This document shows, piece by piece, positions 1-64,000 of a DNA stretch of 64,000 nucleotides. The position numbers and the translations under genes are program-made. The notes under the pieces are model-generated. The model worked only from the letters and a program-made list of their open reading frames with translations. It was not told the origin of the DNA and ran no database searches. Origin of the DNA: Bacteroidales bacterium (GTDB lineage: Bacteria > Bacteroidota > Bacteroidia > Bacteroidales > UBA932); the NCBI GenBank assembly GCA_017625535.1, contig JAGAKR010000018.1:1-64000 (forward strand). Reading direction: 5' to 3'. Numbering within the stretch: position 1 is the first letter of the stretch; every line of letters begins with the position of its first letter.

Positions 1-1
1 C

Positions 2-148
2 CTGCAAATATATAAAGACAACATTCTTATTGCAGACATAAATGTTCCTGTTGGTTTTAGACCCATAGGTTATATACATCCATACTTATATTCAGATGCG
101 GTTGTTGAAAATGATAAATTATTGTTCTATAAAATTAAAATAGAATAA
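2..148 (+). CDS. 3' end of a protein, possibly a beta-propeller-type lipoprotein (partial)
   Basis: An open frame enters from the left edge and ends at a TAA, giving the last 48 residues of a protein. The tail contains PIGYIHPYLYSDA followed by a short strand ending in YKIKIE. This resembles the closing blade of the 6-bladed beta-propeller (BF3164-like) lipoproteins of Bacteroidales, but the fragment is too short to prove it. The stretch is AT-rich like the next gene, which starts 8 bases downstream on the same strand. The start lies outside the window. Confidence 0.5.
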   Translation: MQIYKDNILIADINVPVGFRPIGYIHPYLYSDAVVENDKLLFYKIKIE

Positions 149-155
149 TTATATA

Positions 156-1304
156 ATGAAATCTCAAGTACTTATATATTTATTATTTACTTTCATGATT
201 ATATCTTGTTCCTGTTCTGGGAAAAAAGATACCATTTCTCATGAATTAGAAATAAAAGCTGCAGTATACTCATTACTAGATAAAGGTAAAGGATTATACG
301 ATATGTATGATTATGCTTCGGCTCAAACATATTATGAAGATGCATACAGATTAGCAATGAGGACTGAAGATTCCTGCCTAATAGAAAAATGCACAGAAAA
401 ATTTATATGGGCAAGTTATAGAATAGGGGATTACATAACAGCGAAGAATCTGCTGACATCACGCAAGCCGACGAGTTACGCAGGTTATGCGGTTAGTGCA
501 TACCTTAACGCTCTTAATGGTAATTACTCAGATATACCATCTATGCTGAATAGTGCATGGAATATATCTACATCTGTAAATGATACTTTAGATATTCTTT
601 TTCTTGAAGGTCAATTATATTCACTAACTGATAATTACAAAAAAGCATCTGAAAGTTATAAAAAATATGCAGACTTGTTATCTGTAAAAAACAGCTCAAA
701 TATACGGCTGATGAATACTCCTCAAAATATAACCAGTACATACACAATTTTACTGGTTGTATTTATTTCGTTTATCATCATAACAATTCTGATTATAAAA
801 CAGAAAAAGGAAAAACGAGAACTAAAACTATTACTTGATGTAGCTACAGAGTTGAAAAAAAACAACAAGCTCAATTGTTCAATCTTAGAAGAGAAAGAAA
901 AACAAATTGAAGCTCTTTTCAAAAATCAGTACAAATATATAAATGATCTTGCAAATAATTATTACTCATATAATTCATCTCCAAGTGCCTCAAAAATAAT
1001 ATATAGTTATGTTAAAGAAACACTAGAAAAAATAACAAAAGAAAATACGTCAACAAAGAACCTCGAAAATATTATAAATACATATCACAGCAATGCAATC
1101 TCAAAAATACGGGAACAGATACCTAATTTAAATGAATCTTACATAAGATTATATTGTTATTACTGTGCAGGTTTTTCTCCACAGATGATTTCTCTATTTA
1201 CAAATGACAATGTAGACAACATCTATAAGAAAAAGAGCAGATTAAAACTTAAAATAAATTCATCCGATGCTCCAGACAGGGATTTCTTCATTAGTTTGAT
1301 ATAA
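156..1304 (+). CDS. TPR - membrane helix - HTH-like regulator-type protein
   Basis: This 382-residue protein has a hydrophobic N-terminus with a possible lipobox at Cys18/Cys20. A helical TPR-like region follows (about 33-185), then one transmembrane helix (about 196-215). Next comes a Lys/Glu-rich coiled coil (about 215-260) and a C-terminal helical segment (about 322-370) that looks like a helix-turn-helix of the LuxR/sigma-4 kind (LNESYIRLYCYY, then NIYKKKSRLKLKI). Bacteroidales have many such membrane-anchored TPR-HTH proteins beside lipoprotein genes, as here. The likely role, inferred, is an envelope sensor whose cytoplasmic tail binds DNA or protein. The gene is clearly more AT-rich than the genes after 1478, which hints at a different origin. 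Target and ligand are unknown. Confidence 0.7.
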   Translation: MKSQVLIYLLFTFMIISCSCSGKKDTISHELEIKAAVYSLLDKGKGLYDMYDYASAQTYYEDAYRLAMRTEDSCLIEKCTEKFIWASYRIGDYITAKNLLTSRKPTSYAGYAVSAYLNALNGNYSDIPSMLNSAWNISTSVNDTLDILFLEGQLYSLTDNYKKASESYKKYADLLSVKNSSNIRLMNTPQNITSTYTILLVVFISFIIITILIIKQKKEKRELKLLLDVATELKKNNKLNCSILEEKEKQIEALFKNQYKYINDLANNYYSYNSSPSASKIIYSYVKETLEKITKENTSTKNLENIINTYHSNAISKIREQIPNLNESYIRLYCYYCAGFSPQMISLFTNDNVDNIYKKKSRLKLKINSSDAPDRDFFISLI

Positions 1305-1451
1305 AGTATACAACCTGTTCTAACACCTGTACAATGCTGCTCAGGTTTTGCGCACCGCAACTACATGGTAGAAACCCTCTCTTAATAAGGAAAATACCAA
1401 TATGAATGGCGCAACATATTATTTTGGAATACCACTGAGGAGTATTTTTGA

Positions 1452-1459
1452 TAAATTTG
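1452..1459 (+). promoter_or_regulatory. Possible -7 box (TAAATTTG) before the efflux operon
   Basis: This matches the Bacteroidetes -7 consensus TAnnTTTG. It lies only 18 bases before the tolC-like start codon and almost touches the ribosome site AAGGAGAAG, so the leader would be very short. No TTG is found at the usual -33 distance. A weak hairpin with a T run at 1428-1449 precedes it and may end transcription from the AT-rich genes. Confidence 0.3.
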
Positions 1460-1477
1460 TAAGGAGAAGATATTTTT

Positions 1478-3019
1478 ATGAAAGTTATTAGATTTGCCCA
1501 ACTTGGATGGTTAGTATTTGTAGCCGTTGCATTACTATTTTCTGTGGGTAGTGCTGCTGCACAGCAAACTCATCAATTGCAGCAAACAATACAGCCGCAC
1601 CACAATTTTACAATGAGCCTGCAGGAGGTGATTGAGACTGCGCACAGCCAGTCACCGTCTGCCATATTGGCCCGCCATAATTTTATTGTAAATTACTGGC
1701 AGTTCCGTACCTACAAGGCACAGTTCCTGCCGTCGCTCAACCTGCAGGGAAGCCTGGGTAACTACAACCGTTCATTGGTATCACTGCAGGATGCCCAGAC
1801 AGGTGAGATAGGGTATCTGGAGAACAACACCCTAAGCAATTCCCTTGGACTTTCAATAGACCAGAACATTCCGTTCACAGGTGGTTCAGTATCTGTAATC
1901 ACCTCCCTTAACCGCTTGGACCAGTTCTCTCCAACTGACAAGATAACCTACAACTCACAGCCGGTGAGGATAACCCTCAGCCAGCCCATTAACGCCTACA
2001 ACTCCCTCAAATGGGAAAAGAAGATAGAGCCCAAGAAGTTTGAACTGGCAAAGCGCAATTACTTGAATACAATGGAGGAGATTACCGTAACTGCAGTAAC
2101 ATACTTCTTTGATCTGCTGCTGGCCCAGAGGCGTGTGGAGATTGCCCGTGAAAGCCACCGAAACACCGGCCAGCTGTACAACATTGCCCGGCAGAGGTTT
2201 GAGATAGGTTCCATAACCCGGGACGAACTGCAGCAGCTTGAACTGAAGCTGCTCAATGACAGCCTTACCATAGGAGACAACCAGCTGAGTGAGAAGACCG
2301 CAATGCAGCGCCTGCGCAACTTTCTGGGCTACAACGAGAGTGTGGAGATACAACTGCAGCAGCCACCCCAGAACCCCAACATCACATTGGACTTCAACGA
2401 GGTAATGAATATGGTATATCTCAATTCTCCCGACAACCTCAAGAACGAGATAAATTCCCTCACCGCCCAGGAGGCCATAGCCCAGGCCAAGGCAAACTCA
2501 GGGCTCAAGGCATCCCTGTATGCCCAGTTCGGTCTCAATCAGGTTGGGGATGATTTGGGAGTAGCCTATAAATCCCCATTGGACCAGGAGATACTGGGGC
2601 TTTCCCTCTCCCTCCCGATAATGGACTGGGGACTCGGACGCGGCAAAGTGAAAGTTGCCAAATCGCAGGCACAGGTTGTGGAATCCCAGATAGAGCAGGC
2701 CGAAAACCAGTTGAGGGAAAACATTACCCTGCAGGTACTGAGGTTCAACCAGCAGGGAGGACAATGCAACGTATCCCAGAAAGCTGACCAGGTAGGCCAG
2801 AGCAGATACGCCACCACCAAAGAGAGGTTCCTAAACGGCACCATAGGGGTAACCGAACTGAACAATGCCCAAACTGAGATGGACAACGCCCAACTGCGTT
2901 ATCTGCAGGATTTGAGCAACTACTGGATTTACTACTACAACATACAGAAAGCAACCCTTTTCAACTTCATAACAAACGAAAAAGTGGATGCCAACTTTGA
3001 AGAATTGACAAATGAATGA
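1478..3019 (+). CDS. TolC-family outer membrane efflux protein
   Basis: This is the outer membrane channel of a tripartite efflux pump. The 513-residue protein starts with a signal peptide ending near AAAQQ. It carries two TolC-type repeats rich in long amphipathic helices with the usual Gln/Ala/Asn-rich pattern (e.g. LAQRRVEIARESHRNTGQLY). Length fits the family. The start is supported by AAGGAGAAG 9 bases upstream. The stop codon overlaps the adaptor gene's start by 8 bases, so the two are translated as a unit. Substrate is not evident. The following adaptor and two RND pumps show that this is one four-gene operon (1478-10208). Confidence 0.93.
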   Translation: MKVIRFAQLGWLVFVAVALLFSVGSAAAQQTHQLQQTIQPHHNFTMSLQEVIETAHSQSPSAILARHNFIVNYWQFRTYKAQFLPSLNLQGSLGNYNRSLVSLQDAQTGEIGYLENNTLSNSLGLSIDQNIPFTGGSVSVITSLNRLDQFSPTDKITYNSQPVRITLSQPINAYNSLKWEKKIEPKKFELAKRNYLNTMEEITVTAVTYFFDLLLAQRRVEIARESHRNTGQLYNIARQRFEIGSITRDELQQLELKLLNDSLTIGDNQLSEKTAMQRLRNFLGYNESVEIQLQQPPQNPNITLDFNEVMNMVYLNSPDNLKNEINSLTAQEAIAQAKANSGLKASLYAQFGLNQVGDDLGVAYKSPLDQEILGLSLSLPIMDWGLGRGKVKVAKSQAQVVESQIEQAENQLRENITLQVLRFNQQGGQCNVSQKADQVGQSRYATTKERFLNGTIGVTELNNAQTEMDNAQLRYLQDLSNYWIYYYNIQKATLFNFITNEKVDANFEELTNE

Positions 3020-4100
3020 TATGAGATTTAATGCGGGTATTATACTGGCACTTGTGTGCATAATGGCAGGATGCGGAAGCAGCAGCAATGAGGCAGAAAC
3101 CGAACTGGCAAAAGACAACTATAGAATAGAAAAGAACACCGTAGATACAATGCACCTGAGGAAGCAGCCTTTCAGCAGGGAAACCATAAGCAACGGAACA
3201 TTGAAGGGTACCAGGAGGGCACAGCTGCGCTTTGCCACCAATGGAGAGGTGGCCTCCGTAGCAGTAAAGAACGGCAGCAGGGTAAGGCAGGGGGATGTGA
3301 TTGCCAGGCTCAACACTCAGACCCTGCAGCTGGATTACGAAAGGGCACAGCAGAGCCTGAGCAAGGCACAACTGGATCTGTATGATGCACTGATAGGTTT
3401 TGGCTACAGCAGGGATACAACCAATGTACCTGCAGATATCCTCAACGTGGCAAAGATCCGTTCCGGCTACGCCGGTGCACTCAACTCTTACAAAATTGCA
3501 AAGATAGCCCTGCAGAATGCAACCCTTACGGCACCGCATAGTGGAGTTGTGGCCAACCTTACCGTAAAGCCCCACGAATACAGCAGCGAAGCGGTATGCA
3601 CCATAATTGATGACTCGGCATTCAATGTGGAGTTCAAGGTTCTGGAGGGGGAACTCCCCTACATTGCAACAGGGAGGGAAGTGGCGGTACAGCCGTTCAT
3701 TGATGCAACACAGAACTATACCGGCACCATAAAGGAGATAAACCCGTATGTAGATGAGAAAGGACAGATAGCCATTACCGCCTCCATCTCCAACAAAGGG
3801 GGAAAACTCATAGAGGGTATGAACGTGAAGGTATTCATAAAGAGCGTAAAGGAAAACCTCCCTACCGTACCAAAAAGCGCAGTGGTAATGAGGGACGGCT
3901 ATGATGTGCTGTTTGTCTTCAATCCAAAGACCAACAAAGCCGAATGGAGATATGTGGACATCCTCCACTCCAACAGCACCCACCACGTGGTAAGGGGCCA
4001 CAAAGAGAAAGATGTGCAGCTGTTTGAGGGTGAAGCCATCATCACAAGCGGCAACCTTAACCTTGCAGACGGCTCCGACGTGGAGATAAGGGCAAATTAG
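3012..4100 (+). CDS. RND efflux periplasmic adaptor (HlyD/AcrA family lipoprotein)
   Basis: This is the membrane fusion protein that links the inner membrane pump to TolC. The 362-residue product starts with a lipoprotein signal (ALVCIMAGC). It then shows the split biotinyl-lipoyl halves around a helical hairpin (VASVAVKNGSRVRQGDVIARL near residues 75-95, and LTAPHSGVVANLTV near 174-187). A beta-barrel and membrane-proximal domain follow (VPKSAVVMRDGYDVLFV). It overlaps the tolC-like gene by 8 bases and ends 33 bases before the first RND pump. Assignment to the family is firm; the substrate is not known. Confidence 0.93.
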   Translation: MNDMRFNAGIILALVCIMAGCGSSSNEAETELAKDNYRIEKNTVDTMHLRKQPFSRETISNGTLKGTRRAQLRFATNGEVASVAVKNGSRVRQGDVIARLNTQTLQLDYERAQQSLSKAQLDLYDALIGFGYSRDTTNVPADILNVAKIRSGYAGALNSYKIAKIALQNATLTAPHSGVVANLTVKPHEYSSEAVCTIIDDSAFNVEFKVLEGELPYIATGREVAVQPFIDATQNYTGTIKEINPYVDEKGQIAITASISNKGGKLIEGMNVKVFIKSVKENLPTVPKSAVVMRDGYDVLFVFNPKTNKAEWRYVDILHSNSTHHVVRGHKEKDVQLFEGEAIITSGNLNLADGSDVEIRAN

Positions 4101-4133
4101 GAGTACGGATTGAGGACTTAATCAGAGTTTACT

Positions 4134-7100
4134 ATGCTTAGAAGACTTGTAGAACGGCCCATAGCCGTAACAATGACCATAATAGCAATACTCATTGTGG
4201 GTATTGTGGCCATAGGGAGGCTCCCCATCTCCCTTATGCCCAATGTGGACATCCCGCAGATTACCGTTCAGGTGGCAGCAAGCGGTACATCTGCCCGTGA
4301 GATAAACGAGCAGGTTATAAAGCCGTTTAGGATGCAATTGATACAGATACCCTCACTTGAGGATATCCGTTGTGAGGCGGTGAACGGAAGCGGCAACATC
4401 TTTATGGAGTTCTCGCACAAGTCTGATACAGACCTCAATTTCATAGAGGTAAACGAGAAGATAGACAAAGTGCTCTCATCACTTCCCAAGGAGGTTGAGA
4501 GACCTAAGGTAATAAAGGCCAGTGCCACAGACATCCCGGCATTCTTCATAAACCTAACCATTCCCGGAAGTTCTGTAGAAAAGTTCCTGGAGTTGAGCCG
4601 TTTTGCCAAGGAGGTTATTGCCCGCAGGGTGGAGCAGGTGCCCCAGGTTGCCCTTGTGGATATAAGCGGCACCCTTGGCACACAGATCCTCATTGAACCT
4701 GATGAGGCCAAATTGCAGGGATTGGGGATTGGAGTGGATGAACTGGAAAAAGCTGTCGGGAATAACAATGTAACCCTTGGGAACCTCTCCATACGGGACG
4801 GGTATTACCAGTGGAATGTGAGTTTTGATTCGCAGCTGAAGAGCCGTGAGGATATTGAGGCCATTACCCTTAATCTGAATGGGCGCATATACACTTTTGG
4901 GGAGCTTGCCAAGGTGAGCGAGGTTCCTCAGGAGGCCCACGGGATGGTGCAGCAGGGGGCAGAGAGGGCAATCACTATGGCCGTGATAAAGCAGTCGGAT
5001 GCACAGATGGCAGCCCTGAAGAGCTCTCTGGAGGAACTTACAGAGAACTTTGCAAAAGAGTATCCGCACATTGAGTTTACAGTAACCCGCAACCAGACCG
5101 AACTGCTGGATTATTCAATTGATAACCTCAAATCAAATATCCTTGTGGGAGCAATACTGGCGGTGCTGGTGATTTTCCTGTTTATGAGGGATTACCGCTC
5201 TCCGCTGCTGGTTATGATTACCATACCCCTTTCATTGGTGGTGTCGTTGCTGCTGCTCTACCTGCTGGGGATAAGCATAAACATCATCTCCCTCTCCGGA
5301 CTCATTCTGGGACTGGGTATGATGGTAGACAACTCCATAATTGTAATAGACAACATCACCCAGTACTGGCAGCGCGGCAGTTCCCTAAAGGTGGCTGTTG
5401 TGGAGGCCACCAGGGAGGTTGTTGCCCCTATGCTCAGTTCGGTTCTCACCACCTGTTCGGTATTTGTACCGCTGATTTTCCTCAGCGGCATCTCCGGAGC
5501 GCTGTTCTATGACCAGGCTATGGCGGTTACAATGGCCCTGTTCACCTCCCTGTTTGTGGCGGTACTGGTTATTCCGGTGTACTACTGGCAGCTGTACAGG
5601 AAGCAGGAGCGGTTTGCCCCAAGTGGATTTAGGCAAGAATCTATCGGGAAGAAAAAATCCTTCTTAGACCGCATTGATGATTGGTACGAAAAGGGACTGA
5701 AATGGACCCTCAGGCACCAGAAGACAGCCTGGGGAGTGTTCTTTGCCCTCATAGCCGGAACATTCCTGTTTTACGGGGTGCTGGAGAAGAGCAAACTTCC
5801 CCCAATTACCCATAAGGACATAATCCTGAACATAGACTGGAATGCCCCAATCACCCTTGAGGAGAGCCGAGCCAGATGCAGCAAGATTCTGGAGGGGCTG
5901 GAGCAGCACATTGCCCATTATGACCTGCTTATCGGGAAGCAGGATTTCCTCCTCTCCCACTCGGGAGACATTACCCCATCCCAGGTGAAGTGCTATATAG
6001 ATGCCCATACTCCCGATGATCTTGCGCAGGTGGAACCTGTTCTGCTGAAAAGGATACAGGAGAAATACCCTCAGGCCACCACAGGATTTGAGGAGTCTTC
6101 AAACATCTTCAATACCATTTTTGCAGACAATGAGGCCCCACTTGTGGCAATGATCAGCCGCAAGGATTCCAAGTCTTTGCAGCCAGACCAGTTGAACAGG
6201 GTGCTGCAGCAGATTAAGGAGAGGCTGCCACAGGTATATATAGAGCCGGTACTGTGGCAGGAACAGATACTTCTGGTTACCCAGCCGGAGCAGATGGCCC
6301 TGTATAATCTGGGCTACGGGGCAATTTACCAGGCCCTGAGCACCGCCACCAAAGAGAACACCCTCTTCTCCATAAAGCAGGGCTCATTCTCCACCCCGGT
6401 GGTGATTGGTGATGCCGGGGAGCAGAAAGACCTGCTGGCCGTTACGGTAAAGAATTCCCAGGGGGCAGAGATTCCCCTCTCGTATGTACTTAAGGAGCGG
6501 AGGGTAAGGGACCTCAAGAACATTGTACAGGGAAGGGACGGAGACTACTACCCTCTGAACATAAATGTTCCCGACAACATGATCCCTGCAGTTGAAAAGG
6601 CCATAAAGGAGACCATCCTCTCCACAGATGAGTTTGCAGTGGAGTTTGCCGGAGGGTACTATACCAGCCGTGGAATGATTGGGGAACTGGCAATTATCCT
6701 TATCATATCACTGCTGCTGCTCTATTTCATCCTGGCCGCTCAGTTTGAATCATTGGTGCAGCCGTTTATCATCCTATCGGAGATTGTGGCAGACCTTACA
6801 GGTGCACTACTTCTGCTGTGGATTTGTGGTGCGGGGATAAACCTTATGTCAATGATTGGAATAGTGGTGATGTGCGGAATCATAATCAATGACTCCATCC
6901 TTAAGGTGGATACCATCAACCGCCTGCGCAAACAGTACTCACTGCTGCGGGCCATTATGGTTGCCGGAAACAGGAGACTCAGCCCAATCCTTATGACCTC
7001 CCTCACTACCATTCTGGCAATAGCACCGTTCCTGGTAAGAGGCAATATGGGCGCAGACCTGCAGTTCCCCCTCTCCCTGGCCCTCATAGGGGGTATGGTT

Positions 7101-7178
7101 GTGGGTACTGCGGTAAGTATCTTCTTTATTCCGGTGCTGTATTACAACATTTATAAACGTGTCGGGAAGAAAAACTAA
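4134..7178 (+). CDS. RND efflux transporter, first of a tandem pair
   Basis: This inner membrane pump has 1014 residues and the full RND plan: TM1 at the N-terminus, a periplasmic porter/docking region, a TM2-6 block, a second periplasmic half, and TM8-12. The TM4 motif reads LGLGMMVDNSIIVIDNI, so the Asp-Asp pair of AcrB is Asp-Asn here. In TM10 the AcrB lysine position reads INDSILKVD. Such variants are common in HAE-1-like Bacteroidetes pumps. Proton drive is expected from the family. The next gene, 6 bases downstream, encodes a second and quite different RND protein, so a mixed trimer as in MdtBC is possible (inference). Confidence 0.93.
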   Translation: MLRRLVERPIAVTMTIIAILIVGIVAIGRLPISLMPNVDIPQITVQVAASGTSAREINEQVIKPFRMQLIQIPSLEDIRCEAVNGSGNIFMEFSHKSDTDLNFIEVNEKIDKVLSSLPKEVERPKVIKASATDIPAFFINLTIPGSSVEKFLELSRFAKEVIARRVEQVPQVALVDISGTLGTQILIEPDEAKLQGLGIGVDELEKAVGNNNVTLGNLSIRDGYYQWNVSFDSQLKSREDIEAITLNLNGRIYTFGELAKVSEVPQEAHGMVQQGAERAITMAVIKQSDAQMAALKSSLEELTENFAKEYPHIEFTVTRNQTELLDYSIDNLKSNILVGAILAVLVIFLFMRDYRSPLLVMITIPLSLVVSLLLLYLLGISINIISLSGLILGLGMMVDNSIIVIDNITQYWQRGSSLKVAVVEATREVVAPMLSSVLTTCSVFVPLIFLSGISGALFYDQAMAVTMALFTSLFVAVLVIPVYYWQLYRKQERFAPSGFRQESIGKKKSFLDRIDDWYEKGLKWTLRHQKTAWGVFFALIAGTFLFYGVLEKSKLPPITHKDIILNIDWNAPITLEESRARCSKILEGLEQHIAHYDLLIGKQDFLLSHSGDITPSQVKCYIDAHTPDDLAQVEPVLLKRIQEKYPQATTGFEESSNIFNTIFADNEAPLVAMISRKDSKSLQPDQLNRVLQQIKERLPQVYIEPVLWQEQILLVTQPEQMALYNLGYGAIYQALSTATKENTLFSIKQGSFSTPVVIGDAGEQKDLLAVTVKNSQGAEIPLSYVLKERRVRDLKNIVQGRDGDYYPLNINVPDNMIPAVEKAIKETILSTDEFAVEFAGGYYTSRGMIGELAIILIISLLLLYFILAAQFESLVQPFIILSEIVADLTGALLLLWICGAGINLMSMIGIVVMCGIIINDSILKVDTINRLRKQYSLLRAIMVAGNRRLSPILMTSLTTILAIAPFLVRGNMGADLQFPLSLALIGGMVVGTAVSIFFIPVLYYNIYKRVGKKN

Positions 7179-7184
7179 AATATT

Positions 7185-10100
7185 ATGAACCGCCTCCCTG
7201 CATTCTCAGTGATACTTGTGTTTGCCGTGCTTACAATTGTTGGTGCAGGTATGGTTCCCCTTTTGAACCTGCAGTACTCCCCCTCGCAGAAAGAGGGTGA
7301 ATTGAGTGTGAGTTACGCCTGGAACGGGGCGCCTGCCAAACTGGTGGAGAGTGAGGTGACATCGCGCCTGGAGGGGCTTATAGTTTCCATAAGCGGAGTA
7401 AAAAGCATTGAATCCACCTCCTACAAGGATTGGGGAAGGATAAATGTAACCCTGAAGGACAAAAGGGAGATTGAGCAGATAAGGTTCCAGATTGCCACCC
7501 TGCTCCGCCAGACATACAACAAGCTTCCCGACGGAGTCTCCTACCCTGCCATTTCGGTGGCCACAGGGGGGAGCAACGTGGAGCCCATCCTCATCTACAC
7601 CATAAACTCGGAACTCCCCACCCAGCAGATAGAGCAGTATGCCCAGGAGTATATTGTAAAGGAACTCTCACTGGTGGAGGGGATAAGTTCTGTGGAACTG
7701 TCGGGAGCCACACCATTTTACCAGAGGCTGGAATTTGATCCCCAGCAGATGAGGGCACTGGGGGTCTCCATTGGGGAACTGGTTGCGGCAGTGAGGGGAT
7801 TTGTGTCTGACTACAACCTTGTGGGGAGTGTGGACCAGACAGGAATACTCCTTACAAACAATTTCTCTTCAGACGAACTGGCCTCCATACCTCTAAGGAG
7901 CAGCAACGGAAAGATTATCCGGGTGGGGGACGTATGCTCCGTGGAGTACAAGGAAAGCCTTCCAACCCGGTACTACAGGCTAAACGGCCTGAACACCATA
8001 AACATTACGGTTTTTCCGCAGAAAGGGGCCAACACCGTTGCCGCCTGCACTGCAGTGAAGGAGAAGATGGCCCAATTGGAGGAGTCTTTTCCCGACAATT
8101 TCTCTGCCCTTGCGGTGAGTGACATCTCCATTGAGATACAGCAGGAGATAACTAAAATCATACGGAGGACCGTTTTGTCACTGGCCATACTGCTGCTGTT
8201 TGTGTTTGCAGTGAGCCGGAGCCTGAGGTACCTGCTTGTAATTGCCGGGGCCCTGCTGGCCAACATCCTCATTGCATTCATCTTCTATGTGCTGTTTGGG
8301 ATAGAGATACATATCTACACTATGGCCGGCATCACCACCTCGTTTGGAATAGTGATAGACACCTCCATAATAATGGTGGCCCACTACAGCTACTGGCGCA
8401 ACAGGAAGGTGTTCCTGGCCATACTGGCTGCCCTGCTTACCAGCATAGGCTCCCTTACTGTAATATTTCTGCTTCCAGAGGAGCAGCAGCTTGTACTGAG
8501 GGATTTTGCATCGGTGATAATGATAAACCTCTCGGTTTCACTGCTCATTGCAATGTTGCTGATTCCGGCCCTTGTAGAGAAATTTGATGTAAGGGAGAGG
8601 CAGGGCAAAGCCACTTTGTGTGGTCTGCGGAGGGTTGCCCGGATCAGCAGGTTCTACGGCAGGTACATCACCTTTGCCCGCAGGTGGAGATGGGCGCTGC
8701 TGGTGCTGTTGGTATTGGGATTTGCAGGGAGTCTCTATTACTTCAAGGAGAACTCCAAGGGGAACTTCTACCGCTCATTGAACAGACCTAACCTGTATAT
8801 AATTGCCTCACTGCCGCAGGGGTGTACAATACATCAGTTGAATGAGATTGTGCTGTTTATGGAGAACTATCTTTCCCAGTTTGATGAGATTGAGATGTTC
8901 CGCACCTCCATTACAAGTGCTTCCAACGCCACTATTATAGTAACTTTCCGCAAGGATGTGGAGAATGGCGGGTTCCCGCTGCTGCTCAAGGATGAGGTTA
9001 TCTCCAAGGCAGTGGATTATGGAGGGGCAAACTGGAGGGTCTACGGAATTGATGAGCACGGGTTCAGCAACAATGTGAATGCCATTTCTGCCGGCAACCG
9101 TATTGTAGTTACCGGGTACAGTTATGACAAAGTATATGGGTATTGCCAGAATTTGGTGGAATCCCTGCAGCAGAACCGCAGGGTTAGGGATTGTGAGATT
9201 CTGACCAGCACCAGCTGGGGAGCACGCAAGCAGAGCGAGTATTTTATAGATTACAACAGGGAGGCTATGGCCATTCATAATGTATCTGCAGCGGATGCCT
9301 ATTCTGCCCTGCAGGAACAGTTGTATGCCAGGAATGCCGGAACCTATTACAAGGATGGGGTACGGACAGACATTTCCGTGCAGAGCAAGGGGAAGGAGAG
9401 TTTTGATGTGTGGAACCTGCAGAATGAGTATGTGCAGGTTGCTGGAGAGGGGATAAAGTTCTCCCAGTTGGGCTCCATAAGCAAAAGGGACTCGGGAATG
9501 GAGATATACAAGAAGGACCAGGAGTACCAGATGGCGGTTACATTCGGATACCTGGGACAGATGACGCAGGCAGAAAGGCTCATTGAGAGGGAGATTGAGA
9601 GGATGAACACCTCTGTGCTGCCGGTAGGGTTCAAGGCAAAGCAATATACCTGGAACTACGGGGCATTTGATGACCCAAACAACATCTGGATATTGCTGCT
9701 GGTAATTGCCATCATCTATTTTATGTGCGCCGTATTGTTTGAATCGCTGCTGATGCCGCTGGTGATTATAGGACTTATTCCTGTCTCCTTCATTGGGGTA
9801 TTCCTGGTATTCGGCTTCACCGGCTGGAGTTTCGACCAGGGGGGATATGCATCATTAATTATGCTCAGCGGACTTGTGGTGAATGCTGGGATTTACATTC
9901 TGCATCAGTATGGGGGGATGCTTGTGGGGGATACGGATGCTACTGGGAATACAAATGCTGATGGAGGAAAGTCTTCTGCTGTCGGGAAGAAGAAAGCCCT
10001 GCAGATTTACCTGAGGGCCTTCAACAACAAGATTGTCCCAATTTCCCTTACTGTGGTTTCCACCGTGCTGGGGCTCATTCCGTTCCTTATGGACGGGCCG

Positions 10101-10208
10101 GATGAGGTGTTCTGGTTTGCCTTTGCCATTGGCACAATGAGCGGTCTGGTGTTCTCCCTGCTGGCTCTGGTTGTTGTGATGCCTATGTGGGTGAGGCTTT
10201 CTAACTGA
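7185..10208 (+). CDS. RND efflux transporter, second of a tandem pair
   Basis: This second RND pump has 1007 residues and the same domain order as the gene before it. It is more diverged: TM4 reads TSFGIVIDTSIIMVAHY, with a single Asp, and TM10 reads LSGLVVNAGIYILHQYG with no charged residue where AcrB has Lys940. The weaker set of proton-relay residues suggests it may rely on its partner, as one subunit of a hetero-oligomer (inference). It starts 6 bases after the first pump and closes the operon. Its last 8 bases overlap the 3' end of the SDR gene on the other strand. Confidence 0.92.
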   Translation: MNRLPAFSVILVFAVLTIVGAGMVPLLNLQYSPSQKEGELSVSYAWNGAPAKLVESEVTSRLEGLIVSISGVKSIESTSYKDWGRINVTLKDKREIEQIRFQIATLLRQTYNKLPDGVSYPAISVATGGSNVEPILIYTINSELPTQQIEQYAQEYIVKELSLVEGISSVELSGATPFYQRLEFDPQQMRALGVSIGELVAAVRGFVSDYNLVGSVDQTGILLTNNFSSDELASIPLRSSNGKIIRVGDVCSVEYKESLPTRYYRLNGLNTINITVFPQKGANTVAACTAVKEKMAQLEESFPDNFSALAVSDISIEIQQEITKIIRRTVLSLAILLLFVFAVSRSLRYLLVIAGALLANILIAFIFYVLFGIEIHIYTMAGITTSFGIVIDTSIIMVAHYSYWRNRKVFLAILAALLTSIGSLTVIFLLPEEQQLVLRDFASVIMINLSVSLLIAMLLIPALVEKFDVRERQGKATLCGLRRVARISRFYGRYITFARRWRWALLVLLVLGFAGSLYYFKENSKGNFYRSLNRPNLYIIASLPQGCTIHQLNEIVLFMENYLSQFDEIEMFRTSITSASNATIIVTFRKDVENGGFPLLLKDEVISKAVDYGGANWRVYGIDEHGFSNNVNAISAGNRIVVTGYSYDKVYGYCQNLVESLQQNRRVRDCEILTSTSWGARKQSEYFIDYNREAMAIHNVSAADAYSALQEQLYARNAGTYYKDGVRTDISVQSKGKESFDVWNLQNEYVQVAGEGIKFSQLGSISKRDSGMEIYKKDQEYQMAVTFGYLGQMTQAERLIEREIERMNTSVLPVGFKAKQYTWNYGAFDDPNNIWILLLVIAIIYFMCAVLFESLLMPLVIIGLIPVSFIGVFLVFGFTGWSFDQGGYASLIMLSGLVVNAGIYILHQYGGMLVGDTDATGNTNADGGKSSAVGKKKALQIYLRAFNNKIVPISLTVVSTVLGLIPFLMDGPDEVFWFAFAIGTMSGLVFSLLALVVVMPMWVRLSN

Positions 10209-10956
10209 TTTTCAATTTATACCACAACCAGTTGGGGATGAGGCTCCAAAGGGCTGTTACAATTGCCCATTTCCAGTCTATTGTGGCTGTATGTTTCCGG
10301 GCGTCTATGGCTTTCTTTATCCGCTGGGAGGCGTATGGGAGTTGCATTGTAAGGGGATAGTTGCGTCCTTTTATGAAATCTGTGGCCACAAAGCCCGGCT
10401 TTATGGTGGTGAAGGTCATATTCCATCCCTTTACTGCCGCCAATTGGCGGAGCGATTCCATATACCTTACCTGGTACATTTTGGTGGCCGAGTATGATGC
10501 GCTTATCCCTATTCCCCTGTTTGATGCTATTGAGGATATGGTTGCAAACTGAACGTGGTGTCCGGCGGTGCTGCCATACTCCACTACTGCCGCCGCTATG
10601 GCAGTGAATCCCTTTACATTTACATTTATGGTGCTGTACTCTATTGGCATCTCCAGTTGGGCATTCTGTTTGCCTACCCCTGAGCAGTAGATTACCAGAT
10701 CCACCCCTCCAAGCGCCTCCAGCATCTCCAGGAACCTCCCTCTTGGGCTCTCTTCCGGATTGCCCCCCTCCTCCTGCGGCAGTGCCTGAAGATCTGCCCT
10801 GAACGTTATAATATTTATAGGATACTCCCTCTGCAGCTCCTTCAGCATCTCCTCCCTGCGTGCCGCCACCGCCACCATATTCCCCTCTGCCGCATAACTC
10901 TTTGCCAGCTCCGCCCCTATCCCGGATGAGGCTCCAAAAATTACAATTTTTTTCAT
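10201..10956 (-). CDS. Short-chain dehydrogenase/reductase (SDR)
   Basis: This is a classical NAD(P)-dependent SDR of 251 residues. Visible motifs are GASSGIG (8-14) for nucleotide binding, YCSGVG in place of NNAG (90-95), the catalytic Ser at 141/142, and Tyr155 with Lys159 in YSATK. The C-terminus ends in an amphipathic or membrane-seeking stretch (WALVTAL-like, then LIPNWLWYKL), as in SDRs that act on membrane lipids or long-chain substrates. The substrate cannot be read from the sequence. It converges on the efflux operon with an 8-base overlap. A long, hairpin-rich leader lies upstream (10957-11100). Confidence 0.88.
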   Translation of the reverse strand: MKKIVIFGASSGIGAELAKSYAAEGNMVAVAARREEMLKELQREYPINIITFRADLQALPQEEGGNPEESPRGRFLEMLEALGGVDLVIYCSGVGKQNAQLEMPIEYSTINVNVKGFTAIAAAVVEYGSTAGHHVQFATISSIASNRGIGISASYSATKMYQVRYMESLRQLAAVKGWNMTFTTIKPGFVATDFIKGRNYPLTMQLPYASQRIKKAIDARKHTATIDWKWAIVTALWSLIPNWLWYKLKIS

Positions 10957-10974
10957 AGAAATAAAAGTTTTTTT

Positions 10975-11049
10975 GGAAGTCGGTCCCCGACTTCCCTGGA
11001 ACCCGAGACCCGACTTCCCCGAAAAAACGCCCTTGGAGACATCTCCAAG
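10975..11049 (-). promoter_or_regulatory. Hairpin-rich leader between SDR and cstA
   Basis: Two strong inverted repeats sit in the 5' region of the SDR gene. One has arms CTTGGAGA and TCTCCAAG (11032-11049); on the minus strand it is followed by GGGCGTTTTTT, as in an intrinsic terminator. The other is a 9-bp perfect repeat, GGAAGTCGG and CCGACTTCC, with a 3-base loop (10975-10995). The word GGGAAGTCGGG also occurs twice. The arrangement looks like an attenuator in the SDR leader, though it might also be terminator debris. Confidence 0.45.
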
Positions 11050-11093
11050 CCAAGTTCCAGATTTTAATTTTGTAAAAATACTATAAAAAATAA

Positions 11094-11101
11094 TAAATTT
11101 G
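11094..11101 (+). promoter_or_regulatory. Promoter of the cstA gene (-33 TTG, -7 TAAATTTG)
   Basis: TAAATTTG fits the Bacteroidetes -7 box, and a TTG lies at 11070-11072 with a 21-base spacer, which is the expected spacing. It is 22 bases before the cstA start codon. A second -7 box on the opposite strand (TATATTTG, 11105-11112) lies 4 bases away and faces it, so the two promoters would compete. Confidence 0.6.
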
Positions 11102-11123
11102 TCTCAAATATAAACTAAAGAGA

Positions 11124-12554
11124 ATGATCACTTTTCTAATTTCAATTACGGTCCTTATTGCCGGGTATTTTACATACGGCAAGTTTATAGACAAGTTTTT
11201 TGGGGCAGATCCAAAGAGGAGCGTTCCGGCCATAGAGATGGCGGACGGTGTGGATTACCAGGTACTTAAGCCTTGGAAGATTTTCATCATACAGTTCCTC
11301 AACATTGCGGGGCTGGGGCCAATTTTTGGTGCCATTATGGGTGCGGCTTACGGACCTATAGCATATTTGTGGATTGTTTTGGGATGTATCTTTATGGGTG
11401 CCACACACGATTACGTGGCAGGTATGCTTTCGCTCAGGCACAATGGTGCCAGCCACAATGAGGTGATTGGCAAATACCTTGGAAAAGGGTTCCAGAAATT
11501 CCTAACTTTTGTAATAATTGCACTGCTGTTTGCCGTGGGAACATCGTTCATCAGCGGCCCTGCAGGATTGTTGCAGCAGATGTCGGGATGGGACATAAAG
11601 GTTTGGCTTGTAATAATTTTCATCTATTATGTAATTGCCACTCTTCTCCCTGTAGATAAAATTATTGGTGCAATATACCCATATATGGGTGCAATACTGC
11701 TCTTTATGGCAGTGGCAATTGGAGGTACCCTTGTAGTGAAAGGGTTCAGCGGCGAAATTACAATGGTGGAACTTACAGCAGACACCTTCCGCAACTATAA
11801 GTCAAATGCAAGCGAGTATATGCTCATCCCTATGCTCTTTATTGTAATCTCCTGCGGAGCAATAAGCGGATTCCACGCAACACAGTCGCCACTTATGGCC
11901 CGCTGTATGAGCAATGAGAAATACGGCCGCCCAATATTCTACGGGGCAATGATTGCAGAGGGAGTTGTAGCCTGCATCTGGGCAACAGCGGCAATGGCAT
12001 ACTTCGGCGGTCCGGAGCAGCTCAACATTATGGCAGACAGCGGAAATACCCCTGCCATAATTGTAAATGCAATATGCGAAAGCTGGCTTGGCAAGGCTGG
12101 AGCCATAATTGCAATCCTGGGCATTGTGGTTTGCCCAATCACCTCCGGCGACACCGCATTCCGCAGCCTCAGGCTCATCCTGGCAGATGCCCTCAACTTC
12201 TCCCAGAAACCAATAAAGAACAGGATACTCATCTGTATCCCAATCTTCTTCATTGCATTCCTCAGTTGTACAATTGACTTCTCAATAATCTGGACATACG
12301 TAGGAATAAGCAACCAGCTCCTTGCAGCCACCACCCTATGGGCCTGTGCGGCCTACTTTGCATCGGTGGGCAAGAACCATCTGGTAATGTCTGTACCGGC
12401 AGTATTCATCACATATGTAAGTGTATGCTTCCTCCTTGTTGCCCCTAACGTACAGGGAGGCCTCAACCTGGAACCAATCATAGGGTACATAGGCGGCGCA
12501 GTGGCAGCACTTGCCTGTGCAGGAGTGTTCTATGCAAAGAAGGTGAGGAAGTAA
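11124..12554 (+). CDS. cstA: CstA-family carbon starvation / peptide or pyruvate transporter
   Basis: This polytopic inner membrane protein of 476 residues carries the CstA signature regions (FLNIAGLGPIFGAIMGAAYG, GATHDYVAGMLSLRHNGAS, SCGAISGFHATQSP). CstA proteins import peptides or pyruvate when carbon is short. At 476 residues it is shorter than the E. coli protein (about 700) and matches the compact form common in Bacteroidetes and Firmicutes. It is a single-gene unit with its own promoter and a strong terminator directly downstream. Which substrate it moves is not decided by the sequence. Confidence 0.92.
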   Translation: MITFLISITVLIAGYFTYGKFIDKFFGADPKRSVPAIEMADGVDYQVLKPWKIFIIQFLNIAGLGPIFGAIMGAAYGPIAYLWIVLGCIFMGATHDYVAGMLSLRHNGASHNEVIGKYLGKGFQKFLTFVIIALLFAVGTSFISGPAGLLQQMSGWDIKVWLVIIFIYYVIATLLPVDKIIGAIYPYMGAILLFMAVAIGGTLVVKGFSGEITMVELTADTFRNYKSNASEYMLIPMLFIVISCGAISGFHATQSPLMARCMSNEKYGRPIFYGAMIAEGVVACIWATAAMAYFGGPEQLNIMADSGNTPAIIVNAICESWLGKAGAIIAILGIVVCPITSGDTAFRSLRLILADALNFSQKPIKNRILICIPIFFIAFLSCTIDFSIIWTYVGISNQLLAATTLWACAAYFASVGKNHLVMSVPAVFITYVSVCFLLVAPNVQGGLNLEPIIGYIGGAVAALACAGVFYAKKVRK

Positions 12555-12558
12555 TTTT

Positions 12559-12567
12559 CTTCCCGAC
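12559..12567 (-). repeat. Intergenic copy of the dispersed word GTCGGGAAG
   Basis: This is one of 16 exact copies of a 9-bp word. Plus-strand copies start at 7161, 9981, 14458, 24959, 26467, 32076, 37265, 42659 and 56771. Minus-strand copies start at 7524, 12559, 19562, 27232, 42411, 55385 and 63207. This copy lies between the cstA stop codon and its terminator. The usual extended form is TGTCGGGAAGA. About 0.5 copies would be expected in both strands of 64 kb at equal base use. Confidence 0.8.
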
Positions 12568-12576
12568 AAATATACC

Positions 12577-12612
12577 AAGAGGAGGTGCCCAAAATGACAC
12601 CTCCTCTTTTTT
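12577..12612 (+). terminator. Intrinsic terminator of cstA
   Basis: An 11-bp stem (AAGAGGAGGTG with CACCTCCTCTT) is followed by a run of T. It lies 23 bases after the cstA stop codon. Confidence 0.85.
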
Positions 12613-12746
12613 GTGCAGAATTGCAGCATTATTGACACAAACTTTCAATTCCATCGCCACTTTGTGCAGAAAACTGGCATATTTGACACAAACTTTCATT
12701 TCCATCGCCACTTTGTGCAGAAAAGTGGTATATTTGACACAAACTT
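12610..12746. repeat. Tandem repeat, 51-bp unit, about 2.7 copies
   Basis: Units start at 12610, 12661 and 12712. The second unit follows the first with only a few changes; the third is complete for about 35 bases. Each unit begins TTTGTGCAGAA and contains TTGACACAAAC, so TTTGTG and CACAAA can pair within a unit. The unit length is a multiple of three, and both strands stay open, but there is no sign of a real gene. A weaker relative (GGTGCAAAA, then TTTTTGACACTGAAAC) lies at about 22628-22660. Confidence 0.85.
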
Positions 12747-12789
12747 GGATAGGCATTGGCCTCTGCACAACTGCGTGGGATGCACATAC

Positions 12790-13878
12790 TTACAGCAGGG
12801 CATAACTCTTGGTACTCTTTACCCCCGGATACCCGTAGTAGGACTGTACGATTGTGCCGGTTACAACAACCGGGCGCCCGAGATTGTCGGGATTATTCAC
12901 AAGATTGAGGGCATCCCTCACCTCTCCGGAGGGGAGTTCCACCACCATCATATTGTTGCGGTTCCTCTCTGTCATTGAAGGGGCAATTACAATTGTGGCC
13001 CTGGATTCAAACGGGGGCCCCACCCTTACCGTTGTGGTTGAAGGATCTCCTCCAAAAAGATACCCGAACACCTTTATGTTCTTCTCCCCTATGTGCCCCT
13101 TTGCCTCAGCAATTGTAAGGGCACCGGTGGGGATCTTCAATCCTGCATTGAAGTTCATTGTACTCCACGCCCTTGTGGTATCCACCTCAACTTTGAATAC
13201 CGATGCCGTTGTACGGCTGGAACTGTGCGAAAGGCGCATTGTAACCATCTGCCCCGCCTCCAGGGATTTCTCAAGCAGCAGGGTGTCTTTACCGCCTGTG
13301 CCATATACAATTGAGAACGGCTCGGCAGAGACATATGCATATTTTGTCTGGCTGTAGCCATATTCCAGCCTCTTCTCCCCCTGCACAAGGGCAACTCCGC
13401 TGCCGGGGAACTTCTCCTTGAAACTCTCCTCAAACTGCAGCCTTATGCCGGCATTCACCTGGGTGCACCTGAAAGAGACCCTTGCCTGTTCATTCTCTGC
13501 CACCACTATTGTGTGCTCCTCCCCAAAAACCGGTGCATCAAGCGCCGGCGGAGTGAAGTTCCTGGAATAGAGCCCAACCTCATAGCCTCCCGGGGTAACG
13601 GAGATCTCCATCGGCCTCTGGCCGTAAGCCCCCTCATATACCTTCTCCCCCGCAGTAGAATAAATCTTAAGGATAAAACTATTGGTATCAGTATTGATGC
13701 CGCTTTTAAGAAAGGTACCGTCTGAATAGTGCTCCTGTGGCACCCCATCAATGGCAAAGGCTATCCGCCCGTTTGCCTGAGGCTTCTCCTCCGGTCCCTT
13801 GAGCATAAATGATGTACACCCCTGCAGAACAAATGCGGCAACGGCAAGGCCGCAAAAAACTCTCTTTAAACTTTTCAT
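12790..13878 (-). CDS. Lipoprotein with DUF4493-like and DUF6359-like domains
   Basis: The start at 13878 is chosen because it gives a lipoprotein signal (FVLQGC, Cys21) and has AGGAGGAG just upstream; the open frame itself runs to 14013. The 362-residue product has a beta-rich domain of the DUF4493 kind (SFILKIYSTAGEKVYEGAYG, then PGGYEVGLYS; about residues 45-230). A C-terminal OB-fold-like domain resembles DUF6359 (LTIAEAKGHIGEKNIKVFGY, about 255-360). Both domains occur in surface lipoproteins of gut Bacteroidales. The function is unknown. The gene stands alone, with a possible promoter at 13908-13915. Confidence 0.8.
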   Translation of the reverse strand: MKSLKRVFCGLAVAAFVLQGCTSFMLKGPEEKPQANGRIAFAIDGVPQEHYSDGTFLKSGINTDTNSFILKIYSTAGEKVYEGAYGQRPMEISVTPGGYEVGLYSRNFTPPALDAPVFGEEHTIVVAENEQARVSFRCTQVNAGIRLQFEESFKEKFPGSGVALVQGEKRLEYGYSQTKYAYVSAEPFSIVYGTGGKDTLLLEKSLEAGQMVTMRLSHSSSRTTASVFKVEVDTTRAWSTMNFNAGLKIPTGALTIAEAKGHIGEKNIKVFGYLFGGDPSTTTVRVGPPFESRATIVIAPSMTERNRNNMMVVELPSGEVRDALNLVNNPDNLGRPVVVTGTIVQSYYGYPGVKSTKSYALL

Positions 13879-13907
13879 ATCTCCTCCTCTTTTAATTTGG
13901 TTTGGGG

Positions 13908-13915
13908 CAAAAATA
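13908..13915 (-). promoter_or_regulatory. Possible -7 box (TATTTTTG) for the lipoprotein gene
   Basis: On the minus strand the site reads TATTTTTG, fitting TAnnTTTG, 30 bases before the chosen start codon. No TTG is found at the -33 distance. Confidence 0.35.
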
Positions 13916-14001
13916 CCTGCACCTGCAAAAAGAGGATCCGTAAAAAAGCAAATATTACGTTTATACACGGATAAATATCTTTTTTTAGAAAAATTTACGG
14001 G

Positions 14002-14042
14002 TAAAAAATTCACGAGACCAACCCTAGAACAGGGTGGCCTCG
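14002..14042 (-). terminator. Intrinsic terminator after the helicase gene
   Basis: On the minus strand a hairpin (CGAGGCCACCCT with AGGGTTGGTCTCG, loop GTTCT) is followed by TGAATTTTTTACC. It lies about 50 bases after the helicase stop codon. Confidence 0.65.
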
Positions 14043-14094
14043 CTACTTAAACCTAAACTTAAACTATGAAAAACTTCATAGCAAGAAAATACAA

Positions 14095-16518
14095 TTACCG
14101 TGCCACAACCCTTATTTTGGCAAACTTCAAAAGCAAGGTTTTTCTGCCTCCCTCCTTGAAATCCACCACTGCCTTGCGGCTTGCAATATCCCCCTCCAGT
14201 GATACTACAACCCCTATTCCAAAGCGGTCGTGCTCTATGGTCTGTCCAACCTCCACCTTGGATGGTGAGTCAGGTACAAAGTCTGCCCGGGGTGCAGGCC
14301 TTGGTGCCGGTCTTGGGGCAGTTCCCCCCTGCGGCTTAGGTGACATTCCTGCAGAAGGCCTTCCTGCCCCGCCCTGGCCCGGGTATGCCGGAGCACCGCC
14401 TCTCTGCCCTACGCCGCCAGGTCTGCCGTACCCTCCACGGCCCATAGAAGAAAATCTGTCGGGAAGAGGGTCATCAAATTTGGTACTGAGTTCTTCCTCC
14501 CAGTCTGTGAGCGGATTAAGTATATATTGCTTGTCTATCTCCTTTATGAACCTGCTTGGGGAGTTGCTCACGTGGCTCCCCCATTTCATCCTGGATTTGG
14601 CAAATGAGAGTTTCACCCCTTTCTCTGCCCTGGTGAGGGCCACATAGAACAGCCTCCTCTCCTCCTCCACATCCTGCTGGGTGACAGTTCCCATTCCCGA
14701 TGAAGGGAAGAGGTTCTCCTCCACACCCACAATGTAGACATACGGGAACTCAAGGCCCTTGGATGAGTGCACCGTCATAAGGGCAATCTTGTTGCGGTCC
14801 TCCTCATTCTCCTTGCCGTCCATATCACTGAGCAGCGATACGTTCTCAAGGTAGAGGTCCAATGTTACAATTGGCATATCGTACCCCTCCTGGGCCATCT
14901 GCTCATACTCCAGCATTCCCTCATCCACAAACTCCTTTATGGAGTTGAAGAGTTCCTCCACGTTCTCAACCCTTCCCTGCCCCTCCAGAGAGGTATCCTG
15001 CTTCATATGTTCAAGTATCCCGAACCTGCCGTTCACTTCCATTGCCAGTTCATAGGCATTGGTATAAGGCATCTTCTCCCTAAGGGCCTCAATCCCCTCT
15101 ATAAAGTGCTTCATCTTTGTGGCAGTGCCGGCCTTTATTGAGAACTCTTCCAGATTGCACACCTTAACCGCCTCAAAAAGTGATATCTCCTTTGCTGCAG
15201 CAGCCTCCCTGAGCCTTCCCATAGAGGTTTCGCCTATGCCGCGCGGAGGGAAGTTCACAACTCTGCGGAAAGCCTCGTCATCCTTGCCATTTGAAACCAG
15301 CCTCAGATATGCCAGCATATCCTTAACCTCTGCACGCTCGTAGAAAGAGTGCCCAGCAAATATCTTGTAAGGCATATTCTTGCGTCTTAGAGCCTCCTCT
15401 ATGACACGGCTCTGTGCATTGGTCCTGTATAGGATAGCAAAACTGCTGTACGGTTCGCAACTTCGGCGCACCTGCTCCATAATTGAAGATGCCACCATAA
15501 TGCCCTCTTCCTGCTCGGTAAAGGCACTTATAAGTTCTATAAGGTCTCCCCTTTCGTGCTCCGAGAAACATTTCTTCTTCAACTGCATCCGGTTCTTCTC
15601 TATAAGGGAGTTTGCCGCATTCACTATGGTTTGGGTTGAGCGGTAGTTCTGCTCCAGCCTGTACTCCTTGGCCTGCGGGTAATCCTTCCTGAAATTGAGT
15701 ATGTTCTCAATCCTGGCCCCGCGGAAACTGTAGATGCTCTGCGCATCATCACCCACAACGGAGATGTTCTGGTGCTCGCTGGCAAGTTTCTTTATAATCA
15801 GATACTGCGCATAGTTGGTGTCCTGATACTCATCCACCATTATGAACTGAAACCTGCTGCGGATACGCGCCAGGGCATCGGGAAAATCCCTGAAAAGAAT
15901 GTTTGTATACAACAGGATGTCATCAAAATCCATTGCCCCGGCCTGCCTGCATTTCTTTGCATACTCCCGATAAATCTCCCACAGCCTTGGTTTCCTTGCT
16001 GCCGAATCATTCTGGATGAGGGTGCTGTTGCGGGAATAGGCCTCTGCTGTAACAAGATTGTTTTTTGCCATTGAAATTCTGCCGTGCACCTCATTGGCCT
16101 TATATACCTTGTCATCAAGGTTCAGTTCCTTTATGCAGGCCTTTATAACATTGCGGCTGTCTGTGGTATCATAGATGGAGAAAGTCTTGGGGAACCCTAT
16201 GAGTTCCGCCTCATCCCTGAGGAACCTTATGAATATGGAGTGGAATGTGCCCATCACCAGCCTGCGAGCCTTGTAATCACCTATCAGAGAAGCAATTCTC
16301 TCCTTCATCTCCCTTGATGCCTTGTTGGTGAAAGTAAGGGCAAGTATGCTGCTTGGGGAAAATCCCTTGTCCAAAATGTTCGCAATCCTGCAGGTAAGCA
16401 CTTTAGTTTTTCCGCTCCCCGCTCCGGCAATGATCAGTTGCGGCCCTTCAATATCACTAACTGCCTGATACTGCGCCGGATTCAATCCTTCAAAAATCTG
16501 TGGGTTAACCTGTTCCAT
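14095..16518 (-). CDS. UvrD/PcrA-type superfamily 1 DNA helicase
   Basis: This is a 3'-5' DNA helicase of 807 residues used in repair and replication restart. Motifs are in order: Walker A AGAGSGKT (31-38), VDEYQDTN (about 228), VGDDAQSIYSFRGA, QNYRST, VHSSKGLEFPYV and RRLFYVALTRAE. A Gly/Pro-rich linker (about 690-745) leads to a C-terminal Tudor-like domain (VGQTIEHDRFGIGVVVSLEG), as in PcrA, where it contacts RNA polymerase. A copy of the dispersed word GTCGGGAAG lies in the start of the linker. Calling it pcrA or uvrD is a matter of naming; the family is certain. Confidence 0.94.
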   Translation of the reverse strand: MEQVNPQIFEGLNPAQYQAVSDIEGPQLIIAGAGSGKTKVLTCRIANILDKGFSPSSILALTFTNKASREMKERIASLIGDYKARRLVMGTFHSIFIRFLRDEAELIGFPKTFSIYDTTDSRNVIKACIKELNLDDKVYKANEVHGRISMAKNNLVTAEAYSRNSTLIQNDSAARKPRLWEIYREYAKKCRQAGAMDFDDILLYTNILFRDFPDALARIRSRFQFIMVDEYQDTNYAQYLIIKKLASEHQNISVVGDDAQSIYSFRGARIENILNFRKDYPQAKEYRLEQNYRSTQTIVNAANSLIEKNRMQLKKKCFSEHERGDLIELISAFTEQEEGIMVASSIMEQVRRSCEPYSSFAILYRTNAQSRVIEEALRRKNMPYKIFAGHSFYERAEVKDMLAYLRLVSNGKDDEAFRRVVNFPPRGIGETSMGRLREAAAAKEISLFEAVKVCNLEEFSIKAGTATKMKHFIEGIEALREKMPYTNAYELAMEVNGRFGILEHMKQDTSLEGQGRVENVEELFNSIKEFVDEGMLEYEQMAQEGYDMPIVTLDLYLENVSLLSDMDGKENEEDRNKIALMTVHSSKGLEFPYVYIVGVEENLFPSSGMGTVTQQDVEEERRLFYVALTRAEKGVKLSFAKSRMKWGSHVSNSPSRFIKEIDKQYILNPLTDWEEELSTKFDDPLPDRFSSMGRGGYGRPGGVGQRGGAPAYPGQGGAGRPSAGMSPKPQGGTAPRPAPRPAPRADFVPDSPSKVEVGQTIEHDRFGIGVVVSLEGDIASRKAVVDFKEGGRKTLLLKFAKIRVVAR

Positions 16519-16590
16519 AATGGTGCAAATCTACTGGCTAAAAAAAGAAAAACAAAACTCAAAATACTTATTTATTAGCAATATATTGCT

Positions 16591-16598
16591 TACATTTG
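16591..16598 (+). promoter_or_regulatory. Promoter -7 box (TACATTTG) of the nqr operon
   Basis: TACATTTG fits the Bacteroidetes -7 consensus and lies 19 bases before the chosen nqrA start codon (16617). A clear -33 TTG is not seen. The leader would be about 10 bases, with no strong ribosome site. Confidence 0.45.
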
Positions 16599-16616
16599 CG
16601 CAAAATTTCTGAAATA

Positions 16617-17996
16617 ATGATAAAACATATTCAATTGAACAAGGGACTGGACATTCCTGTTAAGGGTGCTGCAGAGCTTAAGATTGAAAAAAGCATTATC
16701 TCGGAGGTTGTTTCTGTAAAACCTGTCAACTTTAAGAACCTCACCCCAAAACTTCTTGTAAGGGAGGGTGACGCTGTTAAAGCGGGCAGCATTTTATTTG
16801 TAGACAAGTACCGTCCCGAGATTGGCTTTGCTTCACCTGTAAGCGGAACTGTTGAGTCGGTAGTAAGAGGCGAGAAACGCAAACTTCTGGAGGTGCGTGT
16901 AAAAGCCAGCGAAACTACAGATTACATTAAATTCAATGCTCCTGAGCCTGGCAAGGCTACAGCAGAGGAGATTAAGAAAGTGCTTCTTGAGAGCGGCTTG
17001 TGGGCTGCAATCAAACAGAGGCCTTACGGTACAGTGGCAAACCCTGCAGACGAGCCAAGGGCAATTTTTGTTTCTGCCTTTGATTCTGCACCTCTTGCAC
17101 CTGATTACAATTTTACAATGAGGGACGAGGCTGCAAACCTTCAGGTTGCAGTTGACGTGCTCAACAAACTTACCAAAGGCGGTGTGTTTGTAGGTGTAAA
17201 TGGCAAGAACGCTTCAGCATCTGTATTCAGCAAACTTAACAATGTGAAACTTTACGGTTTCAGCGGTCCTCACCCAGCAGGAAACGTTGGTGTGCAGATC
17301 AACAACATTGCCCCAATAAACAAAGGTGAGGTTGTATGGACTATAGACCCTATGTTTATGGTTGCTATCGGGAAGCTCTTCAAACAGGGCATCTATGATG
17401 TTGCAAGAACAATCGCAGTTGCAGGAAACAGGGTTGAAAAACCTTGCTATGTAACTTGTGTGCCTGGTACACAGATGAAGGACCTTGATTTCCTTGTAAG
17501 CAAGGAGGAGGTTGAGATCTTTGACCAGGAGACCGGCTGCCGATACATTAGCGGAAACGTGCTTACAGGTACAAACGCGGGCGCCGAGGGTTCATTGGAC
17601 TTCTACAGCAATATGGTTACAGTAATCTCAGAGGGTAACTACTACGAGATGTTCGGCTGGGTTAAACCGTTCAGATGCGGCAAGTTCAGCTTCTCAAAAT
17701 CATATTTCTCTTGGCTTACCCCTAAAAAGAAATACAAAGTTGACACTAACCTCAACGGCGGACAGAGGGCATTTGTGGTATCTGACGTATACGGCAAAGT
17801 GCTTCCTATGGACATCTATCCTGTTTACCTCCTTAAGGCTATCCTTGCAGAGGATATAGACAAGATGGAGCAGCTTGGTATCTATGAGGTTATTGAAGAG
17901 GACTTTGCACTTTGCGAGTATGTATGTCCTTCAAAGATTGACATCCAGGACATCATCTCAAAAGGTATTGCAACAATGATTAAAGAAATGGCTTAA
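16617..17996 (+). CDS. nqrA: Na+-translocating NADH:quinone reductase subunit A
   Basis: NqrA is the cytoplasmic, quinone-associated subunit of the sodium pump. The start at 16617 gives MIKHIQLNKGLDIPVKG, matching the usual beginning (MIKIKKGLDLP); an in-frame ATG at 16596 overlaps the promoter box and is unlikely. The protein has 459 residues, normal for the family, with the barrel-sandwich-like N-terminus (VREGDAVKAGSILFVDK) and the C-terminal region ending in a Cys-rich motif (ALCEYVCPSKIDIQ). It is the first of six genes spaced by 11-20 bases. Confidence 0.96.
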   Translation: MIKHIQLNKGLDIPVKGAAELKIEKSIISEVVSVKPVNFKNLTPKLLVREGDAVKAGSILFVDKYRPEIGFASPVSGTVESVVRGEKRKLLEVRVKASETTDYIKFNAPEPGKATAEEIKKVLLESGLWAAIKQRPYGTVANPADEPRAIFVSAFDSAPLAPDYNFTMRDEAANLQVAVDVLNKLTKGGVFVGVNGKNASASVFSKLNNVKLYGFSGPHPAGNVGVQINNIAPINKGEVVWTIDPMFMVAIGKLFKQGIYDVARTIAVAGNRVEKPCYVTCVPGTQMKDLDFLVSKEEVEIFDQETGCRYISGNVLTGTNAGAEGSLDFYSNMVTVISEGNYYEMFGWVKPFRCGKFSFSKSYFSWLTPKKKYKVDTNLNGGQRAFVVSDVYGKVLPMDIYPVYLLKAILAEDIDKMEQLGIYEVIEEDFALCEYVCPSKIDIQDIISKGIATMIKEMA

Positions 17997-18008
17997 AAAT
18001 AGAGCAGT

Positions 18009-19199
18009 ATGAAAGCGTTATTGAATTTAGTTGAAAAAATCAAGCCTACCTTCAGCAAAGGTGGCAAACTGGGTTTTCTGCACTCTACTTTTGATGCCTT
18101 TGAGACTTTCCTTTTTGTACCTAACACTGTTACAAAGAGCGGTTCTCACATCAGGGATTGCGTAGACCTTAAAAGAGTAATGACCGTAGTGATTGTTGCA
18201 CTGCTTCCAGCACTTGCATTCGGTATCTGGAATGTTGGTGAGCAGCACTCAATTGCATTCGGTCTGGACATGACATTCATAGAGAAAGTATGGTTCGGTT
18301 TCCTTAAAGTACTTCCTCTTCTTATAGTATCATACGTTGTAGGTTTGGGTATAGAGTTCATTTCTGCCCAGCTCCGCGGACACGAGGTAAACGAGGGCTT
18401 CCTTGTATCAGGTATGCTCATTCCTCTTGTTATGCCGGTAGACGTTCCTCTCTGGATTCTTGCACTTGCAGTTGCATTTGCAGTAATCATTGGTAAAGAG
18501 GTGTTCGGCGGTACAGGTATGAACATCTGGAACCCTGCACTCATTGCACGTGCATTCGTATTCTTTGCATACCCTTCACAAATCTCAGGTGACACCATCT
18601 GGGTAGAGGGACTCAACGCTGCAAAAGCAAACGCAATGCAGGTAGTTGACGGTTTCACAGGTGCAACTCCTCTTGGACAGGCTGCAAACGGTATTGTAGA
18701 GTTCACAACCACAACAGGTGAGCCTCTTTCACTTATGCAGGCATTCATAGGAAATATGCCTGGTTCAATTGGTGAGACATCTACAATTGCAATCCTCATT
18801 GGTGCAGTTATCCTTATCTGGACAGGTGTGGCAAGCTGGAAGATTATGGTTTCCTGCGTTGCCGGCGCACTTGCAACCGGTTTCCTTGTAAACGGTTTTG
18901 CAGAGCCTGGCACATTTGCAGCAGTTCCTGCATACTGGCACCTTGTACTTGGCGGTTTCGCATTCGGAGCAGTATTTATGGCAACAGACCCTGTAACCTC
19001 TGCACAGACAGAGAAAGGAAAATGGATCTACGGATTCCTTACAGGTGCCCTTGCAGTTATCATCCGTCTGTTCAACCCTGGTTATCCGGAGGGTATGATG
19101 CTTGCAATCCTGCTTATGAACACATTTGCACCGCTTATTGACTACTATGTAGTTGAAGGCAACATCAAAAAGAGAATGAAAAGGTCAGTAACCAAATAA
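18009..19199 (+). CDS. nqrB: Na+-translocating NADH:quinone reductase subunit B
   Basis: NqrB is the main membrane subunit, carrying covalent FMN and part of the sodium path. The 396-residue protein has about ten hydrophobic segments and the flavinylation motif DGFTGATPLG, where the last Thr (about residue 220) takes FMN by phosphoester bond. An ApbE flavin transferase is needed for this step and is not in the window. It lies 12 bases after nqrA. Confidence 0.96.
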   Translation: MKALLNLVEKIKPTFSKGGKLGFLHSTFDAFETFLFVPNTVTKSGSHIRDCVDLKRVMTVVIVALLPALAFGIWNVGEQHSIAFGLDMTFIEKVWFGFLKVLPLLIVSYVVGLGIEFISAQLRGHEVNEGFLVSGMLIPLVMPVDVPLWILALAVAFAVIIGKEVFGGTGMNIWNPALIARAFVFFAYPSQISGDTIWVEGLNAAKANAMQVVDGFTGATPLGQAANGIVEFTTTTGEPLSLMQAFIGNMPGSIGETSTIAILIGAVILIWTGVASWKIMVSCVAGALATGFLVNGFAEPGTFAAVPAYWHLVLGGFAFGAVFMATDPVTSAQTEKGKWIYGFLTGALAVIIRLFNPGYPEGMMLAILLMNTFAPLIDYYVVEGNIKKRMKRSVTK

Positions 19200-19210
19200 G
19201 CAATACGGAA

Positions 19211-19999
19211 ATGGATACAAATAAAAATTCATATACTATCATCTATTCAATCGTAATGGTTGTAATAGTTGCTGCGGTACTTGCTTTTGTCTCTTTGAGC
19301 CTTAAGGACAAACAGAACGAGAACATAAGCAACGAGAAGCAGCAGTACCTTCTTGCAAGCGTAGGCCTTGGCGCAGACGCAAACTTTGCAGAGGTAATAA
19401 AAGAGGCAATTGTAGTTGACGGCAACGGAAAAGTTGTAAACACTGCAACCTCAGACATTGCAAAGAGCGAGGCTTTCAACATAAGCACTTCGGAGCAGAC
19501 ATCACTTATGAAGGACGGTGCTCCAAAAGATGAGTTGAGACTCCCAGTCTTCATTGCAGATCTTCCCGACGGATCACAGGCATACATCTTCTCCGCATAC
19601 GGAGCAGGTCTATGGGGCCCTATCTGGGGATGGGTATCTTTGAAGACAGACCTCAGCACTGTAGTTGGTGTAAAATTCGACCACTCAGGTGAGACTCCTG
19701 GTTTGGGTGCAGAGATTGCAACCCCTAAATTTGCAGGCCAGTTTACCGGTAAAGAGATGTTCACAGAAGGTGAGTTCACCTCAATTGCAATCGTTAAAGG
19801 CGGTGCAAAAGAGGGGAGCACAAACGAGGTTGACGCAATCTCAGGCGGTACCATTACAAGTAAAGCCCTTGACGCTTCAATCCGTATGTGGATGGAGGCT
19901 TACCTCCCTTACATCAAATCACTCCAGGCTCTTGCAGCAACCCCAATGCCACTTGAGGGCGAGGTTGTGGCTACCCAGGAAGTTGTTGAAAACAATTAA
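19211..19999 (+). CDS. nqrC: Na+-translocating NADH:quinone reductase subunit C
   Basis: NqrC is a periplasm-facing subunit with covalent FMN, anchored by one N-terminal helix (about residues 8-27). The flavin site reads [14 protein letters not shown] near residue 215, with Gly in place of the Ala of the common SGAT motif; the accepting Thr is kept. The 262-residue length is normal. The last 25 residues ([18 protein letters not shown]) form a loose tail. A GTCGGGAAG copy lies inside the gene in the LPD reading frame. Confidence 0.95.
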
Positions 20000-20010
20000 T
20001 TGTTACAGTA

Positions 20011-20631
20011 ATGGATAAGAATATAATTACAAACCCAATTTTAAAGAACAACCCTGTTACCGTATTGGTATTGGGTATCTGTTCTGCGCTGGCTGTTACA
20101 GTAAAACTGGAGCCTGCGTGTGTAATGGCTATATCTGTTACTGCTGTAACAGGATTTGCCAGTCTTATTGCATCACTGCTCAGAAATACAATTCCTAACA
20201 GAATCCGTATCATTGTGCAGCTGGTGATTGTTGCTCTTCTGGTAATTCTTGTAGACCAGATTCTTAAAGCATTCGCTTACGATGTAAGCAAACAGCTTTC
20301 AGTTTATGTAGGTCTTATCATTACCAACTGTATCATTATGGGTAGAATTGAGGCATTTGCACTTGGAAACAAACCAATCCCATCATTGTTGGACGGTTTG
20401 GCAAACGGTGCAGGTTACGGCCTTATTCTAATTGCCATAGCATTCATCAGGGAGCTTTTCGGTTCAGGTACACTGTTCGGCTGCCAGATTATCCCTGCAA
20501 GCTGGTATGCGGCTGAGGGCGGCTGGTACTTCAACAACGGCCTGTTCATTATGCCTCCTATGGCATTGATCATTACAGGATGCTTCATCTGGCTTCAGAG
20601 AAGCTTCCAGAAAGAAGACAGTAAGAAATAA
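20011..20631 (+). CDS. nqrD: Na+-translocating NADH:quinone reductase subunit D
   Basis: NqrD is a six-helix membrane subunit that, with NqrE, holds an intramembrane iron site. The 206-residue protein has the NqrD/RnfE hallmarks [17 protein letters not shown], with the iron-binding Cys in the N-C-I-I-M-G turn, and a matching Cys in the N-terminal half ([11 protein letters not shown]). It lies 11 bases after nqrC. It could be confused with RnfE by fold alone, but the neighbours settle it. Confidence 0.95.
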
Positions 20632-20646
20632 TAAACACATTCTGAT

Positions 20647-21264
20647 ATGCAAGATTTAATAAGTTTGTTTGTAAAGTCCATCTTTGTGGACAATATGATA
20701 TTTGCCTATTTCTTGGGAATGTGTTCATTCTTGGCAGTATCTAAAAATGTAAAGACAGCAGTTGGTTTGGGTGCGGCTGTAATCTTCGTACTTGGAATTA
20801 CCGTTCCGCTCAACTACATGCTCAATGAATATGTACTTAAGCCAGGTGCTTTGGTATGGATGGGCGAAGAGTATGCAAACATAGATTTGAGCTTCCTCAG
20901 CTTCATCATCTTCATTGCAGTGATTGCTGCATTTGTACAGTTGGTTGAGATGGTTGTGGAGAAATTTGCACCAGCACTATACTCACAACTTGGTATCTTC
21001 CTCCCTCTTATTGCTGTAAACTGCGCCATCATGGGTGGTTCACTGTTTATGCAGCAGAGAGGTTATGAGACCCTTGCAGAGGCTACAACATTCGGTCTGG
21101 GTTCCGGTATCGGCTGGTTCCTTGCAATTGTATCCCTTGCAGCCATCAGGGAGAAACTGGCATACTCAAATGTGCCTGAACCTCTCAAAGGCCTGGGTAT
21201 AGCATTCATCATTGTAGGTCTTATGGGTATAGCATTTATGGGCTTCATGGGTATCCAACTATAA
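20647..21264 (+). CDS. nqrE: Na+-translocating NADH:quinone reductase subunit E
   Basis: NqrE is the inverted-topology partner of NqrD. The 205-residue protein shows [20 protein letters not shown] near the start and [19 protein letters not shown] later, the two Cys that bind iron with NqrD. Six hydrophobic helices are visible. It lies 15 bases after nqrD and 20 bases before nqrF. Confidence 0.95.
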
Positions 21265-21284
21265 TCACTTAAAAGGTAAAAGAT

Positions 21285-22544
21285 ATGACTCAGATTATAA
21301 TAATTTCAGTGGTAGCCTTTTTGGTGGTAACCCTTATACTTGTAGGATTATTGCTTTTTGCAAAGGCTAAACTTACCCCAAGCGGTACAGTAAAAATAAA
21401 CATAAACGACGGCTCTAAAGTTGTTGAGGTAACTCCAGGCTCTTCATTGCTTGCAACATTGGCTGCTGAGAAGATTTTCCTTCCATCGGCTTGTGGCGGT
21501 AAAGGCAGCTGCGGACAGTGCAAATGCCGTGTTATATCGGGAGGAGGAACAATCCTTCCTACAGAGGTTGGCTTCTTCAACAAAAAACAGATTACCAACA
21601 ACTGGAGGCTCGGTTGCCAGGTTAAGGTAAAAGAGGATATGCAGATTGCTGTTCCTGAGAGTGCGTTGAGCGTTAAGAAATGGGAGTGCGAGGTTATCTC
21701 AAACAAGAACGTTGCAACTTTCATCAAGGAGTTCTGTGTTAAGATTCCTGATGGCGAGACCCTCAACTACCGTTCAGGCGGTTATATTCAGGTAGATGTT
21801 CCTGCAATTACTGTAGATTACAAGAACATTGATGTAGACCCTCAGTTCCGTGAGGATTGGGAGAAAATGGGCGTATTTAACCTCAAGATGGTTAACCCTA
21901 CCCCTACCCTAAGGGCTTACTCAATGGCTACATACCCTGCAGAGGGCAACATCATCAAACTGAACGTACGTATTGCAACTCCTCCGTTTGATAGAGTTAA
22001 AGGCGGATTCATGGATGTAAATCCTGGTATCTGTTCTTCATACATCTACTCTTTGAAACCAGGCGACAAAGTGATGATCTCAGGTCCTTACGGCGAGTTC
22101 TTCATTCCTGACAACTGTCCTGACGACCAGGAGTTCGTATTCATTGGCGGTGGTGCCGGTATGGCCCCTATGCGTTCTCACATCATGCACCTGTTCAAGA
22201 CAGAGAAGACCAACAGAAAAGTCAACTTCTTCTACGGTGCACGTAGCCTTAAAGAGGCATTCTACCTTGAGGACTACGCTCAGATTGAGAAAGAATTCCC
22301 TAACTTCAAGTTCCACCTGGCACTTGACAGACCGGATCCAGAGGCAGACAAAGCTGGCGTACCATACGTAGCAGGTTTCGTACACAACGTCCTTTACGAG
22401 ACATACCTCAAGAACCACGAGGCTCCGGAGGACATCCTCTACCTGATGTGCGGACCTCCAATGATGGCCCAGTCTGTAGTAAACCTATTGGACAGCCTTG
22501 GAGTAGCATCAGAGAACATTTTGTTCGACAACTTCGGCGGTTAA
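21285..22544 (+). CDS. nqrF: Na+-translocating NADH:quinone reductase subunit F
   Basis: NqrF takes electrons from NADH into the pump. The 419-residue protein has one N-terminal membrane helix, then a 2Fe-2S domain with Cys70, Cys76, Cys79 and Cys111. An FAD site follows (RAYSMATYP), with the NADH-binding GGGAGMAPMRSH and the C-terminal LYLMCGPPMMAQSV and FDNFGG. All cofactor residues are present. The operon ends with a strong terminator 24 bases after this gene. Confidence 0.97.
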   Translation: MTQIIIISVVAFLVVTLILVGLLLFAKAKLTPSGTVKININDGSKVVEVTPGSSLLATLAAEKIFLPSACGGKGSCGQCKCRVISGGGTILPTEVGFFNKKQITNNWRLGCQVKVKEDMQIAVPESALSVKKWECEVISNKNVATFIKEFCVKIPDGETLNYRSGGYIQVDVPAITVDYKNIDVDPQFREDWEKMGVFNLKMVNPTPTLRAYSMATYPAEGNIIKLNVRIATPPFDRVKGGFMDVNPGICSSYIYSLKPGDKVMISGPYGEFFIPDNCPDDQEFVFIGGGAGMAPMRSHIMHLFKTEKTNRKVNFFYGARSLKEAFYLEDYAQIEKEFPNFKFHLALDRPDPEADKAGVPYVAGFVHNVLYETYLKNHEAPEDILYLMCGPPMMAQSVVNLLDSLGVASENILFDNFGG

Positions 22545-22568
22545 TTCCCAACTGCCAAAACATAACCG

Positions 22569-22603
22569 ACTCCCGTCACCCACAAGTGGCGGGAGTTTTT
22601 TGT
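22569..22603 (+). terminator. Intrinsic terminator of the nqr operon
   Basis: The stem CTCCCGTCAC with GTGGCGGGAG is followed by seven T. It lies directly after nqrF. Confidence 0.9.
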
Positions 22604-22695
22604 TTGTGGCCTCTTGGTTCAATTCCGGTGCAAAATAATACCATTTTTGACACTGAAACCCACTCTCCCGAACAACTTTGTGCAGGGATGTGGCC

Positions 22696-22729
22696 AAAAA
22701 AGAAGGCAACCCATAAAGGCTGCCTTCTT
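22696..22729 (-). terminator. Intrinsic terminator of the YqaE gene
   Basis: On the minus strand AAGAAGGCA pairs with TGCCTTCTT and is followed by a T run. It lies 22 bases beyond the stop codon at 22752. The stretch between this and the nqr terminator (22604-22695) holds only a weak relative of the 51-bp repeat. Confidence 0.85.
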
Positions 22730-22751
22730 GCTGTCTGATATATACTGTTTC

Positions 22752-22907
22752 CTAGTTCTGTTTGTTAAGGATAATAAGTGCCGCTATTACACCCGGTACC
22801 CAACCGCAAAGGGTAAGGAGGAAGGTGATGAGCACAGATCCGCATCCTTTGTCAATTACAGCCAGAGGGGGAAACAATATTGCCAATAGTACTCTCCAAA
22901 ATGACAT
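22752..22907 (-). CDS. YqaE/Pmp3-family small membrane protein
   Basis: This small gene encodes 51 residues beginning MSFWRVLLAILFPPLAV and continuing with IDKGCGSVLITFLLTLCGW, VPGVIAALIIL and NKQN. It has the two-helix layout and PPLAV / GW-PG-IHA-like signature of the YqaE/Pmp3 (UPF0057) family. These proteins sit in the inner membrane and are linked to salt or membrane-potential stress. Its place just after the sodium pump on the other strand may be chance. It has its own terminator, and a long inverted repeat lies just upstream. Confidence 0.88.
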   Translation of the reverse strand: MSFWRVLLAILFPPLAVIDKGCGSVLITFLLTLCGWVPGVIAALIILNKQN

Positions 22908-22924
22908 AATTCTTTGTTTTTAGG

Positions 22925-23043
22925 TATGTTCATTTTAAAGTGGTATTTCAAGGCCTGCGCAGTTGAAAGCCCCGGAGTTTACTTTTGTAAATGAGGAGGC
23001 TTGAGACAAGCATAACGCAGAAATACCCCTTTAAAATAACATA
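22925..23043. repeat. Long inverted repeat element between two genes
   Basis: The arms at 22932-22949 and 23020-23037 match over 18 bp with one mismatch (ATTTTAAAGKGGTATTTC). After a 1-base bulge they continue with TATGTT and AACATA, so 24 bp can pair. Inside lie nested short repeats: AAGCC with GGCTT around TTTAC and GTAAA. The element fills the whole gap between the peptidase stop codon and the YqaE leader. It may be a small mobile-type repeat or a structured leader RNA. Confidence 0.6.
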
Positions 23044-24465
23044 CTACCACATGTAGTCCCATGCAGGAAGCATAATTGGAGCCTGTTTAGCAGCCTCAAT
23101 TGCTTTTGCATTCAGATATTTCTTGTTGATTACAATACGGAACATATACTCGTCAAACCATTTGTCGGTGAAAGTAAGGTATCCGCCAACGCCTGAAGCA
23201 GGGCCCCAACTGTTCTCGAACTGCCATTTTACAGGTTTGTCGTTCTCGTCTGTATCGCAGGCCATAAGAAGCATAGCGTGTGATGATCCGCTGTAACGGG
23301 TAAGGATTCTTGCCTTCTTGTCCATTGAAAGGTCAATGCCAAGGAATGACTCGTAATCGTACATATTGTCATCGCATACACCTGCTTTTGAATCGCTCTC
23401 CTTACCTACATCGCAAGATGCATACATAGGCTCATTGGCCTTGATTGATTTGAGGGCAGCCTCTTTGATGTCCTCGTTAGGGAGGTTGAGGTAAACCCAG
23501 TTTACACCCTCAATTGTATTTCTGTAGTTTGCAATCTCGTAAACTTTGTAGTACTCGCGGGTAGGGTCGTTCATAATCATAATCAAAGTCTGAGGATCAT
23601 AGTCTGCAGGTACAAGTCCCTCATAGAACTCTTTAGGGGTGCTCTTTACAGTTACAACCTCACCTTTATTGTTCTTGTATTTCCAGGTGAACTCTGTAGG
23701 CGGCTCGCCAAGGCAAAGTGCCAACACGCGGTATACATCCTCCAAAGCCTCCATTTTGGCAGCCTTAAGGGCAGCAGCAATCTCTTCCTGTGATTTCTTG
23801 CTTGCCTTCTTCACAGCAGCAGTCTTGGTCTCATATACCTGACGGATATCATAACCGGCTTTTTTAAGCCTTCTGTTGATTACTCCAAGCATCTGTCCGG
23901 TGCTGTTTGAGTGCTCAGTCTCAGGCATAACCTCTTTTGGAACAACACCATATTTCTCACCAAGGTTGTAGAACAGGTTCCATACGCCACCGTCACCTAC
24001 AGGTGATTTGAGGTACCATACTACCTCCTCGTCTGTAATGTCTTTGTCTACAGTTCTTATTATGTTCTCAAGATAAAGGTTGGATTTCTCAAGCATATCC
24101 CAGAAATAGTTGTAGTTGTGTGAGAAATCAAACTTGTTGTAGTCATATTTCTTCTGTGCTGTAGGGCGGATTGCATTCAAAGAGGTGAACATCCAGCAGC
24201 GGCCAGAGCCATACTGGTTGGTAATACCCTTTACATCAACCCTGTATTTGAAGAAATGGTCAACTGCATTTACAGCATTCTTATTCTGGGTCTTGTTCTT
24301 TATGTTGCGGTCGCCCATAAGGATATTCTGTGTTGCAACAGTCTGTGCATCCTTTACAAAACTTCCCTTAAGCTGAGAAAGTTCCTGCTCGCCAATTGTC
24401 TGTGCGCTTGCAACGGTAACGGCGCCACATGATAACAGAGCAGCAAATAAATAACGTAGTTTCAT
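23044..24465 (-). CDS. C1B-family cysteine peptidase (bleomycin hydrolase/PepC type), exported
   Basis: This is a papain-like aminopeptidase of the PepC/bleomycin hydrolase group. The 473-residue protein begins with a signal peptide cut near residue 21. Catalytic residues are Gln84 and Cys90 in NQYGSGRCWMFTSLN, His in GSSHAMLLM, and Asn in FENSWGPASG. Most PepC proteins are cytoplasmic; a secreted form is typical of Bacteroidales. A Lys/Ala-rich helix insert (about residues 215-245) is also visible. It is a single gene with its own promoter. Confidence 0.93.
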   Translation of the reverse strand: MKLRYLFAALLSCGAVTVASAQTIGEQELSQLKGSFVKDAQTVATQNILMGDRNIKNKTQNKNAVNAVDHFFKYRVDVKGITNQYGSGRCWMFTSLNAIRPTAQKKYDYNKFDFSHNYNYFWDMLEKSNLYLENIIRTVDKDITDEEVVWYLKSPVGDGGVWNLFYNLGEKYGVVPKEVMPETEHSNSTGQMLGVINRRLKKAGYDIRQVYETKTAAVKKASKKSQEEIAAALKAAKMEALEDVYRVLALCLGEPPTEFTWKYKNNKGEVVTVKSTPKEFYEGLVPADYDPQTLIMIMNDPTREYYKVYEIANYRNTIEGVNWVYLNLPNEDIKEAALKSIKANEPMYASCDVGKESDSKAGVCDDNMYDYESFLGIDLSMDKKARILTRYSGSSHAMLLMACDTDENDKPVKWQFENSWGPASGVGGYLTFTDKWFDEYMFRIVINKKYLNAKAIEAAKQAPIMLPAWDYMW

Positions 24466-24505
24466 ATAAGTTATGTTTTAAGTGTTTAAAAATTTTTCCT
24501 GAACA

Positions 24506-24513
24506 CAAATATA
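24506..24513 (-). promoter_or_regulatory. Promoter -7 box (TATATTTG) of the C1B peptidase gene
   Basis: This fits TAnnTTTG on the minus strand, 40 bases before the start codon. No clear -33 element is seen. Confidence 0.45.
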
Positions 24514-24550
24514 ATATTTTTCCCGATAAATTTTTCCCGGTTCCCCTATA

Positions 24551-26005
24551 TCATCCGTTTATATTCATCCTTATCCTTCGGGCCATAGGGAGCAGATTGT
24601 TTGTCCTGTTACCCAGGTTCTTCACAAACCCGAGCCCCAGCCCTTTGTACACAAGCAGCACATACCCCAACGGAGCACCCGGAAGCACCAGAGCCTCCTT
24701 TGCCAGGAACCTGAGGGCATCCTCCCTCCCCACCTCAACCGCAGAAATACCGCCCGGAAGAGCATTCCTGGCCACCATATCAGCCATCACACCCTGCAGA
24801 GCCAGATCTGCGTGGGGAACATAATCCTTCCCCTTTTTCTCCGCAATTGCAACTCCCCCAAGCACTACCCTCAGCCTCTCCTCCACAAACCTTATCCTCT
24901 CAAACAGAGTATCCCTGTATCCCTTTACAAGGTCTCCCTGGAGCACCTTTATGTAGTTGTCGGGAAGATAATTGCACCCCTTTTCAAACTGGACGGCACT
25001 CTTCTTCCCCTCCTTGCCACCCTTCTTCTTTTTCCCTGAACGGACGCTCCCCGCACCGGAATCCTCAAAATCCCCATACGGCTTGTGCACCACCGCCACA
25101 AACTGCCCCTCTCCCTTCACCAGCCCCGGCACAAACTGCAATCCGCCAAATTCTGTAGAAATCACCCCTGATTCTGAGGCAGTTGGAAATAATGTCAACG
25201 TCATTATTGCCCCAAGGGTCTCCTGCAGGAAGCGGAGGTTGCCGTCATTTTCAAGTTTGTTGTAGGTGCAGGTAGAGTATACAAGGTATCCGCCGGGAGC
25301 AACGGCTGGCCAGATATCTGCCAGAATACGCTGCTGCCTCTGGGCACAGAGATTCACATTTGCAGGGCTCCACTCCTCCACAGCCTGGGAGTCTTTACGG
25401 AAAAGGCCCTCTCCGGAGCAGGGTGCATCCACCACAACCAGATTAAAATACCCCTCAAAAGCCCCAAAATCGGAAGGGTCGTTGTTTGTTACAACTATAT
25501 TGTCGGTACCCCATTTGGCCACATTATCTGCCAATACAACCGCACGGCTCTTTATCACCTCATTTGAAACCAGCAGGGAATCCTTCCCAAGCAATGAAGC
25601 CAGGTGGGTTGTCTTTCCACCGGGAGCGGCACAAAGGTCAAGTGCGGCAATGTTGCGGGCAAAAAATCCTCCTCCCGACAAATCTTCCCCGCCGTATCTC
25701 CCGGCAAAATCGGCCTCAATGGCATCCCTTACCAGTTCCATATACATACTGCTGGCCTCCTGTACATAGTAACCCCCTGCATGGAAAAGGGGATCGAGTG
25801 TAAACACAGGCCTCTGGGGAAGGTAGTACCCCAAACTGCTCCAAGGGACCTTCTCAAGTCCATCCACATCGGCACTCCCCTTTAAAGGATTCACCCTAAC
25901 GGATGTCATCTCCGTCCCGTCCTCTATTTCCCGGAACAGCACCGCTGACCTCTCCTCACCAAGGGCCTCAGTTGCATATTGTATGAATTCTTCTGGAAGT
26001 TGCAT
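24551..26005 (-). CDS. rRNA (cytosine-C5) methyltransferase, RsmF/NOL1-NOP2-Sun type
   Basis: This SAM-dependent RNA m5C methyltransferase has 484 residues. Motif I reads ALDLCAAPGGKTTHLASL. Motif IV reads VVDAPCSGEGLFRKD with one catalytic Cys, and motif VI reads YSTCTYNKLEND with the other. The C-terminal part, after a Lys-rich linker (GKKKKGGKEGKK), resembles the RsmF C-terminal domains. The target is probably 16S rRNA by family. It is the last gene of a tight operon that begins at pyrE, 5 bases after the GH20 gene. Confidence 0.9.
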   Translation of the reverse strand: MQLPEEFIQYATEALGEERSAVLFREIEDGTEMTSVRVNPLKGSADVDGLEKVPWSSLGYYLPQRPVFTLDPLFHAGGYYVQEASSMYMELVRDAIEADFAGRYGGEDLSGGGFFARNIAALDLCAAPGGKTTHLASLLGKDSLLVSNEVIKSRAVVLADNVAKWGTDNIVVTNNDPSDFGAFEGYFNLVVVDAPCSGEGLFRKDSQAVEEWSPANVNLCAQRQQRILADIWPAVAPGGYLVYSTCTYNKLENDGNLRFLQETLGAIMTLTLFPTASESGVISTEFGGLQFVPGLVKGEGQFVAVVHKPYGDFEDSGAGSVRSGKKKKGGKEGKKSAVQFEKGCNYLPDNYIKVLQGDLVKGYRDTLFERIRFVEERLRVVLGGVAIAEKKGKDYVPHADLALQGVMADMVARNALPGGISAVEVGREDALRFLAKEALVLPGAPLGYVLLVYKGLGLGFVKNLGNRTNNLLPMARRIRMNING

Positions 26006-26010
26006 AAGAC

Positions 26011-27729
26011 TTAACTCCCCGGCACAGCCGGCTTTTCTTCAAAAATATAATAACAAGGCTCCACACCCCACAACTCATATCGGGCAAACATATCGGGAAG
26101 CCCCTCTACAAACCTACCGTAATCCTTAAGGTCCTCTTTTGTCCAGAATACCTCTGCGGCCGCCGAGAGTCTTGGGAAAATGGCATACTCCACATCCTCA
26201 GGGGTATGGAAATATTCTGTCCACATACATCCCTGGCCGCCAATTATCATTTTCTGCTGAGAAACAGAAAGGCTGTCGGGAACAGGGTCCTGATTATACA
26301 CTATATCCAATGTGAGCGGCCTGCCCCTATGTGCAAGGCGTGTCTCATCCGGCCTCTGCTGGCGGTTTAAATAGTTCATTGTTGAAGGGGTCATTATTAT
26401 CTCGTGTCCCATATCAGCCGCCTTCATCCAATTGCTCCTGCCACGCCATACCATTACTGTAACACCGTCGGGAAGCCCATGACCTACCAGTTCATCCCAG
26501 CCTACCGGAATCCTGCCCCTCTGCTTCACCACATCCGATACCCTCTCTGCAAAATATCTCTGCAGGGCATCCTCATCCTCAAGATTATGGCTCTTCATGA
26601 ATGCCTGGGTCTTTGGAGAATTCTTCCACCATTTGTGGGCACACTCATCTGCCCCAATATGTATGTATTTCCCAGGGAAAATGTCCATAAGTTCATTGAA
26701 CACATCCTCCAGGAAGGCAAACACCTCATCACTTGGCGCCAGCACATTGTTCAGTTTGTTGAATATCCCCCAGGTTGTGGCAGTCTTCACCCCCGCATTG
26801 TCTTCTGTTCCAAAATGTGGATAAGTTGCCAGGACAGCCATACAGTGCCCCGGAAGGTCTATCTCAGGAACAATGGTAATATACCTCTGTGCTGCATACT
26901 CCACTACCTCCTTAAGTTCCTCCATCCTGTAATAACCGCCGTATCTGGTTGAATCAATACCTGTACCCGGGTAGATTCCTATTATTGTGGCATCCCTGTA
27001 AGAACCCACCTCATTCAGGCGGGGATGTTTTCTGCTCTCAATCCTCCACCCCTGGTCATCGGTAAGGTGCCAGTGGAAATAGTTCATCTTGTGCATAGCC
27101 AGGTAATCTATATACCTCTTCACAAACTCCACAGGCATAAAATGCCTTGCCACATCAAGGTGCATTCCGCGGTACCCGAATGCCGGAGCATCCTCCACCC
27201 TCACACAAGGGATTCCAAGAGGCTCCCCTTTCTTCCCGACAGGCATTGCCGCTGCCGCACCAACAGAGTCCTGCGCAGCAGCCCCTTCTCCAGTCCGGGC
27301 AACTGAAGCCCCCTGCATCTCCCCTACCGGGAGCAACTGGATGAATGTCTGCACACCATAAAACAGGCCCGGTTCATTATAACCTGTAATGGTAACTTTG
27401 CCGGGCAGCACCTCAAGGGCATATGCCCCCTCAACCGCCTGAGGATTCTCCTCTATGCGCAACTCTATACGCTTCTTACCTTTGCTTTTTGGCGCAATGC
27501 CATAATGCTTCTGCAGGTAATCCCTAAGGAATTTCTCAGAATTTTCCGTTCCGTTACCCCCAGAAACAATAGCGGCACTCCTGTCCAACAGGAATGCCCC
27601 ACTATCCTTAAGTTGTATACTTGCCGGATGCGGCACAATTGAGTTTACACTCACCTTTACATCTGGTCTGCCACAGGCAGCACAGATACATACCAGAACA
27701 AGTATGCATAAACAGTTCCTTATTTTCAT
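26011..27729 (-). CDS. GH20 beta-N-acetylhexosaminidase lipoprotein
   Basis: This enzyme removes terminal beta-linked GlcNAc or GalNAc from glycans. The 572-residue protein has a lipoprotein signal (CICAAC), an N-terminal GH20b-like domain (about 30-145), then the TIM barrel. The catalytic Asp-Glu pair is in HIGADECAHKWW, with HWHLTDDQGWRIE and DLPGHCMAVL also typical. An extra low-complexity insert (about 140-170) sits between the domains and contains a GTCGGGAAG copy. The protein is probably anchored at the outer membrane. It lies in the pyrE operon with gaps of 4 and 5 bases. Confidence 0.93.
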   Translation of the reverse strand: MKIRNCLCILVLVCICAACGRPDVKVSVNSIVPHPASIQLKDSGAFLLDRSAAIVSGGNGTENSEKFLRDYLQKHYGIAPKSKGKKRIELRIEENPQAVEGAYALEVLPGKVTITGYNEPGLFYGVQTFIQLLPVGEMQGASVARTGEGAAAQDSVGAAAAMPVGKKGEPLGIPCVRVEDAPAFGYRGMHLDVARHFMPVEFVKRYIDYLAMHKMNYFHWHLTDDQGWRIESRKHPRLNEVGSYRDATIIGIYPGTGIDSTRYGGYYRMEELKEVVEYAAQRYITIVPEIDLPGHCMAVLATYPHFGTEDNAGVKTATTWGIFNKLNNVLAPSDEVFAFLEDVFNELMDIFPGKYIHIGADECAHKWWKNSPKTQAFMKSHNLEDEDALQRYFAERVSDVVKQRGRIPVGWDELVGHGLPDGVTVMVWRGRSNWMKAADMGHEIIMTPSTMNYLNRQQRPDETRLAHRGRPLTLDIVYNQDPVPDSLSVSQQKMIIGGQGCMWTEYFHTPEDVEYAIFPRLSAAAEVFWTKEDLKDYGRFVEGLPDMFARYELWGVEPCYYIFEEKPAVPGS

Positions 27730-27733
27730 CAGT

Positions 27734-28207
27734 CTAACTGTAACGTTTTCTCATCTCCTCCGCAAATGCCTCGGCATCTATCTTGGAAGGGTCTATCTTG
27801 CCGCTGAAAGCCAGTCCCAACTGCTCGGTCATCTGGTCTACAGCATCCTGGAGCTTGTTTCCTATCATCATCTTCACCATCATTGGAAGATCTGCACTCA
27901 CCTCCATATGGAAGGCGGTCCTGTATGAATCCAGTGCGTCAAAGAAGATAGTTATTGCAAACTCAAACGGTGTATTCCCAAAGTTCTGGAACATCAGGGA
28001 AGAGAAAGGTGTCTTGTGTGAAATCTTAAGTCCCATCCTTATCCCCTGCACTTCTCCTTCAATGGTATCCTCTGTTGCAACAACCCCCTCTTTTTTGTCG
28101 GGAGGAAGAGCCATAACAAAGTTCCTCATATCTGAGAATGCCGTATATAATACATAGGAAGGTTGCTCTACCGTAACAACCTTCCCCTTAATCTGTGTAA
28201 ACCCCAT
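27734..28207 (-). CDS. SRPBCC-fold protein (START/polyketide cyclase-like)
   Basis: This 157-residue protein has the look of the SRPBCC ligand-binding fold: an N-terminal strand-helix (VEQPSYVLYTAFSDMRNFVM), a middle beta sheet (IRMGLKISHKTPFSSLMFQ, EFAITIFFDALD) and a long C-terminal helix (MMVKMMIGNKLQDAVDQMTE). Such proteins bind lipids or other hydrophobic molecules. It is widespread in Bacteroidales between pyrE and other genes. No ligand can be named. The gene starts 3 bases after pyrE ends. Confidence 0.75.
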   Translation of the reverse strand: MGFTQIKGKVVTVEQPSYVLYTAFSDMRNFVMALPPDKKEGVVATEDTIEGEVQGIRMGLKISHKTPFSSLMFQNFGNTPFEFAITIFFDALDSYRTAFHMEVSADLPMMVKMMIGNKLQDAVDQMTEQLGLAFSGKIDPSKIDAEAFAEEMRKRYS

Positions 28208-28210
28208 TGT

Positions 28211-28843
28211 TTACTTGCCCCAAATTTCAGGATTTATCCTCCATTTCTTGAGGACCTCCAAATCTTCCGCCTTAATGTAGTTCTCTGCAACCGCCTGCTC
28301 CAACAAAGCCTCATAGTGGCTCAAAGTATGCAGTTCCACATTTGCATCCTCAAATGCCTCAATGGATTTGATAAAGTTATAAGAGAATATTGCAACCATA
28401 CCCAATACAATTGCGCCATTCTTCTGAAGTGCGTCAACTGCTGCAAGGCTGCTGCCGCCTGTAGAGATAAGATCCTCTACAACCACTACTCTTGCACCGT
28501 GTGCCAAATCACCCTCTACCTGTGCACCTGTACCATGATCCTTTGGTTTTGGTCTTACATACACAAACGGTTTGCCAAGAACCTCGGCAACCATCATTCC
28601 GTATGCAATTGCACCTGTAGCAACACCGGCAATGACATCAACATCCTTGAAACGGTTCTTTATTATCTCCACAAACGCCTCATACACCACTTTACGTGCT
28701 GCAGGATAAGACAAAACTTTTCTATTATCACAATAAATTGGAGACTTCCAGCCGGAAGCCCAAGTAAACGGATTCTCAACGTTCAATTTAACAGCCTTTA
28801 TGTCCAACAGCTGTTTGGCTACGATTTTTTCTATAGATTCCAT
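28211..28843 (-). CDS. pyrE: Orotate phosphoribosyltransferase
   Basis: PyrE joins orotate and PRPP to make OMP in pyrimidine synthesis. The 210-residue protein has FTWASGWKSPIYCDNRKVLS near the start, the loop KPKDHGTGAQVEGD, and the PRPP-binding motif VVVVEDLISTGGSS. Length and motifs are normal. It heads an operon of four genes. The leader contains a 21-bp near-palindrome that also overlaps the start region of the divergent NUDIX promoter, a possible shared control site. Confidence 0.96.
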   Translation of the reverse strand: MESIEKIVAKQLLDIKAVKLNVENPFTWASGWKSPIYCDNRKVLSYPAARKVVYEAFVEIIKNRFKDVDVIAGVATGAIAYGMMVAEVLGKPFVYVRPKPKDHGTGAQVEGDLAHGARVVVVEDLISTGGSSLAAVDALQKNGAIVLGMVAIFSYNFIKSIEAFEDANVELHTLSHYEALLEQAVAENYIKAEDLEVLKKWRINPEIWGK

Positions 28844-28853
28844 AATTCATCAG

Positions 28854-28861
28854 TATCTTTG
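28854..28861 (+). promoter_or_regulatory. Promoter -7 box (TATCTTTG) of the NUDIX gene
   Basis: This fits TAnnTTTG on the plus strand, 66 bases before the NUDIX start codon. Its expected start point falls inside the palindrome at 28866-28886. Confidence 0.5.
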
Positions 28862-28865
28862 CGTT

Positions 28866-28886
28866 GGATACGGTATACCTGTATCC
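28866..28886. promoter_or_regulatory. Near-palindrome between pyrE and NUDIX (possible operator)
   Basis: The outer arms GGATAC and GTATCC enclose an inner GTATAC palindrome. The site lies between two divergent -7 boxes, overlapping the plus-strand start point and the pyrE leader. The symmetry and place suit a repressor dimer, but an RNA hairpin is also possible. Confidence 0.5.
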
Positions 28887-28898
28887 GACAATTCATTG

Positions 28899-28906
28899 CA
28901 AATATA
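28899..28906 (-). promoter_or_regulatory. Promoter -7 box (TATATTTG) of the pyrE operon
   Basis: This fits TAnnTTTG on the minus strand. The expected start is near 28891, giving a leader of about 48 bases that contains the palindrome. Confidence 0.5.
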
Positions 28907-28926
28907 ATAATTTCATTTTAAAATAT

Positions 28927-29547
28927 ATGTACAGCATTTACTTTAACAACAGAATTATAAGAGTCTGCAACCAAAGTTGCAATGCCCCGTACAATCCGAA
29001 TGCTACGGTACTTCACTCCATCAATGATAAAACACTCCAGGAACTCCCTTGTTTATTTGACGGAAGCGAAAATATGAAAATGCTGTATATACCAGTTCCC
29101 CAGGAGAAAATGCAGGAGACCTTTGATGCCCTGTGCTCACAGTTCACCCCTATAAACGCCGGTGGAGGTCTTGTACAGAACCAGGCCGGGGAATACCTTC
29201 TCATCTGCCGCCACGGACTGTGGGACCTTCCCAAAGGGAAACAGGAAGAGGGTGAAGACATTGCCGTTACTGCGCTGCGCGAGGTTGAGGAAGAGTGCGG
29301 GATAAGTTCACTGGAACAGGATGAACTCCTCTGCATTACCCACCATACATACCATATGAACGGGCTCCATATGCTCAAGCACACATACTGGTACAAGATG
29401 AAATATACCGGCTCACAAGACCTCAAACCCCAACTTGAGGAAGACATTCAGCGCTGCGAATGGGTGCCTGCCGAAAAACTCCCCGAATATCTGCAGAACA
29501 CCTACCCTTCAATCCGCAAAGTCTTTGAGGAAGCCGGCCTGCTGTAA
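28927..29547 (+). CDS. NUDIX hydrolase
   Basis: The ATG at 28927 is preferred over the longer frame from 28864 because the earlier codons would lie in the palindrome and promoter start region. The 206-residue protein has a complete NUDIX box (G-x5-E-x7-REVEEECGI, about residues 105-127). An N-terminal domain of about 70 residues (IYFNNRIIRVCNQ) precedes it. NUDIX enzymes cleave nucleoside diphosphates linked to other groups; the substrate is not clear. This form with an extra N-terminal domain is common in Bacteroidales next to pyrE. Confidence 0.9.
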   Translation: MYSIYFNNRIIRVCNQSCNAPYNPNATVLHSINDKTLQELPCLFDGSENMKMLYIPVPQEKMQETFDALCSQFTPINAGGGLVQNQAGEYLLICRHGLWDLPKGKQEEGEDIAVTALREVEEECGISSLEQDELLCITHHTYHMNGLHMLKHTYWYKMKYTGSQDLKPQLEEDIQRCEWVPAEKLPEYLQNTYPSIRKVFEEAGLL

Positions 29548-29550
29548 AGC

Positions 29551-29697
29551 CTCCGTCCGGAAAACCACCCACTTTTCCCGAACGGTTGCTCCCCAAAAAG
29601 ATACTCCGTTCGGGAATCCACTCATTTTCCCGAACAGTTGCTCCCAAAAGAGGCACTCCGTCCGGGAAACACCCACTTTCCCTGAACAGCTACTATG
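29551..29697. repeat. Three tandem hairpin repeats, 52-53-bp unit
   Basis: Units start at 29551, 29604 and 29656, just after the NUDIX stop codon. Each reads CTCCGTYCGG, then about 15 bases, then TTTTCCCGAACRGTTGCTCC. In the middle unit GTTCGGGAA and TTCCCGAAC form a perfect 9-bp stem; the outer units carry mismatches. The core GTTCGGGAA is close to the dispersed word GTCGGGAAG. No gene is evident here. Confidence 0.8.
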
Positions 29698-29734
29698 GTG
29701 AGTGCGGAGACTTATCTCCTTACTGGATATGTAT

Positions 29735-29905
29735 ATAAGTGAAAATTTGGCTATGCGCATCCTGGAGCGGGCGTAAGCAATCATTTCAGATGGGCCGTAT
29801 GGTTCAGGCTTGTTTGAACAACGCAGTTGTGAGTTCCTGAACACGGCCCAGATGAAATAGATTGCCAGCCCGGCGGAAGGCTAAGCATAGACATATTTTC
29901 ACTTG
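29735..29905 (-). ncRNA. Candidate structured small RNA (6S-like long hairpin)
   Basis: The arms 29737-29808 and 29836-29904 can pair over almost their whole length with bulges: AAGTGAAAATWTG, CTATGC, GGCAATC/GCAATC, ATTTCA, TGGGCCGT and TTCAGG match in order. The loop holds a small stem ACAAC-GCA-GTTGT. A -7 box (TATATTTG) at 29909-29916 points into it on the minus strand. The size of about 170 bases, one long irregular hairpin and its own promoter resemble 6S RNA. The identity is not proven. Confidence 0.6.
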
Positions 29906-29908
29906 AAG

Positions 29909-29916
29909 CAAATATA
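29909..29916 (-). promoter_or_regulatory. Promoter -7 box (TATATTTG) of the candidate small RNA
   Basis: This fits TAnnTTTG on the minus strand, lying between the end of the LolA-like gene (29930) and the hairpin. The expected start is near 29902, exactly at the base of the long hairpin. Confidence 0.5.
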
Positions 29917-29929
29917 CAGTGATTGATAA

Positions 29930-30466
29930 TCACCTCAGATCCGTTACTACCGCAGAAGGGTAGTCATCGGGATTAAGGGTGAACAATGATGGGTCCGGAG
30001 CAGGAAGTTTGGAGTATTTCTGTATGGAGATGGTGTAAATTGCACCGGTTTTTGCCTTCATTACAATCTGCATGGGAATCCCCTCCGCATCCATTCCCAT
30101 TGTGGAGATATCGTACATCCCCCCCGGATTCCTGAGCAATGCAAAAGGGTTGTCCATAATGTCTGCACCAGGGGCAGGAATTCCAGAAGCAGGAGCACCA
30201 GGAGAAGCTGCATCCGCACCGGAAGATGGGGCAACCGGAAGCAGCACAATCTCATCAATCCCTTTCTGGTAAATTCCCTTTACAGAGCCGTTTGAAACCA
30301 CCAGAATCTCATCTGTCTCCATTCTGTAATTCTCCCCAAGGGTAATTACACTCCCGGAGCCCTCGTACTGGGAGTTCCCGGCAGCATCAACTGCACTGAA
30401 GTTGAAACTTAAGGTGGCGCCACCTATAAGGAACGCCACCAATGCATTTATTACTGTATTAACCAT
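29930..30466 (-). CDS. LolA-like outer membrane lipoprotein carrier family protein
   Basis: This 178-residue protein has a hydrophobic N-terminus and a beta-rich body (LSFNFSAVDAAGNSQYEGSG, YRMETDEILVVSNG, IYTISIQKYSKL). This is the pattern of the LolA-like proteins found directly after ftsK in many Bacteroidetes. LolA proteins carry lipoproteins across the periplasm. The signal peptide lacks the usual early Lys/Arg. A Pro/Ala/Gly insert (about 80-105, SSGADAASPGAPASGIP) is unusual. It overlaps ftsK by 8 bases, so the two are coupled. Confidence 0.75.
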   Translation of the reverse strand: MVNTVINALVAFLIGGATLSFNFSAVDAAGNSQYEGSGSVITLGENYRMETDEILVVSNGSVKGIYQKGIDEIVLLPVAPSSGADAASPGAPASGIPAPGADIMDNPFALLRNPGGMYDISTMGMDAEGIPMQIVMKAKTGAIYTISIQKYSKLPAPDPSLFTLNPDDYPSAVVTDLR

Positions 30467-32975
30467 AAATGTCCTTTATATTGGCCAGACGGGCATCCAG
30501 TTCGCTGAGGTCACCCACAAGAACCTGCCGAGCCTTGCTTCCCTCGTACGGTCCTACAATTCCTGCAGCCTCCAACTGGTCCATTATGCGTCCTGCCCTG
30601 TTGTAACCCAGATTCATTTTCCTCTGGATAAGGGAGGTTGAGCCCTGCTGGTGCATCACTACAAGTTTTGCGGCATCCTCAAAGAGGGAATCCCTGCGGT
30701 TGAGGTCCACCTCACCAACGCCTCCGTCATCTTCCTTGTCTTCTCCTGTATACTCAGGCAAATAGTGTGCCGTTGTATATCCCCTCTGTGCAGAGATGTA
30801 ATCAACAACCCTCTCAACCTCTTTGGTATCTATGAATGCACACTGCACACGGGTAAGGTCTCCGCCGTTGGAAATGAGCATATCACCTCGTCCTATGAGC
30901 TGGTTGGCTCCAGTCTGGTCCAATATGGTCCTTGAGTCTACACTCGAACGCACCATAAAGGCTATTCTGGCAGGGAAGTTGGCTTTAATGTTACCAGTAA
31001 TTACAGAAGTCGTAGGCCTCTGTGTTGCAATCACAAGGTGGATACCAATTGCACGGGCAAGCTGTGCAAGACGTGCTATAGGCTCCTCTATCTCCTTGCC
31101 TGCCGTCATAAGCAGGTCTGCAAACTCATCAATTACAACAACTATATAAGGGAGGAACCTGTGCCCTTTCAGAGGGTTCAATTTCCTCTGCAGGAACTTC
31201 TCATTATACTCCTTTATATTCCTCACATACGCCAGTTTAAGAAGGTCATACCTGGCATCCATCTCTATACAGAGAGATTTTAGGGTATATACAACCTTCT
31301 GGGTATCTGTAATCACCGGCTCATCTGCATCTGGCAGCTGGGCAAGGAAGTGCTTCTCCAGTTTTGAGTAAAGCGAAAGTTCAACCTTCTTTGGATCCAC
31401 CAGCACCAGTTTCAGTTCAGACGGATGCTTGTAATAGAGCAAAGAGGTTAGGATAGCATTCAATCCTACAGATTTTCCCTGTCCTGTTGCACCCGCCACC
31501 AGAAGGTGCGGCATCTTGGCCAAATCAAAATGCATCACATCGTTGGTGATTGTCATACCAAGAGCCACCGGAAGGTCATATGTCTGCGACTTGAACTTCT
31601 CATCATCCAGCACAGAGAGCATTGAAACCGTGCTCGGCTTCTCATTTGCCACCTCAATGCCTATGGCATTTGTACCAGGCAATGTAACAACACGCACACC
31701 TTTGGCAGCCAATGAAAGCTGTATATCCTCCTCCAGCCTCTTTATCTGCGCCACCCTCACACCCGGTGCGGGAACAATCTCATACAACGTTACGGTAGGT
31801 CCAACCCTTGCCGAAATCTTTGTTACACCTATCTTGTAGTTTGCAAGTGTACGTACAATCTGCCTGTTGTTCTTCTCAAGTTCCTCGCGGGTTACAACAT
31901 ACCACTTGTCCTTATAATCCTCAAGCAATGTAAGCGGCGGTGCCTGGTAAGAAGAGAGATCCAATCTTGGATCAAACAGATTGTCATCCCCCAAAATCTC
32001 CTCCTCAGCCGCTTCCTCCTGGGTAACAGGCATATCATCAGGGGTTGAAAGCACCTCAACCTCCCGGGTATCATTGTCGGGAAGAGAAAGTTCCTCCCCC
32101 TTGTTTTCCTCTCCTTTTCCCGACAGATTCTCCTCTGCCTCTTCCCCTGCACTGCTGCCAGAATCATCCACTTCCCCGCCGATAATCTCAAACGCTGGGG
32201 CAAGATCCTTCTCATCCTCTTCCTCGCAGGTTGCAGGAATCTCTGCATCCAAATCTGCATACAAGTTCCCTACAGGGGCCGTCTCCTCTTCTGCAACTTC
32301 CTGCACAGCCTCCTCTTCAATAACCTTCTTTGGTTTTGGAGCAGTTACACGGTCTGCCCAGTTGTAAAAACCGGTTATTATTTTTCCGTTTACAAGTATC
32401 ATCCATACCACAAGGAGGATGAACACTATGCTGCCTGCCCCAAGAGGGCCTATCATATTCTTGAGCCAGAGGATTACAAAATAGCCGTATGAACCGCCGG
32501 CTCCGCCTCCGAACCAGTCATCAACCCTTGTGAATGAGAAAATGAAAGAGAATGCCAATGAAATGACTATACATCCCAGCAATGAGAGGATGAAGAACCT
32601 AAGTAACTTTATCTGCTTGAGTTTAAGGCAATAGAGCCCCACTCCAAGGAAAAAGAAAGGAACTATGAAGGCTCCCAGGCCAAAAAGTCTGGAAACAAGG
32701 AAATTTGCCCACATAAGGCCAAGTTTTCCTCCGTTGTTCTGCACCTCTACAGAGGCATCAAACATATCCTTGTTGTAGAATACGCTCTGGTCTTCCGCCC
32801 AACTGAAAACATACGAGAAGAGGGAAAAGAACGTAAAGGCAGAAACAGCCAGTGCCACAAGTCCGCAGATGAGGTAGAACGCATCCTTCCTCTTTGGAAC
32901 CTGAGTCTCGGCCTTGGCTTTGAGACGCTCCTCCTTTGTAGTTTTTGTAAGTTTGGTTTTCTCTTTCTTAGCCAT
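30459..32975 (-). CDS. ftsK: DNA translocase FtsK
   Basis: FtsK pumps DNA at the division septum and helps resolve chromosome dimers. The 838-residue protein has four N-terminal membrane helices (about 25-195) and an acidic linker (about 225-340). The motor domain follows, with Walker A GATGQGKSVGLNAI and Walker B VVVIDEFADLLM, then the C-terminal winged-helix gamma domain (LIQRKMNLGYNRAGRIMDQL). The linker carries two copies or near-copies of the dispersed word (32076 and about 32118). The DUF4290 gene lies 2 bases upstream. Confidence 0.96.
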   Translation of the reverse strand: MAKKEKTKLTKTTKEERLKAKAETQVPKRKDAFYLICGLVALAVSAFTFFSLFSYVFSWAEDQSVFYNKDMFDASVEVQNNGGKLGLMWANFLVSRLFGLGAFIVPFFFLGVGLYCLKLKQIKLLRFFILSLLGCIVISLAFSFIFSFTRVDDWFGGGAGGSYGYFVILWLKNMIGPLGAGSIVFILLVVWMILVNGKIITGFYNWADRVTAPKPKKVIEEEAVQEVAEEETAPVGNLYADLDAEIPATCEEEDEKDLAPAFEIIGGEVDDSGSSAGEEAEENLSGKGEENKGEELSLPDNDTREVEVLSTPDDMPVTQEEAAEEEILGDDNLFDPRLDLSSYQAPPLTLLEDYKDKWYVVTREELEKNNRQIVRTLANYKIGVTKISARVGPTVTLYEIVPAPGVRVAQIKRLEEDIQLSLAAKGVRVVTLPGTNAIGIEVANEKPSTVSMLSVLDDEKFKSQTYDLPVALGMTITNDVMHFDLAKMPHLLVAGATGQGKSVGLNAILTSLLYYKHPSELKLVLVDPKKVELSLYSKLEKHFLAQLPDADEPVITDTQKVVYTLKSLCIEMDARYDLLKLAYVRNIKEYNEKFLQRKLNPLKGHRFLPYIVVVIDEFADLLMTAGKEIEEPIARLAQLARAIGIHLVIATQRPTTSVITGNIKANFPARIAFMVRSSVDSRTILDQTGANQLIGRGDMLISNGGDLTRVQCAFIDTKEVERVVDYISAQRGYTTAHYLPEYTGEDKEDDGGVGEVDLNRRDSLFEDAAKLVVMHQQGSTSLIQRKMNLGYNRAGRIMDQLEAAGIVGPYEGSKARQVLVGDLSELDARLANIKDIYG

Positions 32976-32977
32976 CT

Positions 32978-33652
32978 CTATTTATTGTTTTTCCACCTTT
33001 TCCCGTTGTTTGAACCGTTCTGCTTGTTCTTCTGTCCGTTGTTCCTGAAGTTCCTCTGGCCACCTCCCTGCTGCATGCTCCTTGAGTGTACAGGTGTGTC
33101 TGCAACACCCATTCCAATATGCACGCCCTCCGGAACCTTAATCCTGCCGTCAGAAAGTTTGTAGATGTCATTGAAGATTGTCTCCTCAGAAACTGAATCC
33201 TTGTTCCAGATAAGGTACTGCTGCTTCATATAAGAAGCCAGGGTCTTTATCATATAGGTCTTCACCTCATCATCCTCCCTCTCTGCAATTACCTCTATCA
33301 TATTCTGGATGTTCCTCCCATAATGGGCAGCCTTTACAGGCACCGTATGGAGCGGAATCGCCGAAGGCGGTGTTGAGAGGCTCTCCCTGGTTGGTGTAGG
33401 ATAAGGTGAATCAATATCAATCTTGAAATCCGAGATCACGTGCACGTGGTCCCACAATTTATGCTTGAAATCATTGATATCCCTCAATTGCGGGTTAAGT
33501 GTTCCCATAACCTGCACAACCGACTGTATCTGTTCATTGCGTTTCTCCTTGTCGGGGATACTTGCAACATACTCTATCATCTTCTGAACGTGTCTGCCAT
33601 ACTCCGGCATCTGCAATTTTTCTCTCTGTGTATTGTAATCCAATTCCTCCAT
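32978..33652 (-). CDS. DUF4290-family protein
   Basis: The start at 33652 (MEELDYNTQREKLQMPEYGR) fits the DUF4290 family; the open frame goes on to 33802, but those codons are hydrophobic and unlike the family. The 224-residue product has two similar helical halves, each with YGR-x-QNMIE-type segments (MPEYGRHVQKMIEYV and AAHYGRNIQNMIEVIA), and a basic Asn/Gly/Lys-rich tail. The function is unknown; the family is conserved in Bacteroidetes. It lies directly before ftsK, so it is probably co-expressed with it. Confidence 0.85.
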   Translation of the reverse strand: MEELDYNTQREKLQMPEYGRHVQKMIEYVASIPDKEKRNEQIQSVVQVMGTLNPQLRDINDFKHKLWDHVHVISDFKIDIDSPYPTPTRESLSTPPSAIPLHTVPVKAAHYGRNIQNMIEVIAEREDDEVKTYMIKTLASYMKQQYLIWNKDSVSEETIFNDIYKLSDGRIKVPEGVHIGMGVADTPVHSRSMQQGGGQRNFRNNGQKNKQNGSNNGKRWKNNK

Positions 33653-33784
33653 AAAAATATCCTTCAAAATTATCCTTCCCTCCCTTGACGCCCACAACTG
33701 GGCAGGACAGAAATCCCAAAATATATGAACAACAAATTTACAATTTTTATAACAGATAATTGTAAAAAATAGATGAACCTGAAA

Positions 33785-33823
33785 CAAAAAAAAAAGGAAC
33801 AACTTTTATGCTGTTCCTTTTTT
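33785..33823 (-). terminator. Intrinsic terminator after tRNA-fMet
   Basis: A stem GGAACA with TGTTCC is extended by A/T runs on both sides. It can work on both strands and lies 6 bases after the tRNA. Confidence 0.8.
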
Positions 33824-33828
33824 CTTAG

Positions 33829-33901
<73 letters not shown>

Positions 33902-33944
33902 ATGTATGTCTTACCCCGAGGGGTTTTAGTTCCGAATTGGATTG

Positions 33945-33952
33945 CAAAAGTA
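33945..33952 (-). promoter_or_regulatory. Promoter of tRNA-fMet (-33 TTG, -7 TACTTTTG)
   Basis: On the minus strand TACTTTTG is preceded by TTG (33973-33975) with a 20-base spacer, a full Bacteroidetes promoter. It overlaps the end of hisS. Confidence 0.65.
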
Positions 33953-33967
33953 GAGGTTATTTTTCAA

Positions 33968-35317
33968 TTATGCAAATTTTATTTCATCTTTTTTGCATAC
34001 AATCTGCTCGCCAGTTGTCTGGTTCTTTATATTTACAACACCATCAGCAATTTCCTGCTCACCCACAATTACAAAATATGGGATGTTTTTCTTGGCAGCA
34101 TAATCAAACTGCTTCTTCAGTTTTGTCTTGTCCGGGTAAATCTCGCAATTGATTCCCTGTGCCCTAAGCCCTGCAATTATAGGGAGTGAGTACGCAACCT
34201 CAGCATCACCCATATTTGAGAAGAGCACCTTGGTACCTCCTATTGCCTCTTTAGGGAATTTGTCGAGTCCCTGCAATACATCGTAGATTCTGTCTGCGCC
34301 GAACGAGATGCCCACGCCACTCATTCCTGGAAGTCCGAATATACCTGTAAGGTCGTCGTATCTTCCGCCGCCGCAGATACTTCCTATTGCAAAATCCTTG
34401 GCCTTTACCTCAAAGATTGCGCCTGTGTAGTAGTTGAGGCCGCGTGCCAGCGAAAGGTCTATCTCAACCTCCTGTTTTATACCTGCCACTGCAATGTATC
34501 CGAACAGTTCCTCCAATTCAGCAACTCCTTTGAGGCCCGCCTCACTGGTTGCAAGAATCCCCTTCATTGCCGCAAGTTTCTCCTCTGTGGTTCCGCTCAG
34601 GGTAAGTACCGGCTCAATTGTGGCAATGCCTTTCTCATCAATGCCCCTTTCAGCCAACTCTGCCTTCACTGAATCCAGTCCAATCTTGTCTATCTTGTCT
34701 ATTGCAACTGTAATGTCAATCAGTTTGTCGGGATGACCAATAACCTCAGCAAGGCCCTGCAGAACTTTTCTGTTGTTTATCTTTATACATACATTTATCC
34801 CGAACTTTGCAAACACTTCATCAACTATCTGGACCAGTTCCAGTTCGTTGATGAGCGATTTGCTTCCAATCACATCCACATCGCACTGGTAGAACTCCCT
34901 GTACCTTCCCTTCTGGGGACGGTCTGCCCTCCATACCGGCTGAATCTGGTAACGTTTGAACGGGAATGCCAGTTCATTCTGGTGCTGCACAACATACCTT
35001 GCAAACGGCACTGTAAGGTCGTATCTGAGACCTTTCTCACACACCTTAAGTGAAAGGGCGTTGCTGTTCTCCAGCTGCTGTGGTTCCACACCTGCAAATG
35101 CATCTCCGGAGTTAAGTATCTTAAAGAGGAGTTTGTCACCCTCATCGCCATATTTGCCCAACAAAGTGGAGAGGTTCTCCATAGAAGGGGTCTCCAACGG
35201 GTTGAATCCGTATTTCTTGAATACAGAACGGATTGTATCAAATATATAGTTTCTGCCCGCCATCTCAGCCGGGCCAAAATCTCTGGTTCCTTTCGGAATT
35301 CCTGGTTTCTGAGCCAT
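33968..35317 (-). CDS. hisS: Histidyl-tRNA synthetase
   Basis: HisS charges tRNA-His. The 449-residue class II enzyme has motif 2 around [20 protein letters not shown], the histidine motif [15 protein letters not shown], and GGGRYDDL with [15 protein letters not shown] (motif 3). A C-terminal anticodon-binding domain follows (from about 345). It starts 1 base after nfnB ends, so histidyl-tRNA synthesis and the Nfn genes share a transcript. Confidence 0.96.
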
Positions 35318-35318
35318 C

Positions 35319-36707
35319 TTATTTCTTGTTCTTTAAATATTCATCAATTGCTGCAGCAGCCCTTTTTCCCGCACCCATTGCAAGAATTACGGTTGCCGCA
35401 CCTGTTACTGCATCGCCTCCGGCAAAAACACCCTCCCTTGAGGTTACGCCATCTTCATTTGCCACAATGCCACCTTTGCGGTTCCTTTCAAGCCCCGGTG
35501 TTGTCTGTGCAATAAGAGGGTTTGGAGATGTTCCAAGTGCCATAATCACAACATCTGTATCAATGGTAAAATGGGAATCCGGAACAGCCACAGGAGACCT
35601 TCTGCCACTGGCATCCGGTTCACCAAGTTCCATCTGCTCACATTTTATCCCTGTAACCCAGCCTTTCTCATTCCCGACAATTTCCACCGGATTGGTAAGG
35701 AGCCTGAACTGGATCCCCTCCTCCTTGGCGTGGTGCACCTCCTCTGCCCTGGCAGGAAGTTCCTTCTCTGTACGGCGGTATACCACAGTAACCTCCGCAC
35801 CCAGGCGCAAAGCCGTTCTGGCCGCATCCATGGCAACATTTCCGCCACCCACAACACAAACCTTGTTGCCCACATATATAGGGGTTCTTGAACCCTCTTT
35901 ATATGCCTTCATAAGGTTGCTTCGGGTAAGGAATTCATTTGCCGAAACAACTCCGTTGAGGTTCTCTCCAGGTATGTCCATAAATTTTGGAAGACCTGCA
36001 CCGCTCCCTATGAACACGGCATCAAACCCCTCCTTGTCAAACATATCGTCTATGGTAATGGTACGCCCCACTACCACATTTGTCTCTATCTTTACCCCAA
36101 GGGCCTTTACATTCTCTATCTCTGCCGCCACTACAGTATCTTTAGGAAGCCTGAACTCCGGGATACCGTATGTAAGCACTCCACCCGGTTTGTGGAGCAC
36201 CTCAAATATGGTTACACCGTATCCGAGTTTTGCAAGATCACTTGCACAAGCAAGACCGCCAGGACCGCTACCCACTACAGCCACCTTTTTTCCATTAAAA
36301 GGTTTCTTTTCCAGAAACTTAACATTGTTTTCCCGGCTCCAGTCCGCCACAAAACGCTCCAGTTTGCCTATTGCCACCGGCTCGCCCTTTACCCCCATCA
36401 CACAAGACCCCTCACACTGGCACTCCTGCGGACATACCCTGCCACAAATTGCAGGGAGCGAACTGTCTATGGCAATTATTTTTGCCGCCTCCGCAAAATT
36501 TCCCGCTGCAACCTGGGCAATGAAGAACGGGATCTTCACAGATACCGGACACGCTGTCATACAAGCCGGCTTCTTGCAATTGAGACATCTTTTTGCCTCA
36601 AGCAACGCCTCTTCATCACTATAGCCCAAACATACCTCCTTGAAATTCTTTGCCCTTATCTCAGGGTCCTGCTCCCTGACCGGAACTCTTGGAATCCTTG
36701 CTGCCAT
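35319..36707 (-). CDS. nfnB: NfnB-like large subunit (NADPH-dependent oxidoreductase, GltD-like)
   Basis: This is the large subunit of the NADH-dependent reduced ferredoxin:NADP+ oxidoreductase. The 462-residue protein has an N-terminal iron-sulfur region ([13 protein letters not shown], then [16 protein letters not shown]), an FAD site [20 protein letters not shown] and an NADP site [20 protein letters not shown]. It is often annotated as the glutamate synthase small chain. The adjacent gene of the NfnA/PyrK-like type, 2 bases upstream, supports Nfn rather than GOGAT, since no large GltB is present here. The electron bifurcation role is by family. Confidence 0.85.
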
Positions 36708-36709
36708 AT

Positions 36710-37564
36710 CTATTTCCCCCTTCCTATTTTACATTTATGATCTGCCTCAACCTCTATGGTCCTGTACATTGCCTGCCTTCTCATAGCCTCGTCAAAATCA
36801 ACATCATACGCATTGAATTCAGGACCCTCCACACAAGCAAAGCGCACTTTGCCTGCAACAGTAACCCTGCAGGCGCCGCACATACCGGTGCCGTCAACCA
36901 TTAGGGTATTGAGGCTCACCACCAGCGGAAGGTTGAATTTCTTCGCCGACATTGTTACAAACTTCATCATTATCATTGGCCCGATAGCCACCGCCTGGGT
37001 ATAACCTGCCCCAGCGGCCATAAGTTCCTCAAGTTTGGCGGTTACAAGCCCCTTGTAGCCTTTTGAACCGTCATCTGTACAGATATGCAGGTTGTCACAA
37101 ACCTTTGCCATCTCCTCTTCAAGGATAAGCATATCGGCATTTTTTGCCCCTATTATCACATCAACCTTTGCACCCCTTTCGTGGAAATATTTTGCCTGAG
37201 GGTACACAGGTGCAGTTCCCAATCCTCCTGCTATGAAAACGAAGGACATCGTCTTCAGTTCTTCGTCGGGAAGAGAGATGAATTCAGAAGGCTGCCCAAG
37301 GGGACCTGCCACATCTGCAAATGAACCTCCCTCCTCCAAGGCACATATCTCCTTGCTGCTGGCACCTACCGCCTGGGTAACTATTGTAACTGTACCCTTC
37401 TCACGGTTGTAGTCACATATTGTGAGAGGAATCCTCTCACCCTCTTCGTCTGCCCTCACAATCAGAAATTGTCCCGGCTGTGCGGCACAGGCAAGGCGCG
37501 GTGCCTCAACCTCCATAAGGGTAATTATTGGGGTAAGTGTCTCTTTCCTTACTATCCTGTACAT
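36710..37564 (-). CDS. nfnA: NfnA-like small subunit (FAD/NAD-binding, 2Fe-2S)
   Basis: This 284-residue protein is like dihydroorotate dehydrogenase electron transfer subunits: an FAD domain (RIPLTICDYN), an NAD(H) domain (FIAGGLGTAPVYPQAKYF), and a C-terminal 2Fe-2S cluster (DGTGMCGACRVTVAGKVRFAC). With the NfnB-like gene next to it, it forms the Nfn enzyme that couples ferredoxin, NADH and NADPH. A GTCGGGAAG copy falls in its FAD/NAD linker. The GH9 gene ends 25 bases upstream on the same strand. Confidence 0.86.
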   Translation of the reverse strand: MYRIVRKETLTPIITLMEVEAPRLACAAQPGQFLIVRADEEGERIPLTICDYNREKGTVTIVTQAVGASSKEICALEEGGSFADVAGPLGQPSEFISLPDEELKTMSFVFIAGGLGTAPVYPQAKYFHERGAKVDVIIGAKNADMLILEEEMAKVCDNLHICTDDGSKGYKGLVTAKLEELMAAGAGYTQAVAIGPMIMMKFVTMSAKKFNLPLVVSLNTLMVDGTGMCGACRVTVAGKVRFACVEGPEFNAYDVDFDEAMRRQAMYRTIEVEADHKCKIGRGK

Positions 37565-37589
37565 ATCTGCCTGTATTTGTATTTTATAA

Positions 37590-40091
37590 TTAAATCTCGT
37601 TCAAAGCCTTGAAAGAATATCCCTTCTTGGAAAGATATAGGATAATCTCTCCAAGTCTGTCGTATAGTCTGTCAACGCGGTCGGGGTGGATACCAGGATG
37701 TATAAGTATTACGGCACCATTCAGAGTCTGTGCGTGCTCAAATGCATAAAGTTTGTCTATAAGCTGCTGTGAACTCTGGTAGTTTGCCATTGCAGGGGTT
37801 GTATAGTCTGCAGGAGTTGCTGTACCAGGGGTGTAGTTTATAACCCTGTAGCCAAGTTTCTCTGTAATCCTTACCGTAATGTCGTTGTAGTACTCGTATG
37901 GAGGGAGGAACCACAAAGACTGCTCTTTTGTAATGCCGAACTTCTCAAGTTCCTTTGCATTTGCAATTATGTCATCTGCCACCTGCTGAGGGGTTACAAT
38001 AAGTGAATCCCTGTTGCCCCACTCTGCATAGAGCATATGTGAATCTGAGTGACCTCCAACATAGTGTCCCTCTTTTATTATCTTCTCTATTGTATTTTTA
38101 TGTTCCTCCATTCTGAGGGCATTTCCTGTAAAGAAGAATGAACCTTTAATCTTGTTCTTCCTCAGGGTCTTCATTATCTTATCTGCCCCCTGGAACATTG
38201 AATCTGCTGTAAATACAAGGAAGATGTCTTTTGAATCGGGATTTACCCTAACCACACAATCATAAGCATCCTGCTCAACATTCAGGGTCTTCAGTTTGTT
38301 GCCCTGCTCCTCCATTGCGGCAAAATAATAAGTGAGGCCTGCAGAGCCGTCCATTGTAGGCTCGTTGCTTGCATAGTCCCCTATGTCATCGTGGTACACT
38401 GCCATTCCGTTGTTGAATACTGCCAATGCATCCTCTTTTGTAAGTGCGGCACCGGCACGGTCGAGGAAGAGTGCCCTGTCTATAGGGCCGTCAATGAGGC
38501 CTCCGTAAGGAAGGTCATTCCAAACCCTTACATAAGAAGAGTGCGGTTCAACCGGATAATCTGCATCCGAAGGATAACCCACTATCATTGTTGTACCCCA
38601 AGGGTTACAGCCAAGGAGCCAGTCCCTGAGGGACATCTCAAGTTCCAGATATTTGTCATCACCTGTAGCCACATTGTAGAGTCTTGCATAAGTTACCGCT
38701 GCAGATGTAAGGTTGTTTGAGCACCACAGGTAAGGTACACCGTGCATAAACGGATCATCTGCACCTCTGGCTGCAATCTCATCAAGTCCCAGTCTCATGA
38801 ACTTCTGGTATTTTGCAGCTGTCTTCTCATTTTTGCTCTTTGCCTGGAAGAAGTGGCCCAGATTTATGAAAGGGTACCACTGGTAGTGGTGGTACTCGCC
38901 CCTGATGCCGTTCTCCATCCAAGGTGTTACAGGCTCAAGGTCTCCCCAGTAATCTGCCTTCTTTGCCCATTCCGGCATACCAGTAAGTTCAGCCATTGTT
39001 GCAGCCGCAAGCTCAAGGTCATCTACGTATGAATCCTCCTCATAGAAGTATGGTGAAACAAGACAGGCTGTCTGTGTGTTGCCCGGGAACTCCTCTCCAA
39101 AGTTGAATGCAGGAACAGCCTTTGCCTGTATGGTGTTTGCAAACTTAGGGTCTATATCCTTCATAAGTTCTGCACCAAGGGCAAATGTAGAAGAGAACTT
39201 GCCCGCTACAGATGCAACACCTGTTGTCCTGTTTATATACTTGCCCAAGCCCTGTGGCTTTCCGGTAACAAAGTATACAGGCCTTCCCTCTCCAGGACCC
39301 CAGCCATAATCCACCTTATCTCTGTTAGGGAGCCTCATTCCGTGGGTATGGTCCCTGTCATCTGCAATCTGTGCAAACATCACCTTGTCTTCAGGGTTCA
39401 TCCTGTTGAGCCACTCAAGTCCCCATTTCGCCTCGTCAAGGATATCGGGAATACCATTGGAACCTCTGCGTCCGTTTGCCTTGTACTCATCCTTGAATAC
39501 AGACTTGTCCTCTGTCATATAGTATGCAAAGAGCATATGGTATGTTGCTGTTGCTGAAGTTGTCTGGTACTGGAGATAGTCAGTTGCATCGTGCCAACCT
39601 CCCCTTACATCAATCTTCTCCCCGTTGCGGGTAGGATGATCCACTATAAAGCCGTCGTGCTGGTGGCATAGGGTATCTGTATAAGGGTTGTCGCCGCATC
39701 TCTGCTGCCTCATATATACAAGCATATAATCCGAGAGGCCGTCATACACATCTGCTCCAATCCTGAAATTAGGGGATTTTGCACCGGCACACTCTATGTA
39801 GTACCCACCCTCATTCTTCACAGGTGTAAAATTCAATCTGTACGCACTGGACATCTTCCATTTCTCTCCGCTTACAGCTTTTGTCTGGCCAGTATATACC
39901 ACCTCACCGGTAACCGCATCGCATACATTGAATGTCTTCTCATCCGCAGGTTCTGTAGATATGAACACCGCAACTTTAAGATCTGTAGGCAAATACCCCA
40001 CAGTATTCACCCTAACCCACTTCTGTGCAGCCGCCTGGAGTGAGAACAGCACCAATGCAGCAAAAATCAACGCTCTCTTCATAAATGTCAT
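37590..40091 (-). CDS. GH9 endoglucanase fused to a CE4 deacetylase-like domain
   Basis: This secreted 833-residue enzyme starts with a signal peptide (MKRALIFAALVLFSLQAAAQ; the ATG at 40082 is an alternative start). An Ig-like GH9 N-domain follows (about 25-110), then the GH9 barrel with the catalytic Asp in GGWHDATDYLQY and the acid Glu in YASNEPTMDG. From about residue 622 there is a NodB/CE4-type domain with HSDSH at 681-685. Its first motif reads FTADS rather than TFDD, so one metal-binding Asp is Ser, and the usual Arg of motif 3 is Leu (LPPYEYYN). The deacetylase domain may therefore be altered or inactive. It acts on beta-glucans by family. Confidence 0.9.
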   Translation of the reverse strand: MTFMKRALIFAALVLFSLQAAAQKWVRVNTVGYLPTDLKVAVFISTEPADEKTFNVCDAVTGEVVYTGQTKAVSGEKWKMSSAYRLNFTPVKNEGGYYIECAGAKSPNFRIGADVYDGLSDYMLVYMRQQRCGDNPYTDTLCHQHDGFIVDHPTRNGEKIDVRGGWHDATDYLQYQTTSATATYHMLFAYYMTEDKSVFKDEYKANGRRGSNGIPDILDEAKWGLEWLNRMNPEDKVMFAQIADDRDHTHGMRLPNRDKVDYGWGPGEGRPVYFVTGKPQGLGKYINRTTGVASVAGKFSSTFALGAELMKDIDPKFANTIQAKAVPAFNFGEEFPGNTQTACLVSPYFYEEDSYVDDLELAAATMAELTGMPEWAKKADYWGDLEPVTPWMENGIRGEYHHYQWYPFINLGHFFQAKSKNEKTAAKYQKFMRLGLDEIAARGADDPFMHGVPYLWCSNNLTSAAVTYARLYNVATGDDKYLELEMSLRDWLLGCNPWGTTMIVGYPSDADYPVEPHSSYVRVWNDLPYGGLIDGPIDRALFLDRAGAALTKEDALAVFNNGMAVYHDDIGDYASNEPTMDGSAGLTYYFAAMEEQGNKLKTLNVEQDAYDCVVRVNPDSKDIFLVFTADSMFQGADKIMKTLRKNKIKGSFFFTGNALRMEEHKNTIEKIIKEGHYVGGHSDSHMLYAEWGNRDSLIVTPQQVADDIIANAKELEKFGITKEQSLWFLPPYEYYNDITVRITEKLGYRVINYTPGTATPADYTTPAMANYQSSQQLIDKLYAFEHAQTLNGAVILIHPGIHPDRVDRLYDRLGEIILYLSKKGYSFKALNEI

Positions 40092-40117
40092 CTTAGTTTT
40101 TTGTTACTTTGAATCAG

Positions 40118-40125
40118 CAAACTTA
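40118..40125 (-). promoter_or_regulatory. Promoter -7 box (TAAGTTTG) of the GH9 gene
   Basis: This fits TAnnTTTG on the minus strand, about 27-36 bases before the two possible start codons of the GH9 gene. Confidence 0.45.
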
Positions 40126-40141
40126 CCAATTTTTTATGTAT

Positions 40142-40169
40142 AAAAAAAGGGCAACCTTCCCGGCTGCCC
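40142..40169 (-). terminator. Intrinsic terminator after the metal cluster
   Basis: On the minus strand GGGCAGCC pairs with GGTTGCCC and is followed by seven T. It ends the HMA gene transcript. Confidence 0.85.
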
Positions 40170-40199
40170 CCATATTGCATCATCTGCAATCAAAAACCC

Positions 40200-40592
40200 T
40201 TAGTGAGCGTGATTGTGCTCGTGGCTGTGGTTATGTCCATGCTCGTGTCCGTGGTCGTGTTCCCCGGCAGGAGCGGCAGGCTTCTCACCCTCCTTGTAAT
40301 CCTTTACATCATAACCTTTCTTGTTCAAAGCGGCAACAAGAGCCTCTTTGGTTATTTTTGAAGGATCATATTTTATCCACAAAGACTGCTCCTCAACACT
40401 TGCCTTAAGGTCTTTTATACCCTTTATTGTAGGGATTACAGCCTCAGCCTTCTTCTTCTCATCATCACAATGCAGGTAAACGCTGAACTTTGCCTCCTCC
40501 ATCACTTTCTTTTTCTTGTTCTGTGCCTGTGCACCAAAGGTAAAGGCAGAAAGCATAACTGCCAGCACCATAAGGAATTTAATAGTTTTCAT
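40200..40592 (-). CDS. Exported heavy-metal-associated (HMA) protein with His tail
   Basis: This 130-residue protein has a signal peptide (cut near residue 23). An HMA-like fold follows (about 33-100: SVYLHCDDEKKKAEAVIPTI, then KASVEEQSLWIKYDPSKI, then LVAALNKKGYDV). The usual CxxC metal motif has only one Cys (HCDDEKK). The tail after residue 108 has ten His in about twenty residues, alternating with acidic and small residues. Metal binding in the periplasm is likely from the tail. It is last in an operon behind a TonB receptor, 23 bases away. The metal is not known. Confidence 0.85.
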   Translation of the reverse strand: MKTIKFLMVLAVMLSAFTFGAQAQNKKKKVMEEAKFSVYLHCDDEKKKAEAVIPTIKGIKDLKASVEEQSLWIKYDPSKITKEALVAALNKKGYDVKDYKEGEKPAAPAGEHDHGHEHGHNHSHEHNHAH

Positions 40593-40615
40593 ATCTGTAA
40601 TAAATTAAATGTTTG

Positions 40616-42949
40616 TTATTTCCACAAAGTATATCTCATTCCAATATAGAACATTCTTCCCATAAGCGGACCCCATACCATTGAAGCATTGAAATCTTTG
40701 CCATAAGGGTTGTCTGCATTAAGGATAGGGTTCTTCTGTGTATAGTTTGTTATGTTCTCAACGCCGGCATACACGTCCACCATACCAATCTTCTTTGTAA
40801 CCTGCGCAAACATCATCGGATAAACCTCAGATTTTCCGCCGCCCATAAACTCAGGCAACTTGCAAGGTCCGTTAAGCTGGGCAGTAACGTCAAAGATCCA
40901 TTTGTTTAGCGGTGCTGCATACTGGAGGTTGAGCACTGCCTTGTATCTGCTGGTCATAGGTGCCTCAACAAGCCCCTTGTCCTTCATAGACAATTTTGCA
41001 TTGCTGTAACGGAATGTTGCAATGGCAGTGAACCTCTCCACAGGCTCAACAGACAAATCCACCTGGTATGTATCTGTAAATGCCCTGTTGTTCCCCATTG
41101 TTGCATCAGAAAAATCATATATGTCAACAACACCGTCTCCAAGGCCGCTGTCCCAATCATAAACAACCTTATGGTTGAACCCGGTACGGAAATAGTCAAA
41201 ACTGAAATAGTTGTTCTCCATCTCACCAAGTCTGAAGTACTGGGTAAAGTTACCTCCAATTGTCCAGGCATCCTCAGCCTCAAGATTGTCTGCAATCCTC
41301 AATGCTCTTCCCGATGACATTACGCCAAGGTTGTCTGTAATTACAAAAGGAGTCGTGAAGCCCCTTCCTGCATTCAGCCTCACCACAGTCTGGTCTGTAA
41401 AAGAATACTTGAAACTTGCCCTTGGAGCAACCTGCCATCCCCACAATGAACTGTAGTCTGCCCTGATGCCTGCAACAAGGGTAATCTTCTCATCCATTGT
41501 ATAAGTATACTCACCATATGCACCAATTACCTTGTCATCTGTATTGAACTCTCCTCTCACAAGGCCTGTGGCAGGACGGGCTGCAAGCTGGTTGTCAAAA
41601 TATTTGCTGTGCACATCATCAAGTCTTCCGCTTACACCAAAAGTGTATTTGTGGCTCTCATTTATATCCTGATGGTACATTGCATTGAAGAAACCTATAT
41701 TCTGGTATCCGCCAAAATCCTTCAGTCCGTAACTGCTCTCCATATCATAATATGAATAGTCAGCCACAACTGCAATATTCTTGCTCTGGTCCTCATTCAA
41801 TGGAATACCCAACTTGAAGAATCCGCTTACACCGGTATTGTGTATCTCATTTCCCCAGATGCCCATTGAGTATGCCTCTCCGAACATAGGGGCCTTCCCA
41901 TCTTCCACCACACTTGCAGTACGCTCATTCATCCCCTCCTCATAATCCTTGTGTCCGCCTATACGGGTATCATTCACAAACTTGGCACCGAATCTCACCT
42001 GCAGTCCGCTCGGGTGGAAATACAGCCACCTGTTGTCAAAATTTATCTGCTGGGTAAGGGGGTCATCGCGGAACATATCATCATTGCCGTCGTGTACCTT
42101 GTTGTCTTTTGAGAAATGGCCCTGCAGCACTGTACTCCATTTGTCGTTGAACTGGAGCGATGAAGCCACATTTGCCTCTGTCCTCAAATTACTGTTTGTA
42201 AACAGGTTAATGAAAAGAGGGTTCTCAGCTGTAGGCTTGCGGTGCTCCACATTTATCTGTCCTGTAATTGCCTCAAGGCCGTTCACTACAGAAGACGGGC
42301 CCTTAGCAATCTGTATGCTCTCCAGCCACTGTCCCGGAATATAACTGAGGCCGAATGGGGAAGCCAGTCCCCTCATCACAGGCCTTGTCTCATCAAGCAT
42401 CTGTGTGTAACTTCCCGACAGTCCAAGCAATTTTATCTGTTTTGCACCGGTAACCGCATCCGAGTAGCCCACACTCACACTTGCAGAGCTCTCAAAACTC
42501 TCCGCAAGGGAGCAGCATGCCATTTTGCAGAGGCCGGCTGCAGATATCACCTCTGTCTTTATATTGGCTGTCTTTGAAAGGAAGTTTGCCTCCTGACGAC
42601 CTATCACGTGTACAGACTCAAGTTCATTCTCTGGGATGAGGTTGAATATGAGTTCTTTGTCGGGAAGAAGGTTCACTCCGTTTTCATACAATTTGATAGT
42701 GTCCTGGGCATATCCTATGTATGCCGCAATGAGGGTTATGTTGTCTCCCTTTATGGATTTCATTACAAATGTACCCTCTTCGTCCGCCTCAACGGCAGAT
42801 TTTCCCTCTACCCACCATACGTTGGCAAAGGCACCGGGTTCTTTTTCACCTGTAGAGGTGAGGAAAAATACTTTTCCCTGGATTTTCTGCGCTGCAGCAA
42901 ATGTGGTGCAGGCAAAAACCAAAATCAGCAATGTGAATATTCTTTTCAT
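40616..42949 (-). CDS. TonB-dependent receptor, probably for a metal or metal complex
   Basis: The start at 42949 gives a clean signal peptide (MKRIFTLLILVFACTTFAAAQ); the open frame from 43177 has no such features. The 777-residue protein has an N-terminal CarboxypepD_reg-like domain (about 22-105), a plug with Cys141 and a Cys145-Cys146 pair (LCKMACCSLAESFE), and a beta-barrel ending in RMFYIGMRYTLWK. The Cys-Cys plug and its place between a His-rich protein and an HMA protein are typical of a Bacteroidetes receptor group tied to metals. TonB and the metal are not seen here. Confidence 0.88.
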   Translation of the reverse strand: MKRIFTLLILVFACTTFAAAQKIQGKVFFLTSTGEKEPGAFANVWWVEGKSAVEADEEGTFVMKSIKGDNITLIAAYIGYAQDTIKLYENGVNLLPDKELIFNLIPENELESVHVIGRQEANFLSKTANIKTEVISAAGLCKMACCSLAESFESSASVSVGYSDAVTGAKQIKLLGLSGSYTQMLDETRPVMRGLASPFGLSYIPGQWLESIQIAKGPSSVVNGLEAITGQINVEHRKPTAENPLFINLFTNSNLRTEANVASSLQFNDKWSTVLQGHFSKDNKVHDGNDDMFRDDPLTQQINFDNRWLYFHPSGLQVRFGAKFVNDTRIGGHKDYEEGMNERTASVVEDGKAPMFGEAYSMGIWGNEIHNTGVSGFFKLGIPLNEDQSKNIAVVADYSYYDMESSYGLKDFGGYQNIGFFNAMYHQDINESHKYTFGVSGRLDDVHSKYFDNQLAARPATGLVRGEFNTDDKVIGAYGEYTYTMDEKITLVAGIRADYSSLWGWQVAPRASFKYSFTDQTVVRLNAGRGFTTPFVITDNLGVMSSGRALRIADNLEAEDAWTIGGNFTQYFRLGEMENNYFSFDYFRTGFNHKVVYDWDSGLGDGVVDIYDFSDATMGNNRAFTDTYQVDLSVEPVERFTAIATFRYSNAKLSMKDKGLVEAPMTSRYKAVLNLQYAAPLNKWIFDVTAQLNGPCKLPEFMGGGKSEVYPMMFAQVTKKIGMVDVYAGVENITNYTQKNPILNADNPYGKDFNASMVWGPLMGRMFYIGMRYTLWK

Positions 42950-43043
42950 TGATTTTATATTGTTTTTCTTTTTATGAGTGAAGGGTAAATACAACGGTGC
43001 AGGAGTCCGCAAATACGGATTCCACACCCTGAAAAAAGAAAAA

Positions 43044-43535
43044 TCAGATTCTGAAAGTGCACAATACGGCCTGTGGTGCCTCCTTTGGATGCTGCGCAAG
43101 AAGCAGCGACAAGGCGTTTGCGGCCGATACATAAGAAATGTCCTGCTGTTCCACTGCACCCAGCAGTACATTTGCAAGAAGTGTCATCTGTGGAACTATA
43201 TCAAAGTTGTCATCAGATGTTGTCTGGTCTTCCGAAACCATATAGACATCTGTTGTACAACACCCTTCGTGCTCATCTTCACCGTGGTGGTGTGTGCATT
43301 CGTGGTGGTGCTCCCCGTCACAGTTGTGGTGTTCCTCCGGAGCGTGTGAATGTGTATAGGTGTTTCCGTGTCCATCCATATGGGAGTGAACATACTCGCA
43401 AGGACTCTCACCGAACAGCAGGATGAGTGAGGCTGTACCGTCGGCAGTGCATCTGTGTACACCATATCCCATTGTGGAGACAATGTACAGTGCAATCACT
43501 GCCAAAAAAGCCATATTTCTCATCAAACTTTTCAT
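43044..43535 (-). CDS. His-rich exported protein (HYC_CC_PP-like)
   Basis: The first true ATG is at 43535, giving 163 residues; the frame extends to a TTG at 43544. A hydrophobic N-terminus (FLAVIALYIVSTMGY) leads to GVHRCTADG and then a stretch with about 14 His in 44 residues that ends in Cys-Cys. The H-x-C, CC pattern is like the HYC_CC_PP proteins found beside TonB receptors in Bacteroidetes. It heads the metal operon. A -7 box lies only 7 bases from this ATG, so the start may be a few codons further in or the mRNA may be leaderless. Confidence 0.75.
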   Translation of the reverse strand: MKSLMRNMAFLAVIALYIVSTMGYGVHRCTADGTASLILLFGESPCEYVHSHMDGHGNTYTHSHAPEEHHNCDGEHHHECTHHHGEDEHEGCCTTDVYMVSEDQTTSDDNFDIVPQMTLLANVLLGAVEQQDISYVSAANALSLLLAQHPKEAPQAVLCTFRI

Positions 43536-43541
43536 ACGCCG

Positions 43542-43570
43542 CAAATGTAATAAAAAAATCCGTACATTTG
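43542..43570. promoter_or_regulatory. Divergent promoters with mirror-image -7 boxes
   Basis: On the minus strand TACATTTG (43542-43549) serves the metal operon; on the plus strand TACATTTG (43563-43570) serves sppA. The two boxes form a perfect inverted repeat (CAAATGTA and TACATTTG) with a 13-base A/T-rich spacer. Confidence 0.55.
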
Positions 43571-43621
43571 TAAAAGCCCTGCGGGGTTATTACAGATTAT
43601 TATGTTAATTGATATACAGTT

Positions 43622-45385
43622 ATGAAAAATTTCCTTAAAACAACACTGGCAGTCATTGTTGGTTCACTGATTGCCCTTTTCATCAGTTCGTTCCTGTTTT
43701 TTGGAATTATTGGGTCTTTGGTTTCTCTGGGAGAGAGCCAGGAACCTGTTGTTCCATCAAAGGCAATCCTTAAGATAGATTTCTCCACACCGGTTACAGA
43801 ACTTGGCCAGGAGGATGCAATGCAGGCATTCCAGAGCCTTAATTTCAGCACTTCACAACCTCTGGGCATACTCAAGGCCGTAAAGGCAATAGAATATGCC
43901 GCCACAGACCCTTCTGTAAGGTTCATTTACCTTAACCTCAACCAGTTGAACATTGGCATGGCAAACCTGGAGGAGATAAGGAACGCCCTTTACAATTTCA
44001 GGAAGAGCGGAAAAGCCATAATCACTTATGTAGACAACTTCTCACAGGGCTCATATTACCTTGCATCCATTTCCGACAAAATCTATATGAACTCTGACGG
44101 TTCCGGTGCAATTACAGGACTTGGTTCAACAATGATGTTCTTCAAGGATCTGCTCAACAAACTTGGCATTGAGGTGCAGCTCATCAGGCACGGCAAATTC
44201 AAGGCTGCAGCAGAGCAGTTCATTGCCAGCGGCATAAGCAAGGAAAACTATGAGCAGAACAAGGAGATGATTGATTCAATCTGGGAGACCTGGACAAATG
44301 AAATCTGCGAGAGCAGGGACATAGATCCTGAGCATTTCAACAAACTTGTGGACAATCTGGAACTCTTCTCTGCAGAGTCTCTGAAAGAGCACGGACTTGT
44401 GGATGAACTTGTAGACAGGAACCGCATATATGAAATATTGTGCAACTTGTCTGAAGTTGAGAAGGAGAAGGACCTCAAACTCATAAGCCTTGCAACATAT
44501 GCAGAAGCCAGGATAAAACCTAATATAAAGGTTAAGGAGAAGATTGCCGTAATTTATGCAGACGGTGAGATTACAATGTCTGATCCTTCAGGCCTTTCTG
44601 CAAAGAAGTTCTACCCTATCATAAGGGAGGTGAGACAGGATTCATCAATTAAGGCTGTTGTACTTAGGGTAAACTCACCAGGAGGTGACGCACAGGCAGC
44701 GGAGATACTTAACAAGGAACTGCAGCTGCTGAGGGAGGTAAAACCTCTTATTATAAGTATGGGTGAGTATGCTGCATCTGGAGGATACTGGATTTCTGCC
44801 AACTCCGAGAAGATATTCGCAGACAACACTACCATTACAGGTTCAATTGGTGTGTTCAGTATGGCTATGAACTATGGTGAGGGACTCAGGAAACACCTTA
44901 AGATAAATACTGCAAACATAGGCTCAAACACCCACAGCAATATGCTGAACGGCATAGATCCACTGGATGCCAAAGAGGTTGCATTCATGCAGGGTATGGT
45001 GGAGGATATATACACAAAATTCACCGCTCTTGTATCTGAGGGAAGGGACCTTCCTGTAGAATATGTTGACGAAGTTGGACAGGGCCGCGTATGGACAGGT
45101 GCCGATGCCATTGAAAACAAACTTGTGGATGAGAAAGGTGGTATACTTGATGCTCTCAATTATGCGGCCGCATCTGTAGACCTCAAGGATTACAGGATTG
45201 CAGAGTATCCTGCAGTAAAGAGCCCTATGGAGCAGTTTATGGAGATGTTGCAAGGTGCTGAGGCATCCGTAAAGGCTGCTGCAGACCCTGCTGAAACGAT
45301 TAAGGGAATCTACTCAAAGATTGCAAAAGACGGAGAGTTCAAGGTTTACGCCCGCCACCCTTACTGCTACGATTTCAACTATTGA
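43622..45385 (+). CDS. sppA: Signal peptide peptidase SppA, 67 kDa type
   Basis: SppA cuts leftover signal peptides in the membrane with a Ser-Lys dyad. The 587-residue protein has an N-terminal membrane helix (about 6-30), two S49 domains, the Lys in RHGKFKAAAEQF (about 190), and the Ser in MGEYAASGGYWIS (about 386). VNSPGGDAQAAEIL lies in between. The length matches the E. coli-type tandem form. It has its own promoter and a strong terminator after it. Confidence 0.94.
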   Translation: MKNFLKTTLAVIVGSLIALFISSFLFFGIIGSLVSLGESQEPVVPSKAILKIDFSTPVTELGQEDAMQAFQSLNFSTSQPLGILKAVKAIEYAATDPSVRFIYLNLNQLNIGMANLEEIRNALYNFRKSGKAIITYVDNFSQGSYYLASISDKIYMNSDGSGAITGLGSTMMFFKDLLNKLGIEVQLIRHGKFKAAAEQFIASGISKENYEQNKEMIDSIWETWTNEICESRDIDPEHFNKLVDNLELFSAESLKEHGLVDELVDRNRIYEILCNLSEVEKEKDLKLISLATYAEARIKPNIKVKEKIAVIYADGEITMSDPSGLSAKKFYPIIREVRQDSSIKAVVLRVNSPGGDAQAAEILNKELQLLREVKPLIISMGEYAASGGYWISANSEKIFADNTTITGSIGVFSMAMNYGEGLRKHLKINTANIGSNTHSNMLNGIDPLDAKEVAFMQGMVEDIYTKFTALVSEGRDLPVEYVDEVGQGRVWTGADAIENKLVDEKGGILDALNYAAASVDLKDYRIAEYPAVKSPMEQFMEMLQGAEASVKAAADPAETIKGIYSKIAKDGEFKVYARHPYCYDFNY

Positions 45386-45399
45386 TAAAATGGATTGCA

Positions 45400-45437
45400 T
45401 AAAAAAAGGACATCGCTTTTGTGATGTCCTTTTTTTA
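45400..45437. terminator. Bidirectional terminator between sppA and the DUF3078 gene
   Basis: AAAAAGGACATC and GATGTCCTTTTT form a long stem with A and T runs on both sides, fit for both converging genes. Confidence 0.88.
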
Positions 45438-45456
45438 TATCTTCCTTCACCTGAGT

Positions 45457-46497
45457 CTATTTCTTGAATACTCCGAATGTATAAGCAAAGTTTACGCTGA
45501 ATACCTCCTTGAACTGTACCCGAGGGGCCGCATGCCCGTCCTTGTCCGTTATGAGAACGTTATCATCGTAAATGAGGTTTGTCCTCAATCCTGTCTGGAG
45601 GAACTTGTTCAACTTGTAGGTAAGTTGAAAATCCCAGTTTATCTGCACATTCTGTGGATTGTCGAGATAATCCGAGAAAAGTCTCAAAGTTGAAGAGACC
45701 TTGCAGTTCTTCATAATGTCCTTGTTAAGGGTTGCAGTGAGCTGCGCACCCAACGCCCATCTGGCCGTCTCATCTGCCTTGTTTCCATATTTGGCCCTTA
45801 GAAGTGAATCGGTAACTATTACCAGATTGCCTGTGAATGGGGCAAAGTTCAATGAGAACTCCTTGCCGTTTCCAGGTTTGTAGTCAATACCGAGACCAAG
45901 AGACAGATATGCAGGAGCAAGGAATTGTGAAACCTTTTTTGAAGCATCATTCTTGTACTCAAAACCAGGGGAGAACTGTGACCTGAAGTTGAAGTTTGCA
46001 GAGAAATAAAACTTGTTCACAGCCTTGTAGCCCCATTTGCTGTCGAGAACTATCTTGTCATCGCTCTTGCGGTAACCGTCATCAAACGACTGGATGAAGC
46101 CATATGAAAGCTGGGCCCTGTTGTCCCAATACATGTCGCCCTTGGCATAGTTTGCGTGTGCGTTCACATAACTGTTCAAAGCCACCGACCCGGATCCTCC
46201 GGCTGCCCAGTTTGTAAGGGAGATCTGCGAGAATCCCACCTCTGTAAGCATACCTGTTGTCCAGAACTTTGGAGGTGTCACAGGTTCATAGTTTATGGTA
46301 GGTACCGCAAACTGAGAACCTATTATCCTGCACAACTCCTGCGCGCTGTTCAGATTTGAGAGCCTTGCCTGTTCCAGCGCCTCTTCATTGAGCCCCTTCT
46401 TCTTTTCATCCTTCACCTGGGCATAAGAGCAATGCGTTGCCGCCATAAACAGCAACACCAGCAAAGCCACATATTTTACAAATCCGTTTTTCATCAA
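45457..46497 (-). CDS. DUF3078-family outer membrane beta-barrel protein
   Basis: This 346-residue protein has a signal peptide (AATHCSYAQ) and, after a short linker, the DUF3078 start (FWTTGMLTEVGFSQISLTNW, AAGGSGSVALNSYVN). Alternating strands follow that end in an aromatic C-terminus (FSVNFAYTFGVFKK), a mark of outer membrane barrels. The function of DUF3078 is unknown. It is last in a proS-led operon, directly against the preceding gene. Confidence 0.85.
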   Translation of the reverse strand: MMKNGFVKYVALLVLLFMAATHCSYAQVKDEKKKGLNEEALEQARLSNLNSAQELCRIIGSQFAVPTINYEPVTPPKFWTTGMLTEVGFSQISLTNWAAGGSGSVALNSYVNAHANYAKGDMYWDNRAQLSYGFIQSFDDGYRKSDDKIVLDSKWGYKAVNKFYFSANFNFRSQFSPGFEYKNDASKKVSQFLAPAYLSLGLGIDYKPGNGKEFSLNFAPFTGNLVIVTDSLLRAKYGNKADETARWALGAQLTATLNKDIMKNCKVSSTLRLFSDYLDNPQNVQINWDFQLTYKLNKFLQTGLRTNLIYDDNVLITDKDGHAAPRVQFKEVFSVNFAYTFGVFKK

Positions 46498-47211
46498 TTA
46501 TTGGTCGTTTTCCAGCACATCATCCGAGTTGTACTTGTAACCCATACGTTTGCCGGTCCTCATTCTTGCACTTTCTATTTTTGCATTTATCTGCTCCACA
46601 CTGGCCACCTTTACAAGGTCGAACGGCGGAACAAGAAGGTCAAATGACAACGAATACATCATTGCAGACTCCACAAAACTCACAAGCTCCTCTTTGGTAA
46701 GTTCCACTTTCCCGAAGTTGGAAATCTTCTGTCGTGTCTGTCTTTTGCCCTCAATGAAGAACTTCTTGTCCTTGTTCACAAACATTCTGGCAACCAGATA
46801 TCCCAAATCCTCATTCCTGCTGAACTTGAGTGAATCCGAGAGGAAGTTGTATACACTTATAACCCCGCAATAGGTGTTGTAAGGAGACTCCTTTGAGTAT
46901 GCATTCTTCCAAATTGCATGATCCCTGTCGAACTGGAAAATATCTGTATGCATGCTGAACACAAGCACATCGTCCGCGAATTTGAGTTCAGCCTCAAATT
47001 TTCCCCTGTCCCTGTACTCCAACCTTATCCTGCGGTTGGCCTCTGATTCAGAGAGGATGTCGTTGAGGTCGTTGCTTATCTCACTCAACACATCCTTGAG
47101 TTCATTGAAAACCTCAAGTGACTGGTCATAAACACAAGACTTTATGTGCGCCTTGTTCTGCAAAGCGTCCAAAATATGCTTCTGCTGCTTCGGTAAAGGG
47201 TCTGATGCCAT
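46498..47211 (-). CDS. Conserved Bacteroidales protein of unknown function
   Basis: I do not recognise a named family. The 237-residue protein is soluble, without signal peptide or membrane helix. The N-terminal third is helical and may form a coiled coil (VFNELKDVLSEISNDLNDIL). The middle is an alpha/beta mix with RGKFEAELKFADDVLVFSMH, and the end is charged (ARMRTGKRMGYKYNSDD). It lies 15 bases after proS and immediately before the DUF3078 gene on one transcript, so it may work with either. Confidence 0.75.
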   Translation of the reverse strand: MASDPLPKQQKHILDALQNKAHIKSCVYDQSLEVFNELKDVLSEISNDLNDILSESEANRRIRLEYRDRGKFEAELKFADDVLVFSMHTDIFQFDRDHAIWKNAYSKESPYNTYCGVISVYNFLSDSLKFSRNEDLGYLVARMFVNKDKKFFIEGKRQTRQKISNFGKVELTKEELVSFVESAMMYSLSFDLLVPPFDLVKVASVEQINAKIESARMRTGKRMGYKYNSDDVLENDQ

Positions 47212-47226
47212 AATGTTATTTATAAA

Positions 47227-48705
47227 TTAGTATGCTCTTGCAAAAATTACTCTCTGTTTTGAAGGTTTTCCGGAATAGATACATTTTCCTTCCTCCATAA
47301 CCACGTTTGTATCCAGAGGAATACATCTGATGGTTGCCTTTGTCTCCTCCTTTATCTTCTCCTCTGTCTCAGGTGTACCGTCCCAGTGGCAAAGAAGGAA
47401 TCCGCCCTCCTCAATCTTCTCCTTGAACTCCTCCCAAGTGTCTACCTGAACTGTATTTGCAGCCCTGAAATCGAGTGCCTTCTGATAAATGTTCTGCTGG
47501 ATTGTATCCATAAGTGCATTGATTGCCTGTGCAACGCCATCAAGAGGCATTGACTCCTTGGTAAGGGTATCCCTCCTTGCAACCTCAACTGTGCCGTTTG
47601 CAAGATCCCTCGGGCCCATTGCAACCCTTACAGGCACACCTTTCAACTCCCACTCTGCAAATTTGAAGCCGCTTCTGAGGTTGTCCCTGTCGTCTATCTT
47701 CACTGAAAGCCCGAATTTCTCCAGTTCTCCCTTCAATTCCTCCATCTTTGCAATGATTGCAGTATGCTCCTCCTCTGTCTTGAAGATAGGAACCATAACA
47801 ACGTGGATAGGGGCAAGTTTTGGTGGAAGCACAAGACCGTTGTCATCTGAATGGGCCATTATGAGTGCACCCATAAGACGGGTTGAAACTCCCCATGAAG
47901 TTGCCCATACATACTCCAACGAGCCATCCTTGCTTGCATATTTTACATCAAATGCCTTTGCAAAATTCTGTCCCAGGAAGTGTGATGTACCAGCCTGGAG
48001 AGCCTTTCCGTCCTGCATCATTGCTTCAATGCAGTAAGTGTCAAGTGCACCGGCAAACCTCTCGTTCGCAGATTTCTTTCCCACAACAACAGGAACCGCC
48101 ATATACTCCCTTGCAAATTTTGCATATACATTAACCATCTTCTCGGTCTCCTCAATTGCCTCCTCCATAGTTGCGTGAGCTGTATGTCCCTCCTGCCACA
48201 GGAACTCTGCGGTCCTGAGGAAAAGTCTGGTCCTCATCTCCCATCTCACAACATTCGCCCACTGGTTGCACAGGATTGGAAGATCCCTGTATGAATTTAT
48301 CCAGTTTTTATATGTATTCCATATGATTGTCTCCGATGTAGGCCTTACAATGAGCTCCTCCTCAAGTTTTGCACTTGGGTCCACTACAACTCCAGGGCCG
48401 TCGGGATTGGTCATGAGCCTGTGGTGTGTAACCACTGCACACTCCTTTGCAAAACCCTCAACGTGGTCTGCCTCCCTGCTCAAGAATGACTTGGGTATAA
48501 AAAGCGGGAAATAGGCATTCTGATGACCTGTTTCCTTGAACATTTTATCCAATTGTGCCTGCATCTTCTCCCAGATTGCATAGCCGTACGGTTTTATCAC
48601 CATACATCCGCGCACCGCTGAATTCTCTGCCAAATCAGCTTTTACAACCAGATTGTTGTACCACTGTGAGTAATTGTCCTCTCTTTTCGTTACCTCTTTT
48701 GCCAT
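47227..48705 (-). CDS. proS: Prolyl-tRNA synthetase, archaeal/eukaryotic-type
   Basis: ProS charges tRNA-Pro. The start at 48705 ([20 protein letters not shown]) fits the family; the frame runs 12 codons further. The 492-residue class II enzyme has [49 protein letters not shown], an anticodon-binding domain and a C-terminal zinc-like domain ending in Tyr (RVIFARAY). These mark the short archaeal-type ProRS without an editing insert, which is usual in Bacteroidetes. Confidence 0.95.
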
Positions 48706-48793
48706 TATGTTGAATTTTTTATTCTGCCAATACATGTCCACGCAGTATTTTTACCCTCTCTGCGTTTTATTACACGAATGGAATAATTTTTGA

Positions 48794-48827
48794 TATATTT
48801 GCTATTAATAACAAGAGCACAAAAATA
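48794..48827. promoter_or_regulatory. Divergent -7 boxes between proS and the lipoprotein gene
   Basis: On the plus strand TATATTTG (48794-48801) precedes the lipoprotein gene; on the minus strand TATTTTTG (48820-48827) precedes proS. The expected transcripts overlap at their starts. Confidence 0.45.
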
Positions 48828-48857
48828 CAACAAATAAATTAAACACAGGAGGTAAAA

Positions 48858-50108
48858 ATGAAAAACAGCAACTTATTTCTTTTAATGGCAGCCCTTTTTG
48901 CCTTGATCTCTTGTGGCACGGCCAACCGTTCCGCATACTACAGCGGCACACAATTCAGGAACAGTATTTATTATACTCCCGATGACAATTCCCAGGCATA
49001 TGCCCAGGAGCAGCAATATCTGCAGCAACTGCAGGAAAGGACAACAGAAGCTGCGGAAAAAAGTGTTCCCCAGCAGCAGTACAACACAGCCTCCAAGGAT
49101 ACCAAAACAGTATATGTGGGGGAGAACAACCAGGTTGACATAACCTACGAGCCAGGTACAACATACTCAATTGTTGATGACCGCGAAAGTTATGAGGCAC
49201 GCCTGAGAAAATTTGATTCACCGTTCTATACCATCAACATAGACTTCTATGACCCTTATCCTTGGTGGGATTACAGATACGGATGGTATACCCCTTACGG
49301 AGGAAGATGGTATGCAAACTGGAGCCATCCGTGGTACAGGAGCTGGTGGTCTTGGCATTCGCCTCACTGGAACCTGCATTTCAGTTACAACTGGGGCTGG
49401 TACGATCCGTTCTATGACCCTTGGTGGGGGCCCGGTTACTGGCCTGGATACTGGCACGGCCATTGGGCCGGACACTGGCCTGGCTACTGGCCCGGTTACG
49501 GTCCGGGATATTGGCCTGGTTATTGGCCTGGGCACAGACCAGGATACCATCCTGGACACCATCCTGGAGGCGGTCCCGGTGCAAGGCCAGACCACCGCAG
49601 GGATGTATACTACGGCAAAAGGACCTCATCTCCTACATATAATGCAGGCAGGGGCAACACCCCTTCAGGAAGCAATGTGGCAGGAAGGCCGAACACAGGC
49701 AGCGTAACAAGAAGATCAGCCAATGCTACGAGGATAGACGGCGGCACCCGCCAGCCTCAGATGAATGTTGCACCGGCCGAAAGGAACGAAAAGGTACAGA
49801 ACAGCACTGCACAATACGGCGGCAACAACCAATACAGGAGGGTTGCACCAGGGCAGCAGACAAAGAGTTCTGCCAACACCGTAAAGAACAGCAGCAGTTC
49901 AAAAGGAAAAGCTGATGTTACATACAGCAGAGGAAACAGCAACAGCAGCAGGAGCAGTTCATATACCAGAAGCAGCAGCTCAAACAACAACAGTTCCTAC
50001 ACAAGGAGCAGCAGCAGTTCACAAAACCGCAGTTCATACAGTTCCGGTGGAGCCACAAGAAGTTCCGGCAGCAGTTCAAGCAGCGGATCTTCATACAGAA
50101 GAAGATAA
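48858..50108 (+). CDS. Lipoprotein with a Trp/Tyr/Gly/Pro/His repeat and Ser-rich tail
   Basis: This 416-residue protein starts with a lipoprotein signal (LFALISC, Cys19). Residues about 130-185 are packed with Trp and Tyr (WWDYRYGWYTPYGGRWY). About 190-245 consists of short repeats built from GYWPG, GHWPG and GYHPG. The rest is low-complexity Gly, Arg, Asn and then Ser (SSSSYTRSSSS style). No family is recognised beyond similar Bacteroidales lipoproteins. A structural or surface-coat role is a guess from composition. The RBS AGGAGG is clear. Confidence 0.82.
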   Translation: MKNSNLFLLMAALFALISCGTANRSAYYSGTQFRNSIYYTPDDNSQAYAQEQQYLQQLQERTTEAAEKSVPQQQYNTASKDTKTVYVGENNQVDITYEPGTTYSIVDDRESYEARLRKFDSPFYTINIDFYDPYPWWDYRYGWYTPYGGRWYANWSHPWYRSWWSWHSPHWNLHFSYNWGWYDPFYDPWWGPGYWPGYWHGHWAGHWPGYWPGYGPGYWPGYWPGHRPGYHPGHHPGGGPGARPDHRRDVYYGKRTSSPTYNAGRGNTPSGSNVAGRPNTGSVTRRSANATRIDGGTRQPQMNVAPAERNEKVQNSTAQYGGNNQYRRVAPGQQTKSSANTVKNSSSSKGKADVTYSRGNSNSSRSSSYTRSSSSNNNSSYTRSSSSSQNRSSYSSGGATRSSGSSSSSGSSYRRR

Positions 50109-50117
50109 TGTATAGAG

Positions 50118-50222
50118 GGAAGTTTTTTCAACAGGAGGACCTCATTCGACGGTTGCAAGTTATTTCTCTTGAGAAATGACGCAGCAGAGGAGACTGCGTC
50201 GTCCTCCTGTTAAAAAACTTCC
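50118..50222. repeat. Long inverted repeat with inner hairpins
   Basis: The arms 50118-50140 and 50201-50222 match over 22 bp with one extra base (GGAAGTTTTTT, then AACAGGAGGAC). Inside are ATTTCTC/GAGAAAT and GACGCAG/CTGCGTC stems, so a three-way structure is possible. No T run follows on either strand, so it is not a plain terminator. It fills most of the gap between two plus-strand genes. Confidence 0.65.
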
Positions 50223-50264
50223 GCAGGATAATATTGTTTTACAACTGTTACTTATACTTACGAA

Positions 50265-51818
50265 ATGCATATGTTAAAGAAAATAACAACAATAACAGCA
50301 GCAATCCTGTGTACAGCAGCGGCAGCATTTGCACAAAATGCATATGACGCCCTCAGATACTCAGAAAGATTCACAGAAGGCACCGCCCGAAGCGTGGCAA
50401 TGGGAAACGCCTTCACAGCCCTTGGGGGTGATATGGGAGGAATTACCATAAACCCTGCATCATCGGCAGTATACAGATACTCCGAATTCCTGCTCACCCC
50501 ATCTGTGGCCGGCACATCCAGTTCTGCCAGTTACCTTGGGAGCAGCACATCAGACAACAAGACCGGATTTGGAATTGCCAACATAGGTTATGTGGGCTCG
50601 TACAACACAGGACGCAAAAATGCAGGACTTGTAAGCTGGAGTTTCGGGTTTGTCCTTACCAAAGAGAACAACTTCAACAATGCAATGAAGGTAAGGGGCA
50701 GGACAAACTCAAGCAGCTGGCTCTCGTCACTTGCATCCAACACAAACGGCATCTTTGCCCCTACGATGGACCTCAACAGCCAGAATGACCCATACTGGTA
50801 CAGCAATGCATCCTGGAATTCAATCCTTGGCTGGAACACCTCCCTGCTGGATACCCTTCCAGGGACAAGGGACCAGTACATAGCGGCAACAGAGAATCTG
50901 TACGGATACGACATCTCCGTGGGAGGAGAACTCAACCAGATGTTCAGAAGCAAATCCAAAGGGAACATTACGGAGGCCACAATAAACGTTGGAGGGAATT
51001 TCTCCAACAAGTTCTTTGCAGGTGTGAACATTGGCATACAGAGCATATCATACAGATATGATGAGATCTACGGAGAGCAGGCAACCAACAGCAACGATTT
51101 CCAGACAGGCTTTGAGAGTTTCTCGGCAGCCTACCGATACAAGGCCACCGGCACCGGCATCAACCTGAAGGCAGGAATAATATACCTCCCTACACAATGG
51201 CTCAGACTTGGAGCAAGCATCTCCACTCCAACCTGGATGTATCTGAGCGAAGATTGGGAAAACGGGATGGAGGCCAGCTTCAATGACGGATATAACCAGA
51301 GGCTGGAATCCCCTCTTGGAACATATGACTACAGACTCAACACTCCGTTCAGGTGGAATATAGGTGCAGCATTGAGGCTTGGAAATCTTGGAGTAGTGAG
51401 TGCAGATTATGAAAGCGTTGACTATTCAAAGGCCAAATTCATAAGCACAGAGTTCAATGAGGGATATGATGCGGAAAACGAAGAGACTGCAAACCTCCTT
51501 ACAACACAGAGCATAATAAGGCTTGGCGCCGAACTTAATGTGAGCCCTGTTTTTGCAGTGAGGGCCGGCTACCAGCATTATACCTCACCTTATGCAGACG
51601 GCACCTCAGATGACGCCAAAAACATAGGCTCGCTGGGTGTAGGATACGTTGCAAGTTGCGGGGCAAGCGATTTCTTTGTAGACCTCACATACCAGCAGAT
51701 GCTCAAGAAAGGGAATGAGAAATTCTCACTCTACTCAGATACAGACATCCCTGCACCTGCAGGTACAAACAAGACAAATGCCTGGAAACTTCTCCTTACC
51801 CTGGGATTCAGGTTCTAA
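50265..51818 (+). CDS. FadL/OmpP1-like outer membrane transport protein
   Basis: This 517-residue protein has a signal peptide (TAAAAFAQ) and the FadL-like start (RYSERFTEGTARSVAMGNAF, TALGGDMGGITINPAS). A long run of beta strands ends in WKLLLTLGFRF. FadL-type porins let hydrophobic molecules cross the outer membrane; the substrate is open. Two nearby ATG codons (50265, 50271) are possible starts. It converges on wbqC with a 4-base overlap. Confidence 0.85.
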   Translation: MHMLKKITTITAAILCTAAAAFAQNAYDALRYSERFTEGTARSVAMGNAFTALGGDMGGITINPASSAVYRYSEFLLTPSVAGTSSSASYLGSSTSDNKTGFGIANIGYVGSYNTGRKNAGLVSWSFGFVLTKENNFNNAMKVRGRTNSSSWLSSLASNTNGIFAPTMDLNSQNDPYWYSNASWNSILGWNTSLLDTLPGTRDQYIAATENLYGYDISVGGELNQMFRSKSKGNITEATINVGGNFSNKFFAGVNIGIQSISYRYDEIYGEQATNSNDFQTGFESFSAAYRYKATGTGINLKAGIIYLPTQWLRLGASISTPTWMYLSEDWENGMEASFNDGYNQRLESPLGTYDYRLNTPFRWNIGAALRLGNLGVVSADYESVDYSKAKFISTEFNEGYDAENEETANLLTTQSIIRLGAELNVSPVFAVRAGYQHYTSPYADGTSDDAKNIGSLGVGYVASCGASDFFVDLTYQQMLKKGNEKFSLYSDTDIPAPAGTNKTNAWKLLLTLGFRF

Positions 51819-52486
51819 AGGGATTCAAGATATGAAATTGCATTGGGCCCCTCATTGAAAAGGAGGTCCAGTACAGAAAGATTTGGAACAAAACCCTGCT
51901 TGTTGGTGAAAACCTGCCAGTAGGGTTTGTTCATTTTGAGCCTCTCCATAAGGAGGGCAGGTTTCTTTGGATGGATGGAATCCCTGAAATCCGATATTCC
52001 ACGTTCCTGGAGCAGATCAGACCCGGGGGCAATGAAATTGCCGTCACTCATAACTATAGGGGTCTGTATCCCTATAAGTTCCGAAATTGTATGCACAAGG
52101 CGGGTATTCATTGCAAGGAGACTCTCCTCACCGGAATCCAGTACAGCATAAAGGTCATCCATATAATACTCAAAAAACGGGGAAGACATATATGCCGCCT
52201 CAAGGGCCCTTTTGTGCTGCAGCAGCCAAGGCTTTGAATAATCTATCTTAAGTTGTGCCACAGGTATCTTGTGGCTGCTCTCCTCCCCTTTTGCGGCACT
52301 TCTGAGTACAGGAAGGGTAAGAACAAGAAGCCCGTTGGCACCATTAATGTGACAACGGGTTCTGTACGACTGCTTCTGGTACATCTCCCCGCACTCTATC
52401 TCAACCCTCCCCGAGTTTGCGATTGCCACAAAATACTCTATAGGGGGAAGATATGCCGTGCTTAAAAGGGATGTTCCAAAAATCAT
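51815..52486 (-). CDS. WbqC-family protein
   Basis: This 223-residue protein matches the WbqC-like family (TAYLPPIEYFVAIANSGRVEIE, YQKQSYRTRCHINGANGLLV, VLDLLFNEGPNAISYLESL). The family is found in O-antigen and lipid A gene neighbourhoods. Its exact job is not established. It is last in the lipid A operon, 11 bases after lpxA. Confidence 0.85.
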   Translation of the reverse strand: MIFGTSLLSTAYLPPIEYFVAIANSGRVEIECGEMYQKQSYRTRCHINGANGLLVLTLPVLRSAAKGEESSHKIPVAQLKIDYSKPWLLQHKRALEAAYMSSPFFEYYMDDLYAVLDSGEESLLAMNTRLVHTISELIGIQTPIVMSDGNFIAPGSDLLQERGISDFRDSIHPKKPALLMERLKMNKPYWQVFTNKQGFVPNLSVLDLLFNEGPNAISYLESL

Positions 52487-52497
52487 TTCAAATGCTC

Positions 52498-53292
52498 CTA
52501 CTCGTCTGCTATAGCCTTTGGATTATACCTTATGATACCTCTCTTTGAGCGGGCGATGAAATCGAGGATTGTCCTCTTCTCAACACTCTCCTCAAACTCA
52601 GCCTCAACTTTTTTGCAGGCATCGGATACGTTAAGACCGCTCTGGTAGATTACCTTGTAGATGTTCTTGATACGCTCAATCTGCTCTACAGTAAAGCCTC
52701 TTCTGCGCAGACCTACAATGTTTATTCCACAATATGACAGAGGATATTTGCCACCCATTGCATAAGGAGGGACATCCTTGCCTATGCGTGAACCGCCGGC
52801 AACCATTGCGTGTGTGCCTATGTTTGAGAACTGGTGCGCTGCAGAAGCACCGCCTATGATAGCCCAGTCATCAACATTGGTCTCACCTGCTATGCCTACA
52901 TAACTTACAAGTATACAGTTGTTGCCTACAACACAATCGTGTGCAACGTGTGCATATGACATCACAAGAGTATTGTTTCCAATCACTGTCTTTCCTTTGC
53001 CGCTTGCCTTGGTACCTCTATTTATTGTGGCGCACTCCCTTATGGTTACATTGTCTCCAATCTCCACATACGAAACCTCATTCTCAAATTTGAGGTCCTG
53101 TGGAATGGCACCTACAACTGCACCAGGGAACACCTTGCAATTCTTGCCAATCTTTACATAATCATAAATTGTTGCATTTGGACCTATCTCGCAACCGTCA
53201 CCAATCTCCACGTTCTCTGCAATATAGCAGAAAGGATGGATCTTTACATTGGCTCCTATCTTTGCATTTGGGTGTACAACTGAATTTTCCAT
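52498..53292 (-). CDS. lpxA: Acyl-ACP--UDP-N-acetylglucosamine O-acyltransferase
   Basis: LpxA does the first step of lipid A synthesis, putting a hydroxyacyl chain on UDP-GlcNAc. The start at 53292 (MENSVVHPNAKIGANVKIHP) fits; the frame extends 22 codons further into the gap after fabZ. The 264-residue protein is a left-handed beta helix of hexapeptide repeats with the catalytic His in SYAHVAHDCVVGN. A C-terminal helical domain (about 195-264) is present. Confidence 0.95.
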   Translation of the reverse strand: MENSVVHPNAKIGANVKIHPFCYIAENVEIGDGCEIGPNATIYDYVKIGKNCKVFPGAVVGAIPQDLKFENEVSYVEIGDNVTIRECATINRGTKASGKGKTVIGNNTLVMSYAHVAHDCVVGNNCILVSYVGIAGETNVDDWAIIGGASAAHQFSNIGTHAMVAGGSRIGKDVPPYAMGGKYPLSYCGINIVGLRRRGFTVEQIERIKNIYKVIYQSGLNVSDACKKVEAEFEESVEKRTILDFIARSKRGIIRYNPKAIADE

Positions 53293-53315
53293 ATGACAAA
53301 TGTTAGCGGTTATTG

Positions 53316-53792
53316 TTATTTGTTCTTTATCACCTGTGCCACCATATCGCTCTCGCAAGCAAGGGTGTCGCCTACGTATGCCTCACCGTGCATACATACT
53401 ATAGATCTTCTCAAAGGCTGTGTAATGGTAAGCTTGAATACAAGCACATCACCAGGAACAACTTTCTTCTTGAACTTGGTGTTGTCTATCTTGGCAAAAT
53501 ATGTTGAATATTTCTCAGGCTCGTCTACGCTGTGGAGTACAAGGATACCGCCAACCTGTGCCATAGCCTCTACAATAAGGACTCCCGGCATAACAGGCTC
53601 CTCTGGGAAATGTCCCTGGAAATACCACTCGTTTACGCCAATAGTCTTGATTCCAACAACATAATCTTCACCAATCTCAGTAATCCTGTCTACCATAAGG
53701 AATGGCGGACGGTGAGGAAGAAGTTTCTTGATTCCGTTTATATCAATGACCGGAGCGGCGCTTGGGTCATATTTTGGTATATTGTTCTCCAT
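53316..53792 (-). CDS. fabZ: 3-hydroxyacyl-ACP dehydratase FabZ
   Basis: FabZ removes water from 3-hydroxyacyl-ACP in fatty acid synthesis. The 158-residue protein has PHRPPFLMVDRITEIGEDYV, the catalytic His in YFQGHFPEEPVMPGVLI and Glu in VEAMAQVGG. In most Bacteroidetes it is fused to LpxC. Here it starts 12 bases after the lpxC stop codon in the same frame, and the 4 codons between (T-K-K-D) are open. It lacks a strong ribosome site of its own. Confidence 0.93.
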   Translation of the reverse strand: MENNIPKYDPSAAPVIDINGIKKLLPHRPPFLMVDRITEIGEDYVVGIKTIGVNEWYFQGHFPEEPVMPGVLIVEAMAQVGGILVLHSVDEPEKYSTYFAKIDNTKFKKKVVPGDVLVFKLTITQPLRRSIVCMHGEAYVGDTLACESDMVAQVIKNK

Positions 53793-53804
53793 ATCTTTTT
53801 TTGT

Positions 53805-54725
53805 TTAATTGTTCACAATAAGTTTTCTGATTACGCGGGCAACCTCTGTATTTATCCTGTGTCCCGATTTGTATGCTATAACTTTGGCCTTTATAGGGGC
53901 TCCCACAAGTGAGAAGTCTCCCATAAGATCAAGCAGTTTGTGTCTTGCGCACTCATTCTGGAACCTGAGTTCCAAGTGGTTCAGATACCCCTCAGGAGCC
54001 CTCTCCAAAGAAGAAGTGTTGAACACGCCGGCAAGCCTGTCCAACTCCTCCTGAGGCACAGGATGCTCTACAATCACAATTGCGTTGTCAAGGTCACCTC
54101 CCTTTATGAGGTTGTTCCTGAACAGAGGTTCAAGTTCGTGGAAGAACACAAATGTACGGCAAGGGGCAATGTCCTTTGCGAAATCTGTAGTCTCATCCAG
54201 CCTTGAATACTGGTTTCCAAGAACCTTTGAATTGAAATCTATCATAAGGTCTACAGAGAAGTGGTCATCCGGCATAATTACAATTTCAGAACCGGATTTC
54301 TCATCTTTGTAAACTATCTTCTCCTTGAATTCAACATATTTCCTTGGGGCATCCTGCTCCTCAAGACCATCCTTGCAGATTGCATCCACATAAGGTTTTG
54401 CACTGCCATCCAGAATAGGTACCTCTTGAGCATCTATGCTTACAAGGGCATTGTCAACACCAAGCCCGTTGAATGTGGCCATCAAGTGCTCAAGGGTTGA
54501 AATCTTCACATCCCCTTTCTCAAGAGTTGTGCCTCTGGCAGTTGTTGTAACATAATCCACAAGGGCATCAATCACTGCATCATCTCCAAGGTCTGTCCTC
54601 CTGAACTTTATGCCGTGTCCTGCAGGTGCAGGCTCCATAACCATTGTCACATTCCTTCCTGTATGAAGCCCTTTCCCTTTGAAAGTATATTTACACTTCA
54701 GCGTGTGCTGTTTGTCTGTCATCAC
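53805..54725 (-). CDS. lpxC: UDP-3-O-acyl-N-acetylglucosamine deacetylase LpxC
   Basis: LpxC does the committed step of lipid A synthesis, removing the N-acetyl group with a zinc ion. The 306-residue protein has the first zinc His in STLEHLMATFNGLG, the second His and Asp in CARHKLLDLMGDF, and the catalytic His in SGHRINTEVARV. It ends at a TAA just where the Bacteroidetes LpxC-FabZ fusion has its linker. All active-site residues are kept. Confidence 0.94.
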   Translation of the reverse strand: MMTDKQHTLKCKYTFKGKGLHTGRNVTMVMEPAPAGHGIKFRRTDLGDDAVIDALVDYVTTTARGTTLEKGDVKISTLEHLMATFNGLGVDNALVSIDAQEVPILDGSAKPYVDAICKDGLEEQDAPRKYVEFKEKIVYKDEKSGSEIVIMPDDHFSVDLMIDFNSKVLGNQYSRLDETTDFAKDIAPCRTFVFFHELEPLFRNNLIKGGDLDNAIVIVEHPVPQEELDRLAGVFNTSSLERAPEGYLNHLELRFQNECARHKLLDLMGDFSLVGAPIKAKVIAYKSGHRINTEVARVIRKLIVNN

Positions 54726-54781
54726 TTTAAAACAATGTTAGGTTTAGAATACAAATGTACTTATTTTATCTCAAAATGCCG

Positions 54782-55768
54782 CTATTTTGGAAGTTTCCTG
54801 AACATTGCATAACACTTGAGATACTGCTTGTAGTCAAAGGCAGGGCTGCCCATCAAAACTTCACCCTCCTTCTTGGTGCTGCCCATGATTCCGGCCTGTG
54901 CCGCTATGCTGGTCTTGTCGTGCAGTGCAATGTGTCCCGAGATTCCAACCTGTCCGCCTATGGTACATTTTGCACCAATCTTGGCCGAACCTGCAACACC
55001 TGTCTGCGCCGCCATTACAGTATGCTCACCCACCTCCACATTATGGGCAATCTGTATGAGATTATCCAGTTTCACACCCTTCTTTATGAGGGTTGTACCC
55101 ATTGTGGCCCTGTCAACTACGGTATTTGCACCTATCTCCACATCATCCTCAAGGGTAACTATACCTGTCTGCGGAATCTTCTTGTATGAGCCGTCTTCCC
55201 TTGGGGCAAAGCCGAAACCGTCTGAACCTATCACAACATTTGCGTGCAGGATACAGTTGTTTCCAATCTTGCAGCCGTCATAAATCTTCACACCGGGGTA
55301 AATTATGCAGTTCTCCCCAATTGTAACCTCATTTCCCACATAAACCTGAGGATAAATCTGGGTATCCTTCCCAATCCTGCTCTTCTTCCCGACAAATGAG
55401 AAATCACCCACATACACCCCTTTCCCCAATTTGGCACTCCAGGCACATTTTGAACTCCATGCCCTTCCGCTCCTCTTGGCCCTCTTGAGGGTATTGAGCA
55501 GATCGAGCAGGGAGGCAACCGCCTCATATGCATTGTCTACAAGGATAAGTGTGGGTGCAACAGGCTCCTTAGGTTTGAATGTCCTGTTTATTATTATGAT
55601 GCTTGCCTTGCTGGTGTAAAGATATTGTTCGTATTTTGGATTTGCCAGGAAACAGATATTGCCCGGCTTGCCGCTCTCAATTTTTGCTACAGATGAAACT
55701 TTCACATTAGGGTCGCCTATTATCTCCCCATTGAAATGCTGCGCAATTCTTTCTGCTGTAACTTCCAT
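54782..55768 (-). CDS. lpxD: UDP-3-O-(3-hydroxyacyl)glucosamine N-acyltransferase
   Basis: LpxD adds the second hydroxyacyl chain in lipid A synthesis. The start at 55768 ([18 protein letters not shown]) fits the family. The 328-residue protein has an N-terminal uridine-binding domain (about 1-100), hexapeptide repeats (about 105-310), and the catalytic His in [13 protein letters not shown]. It is first in the lipid A operon, 56 bases before lpxC, with its own promoter. A GTCGGGAAG copy reads as VGK within the repeats. Confidence 0.95.
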
Positions 55769-55798
55769 ATCTTCTTTTAATCTGTAATATAAATCACA

Positions 55799-55818
55799 CA
55801 AAAGTAGTAATAATTTTG
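55799..55818. promoter_or_regulatory. Divergent promoters of the lpx and rimP operons
   Basis: On the minus strand TACTTTTG (55799-55806) precedes lpxD; on the plus strand TAATTTTG (55811-55818) precedes rimP. They lie 4 bases apart. Confidence 0.5.
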
Positions 55819-55877
55819 CAATAATTTGGTTTTCTCACAATTATTCAGTTACTTTGCACTTGAAATGAGAGGCTTGA

Positions 55878-55899
55878 GGGTGACCGCGTGCGGTTGCCC
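55878..55899 (+). promoter_or_regulatory. Hairpin in the rimP leader
   Basis: GGGTGACCGC and GCGGTTGCCC form a stem with one internal tg/tg mismatch and a 2-base turn. It lies about 20 bases before the rimP start and is followed by a T-rich stretch. A role in attenuation or autoregulation is possible. Confidence 0.5.
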
Positions 55900-55921
55900 T
55901 TTAGTTTTATTTGCAGAGATT

Positions 55922-56392
55922 ATGATTACAGCCCAAGCACTTGGCGATACAATCGCCAACTACCTCACAGAGAACGGATTGTTCCTGGTGGACATAGAGA
56001 TTTCCAAAGAGAATGACATCACAATTTCAATTGAGAAGCACCAGGGTGATGTGAATATAGACAACTGCATTGATATAGACCGCATTGTGGCGGCTGCTTT
56101 TGACAGGGATGTGGAGGACTATTCCCTCACTGTAACTTCTGCAGGTCTGGACCAACCTTTTAAAGTTCTGGACCAGTACAGGAAATTCATCGGGAGTGAA
56201 GTTGAAGTTGTAGTAAAGGGGGGCGGCAAGGTGAAGGGTATCCTTTCTGCGGCAGATGAGGCATCTTTTGAAATTACCGTTTCAAAGATGGTGAAGGTTG
56301 AGGGGAGCAAGAAGAAGGTGCAGCAGGATACCGTTACAGCATACGCCTACGAGGGTGTGAAATCGTGCAAACCGGTAATCAAATTCAAATAG
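55922..56392 (+). CDS. rimP: Ribosome maturation factor RimP
   Basis: RimP helps build the 30S subunit. The start at 55922 (MITAQALGDTIANYLTENGLFL) fits the family; the frame runs 32 codons upstream through the leader hairpin. The 156-residue protein has the two-domain RimP layout (VDIEISKENDITISIEKHQG, then DYSLTVTSAGLDQPFKV, then a C-terminal SH3-like part). It leads the classic rimP-nusA-infB operon. Confidence 0.93.
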   Translation: MITAQALGDTIANYLTENGLFLVDIEISKENDITISIEKHQGDVNIDNCIDIDRIVAAAFDRDVEDYSLTVTSAGLDQPFKVLDQYRKFIGSEVEVVVKGGGKVKGILSAADEASFEITVSKMVKVEGSKKKVQQDTVTAYAYEGVKSCKPVIKFK

Positions 56393-56426
56393 TTTTACGG
56401 AATAATTTTTTAATGACAACATAAAA

Positions 56427-57659
56427 ATGGAAGGCCTTAATTTAATCAGCACATTTGCAGAATTTAAAGAGCTTAAAAACATCGACCGCCCTACAATGAT
56501 GAGTGTATTGGAGGACATTTTCCGCACACAGCTTGCAAAGATGTACGGCACCGCCGACAACTTTGACATCATCATAAACATAGACAAGGGCGATTTTGAG
56601 ATTTGGAGGAACAGGACAGTTGTGGAGACCGTTGAGGATCCCAACACTGAGATTTCAAAAGAGGAGGTTGACAAGATTGACAACTCTTACGAGATTGGCG
56701 AGGAGTTTACCGAGGAGGTGAAACTTGCAAGTTTCGGAAGAAGGGGTATCCTCAATTTGAGGCAGAATCTGTCGGGAAGAATAATGGACATTGAGAAGGC
56801 TAACCTTTTCAATGCTTACAGGGACAGGATTGGTGAGATTATGGTTGGTGAGGTTTACCAGGCGTGGAAAAAAGAGGTGCTTGTACTTGATGAGGAGGGC
56901 AATGAACTCCTTCTACCAAAGGGTGAGCAGATTCCTTCCGATTTCTTCCGCAAAGGTGAGTCTGTAAGGGCTGTGATCTCAAAGGTTGAGATGAAGAACA
57001 ACAATCCTGTAATCATACTTTCAAGAACCGCTCCTGTATTCCTTGAGAGGTTGTTTGAGCAGGAGGTTCCTGAGATTTTTGACGGCCTCATAACAATAAA
57101 GAAGATTGTACGTATCCCTGGCGAGAGGGCAAAGGTTGCAGTTGAGTCTTACGATGAGAGGATTGACCCTGTAGGAGCTTGCGTGGGTGTGAAAGGTTCA
57201 CGTATCCACGGCATTGTAAGGGAGCTCAAGAATGAGAACATAGACATCATCAACTGGACATCAAATACCCAGCTGCTTGTACAGAGGGCATTGAGTCCTG
57301 CCAAGATCTCTTCAATAAAGATTGAGGAGGGCAAGATAAGCGTATGGCTGAAACCTAACGAGGTATCTCTTGCAATCGGTAAGAACGGAAGCAACATCAA
57401 ACTTGCAAGCATGCTTGTAGGTCAGGAGATTGAGGTGTTCAGGGAACTTGACGAGGAGGAAGAGGATGTATTGTTGGCAGAGTTCAGCGATGAGATTGAC
57501 CAGTGGATCATTGACGCGCTCCAGGGAATAGGTTGCGACACTGCAAAGAGTGTTCTTGCACTTTCTGTACAGGACATTGTGAAGCGTGCAGACCTTGAGG
57601 AGGAGACAGTGATTGAGGTACAGAACATTCTCAAATCTGAGTTTGAGGACGAGAAATAA
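56427..57659 (+). CDS. nusA: Transcription factor NusA
   Basis: NusA binds RNA polymerase and controls pausing and termination. The 410-residue protein has the N-terminal polymerase-binding domain (about 1-125), an S1 domain (about 130-200), two KH domains (PVGACVGVKGSRIHGIVREL and EVSLAIGKNGSNIKLASML), and a short C-terminal helical part. A GTCGGGAAG copy is read as SGR. It lies 34 bases after rimP. Confidence 0.95.
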   Translation: MEGLNLISTFAEFKELKNIDRPTMMSVLEDIFRTQLAKMYGTADNFDIIINIDKGDFEIWRNRTVVETVEDPNTEISKEEVDKIDNSYEIGEEFTEEVKLASFGRRGILNLRQNLSGRIMDIEKANLFNAYRDRIGEIMVGEVYQAWKKEVLVLDEEGNELLLPKGEQIPSDFFRKGESVRAVISKVEMKNNNPVIILSRTAPVFLERLFEQEVPEIFDGLITIKKIVRIPGERAKVAVESYDERIDPVGACVGVKGSRIHGIVRELKNENIDIINWTSNTQLLVQRALSPAKISSIKIEEGKISVWLKPNEVSLAIGKNGSNIKLASMLVGQEIEVFRELDEEEEDVLLAEFSDEIDQWIIDALQGIGCDTAKSVLALSVQDIVKRADLEEETVIEVQNILKSEFEDEK

Positions 57660-57690
57660 TTTAGGTTGAATTTAAAATGGGGGATAAAAT

Positions 57691-60495
57691 ATGACAGGAA
57701 ACGAGAATATCAGAATAGGTAAAGTACTTAAGGAGTTCAATATAGGAATGGGTACCCTTGTTGAGTTCCTGCGCAAGAAAGGCATTGACATTGATTCCAA
57801 TCCGGGTGCAAAACTTTCCGGCGACCAATATGCACTTGTTGCAAAAGAGTTCAAGAAAGAGCAGATTGTAAAGGAGGAATCAAAGAAGGTTGCCATAAAG
57901 GTTAAGGACATAACAGACAAGGAACCCAAATCAATTGAAGATGAGGAGCCTGTGAAGGAGTTGTTCATAAAGACAACTGTAGAGGAGGTGAAGGGTCCCA
58001 AAATCCTTGGCAAGATTGACCTGGACAAACCTAAGGCACAGCCTGTACCTGCACAGAAACCTGCAGAACCAAAACCGGTTGAAAAACCAGTGGAGAAGCC
58101 TGCAGAGCCAAAACCAGTTGAGAAACCAGCGGAAAAACCTGTAGAGAAGCCAGTAGAGAAGACTCCCGACAGCCCTAAAGCGGAGCCTGCACCTGTTCCC
58201 CCAACAGTTCAGCCACAACCTGAAAAGGGTGCAAAGAAAGAGGAGACAAAGAACACTCCTCCGGTAATTGAGCACATTGAAACAAAAGTGCAGAAACTTA
58301 CAGGTCCTAAGATCAGCGGTACAATTGATTTGTCGCAGTTTGAGAGGAAGAAACCTTCAAACGACAACAAGAACAACAAAGGCAAGAGGGAGAGGATACA
58401 CAAGAAGAACGAGAAGGTTGATGTTGTAAAGGAGGCAAGGCAGAACAACAACGGAAAACCTGCCGGCAACAACCAGGGCAAACAGCAGGGTCCTGGTGCA
58501 AACCAGAACAAGCAGCAGGCTGCAAACAAGAACCACAACGGCAAGGGGAACAAGAAGGACAAGTTCAAACCTGTAAAAGTGGAGATTGATGAGGATGCTG
58601 TACAGAAACAGATAAAGGAGACCTACCAGAGGATGGTAGAGGGCAAAGGAAAGACCAAAGGCTCAAAATACAGGAAAGAGAAGAGGGAGCAGAACATCCA
58701 GAGGATGATGGAGGAGGAAGAGTTGCAGCAGATGAACAGCAACGTGCTCAAAGTTACCGAGTTCGTTACTGTCAATGAGCTCTCTACAATGATGAACACT
58801 CCTGTTATAAAGGTAATTGAGGCGTGTATGAACCTTGGCCTTATGGTGTCAATCAACCAGAGGCTTGATGCAGAGGCCCTTGTACTTGTTGCAGAAGAGT
58901 TCGGATACAAGATTGACTTTGTAACTGCAGAGATTCAGGAGACAATAGACGAGGAGAACGATGTTGACACCCCAGAGATGATGGAGGAGAGACCTCCTAT
59001 CGTAACTGTAATGGGACACGTTGACCACGGTAAGACATCATTGCTCGACTATATCCGTAAAGCCAATGTAATTGCCGGTGAGGCGGGCGGTATCACACAG
59101 CACATTGGTGCATACAATGTGAAACTCCCTAACGGAAGAAGAATCACATTCCTTGATACTCCGGGCCACGAGGCGTTTACAGCAATGCGTGCCCGCGGTG
59201 CGAAAGTGACTGACCTTGCAATCATCATTGTGGCTGCCGATGACGCAATAATGCCACAGACAATTGAGGCAATCAGCCACGCACAGGCAGCAGGCTGTCC
59301 TATGATCTTTGCCATAAACAAGATAGACAAACCGGCTGCAAACCCGGACAAGATCAGGGAGCAGCTTTCACAGATGAACATTCTTGTAGAGGACTGGGGC
59401 GGAAAATACCAGTGCCAGGAGATCTCTGCAAAACAGGGTATAGGCATTGAGGACCTCTTGGACAAGGTACTTCTTGAGGCCGATATGCTTGAACTAAAGG
59501 CCAACCCTAACAAGAAGGCTGTAGGTTCTGTAATTGAGTCATCTTTGGACAAGGGACGAGGTTTCCTTGCAACCATCCTTGTACAGGCAGGTACACTGCA
59601 CGTTGGTGATGTAATCTTGAGCGGATGCTACACTGGTAAGGTTAAAGCAATGTTCAACGAGCGCGGCCAGAAAGTTACAGAGGCCGGCCCTTCAACTCCG
59701 GTATCAATCCTCGGTTTGAACGGTGCCCCTACTGCAGGTGAGAACTTCAACGTATTTGACGATGAGAAAGAGGCCAAAGACATTGCAAACAAGAGGGAGC
59801 AACTGTTGCGTATCCAGGGCTTGAGGACACAGAAACACATTACCCTTGAGGAGATTGGACGCCGTATTGCTATAGGAAACTTCCAGGAACTTAACGTAAT
59901 CATCAAAGGTGACGTGGACGGTTCAATTGAGGCATTGTCCGATTCATTGATCAAACTCTCTACAGAGGAGATCCACGTTAACGTAATCCACAAGGCTGTG
60001 GGTGCAATCTCTGAGTCTGACGTGCTTTTGGCTGCAGCATCAAATGCAATCATCATAGGTTTCCAGGTAAGGCCTTCTGCAAATGCAAGGAAACTTGCAG
60101 ACAACGAGGAGATTGAGATAAGGCTCTACTCTGTCATCTATGATGCCATCAACGAGGTTAAGAGCGGTATTGAGGGTATGCTTGCTCCAGAGGAGAAAGA
60201 GGAGGTTACAGCAACTGCAGAGGTTAGGGAGACCTTCAAGATTTCCAAAGTTGGTACAATTGCCGGCTGTATGGTTAAGGAGGGCAAACTTACCAGAAAT
60301 GCAAAAGTGCGCGTAATCAGGGACGGCATTGTAGTTTACACCGGTGTACTGGGTTCTTTGAAACGCTTCAAGGACGACGTTAAAGAGGTACAGAGCGGCT
60401 ACGACTGCGGTCTTAACATTGAGGGCTACAACGACATTAAAGTTGGAGACGTTGTTGAGGCTTACCAGATTGTTGAGATTAAGAGGACTTTGTAA
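57691..60495 (+). CDS. infB: Translation initiation factor IF-2
   Basis: IF-2 brings fMet-tRNA to the ribosome using GTP. The 934-residue protein has an IF2-N domain (about 5-55) and a long low-complexity linker with repeats of [12 protein letters not shown] (about 115-185), then basic Asn/Lys-rich DNA. The G domain follows, with [22 protein letters not shown] and NKIDK, then two beta-barrels and the C-terminal fMet-tRNA domain. The repeat linker is much richer in Pro/Glu/Lys than most. It lies 31 bases after nusA. Confidence 0.96.
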
Positions 60496-60530
60496 AAGTC
60501 TCCTGAATATACATCAGAAAGTCTGATTAC

Positions 60531-60573
60531 AAAAACAACCCCCGTTAGAGTACGCTCTGGCGGGGGTTGTTTG
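60531..60573 (+). terminator. Intrinsic terminator of the rimP-nusA-infB operon
   Basis: The stem AACAACCCCCG with CGGGGGTTGTT holds an inner AGAG-TAC-GCTCT and is followed by TTGTTC. It lies 36 bases after the infB stop codon. Confidence 0.88.
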
Positions 60574-60639
60574 TTCAAAACGGAAGTTAAGTGTCATCAT
60601 CTTTTTTCATATACATCGGTATCCTCCCCCCCTTACTGC

Positions 60640-60647
60640 TATGTTTG
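60640..60647 (+). promoter_or_regulatory. Possible -7 box (TATGTTTG) of a candidate small RNA
   Basis: This fits TAnnTTTG. The expected start point, near 60654, falls at the base of the inverted repeat that follows. No -33 TTG is found. Confidence 0.4.
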
Positions 60648-60651
60648 GACG

Positions 60652-60832
60652 TCCACAGCTTCCTGATTTCCTGCAATTCACTGGCCACATATACCCCATT
60701 TATACTACCCTGCAATGTGGGGTAATGTGGAAAATCAGACAATATTGTCGGACTCTCCACTCCAATCCCCTCCAGAACACGTTCACAGACGGTTCAATGT
60801 GGCCGGTGAATTGCAGGAGGAAATCCTCCCGC
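60652..60832 (+). ncRNA. Candidate structured small RNA between infB and folP
   Basis: Two arms (about 60666-60691 and 60797-60825) match over TGTGGCCRGTGAATTGCAGG and further bases. Between them lie ACCCCA with TGGGGT, GTGGA with TCCAC, and the perfect palindrome GACAATATTGTC. A short GGAGG-AAAT-CCTCC hairpin closes the end. The whole region, 446 bases without a gene, otherwise holds only the infB terminator and the folP promoter. The strand is inferred from the upstream -7 box. Confidence 0.5.
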
Positions 60833-60904
60833 CAGACAAACGCGCTGGGTGGTGCATTGCCCGTAAAATTTGATTATTGGAGAAGGATTTTTGCATATTA
60901 TATT

Positions 60905-60912
60905 TACTTTTG
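60905..60912 (+). promoter_or_regulatory. Promoter -7 box (TACTTTTG) of folP
   Basis: This fits TAnnTTTG, 29 bases before the folP start codon at 60942. A -33 TTG is not clear. Confidence 0.45.
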
Positions 60913-60941
60913 TCGTACACACAAGCAATACTGGCAAGCAA

Positions 60942-61787
60942 ATGAAAGAATATGACCGCCCTTCAATAATGGGTATTTTGAATATAAACAACGAATCCTT
61001 CTACAGTAACAGCAGGCATGTTGCCATTGATGATGTGGAAAGGACATTTGTAAAAATGGTGGCAGATGGGGCTGACATTATTGATATTGGTGCCTGTTCC
61101 ACCCGCCCTGGAAGCACGCCCGTAACATTGGAGCAGGAGTGGGGATATTTGCAGGAGCCGCTGGGGATGATAGCCGGGAAATTGTTGTGCAATAATGATT
61201 TGCAGGAAAGAATAAAGATTTCCCTGGATACTTTCCGCAGTGAGATTGTCCGCAGGGCTTATGACATTCTTGGAAATTTTATTGTGAATGACATCTCTGC
61301 CGGGGATGATGACCCACAGATGCTCCAGACTGTTGGAGAACTGCACCTCCCATATATAGCAATGCACAAGAGGGGGACACCTGCCACAATGCAACAGATG
61401 ACAGATTACCCGCAAGGGGTTGTGGATGCTGTAATTGAATATTTCAAGGAGTTTGAGGAGAGGGCTGCCAAATATGGCATTCCGGATTATATTATGGACC
61501 CCGGATTCGGGTTTGCCAAGACACTTGAACAGAATTATGAATTGTTCAAAGGGTTGCCGCAGCTTTCCAGTGCAATTGAAGAGTATGCCGGAATCCGCCG
61601 CAAACTTCTGGTAGGAATTTCCCGCAAAGGGATGATTTGGAGGCCACTTGGCATTACTCCCGACGAAGCACTCTGCGGCACAGTAGCGCTCAACCTACAG
61701 GCCCTTTTGCTTGGGGCAGACATTATAAGGGTGCACGATGTGGCAGAGGCTGTACAGTGCCTAAAATTATGGGAGTTTCTCCGATAG
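60942..61787 (+). CDS. folP: Dihydropteroate synthase
   Basis: FolP joins para-aminobenzoate to the pterin in folate synthesis. The start at 60942 (MKEYDRPSIMGILNINNESF) fits; an earlier ATG at 60870 lies before the promoter box. The 281-residue TIM barrel has IDIGACSTRPGSTPV, FIVNDISAGDDDP, MDPGFGFAKTLEQN and VGISRKGM. In loop 1 the usual NVTPDSF reads NINNESF, so Thr, Pro and Asp are changed, which is odd for a DHPS. This loop binds the substrates and sulfonamides. Confidence 0.9.
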   Translation: MKEYDRPSIMGILNINNESFYSNSRHVAIDDVERTFVKMVADGADIIDIGACSTRPGSTPVTLEQEWGYLQEPLGMIAGKLLCNNDLQERIKISLDTFRSEIVRRAYDILGNFIVNDISAGDDDPQMLQTVGELHLPYIAMHKRGTPATMQQMTDYPQGVVDAVIEYFKEFEERAAKYGIPDYIMDPGFGFAKTLEQNYELFKGLPQLSSAIEEYAGIRRKLLVGISRKGMIWRPLGITPDEALCGTVALNLQALLLGADIIRVHDVAEAVQCLKLWEFLR

Positions 61788-61805
61788 GTAATGACCAGTT
61801 TTAAT

Positions 61806-61813
61806 TATCTTTG
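61806..61813 (+). promoter_or_regulatory. Promoter -7 box (TATCTTTG) of tmk
   Basis: This fits TAnnTTTG, 22 bases before the chosen tmk start, and lies just after the folP stop codon. Confidence 0.45.
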
Positions 61814-61835
61814 CTTTTATAAAACAAACACATAT

Positions 61836-62540
61836 ATGCTTATAGTACTGGAGGGCCTGGATGGGGCCGGCAAAAGCACACAGGTAAAGAAATTGAAGGA
61901 GTATCTCTTGGACAAAGGGGTAAATTTGAGGTATCTGCATTTTCCAAGATATGATGCCCCGCTGTATGGAGACCTCATTGGCAAATATCTGCGCGGTGAT
62001 TTGGGCAGTATTGAGCAGGTGTATCCGCAGATTGTGGCATTGCTGTTTGCCCTGGACCGTATGGATGCTTCTGCCCAAATAAAGAAGTGGCTGGAGGCAG
62101 GTGACTGCGTACTGCTGGACCGCTATGTCTATTCCAACATTGCATACCAATGCTCCAAGATAATGATGCAGCCACAGTTTGGGGAGAACCGCAGGGAGAA
62201 GGCACAGGAACTGCGCAACTGGATTTTTGATACAGAATACAACAAATACGGCATCCCAAGGCCGGATATGAACCTCTTCCTGGATGTTCCAATCAGTTTT
62301 GTGGATTCAAAACTTAAGGAGAGCCGCAGCGGGGATGATGACAGGGACTACCTTAACGGCAAAGAGGACATCCACGAGGCCGACATACAGTTCCAGATTT
62401 ATGTAAGGGAGATGTACCTTGAACAAACCAAAGCGGATGAGGGTTTTGTAAGGGTTCATTGTGAGGATGCCCAGGGGAATATGCTTCCTCCAGATGACAT
62501 TTTCAACAACATAAAGGAGCAGGTGGAGAAACTGTTTTAA
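61836..62540 (+). CDS. tmk: Thymidylate kinase
   Basis: Tmk phosphorylates dTMP to dTDP. The start at 61836 (MLIVLEGLDGAGKSTQ) gives the normal N-terminus with the P-loop; the frame from 61791 overlaps the promoter box. The 234-residue protein has FPRYDAPLYG, the DRYVYSNIAYQ motif, and a C-terminal extension with SRSGDDDRDYL for the lid region. It is a little longer than the E. coli enzyme, as often in Bacteroidetes. Confidence 0.93.
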   Translation: MLIVLEGLDGAGKSTQVKKLKEYLLDKGVNLRYLHFPRYDAPLYGDLIGKYLRGDLGSIEQVYPQIVALLFALDRMDASAQIKKWLEAGDCVLLDRYVYSNIAYQCSKIMMQPQFGENRREKAQELRNWIFDTEYNKYGIPRPDMNLFLDVPISFVDSKLKESRSGDDDRDYLNGKEDIHEADIQFQIYVREMYLEQTKADEGFVRVHCEDAQGNMLPPDDIFNNIKEQVEKLF

Positions 62541-62561
62541 AAATTTATCGGGAAACTGAAA

Positions 62562-63848
62562 ATGAAACTTTTAAGGGCAATATGCAGGTTTGCGTTTGGG
62601 ATTCTGTTTATACTTTCGGGATTCCTGAAGGCCATTGACCCTATAGGGAGCGCACTTAAGATAAAAGAGTATCTGGGGGCATTCCACCTTGGATTCATGG
62701 ATTTTCTCTCCATCCCTTCCGGCATACTGCTCTCAACAGCGGAGTTTCTGGTTGGCGTTGCAATCCTAAAAGGGCTGCGGATAAAGTTCTTCTCAAAAAT
62801 TGCACTGGGATTCATCTCATTCTTCACCCTCCTCACCCTTATAATATTCATCTTCAATCCTGTAAGCGACTGCGGATGTTTTGGGGAGGCAATACACCTG
62901 AGCAACAAGACTACATTCATAAAGAACCTCTTCCTGCTGGGAGCCGCACTTGTGGTTTACCTGCAGAGGGAGAAATTCCGCCCCATTGCAACCCCAAAAA
63001 TTGAATGGGGATACCTTGTGGCATACGGGGTGCTCATAATTGCCCTGCAGGGATACTCCCTGCGCAACATCCCGCAGATAGACTTTGGAGTGTACAAGGC
63101 CGGCACAGACCTCATTGCTGCACAACAGGAGAACCAGGAGAGGGAATATGAAACCACATTCATATATGAAAAGGACGGGGTGCAGGAGACCTTTACCATA
63201 AACAATCTTCCCGACAGCACCTGGACATATGTAGATGCAGAAACCCACCTTGTTGGAGGGGCATCTGAAGATGCATCGGTTGACTTCTCGTTCATAGACG
63301 GAGACGGCTATGCTGTGGGTAATGAAATAGTGAACACTCCAGGGCCCGTATTCTTCATCTCCATCTACAATGCCAGAGCACTTGGCAAGAAGGCAGTGGC
63401 GAAGATAATTGACCTTGCATCTGTGCTGCAGCAGCACAACCTGAAACTGTACATAATAAGCGCCAACACCGTAGAGGAGACCCAGGCCCTGTTTGAACCA
63501 TATATGGGGATGTACGGCGGAAGTTTTGAAATCCTCTATGCCGACTACAAAATGGTGATATCGCTCAACCGCTCCAGCGGTGGCCTCACATACGTGAACA
63601 GCGGCATTATCATAGAAAAATGGGCCCGTGGAAACTACCCTATTGGTTCTCTTGATGAGTTGCTTGCCCAAGACCCTGAAGTAATCACCGCCCAGGCCCA
63701 GATAAGCGAACAGCTCTTTGCTGAGATATCACTCTTTGTGATACTGTTCCTCATTGTAATCATCCGCTTCTTCTCCAAGATAGTGTACAGGCATACGGTT
63801 GTGAAAGGCAGAGAGGATGTTGATGGTGAGGCGGCTGAGGCACACTGA
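62562..63848 (+). CDS. DoxX-like membrane protein, BT_3928 family
   Basis: This 428-residue protein has four N-terminal membrane helices of the DoxX/MauE type (about 1-135), with SDCGCFGEAIHLSNKTTF, which includes the CGCFG motif. One more helix follows (about 150-165), then a soluble periplasmic part of about 220 residues and a last helix near residue 395. The soluble part has a thioredoxin-like look, but no CxxC is seen. The function is unknown; a redox or membrane-stress link is likely by family. A GTCGGGAAG copy reads LPDS. Confidence 0.8.
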   Translation: MKLLRAICRFAFGILFILSGFLKAIDPIGSALKIKEYLGAFHLGFMDFLSIPSGILLSTAEFLVGVAILKGLRIKFFSKIALGFISFFTLLTLIIFIFNPVSDCGCFGEAIHLSNKTTFIKNLFLLGAALVVYLQREKFRPIATPKIEWGYLVAYGVLIIALQGYSLRNIPQIDFGVYKAGTDLIAAQQENQEREYETTFIYEKDGVQETFTINNLPDSTWTYVDAETHLVGGASEDASVDFSFIDGDGYAVGNEIVNTPGPVFFISIYNARALGKKAVAKIIDLASVLQQHNLKLYIISANTVEETQALFEPYMGMYGGSFEILYADYKMVISLNRSSGGLTYVNSGIIIEKWARGNYPIGSLDELLAQDPEVITAQAQISEQLFAEISLFVILFLIVIIRFFSKIVYRHTVVKGREDVDGEAAEAH

Positions 63849-64000
63849 TTGCCATTCAACATATCTGTGAGAGGGGTAAGCATTCCCTACCTCTTGCAAC
63901 AACAGCCAAATACATCCAAATCACATCCCAAATCGCATCCCGAGAGAGAATTTCACAAAAATAGTTGTTATTTTTACAGCAAATTCTGAAAATAAATTCT
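63849..64000. other. Right edge, no gene recognised
   Basis: This short stretch holds a weak inverted repeat (AGAGG with CCTCT) about 25 bases after the stop codon and a few AAATnnCATCC direct repeats. Nothing else is supported. Confidence 0.5.

What the first reader, a model, noticed from the sequence alone, without database searches (positions are those of the whole stretch)
7161..63215. Sixteen copies of a 9-bp word GTCGGGAAG spread over the window
GTCGGGAAG occurs exactly 16 times: plus-strand copies start at 7161, 9981, 14458, 24959, 26467, 32076, 37265, 42659 and 56771; minus-strand copies start at 7524, 12559, 19562, 27232, 42411, 55385 and 63207. About 0.5 copies are expected in two strands of 64 kb at equal base use. 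Near-copies (ATCGGGAAG, GTCGGGAAC, TTGTCGGGAA) add more. The copies are read in different frames (VGK, LPD, SGR), often in linkers or at protein ends (RND C-terminus, helicase linker, FtsK linker), and one is intergenic. Strand use is even (9 to 7), unlike Chi or KOPS sites, which are skewed. This pattern is close to DNA uptake sequences or another marker word read by a DNA-binding protein, and I know of no such word described for Bacteroidales.
Basis: partly seen in the sequence, partly recalled or inferred. Interest (0 to 1): 0.75.

Follow-up and report, generated by a model that had tools for sequence, protein, structure and literature searches.

The report
Genome-wide repeated word in gut bacteria

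Summary
The 16 copies are real and sample a genome-wide word: 325 GTCGGGAAG in 2.18 Mb against 16 of the reversed control. The full motif, YYRTCGGGAD with A-rich flanks, occurs about once per 1.6-1.8 kb, strand-balanced, in six reading frames (244 against about 16 after synonymous shuffling), so it is selected or driven at DNA level. Its genus has three clade-wise dialects: A YYRTCGGGAAGA; B CYRTCGNGA (CTGTCGGGA 717 against 6 in a one-contig genome); C RTCGCNGAG (728-1311 copies in ten genomes). All keep TCG..GA..A..A. Sites stay at orthologous places (28 of 40 against 9.0 expected) and are rare in a prophage (2 in 40 kb) and a sugar-polymer cluster (1 in 20 kb). ComEC and DprA are each in 38 of 39 species; the type IV pilus ATPase family passes its cut-off in 0 of 37. 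Best reading: self-recognition words for DNA uptake, working like Neisseria DUS and Pasteurellaceae USS but not members of either, read by an unknown, probably non-pilus receptor. The dialect-forming word is shown; uptake is inferred (about 0.5).

The parts
7161..7169 (+). GTCGGGAAG copy, end of AcrB/RND gene 4134-7178 (+); the only one of the 16 without YY in front
7524..7532 (-). GTCGGGAAG copy inside second AcrB/RND gene 7185-10208 (+)
9981..9989 (+). GTCGGGAAG copy (CTGTCGGGAAGA) inside AcrB/RND gene 7185-10208 (+)
12559..12567 (-). GTCGGGAAG copy, intergenic, just downstream of CstA gene 11124-12554
14458..14466 (+). GTCGGGAAG copy in UvrD helicase gene 14095-16518 (-)
19562..19570 (-). 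GTCGGGAAG copy in FMN-binding gene 19211-19999 (+), beside Nqr genes
24959..24967 (+). GTCGGGAAG copy in RsmF-like rRNA methyltransferase gene 24551-26005 (-)
26467..26475 (+). GTCGGGAAG copy in GH20 gene 26011-27729 (-)
27232..27240 (-). GTCGGGAAG copy in GH20 gene 26011-27729 (-)
32076..32084 (+). GTCGGGAAG copy in FtsK gene 30459-32975 (-); an inverted partner motif lies at 32117-32126 (-)
37265..37273 (+). GTCGGGAAG copy in DHOD-B-like gene 36710-37564 (-)
42411..42419 (-). GTCGGGAAG copy in TonB-dependent receptor gene 40616-43177 (-)
42659..42667 (+). GTCGGGAAG copy in TonB-dependent receptor gene 40616-43177 (-)
55385..55393 (-). GTCGGGAAG copy in ORF 54782-55801 (-), not searched in Pfam
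56771..56779 (+). GTCGGGAAG copy in ORF 56427-57659 (+), not searched in Pfam
63207..63215 (-). GTCGGGAAG copy in ORF 62562-63848 (+), not searched in Pfam
2427..63217. Span of the 43 sites of the full dialect-A motif YYRTCGGGAD in the window (21 plus, 22 minus), listed one by one

Best explanation
The word is the core of a roughly 20-bp, one-sided DNA recognition site (A-rich 5' flank, YYRTCGGGAD, and A's three and six bases after the GA) spread through the genome as a self-mark. Shown: over-representation, selection or drive at DNA level, strand balance, three clade-wise dialects with a common TCG..GA..A..A frame, upkeep at orthologous sites, and scarcity in a prophage and a polysaccharide cluster. 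Inferred: the site is a DNA-uptake signal. A cell-surface DNA receptor of this genus binds it and passes double-stranded DNA of the same kind inward, ComEC takes one strand into the cytoplasm, DprA and RecA recombine it. Because DNA with good sites is preferentially taken up and recombined, sites accumulate in shared core genes, stay rare in phage and newly acquired DNA, and change together when receptor specificity drifts, which gives the dialects. The receptor would probably not be a type IV pilin, since no pilus ATPase was found in the genus.
For: Word 325 against 16 in the genome; YYRTCGGGAD 285 in 464 kb and 526 in 956 kb outside the window. Core single-base variants near background. Total over synonymous shuffles: A 244 against ~16, B 258 against 16.9, C 132 against 22.4 and 100 against 18.8. 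Strand balance: 13 of 14 counts p>0.3 (two are nested words of the own genome), one (G026) p=0.02; 126 against 110 by local GC skew in the one-contig genome. Dialects: A in 10 of 39 (one weak), C in 12 of 39 (one weak), B in 2 of 39, clade-wise on a tree of 30 of the 39. Shared A at GA+3 and GA+6 in A, B and C; in A also at intergenic sites. Prophage stretches 2 sites against ~22 expected; G020 cluster 1 against 12.8. Sites kept 28 of 40 against 9.0. ComEC 38 of 39, DprA 38 of 39. Printed traits of USS/DUS: near one per kb, no orientation bias, strong consensus, AT-rich flanks (USS), subclade types (PMC1626085, passages; PMC3630211, abstract and passages). Riemerella columbina, also a Bacteroidota, prefers its own DNA in uptake (PMC7965970, passages).
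Against: No receptor identified; no transformation known to me in this genus, whose named records are mostly metagenome-assembled. No pilus ATPase (PF00437): 0 of 37 genus genomes over cut-off. ComEC and DprA are present equally in species without the word, so they do not discriminate. The ComEC-domain protein is short (363 aa in the own genome). Spacing is random, not more regular as printed for USS/DUS; non-coding preference is not significant (38 of 285, p=0.18); no gene-end bias. 15 of 39 congeners show none of the three words strongly. B and C are not perfectly exclusive: C genomes also exceed the control for the B form (e.g. G026 396 against 147). The conservation test rests on five related genomes that share many of the same sites.
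Confidence: 0.5

Rival explanations
1. Chi-like recombination hotspot: the word is read as single strand by the genus's AddAB/RecBCD-type helicase-nuclease and turns degradation into recombination.
For: Non-palindromic, G-rich (resemblance to Chi octamers is recalled), frequent, poor in prophage DNA, which Chi-poor phages would also show. Whether the genus has AddAB or RecBCD was not searched.
Against: No leading-strand bias: 126 to 110 when the leading strand is taken from the sign of local GC skew in 23 stretches of G034 (no origin was mapped), and far from 75% (p=8e-13; the 75% for E. coli Chi is recalled). A-rich flanks on both sides and tolerance of transitions at three positions do not look like strict single-strand reading. 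Three spellings inside one genus.
Confidence: 0.15
2. Binding site of an abundant chromosome-organising or segregation protein (nucleoid-associated, condensin- or nucleoid-occlusion-like) that evolves quickly in this genus.
For: Counts per 20 kb round the one-contig chromosome vary no more than chance (var/mean 0.87), DNA-level conservation at orthologous sites, about 20-bp footprint with A-rich flanks.
Against: No domain bias in the 23 stretches sampled; known organisers of this type have tens of sites (recalled), not over a thousand; fast dialect change is not expected without a drive.
Confidence: 0.15
3. Self mark for a defence or modification system (orphan methyltransferase or nuclease that spares marked DNA).
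For: Prophage and a sugar-polymer cluster poor in the word; clade-wise dialects.
Against: Restriction-type sites are usually avoided, not enriched (recalled); a one-sided 20-bp site with A-rich flanks is unlike methylation motifs known to me. No defence genes were searched for.
Confidence: 0.1
4. No function at DNA level: codon-pair, protein motif or composition effect, or relics of a small repeat.
For: Frame use is uneven: opposite frame 1 and same frame 0 hold 190 of 245 coding sites.
Against: All six frames exceed the mean of synonymous shuffles (in A each also exceeds the largest of 20 shuffles); intergenic sites share the A flanks; Pro is CCC in 186 of 361 cases before Asp against 535 of 4883 elsewhere; little sequence is conserved beyond about 20 bp, so no repeat element.
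Confidence: 0.02

Closest known systems
DNA uptake sequence (DUS) dialects of Neisseriaceae (PMC3630211; abstract and passages seen)
   Same: Short word, hundreds to thousands of copies; several dialects that follow the phylogeny; invariant core plus a conserved 3' A.
   Different: Other word (TCG..GA core), other phylum, A-rich flanks, and no type IV pilus ATPase found, so no ComP-type pilin reader is expected.
Uptake signal sequences (USS), Hin and Apl types, of Pasteurellaceae (PMC1626085; passages seen)
   Different: Different core, A-rich signal on both sides, spacing random, no pilus ATPase found, Bacteroidales.
Own-DNA preference in Riemerella columbina (PMC7965970; passages seen)
   Same: Bacteroidota; ComEC and DprA in the paper's list of competence proteins; own DNA preferred in uptake.
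   Different: No word is described in the passages seen; Flavobacteriaceae, not Bacteroidales; that paper discusses a T4P-type uptake system.
Chi sites of RecBCD/AddAB (recalled)
   Same: Frequent non-palindromic word tied to recombination.
   Different: Chi is strand-biased (recalled); this is not.

Membership tests
DUS/USS uptake words | Short non-palindromic word, strongly over-represented genome-wide | tested here: met
DUS/USS uptake words | No strand or replication bias | tested here: met
   (13 of 14 counts p>0.3; G026 p=0.02)
DUS/USS uptake words | Strong consensus: few single-mismatch copies in the core | tested here: met
   TGTCGGGAAG 67; its 18 single-base variants within TCGGGA sum to 10
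DUS/USS uptake words | Clade-specific dialects with shared core | tested here: met
DUS/USS uptake words | More regular spacing than random; close inverted pairs; preference for non-coding DNA | tested here: inconclusive
   spacing random; no excess of close pairs, though 8 of the 10 pairs under 80 bp are inverted; 38 of 285 intergenic, p=0.18
DUS/USS uptake words | Word raises DNA uptake by competent cells | not testable with these tools
   needs a culture
DUS/USS uptake words | Type IV pilus machinery (reader ComP or another minor pilin) | tested here: not met
   PF00437 over cut-off in 0 of 37 genus genomes; over it in 13 of 14 control genomes. Pilins and secretins were not searched
DUS/USS uptake words | Inner-membrane and recombination steps: ComEC, DprA | tested here: met
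   38 of 39 each; own ComEC-domain protein is short, 363 aa
Chi sites | Orientation bias with replication | tested here: not met
   (leading strand assigned by local GC skew)
KOPS (FtsK) | Strong strand skew towards the terminus | tested here: not met
   an FtsK with gamma domain is in the window
HIP1-like palindromes | Palindromic word | tested here: not met
   the motif is one-sided

The most novel reading that the evidence does not exclude
A gut Bacteroidales genus has its own sequence-specific DNA exchange: three largely exclusive uptake dialects, read by a receptor that is not a type IV pilin. This would be the first over-represented uptake-word system outside Pasteurellaceae/Neisseriaceae that I know of, and would imply barriers to gene exchange inside one gut genus.
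Probability: 0.45. Interest if true: 0.92.

Novelty: new variant of a known kind. Interest (0 to 1): 0.82.

Why it matters
A dialect family in Bacteroidales without a pilus motor would show that sequence-specific self-recognition of DNA arose elsewhere with another reader, would point to natural transformation in gut anaerobes, and would make receptor-dialect co-evolution testable across the 39 held genomes of the genus.

Tried and rejected
A second word, AGACCTTGCC, in a goat-gut relative (L037 9 against 0.1; related words in L052, L058) looked like another genus's dialect; whole-genome counts did not bear it out (GACCTTGCC 75 against 38 control in L037's genome, 76 against 54 in L052's and 115 against 57 in L058's). 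Rejected as local.

Spread outside the genus: GTCGGGAAG in 24 genomes of other families, highest 51 (control 26). YTGTCGGGA, which covers dialects A and B but not C, in 393 genomes of the order, 207 genera: the own genome has 697 (control 34); the highest of the other 392 is 201 (control 51) in a 3.6-Mb genome. Several others have ratios of 6-8 to control; of these G092, G301 and G145 were sampled (60, 58.7 and 40 kb) and show no word on this scale; G208 and others were not sampled.

Codon-pair or protein-motif explanation: tested and rejected. Chi/KOPS strand skew: tested, absent. Termini bias inside genes: not found. A flanks as a codon artefact: rejected for dialect A, since intergenic sites and both orientations show them. 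G019 (100 kb), a word-poor congener: no word found. G021, G002 and G015 were sampled with only 40, 20 and 13.8 kb, no other word-poor congener apart from G018 and G029 at all.

Paper searches: words; uptake words with Bacteroid- or Egerieousia; competence; Chi. In what they listed I saw no word of this kind in Bacteroidales. Searches found no paper. Lists were capped (40 of 1,676; 25 of 28; 5 of 259), and only open-licence PMC papers are held. The 40 look off-topic by title.
Full report
Observation. GTCGGGAAG occurs 16 times in the window at the stated places; shuffles give 0.20. The word is part of a longer pattern: the most over-represented 11- and 12-mers of the window are TGTCGGGAAGA and TGTCGGGAAGAA. 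The window lies in a 2.18-Mb, 31-contig genome with 155 forward and 170 reverse copies; the same word read backwards has 11 and 5. Named relatives found with a window protein (GH9 plus deacetylase) are Bacteroidales records, nearly all metagenome-assembled and several from ruminant gut. The five with 79-89% identity (L001-L004, L016) have TGTCGGGA (listed as TCCCGACA) among their top words. A record at 68% identity is titled Candidatus Egerieousia; the genus name is not told by any search. One genus genome (G019) has a contig of the same length as the record of L008.

The motif. On 464 kb of the own genome (window plus 400 kb) the consensus is Y-Y-R-T-C-G-G-G-A-D, then mostly G or T, then A, with an A-rich stretch just upstream and A's at +11 and +14. 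Inside TCGGGA the single-base variants stay at 0-3 copies each, while transitions are tolerated at the first three positions. There are 285 sites in 464 kb and 526 in 956 kb outside the window, so about one per 1.6-1.8 kb. Strands are balanced on each of the five contigs sampled, and spacing is as random placement would give.

DNA-level selection. Coding sites fall in all six frames. With the protein sequence held fixed and codons redrawn from the genome's usage, about 16 sites are expected and 244 seen; each frame exceeds the largest of 20 shuffles. In B and C the totals exceed the largest shuffle and each frame exceeds the mean. Genes were called by a simple script of mine, which missed some (for instance ORF 48858-50108), so a few sites counted as intergenic lie in ORFs. 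Proline before aspartate is CCC in 186 of 361 cases but in 535 of 4883 elsewhere. The downstream A's are seen at intergenic sites and in both orientations (dialect A only). Between the window and five relatives at 78-81% DNA identity, 28 of 40 alignable sites keep the motif class; 9.0 are expected from all 10-mers of the same alignments (per relative 6/6, 8/9, 4/8, 3/8, 7/9). The five share many of the same sites, so the 40 are not independent. In L002, 8 of 9 are kept although only 2 are letter-identical, so change follows the degenerate positions. In three more distant dialect A species, 0 of 5 alignable sites are kept (L123, L125, L126).

Dialects. In the genus, 39 genomes are held. TGTCGGGAAG is enriched in 10 (42-296 copies, the weakest being G005 with 42; the other 29 have 0-20). 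Stretches of word-poor congeners showed other words. The one-contig genome G034 has 371+346 CTGTCGGGA against 6 of the control; its motif is CYRTCGNGA with G, then C, then T commonest at N, and a strict first C where dialect A takes C or T. G020 and G011 have RTCGCNGAG. That motif is at 728-1311 copies against 67-120 in ten genomes, 371 against 35 in G014, and 109 against 12 in G013; a few others (G036, G033, G029) are at two to three times the control. The specific B form CYRTCGHGA is strongest in G034 (724 against 161) and G001 (450 against 90); C genomes also exceed the control for it (up to 396 against 147) and most A genomes lie below it. G018 and G029 hold a thin CYATCGNGA form. Aligned by their GA, the three dialects share RTCG, then one base (A, B) or two bases (C), then GA, with A's three and six bases on. 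On a tree of one protein from 30 of the 39 genomes, A, B and C each need one change among labelled rows, two in all. Unlabelled word-poor rows lie inside, for example G021 beside two A species. A spans two branches, so it may be ancestral with losses, or gained twice; only 6 of the 12 C genomes are in the tree. In this sample the A/B word is confined to the genus: among 393 genomes of the order the next highest has 201 YTGTCGGGA against 697, and five genomes of other genera of its family are near their controls. Dialect C words were not sought outside the genus.

Distribution. In two neighbouring own-genome stretches (40 kb) with terminase, portal and tail-like genes there are 2 sites against about 22 expected. 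In G020 the one poor stretch (1 against 12.8) is a sugar-polymer cluster of low GC. In the own genome another such cluster has 5 against 11.0, not below p=0.02. A poor, AT-rich stretch of G034 (L162, 6 against 15.1) was not characterised. These few cases suggest that the shared chromosome carries the word and recently acquired DNA does not. In G034, 126 sites lie on the strand with positive local GC skew and 110 on the other, unlike Chi or KOPS.

Machinery. ComEC domain: 38 of 39. DprA: 38 of 39. The type IV pilus/T2SS ATPase family PF00437 passes its cut-off in 0 of 37 genus genomes and in 13 of 14 control genomes; the genus has only weak partial matches. The genomes are 73-96% complete, but a joint miss in all is unlikely. 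No reader was found; ComEA, secretins, pilins, AddAB/RecBCD and defence genes were not searched.

Interpretation. Printed hallmarks of uptake words (near one per kb, no orientation bias, strong consensus, AT-rich flanks of USS, subclade types; PMC1626085 passages; PMC3630211 abstract and passages) are mostly met. Regular spacing and non-coding preference are not clearly met, and no gene-end bias was seen. Since the pilus feature was tested and not met, I do not file it as a DUS or USS; I say that it works like one. Molecular drive by uptake explains both the common change of over a thousand sites and the scarcity in phage and acquired DNA, which a plain binding protein explains less well. Uptake itself is not shown. 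I therefore hold that the word is a self-recognition signal for DNA uptake at about 0.5, with Chi-like, chromosome-organising and self-mark roles as rivals. That it is a real, DNA-level, dialect-forming recognition word I hold at above 0.95.

Noticed in passing
L194:15871-16962 (-) (own contig C5): The ComEC-domain protein is short (363 aa; PF03772 profile 1-236 of 270); open frames round the match are 357-575 aa in the 38 genomes with a match.
   Followed up: no
L206 and L211 (own contig C20, 1-40000): Prophage with terminase, SPP1-type portal, a weak tail match and a NUMOD/HNH homing-type endonuclease.
   Followed up: partly
window 37590-40091 (-): GH9 cellulase fused to a C-terminal polysaccharide deacetylase; each half also has a separate match elsewhere in the genome.
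   Followed up: no
L215 (own contig C18, 100001-120000): Low-GC polysaccharide cluster with a gene matching Antibiotic_NAT (PF02522), somewhat poor in the word.
   Followed up: no
L112 (G015): GCATCTGAAC 10 against 0.3 expected in 13.8 kb of a word-poor congener; may be a local repeat.
   Followed up: no
window: Palindrome TGCTGCAGCA, 10 occurrences counted over both strands (5 sites) against 1.2 expected.
   Followed up: no
G034 contig C1 and own genome: The strongest flank position differs by dialect: A six bases after the GA in B (73%), A three bases after it in A (75%).
   Followed up: no
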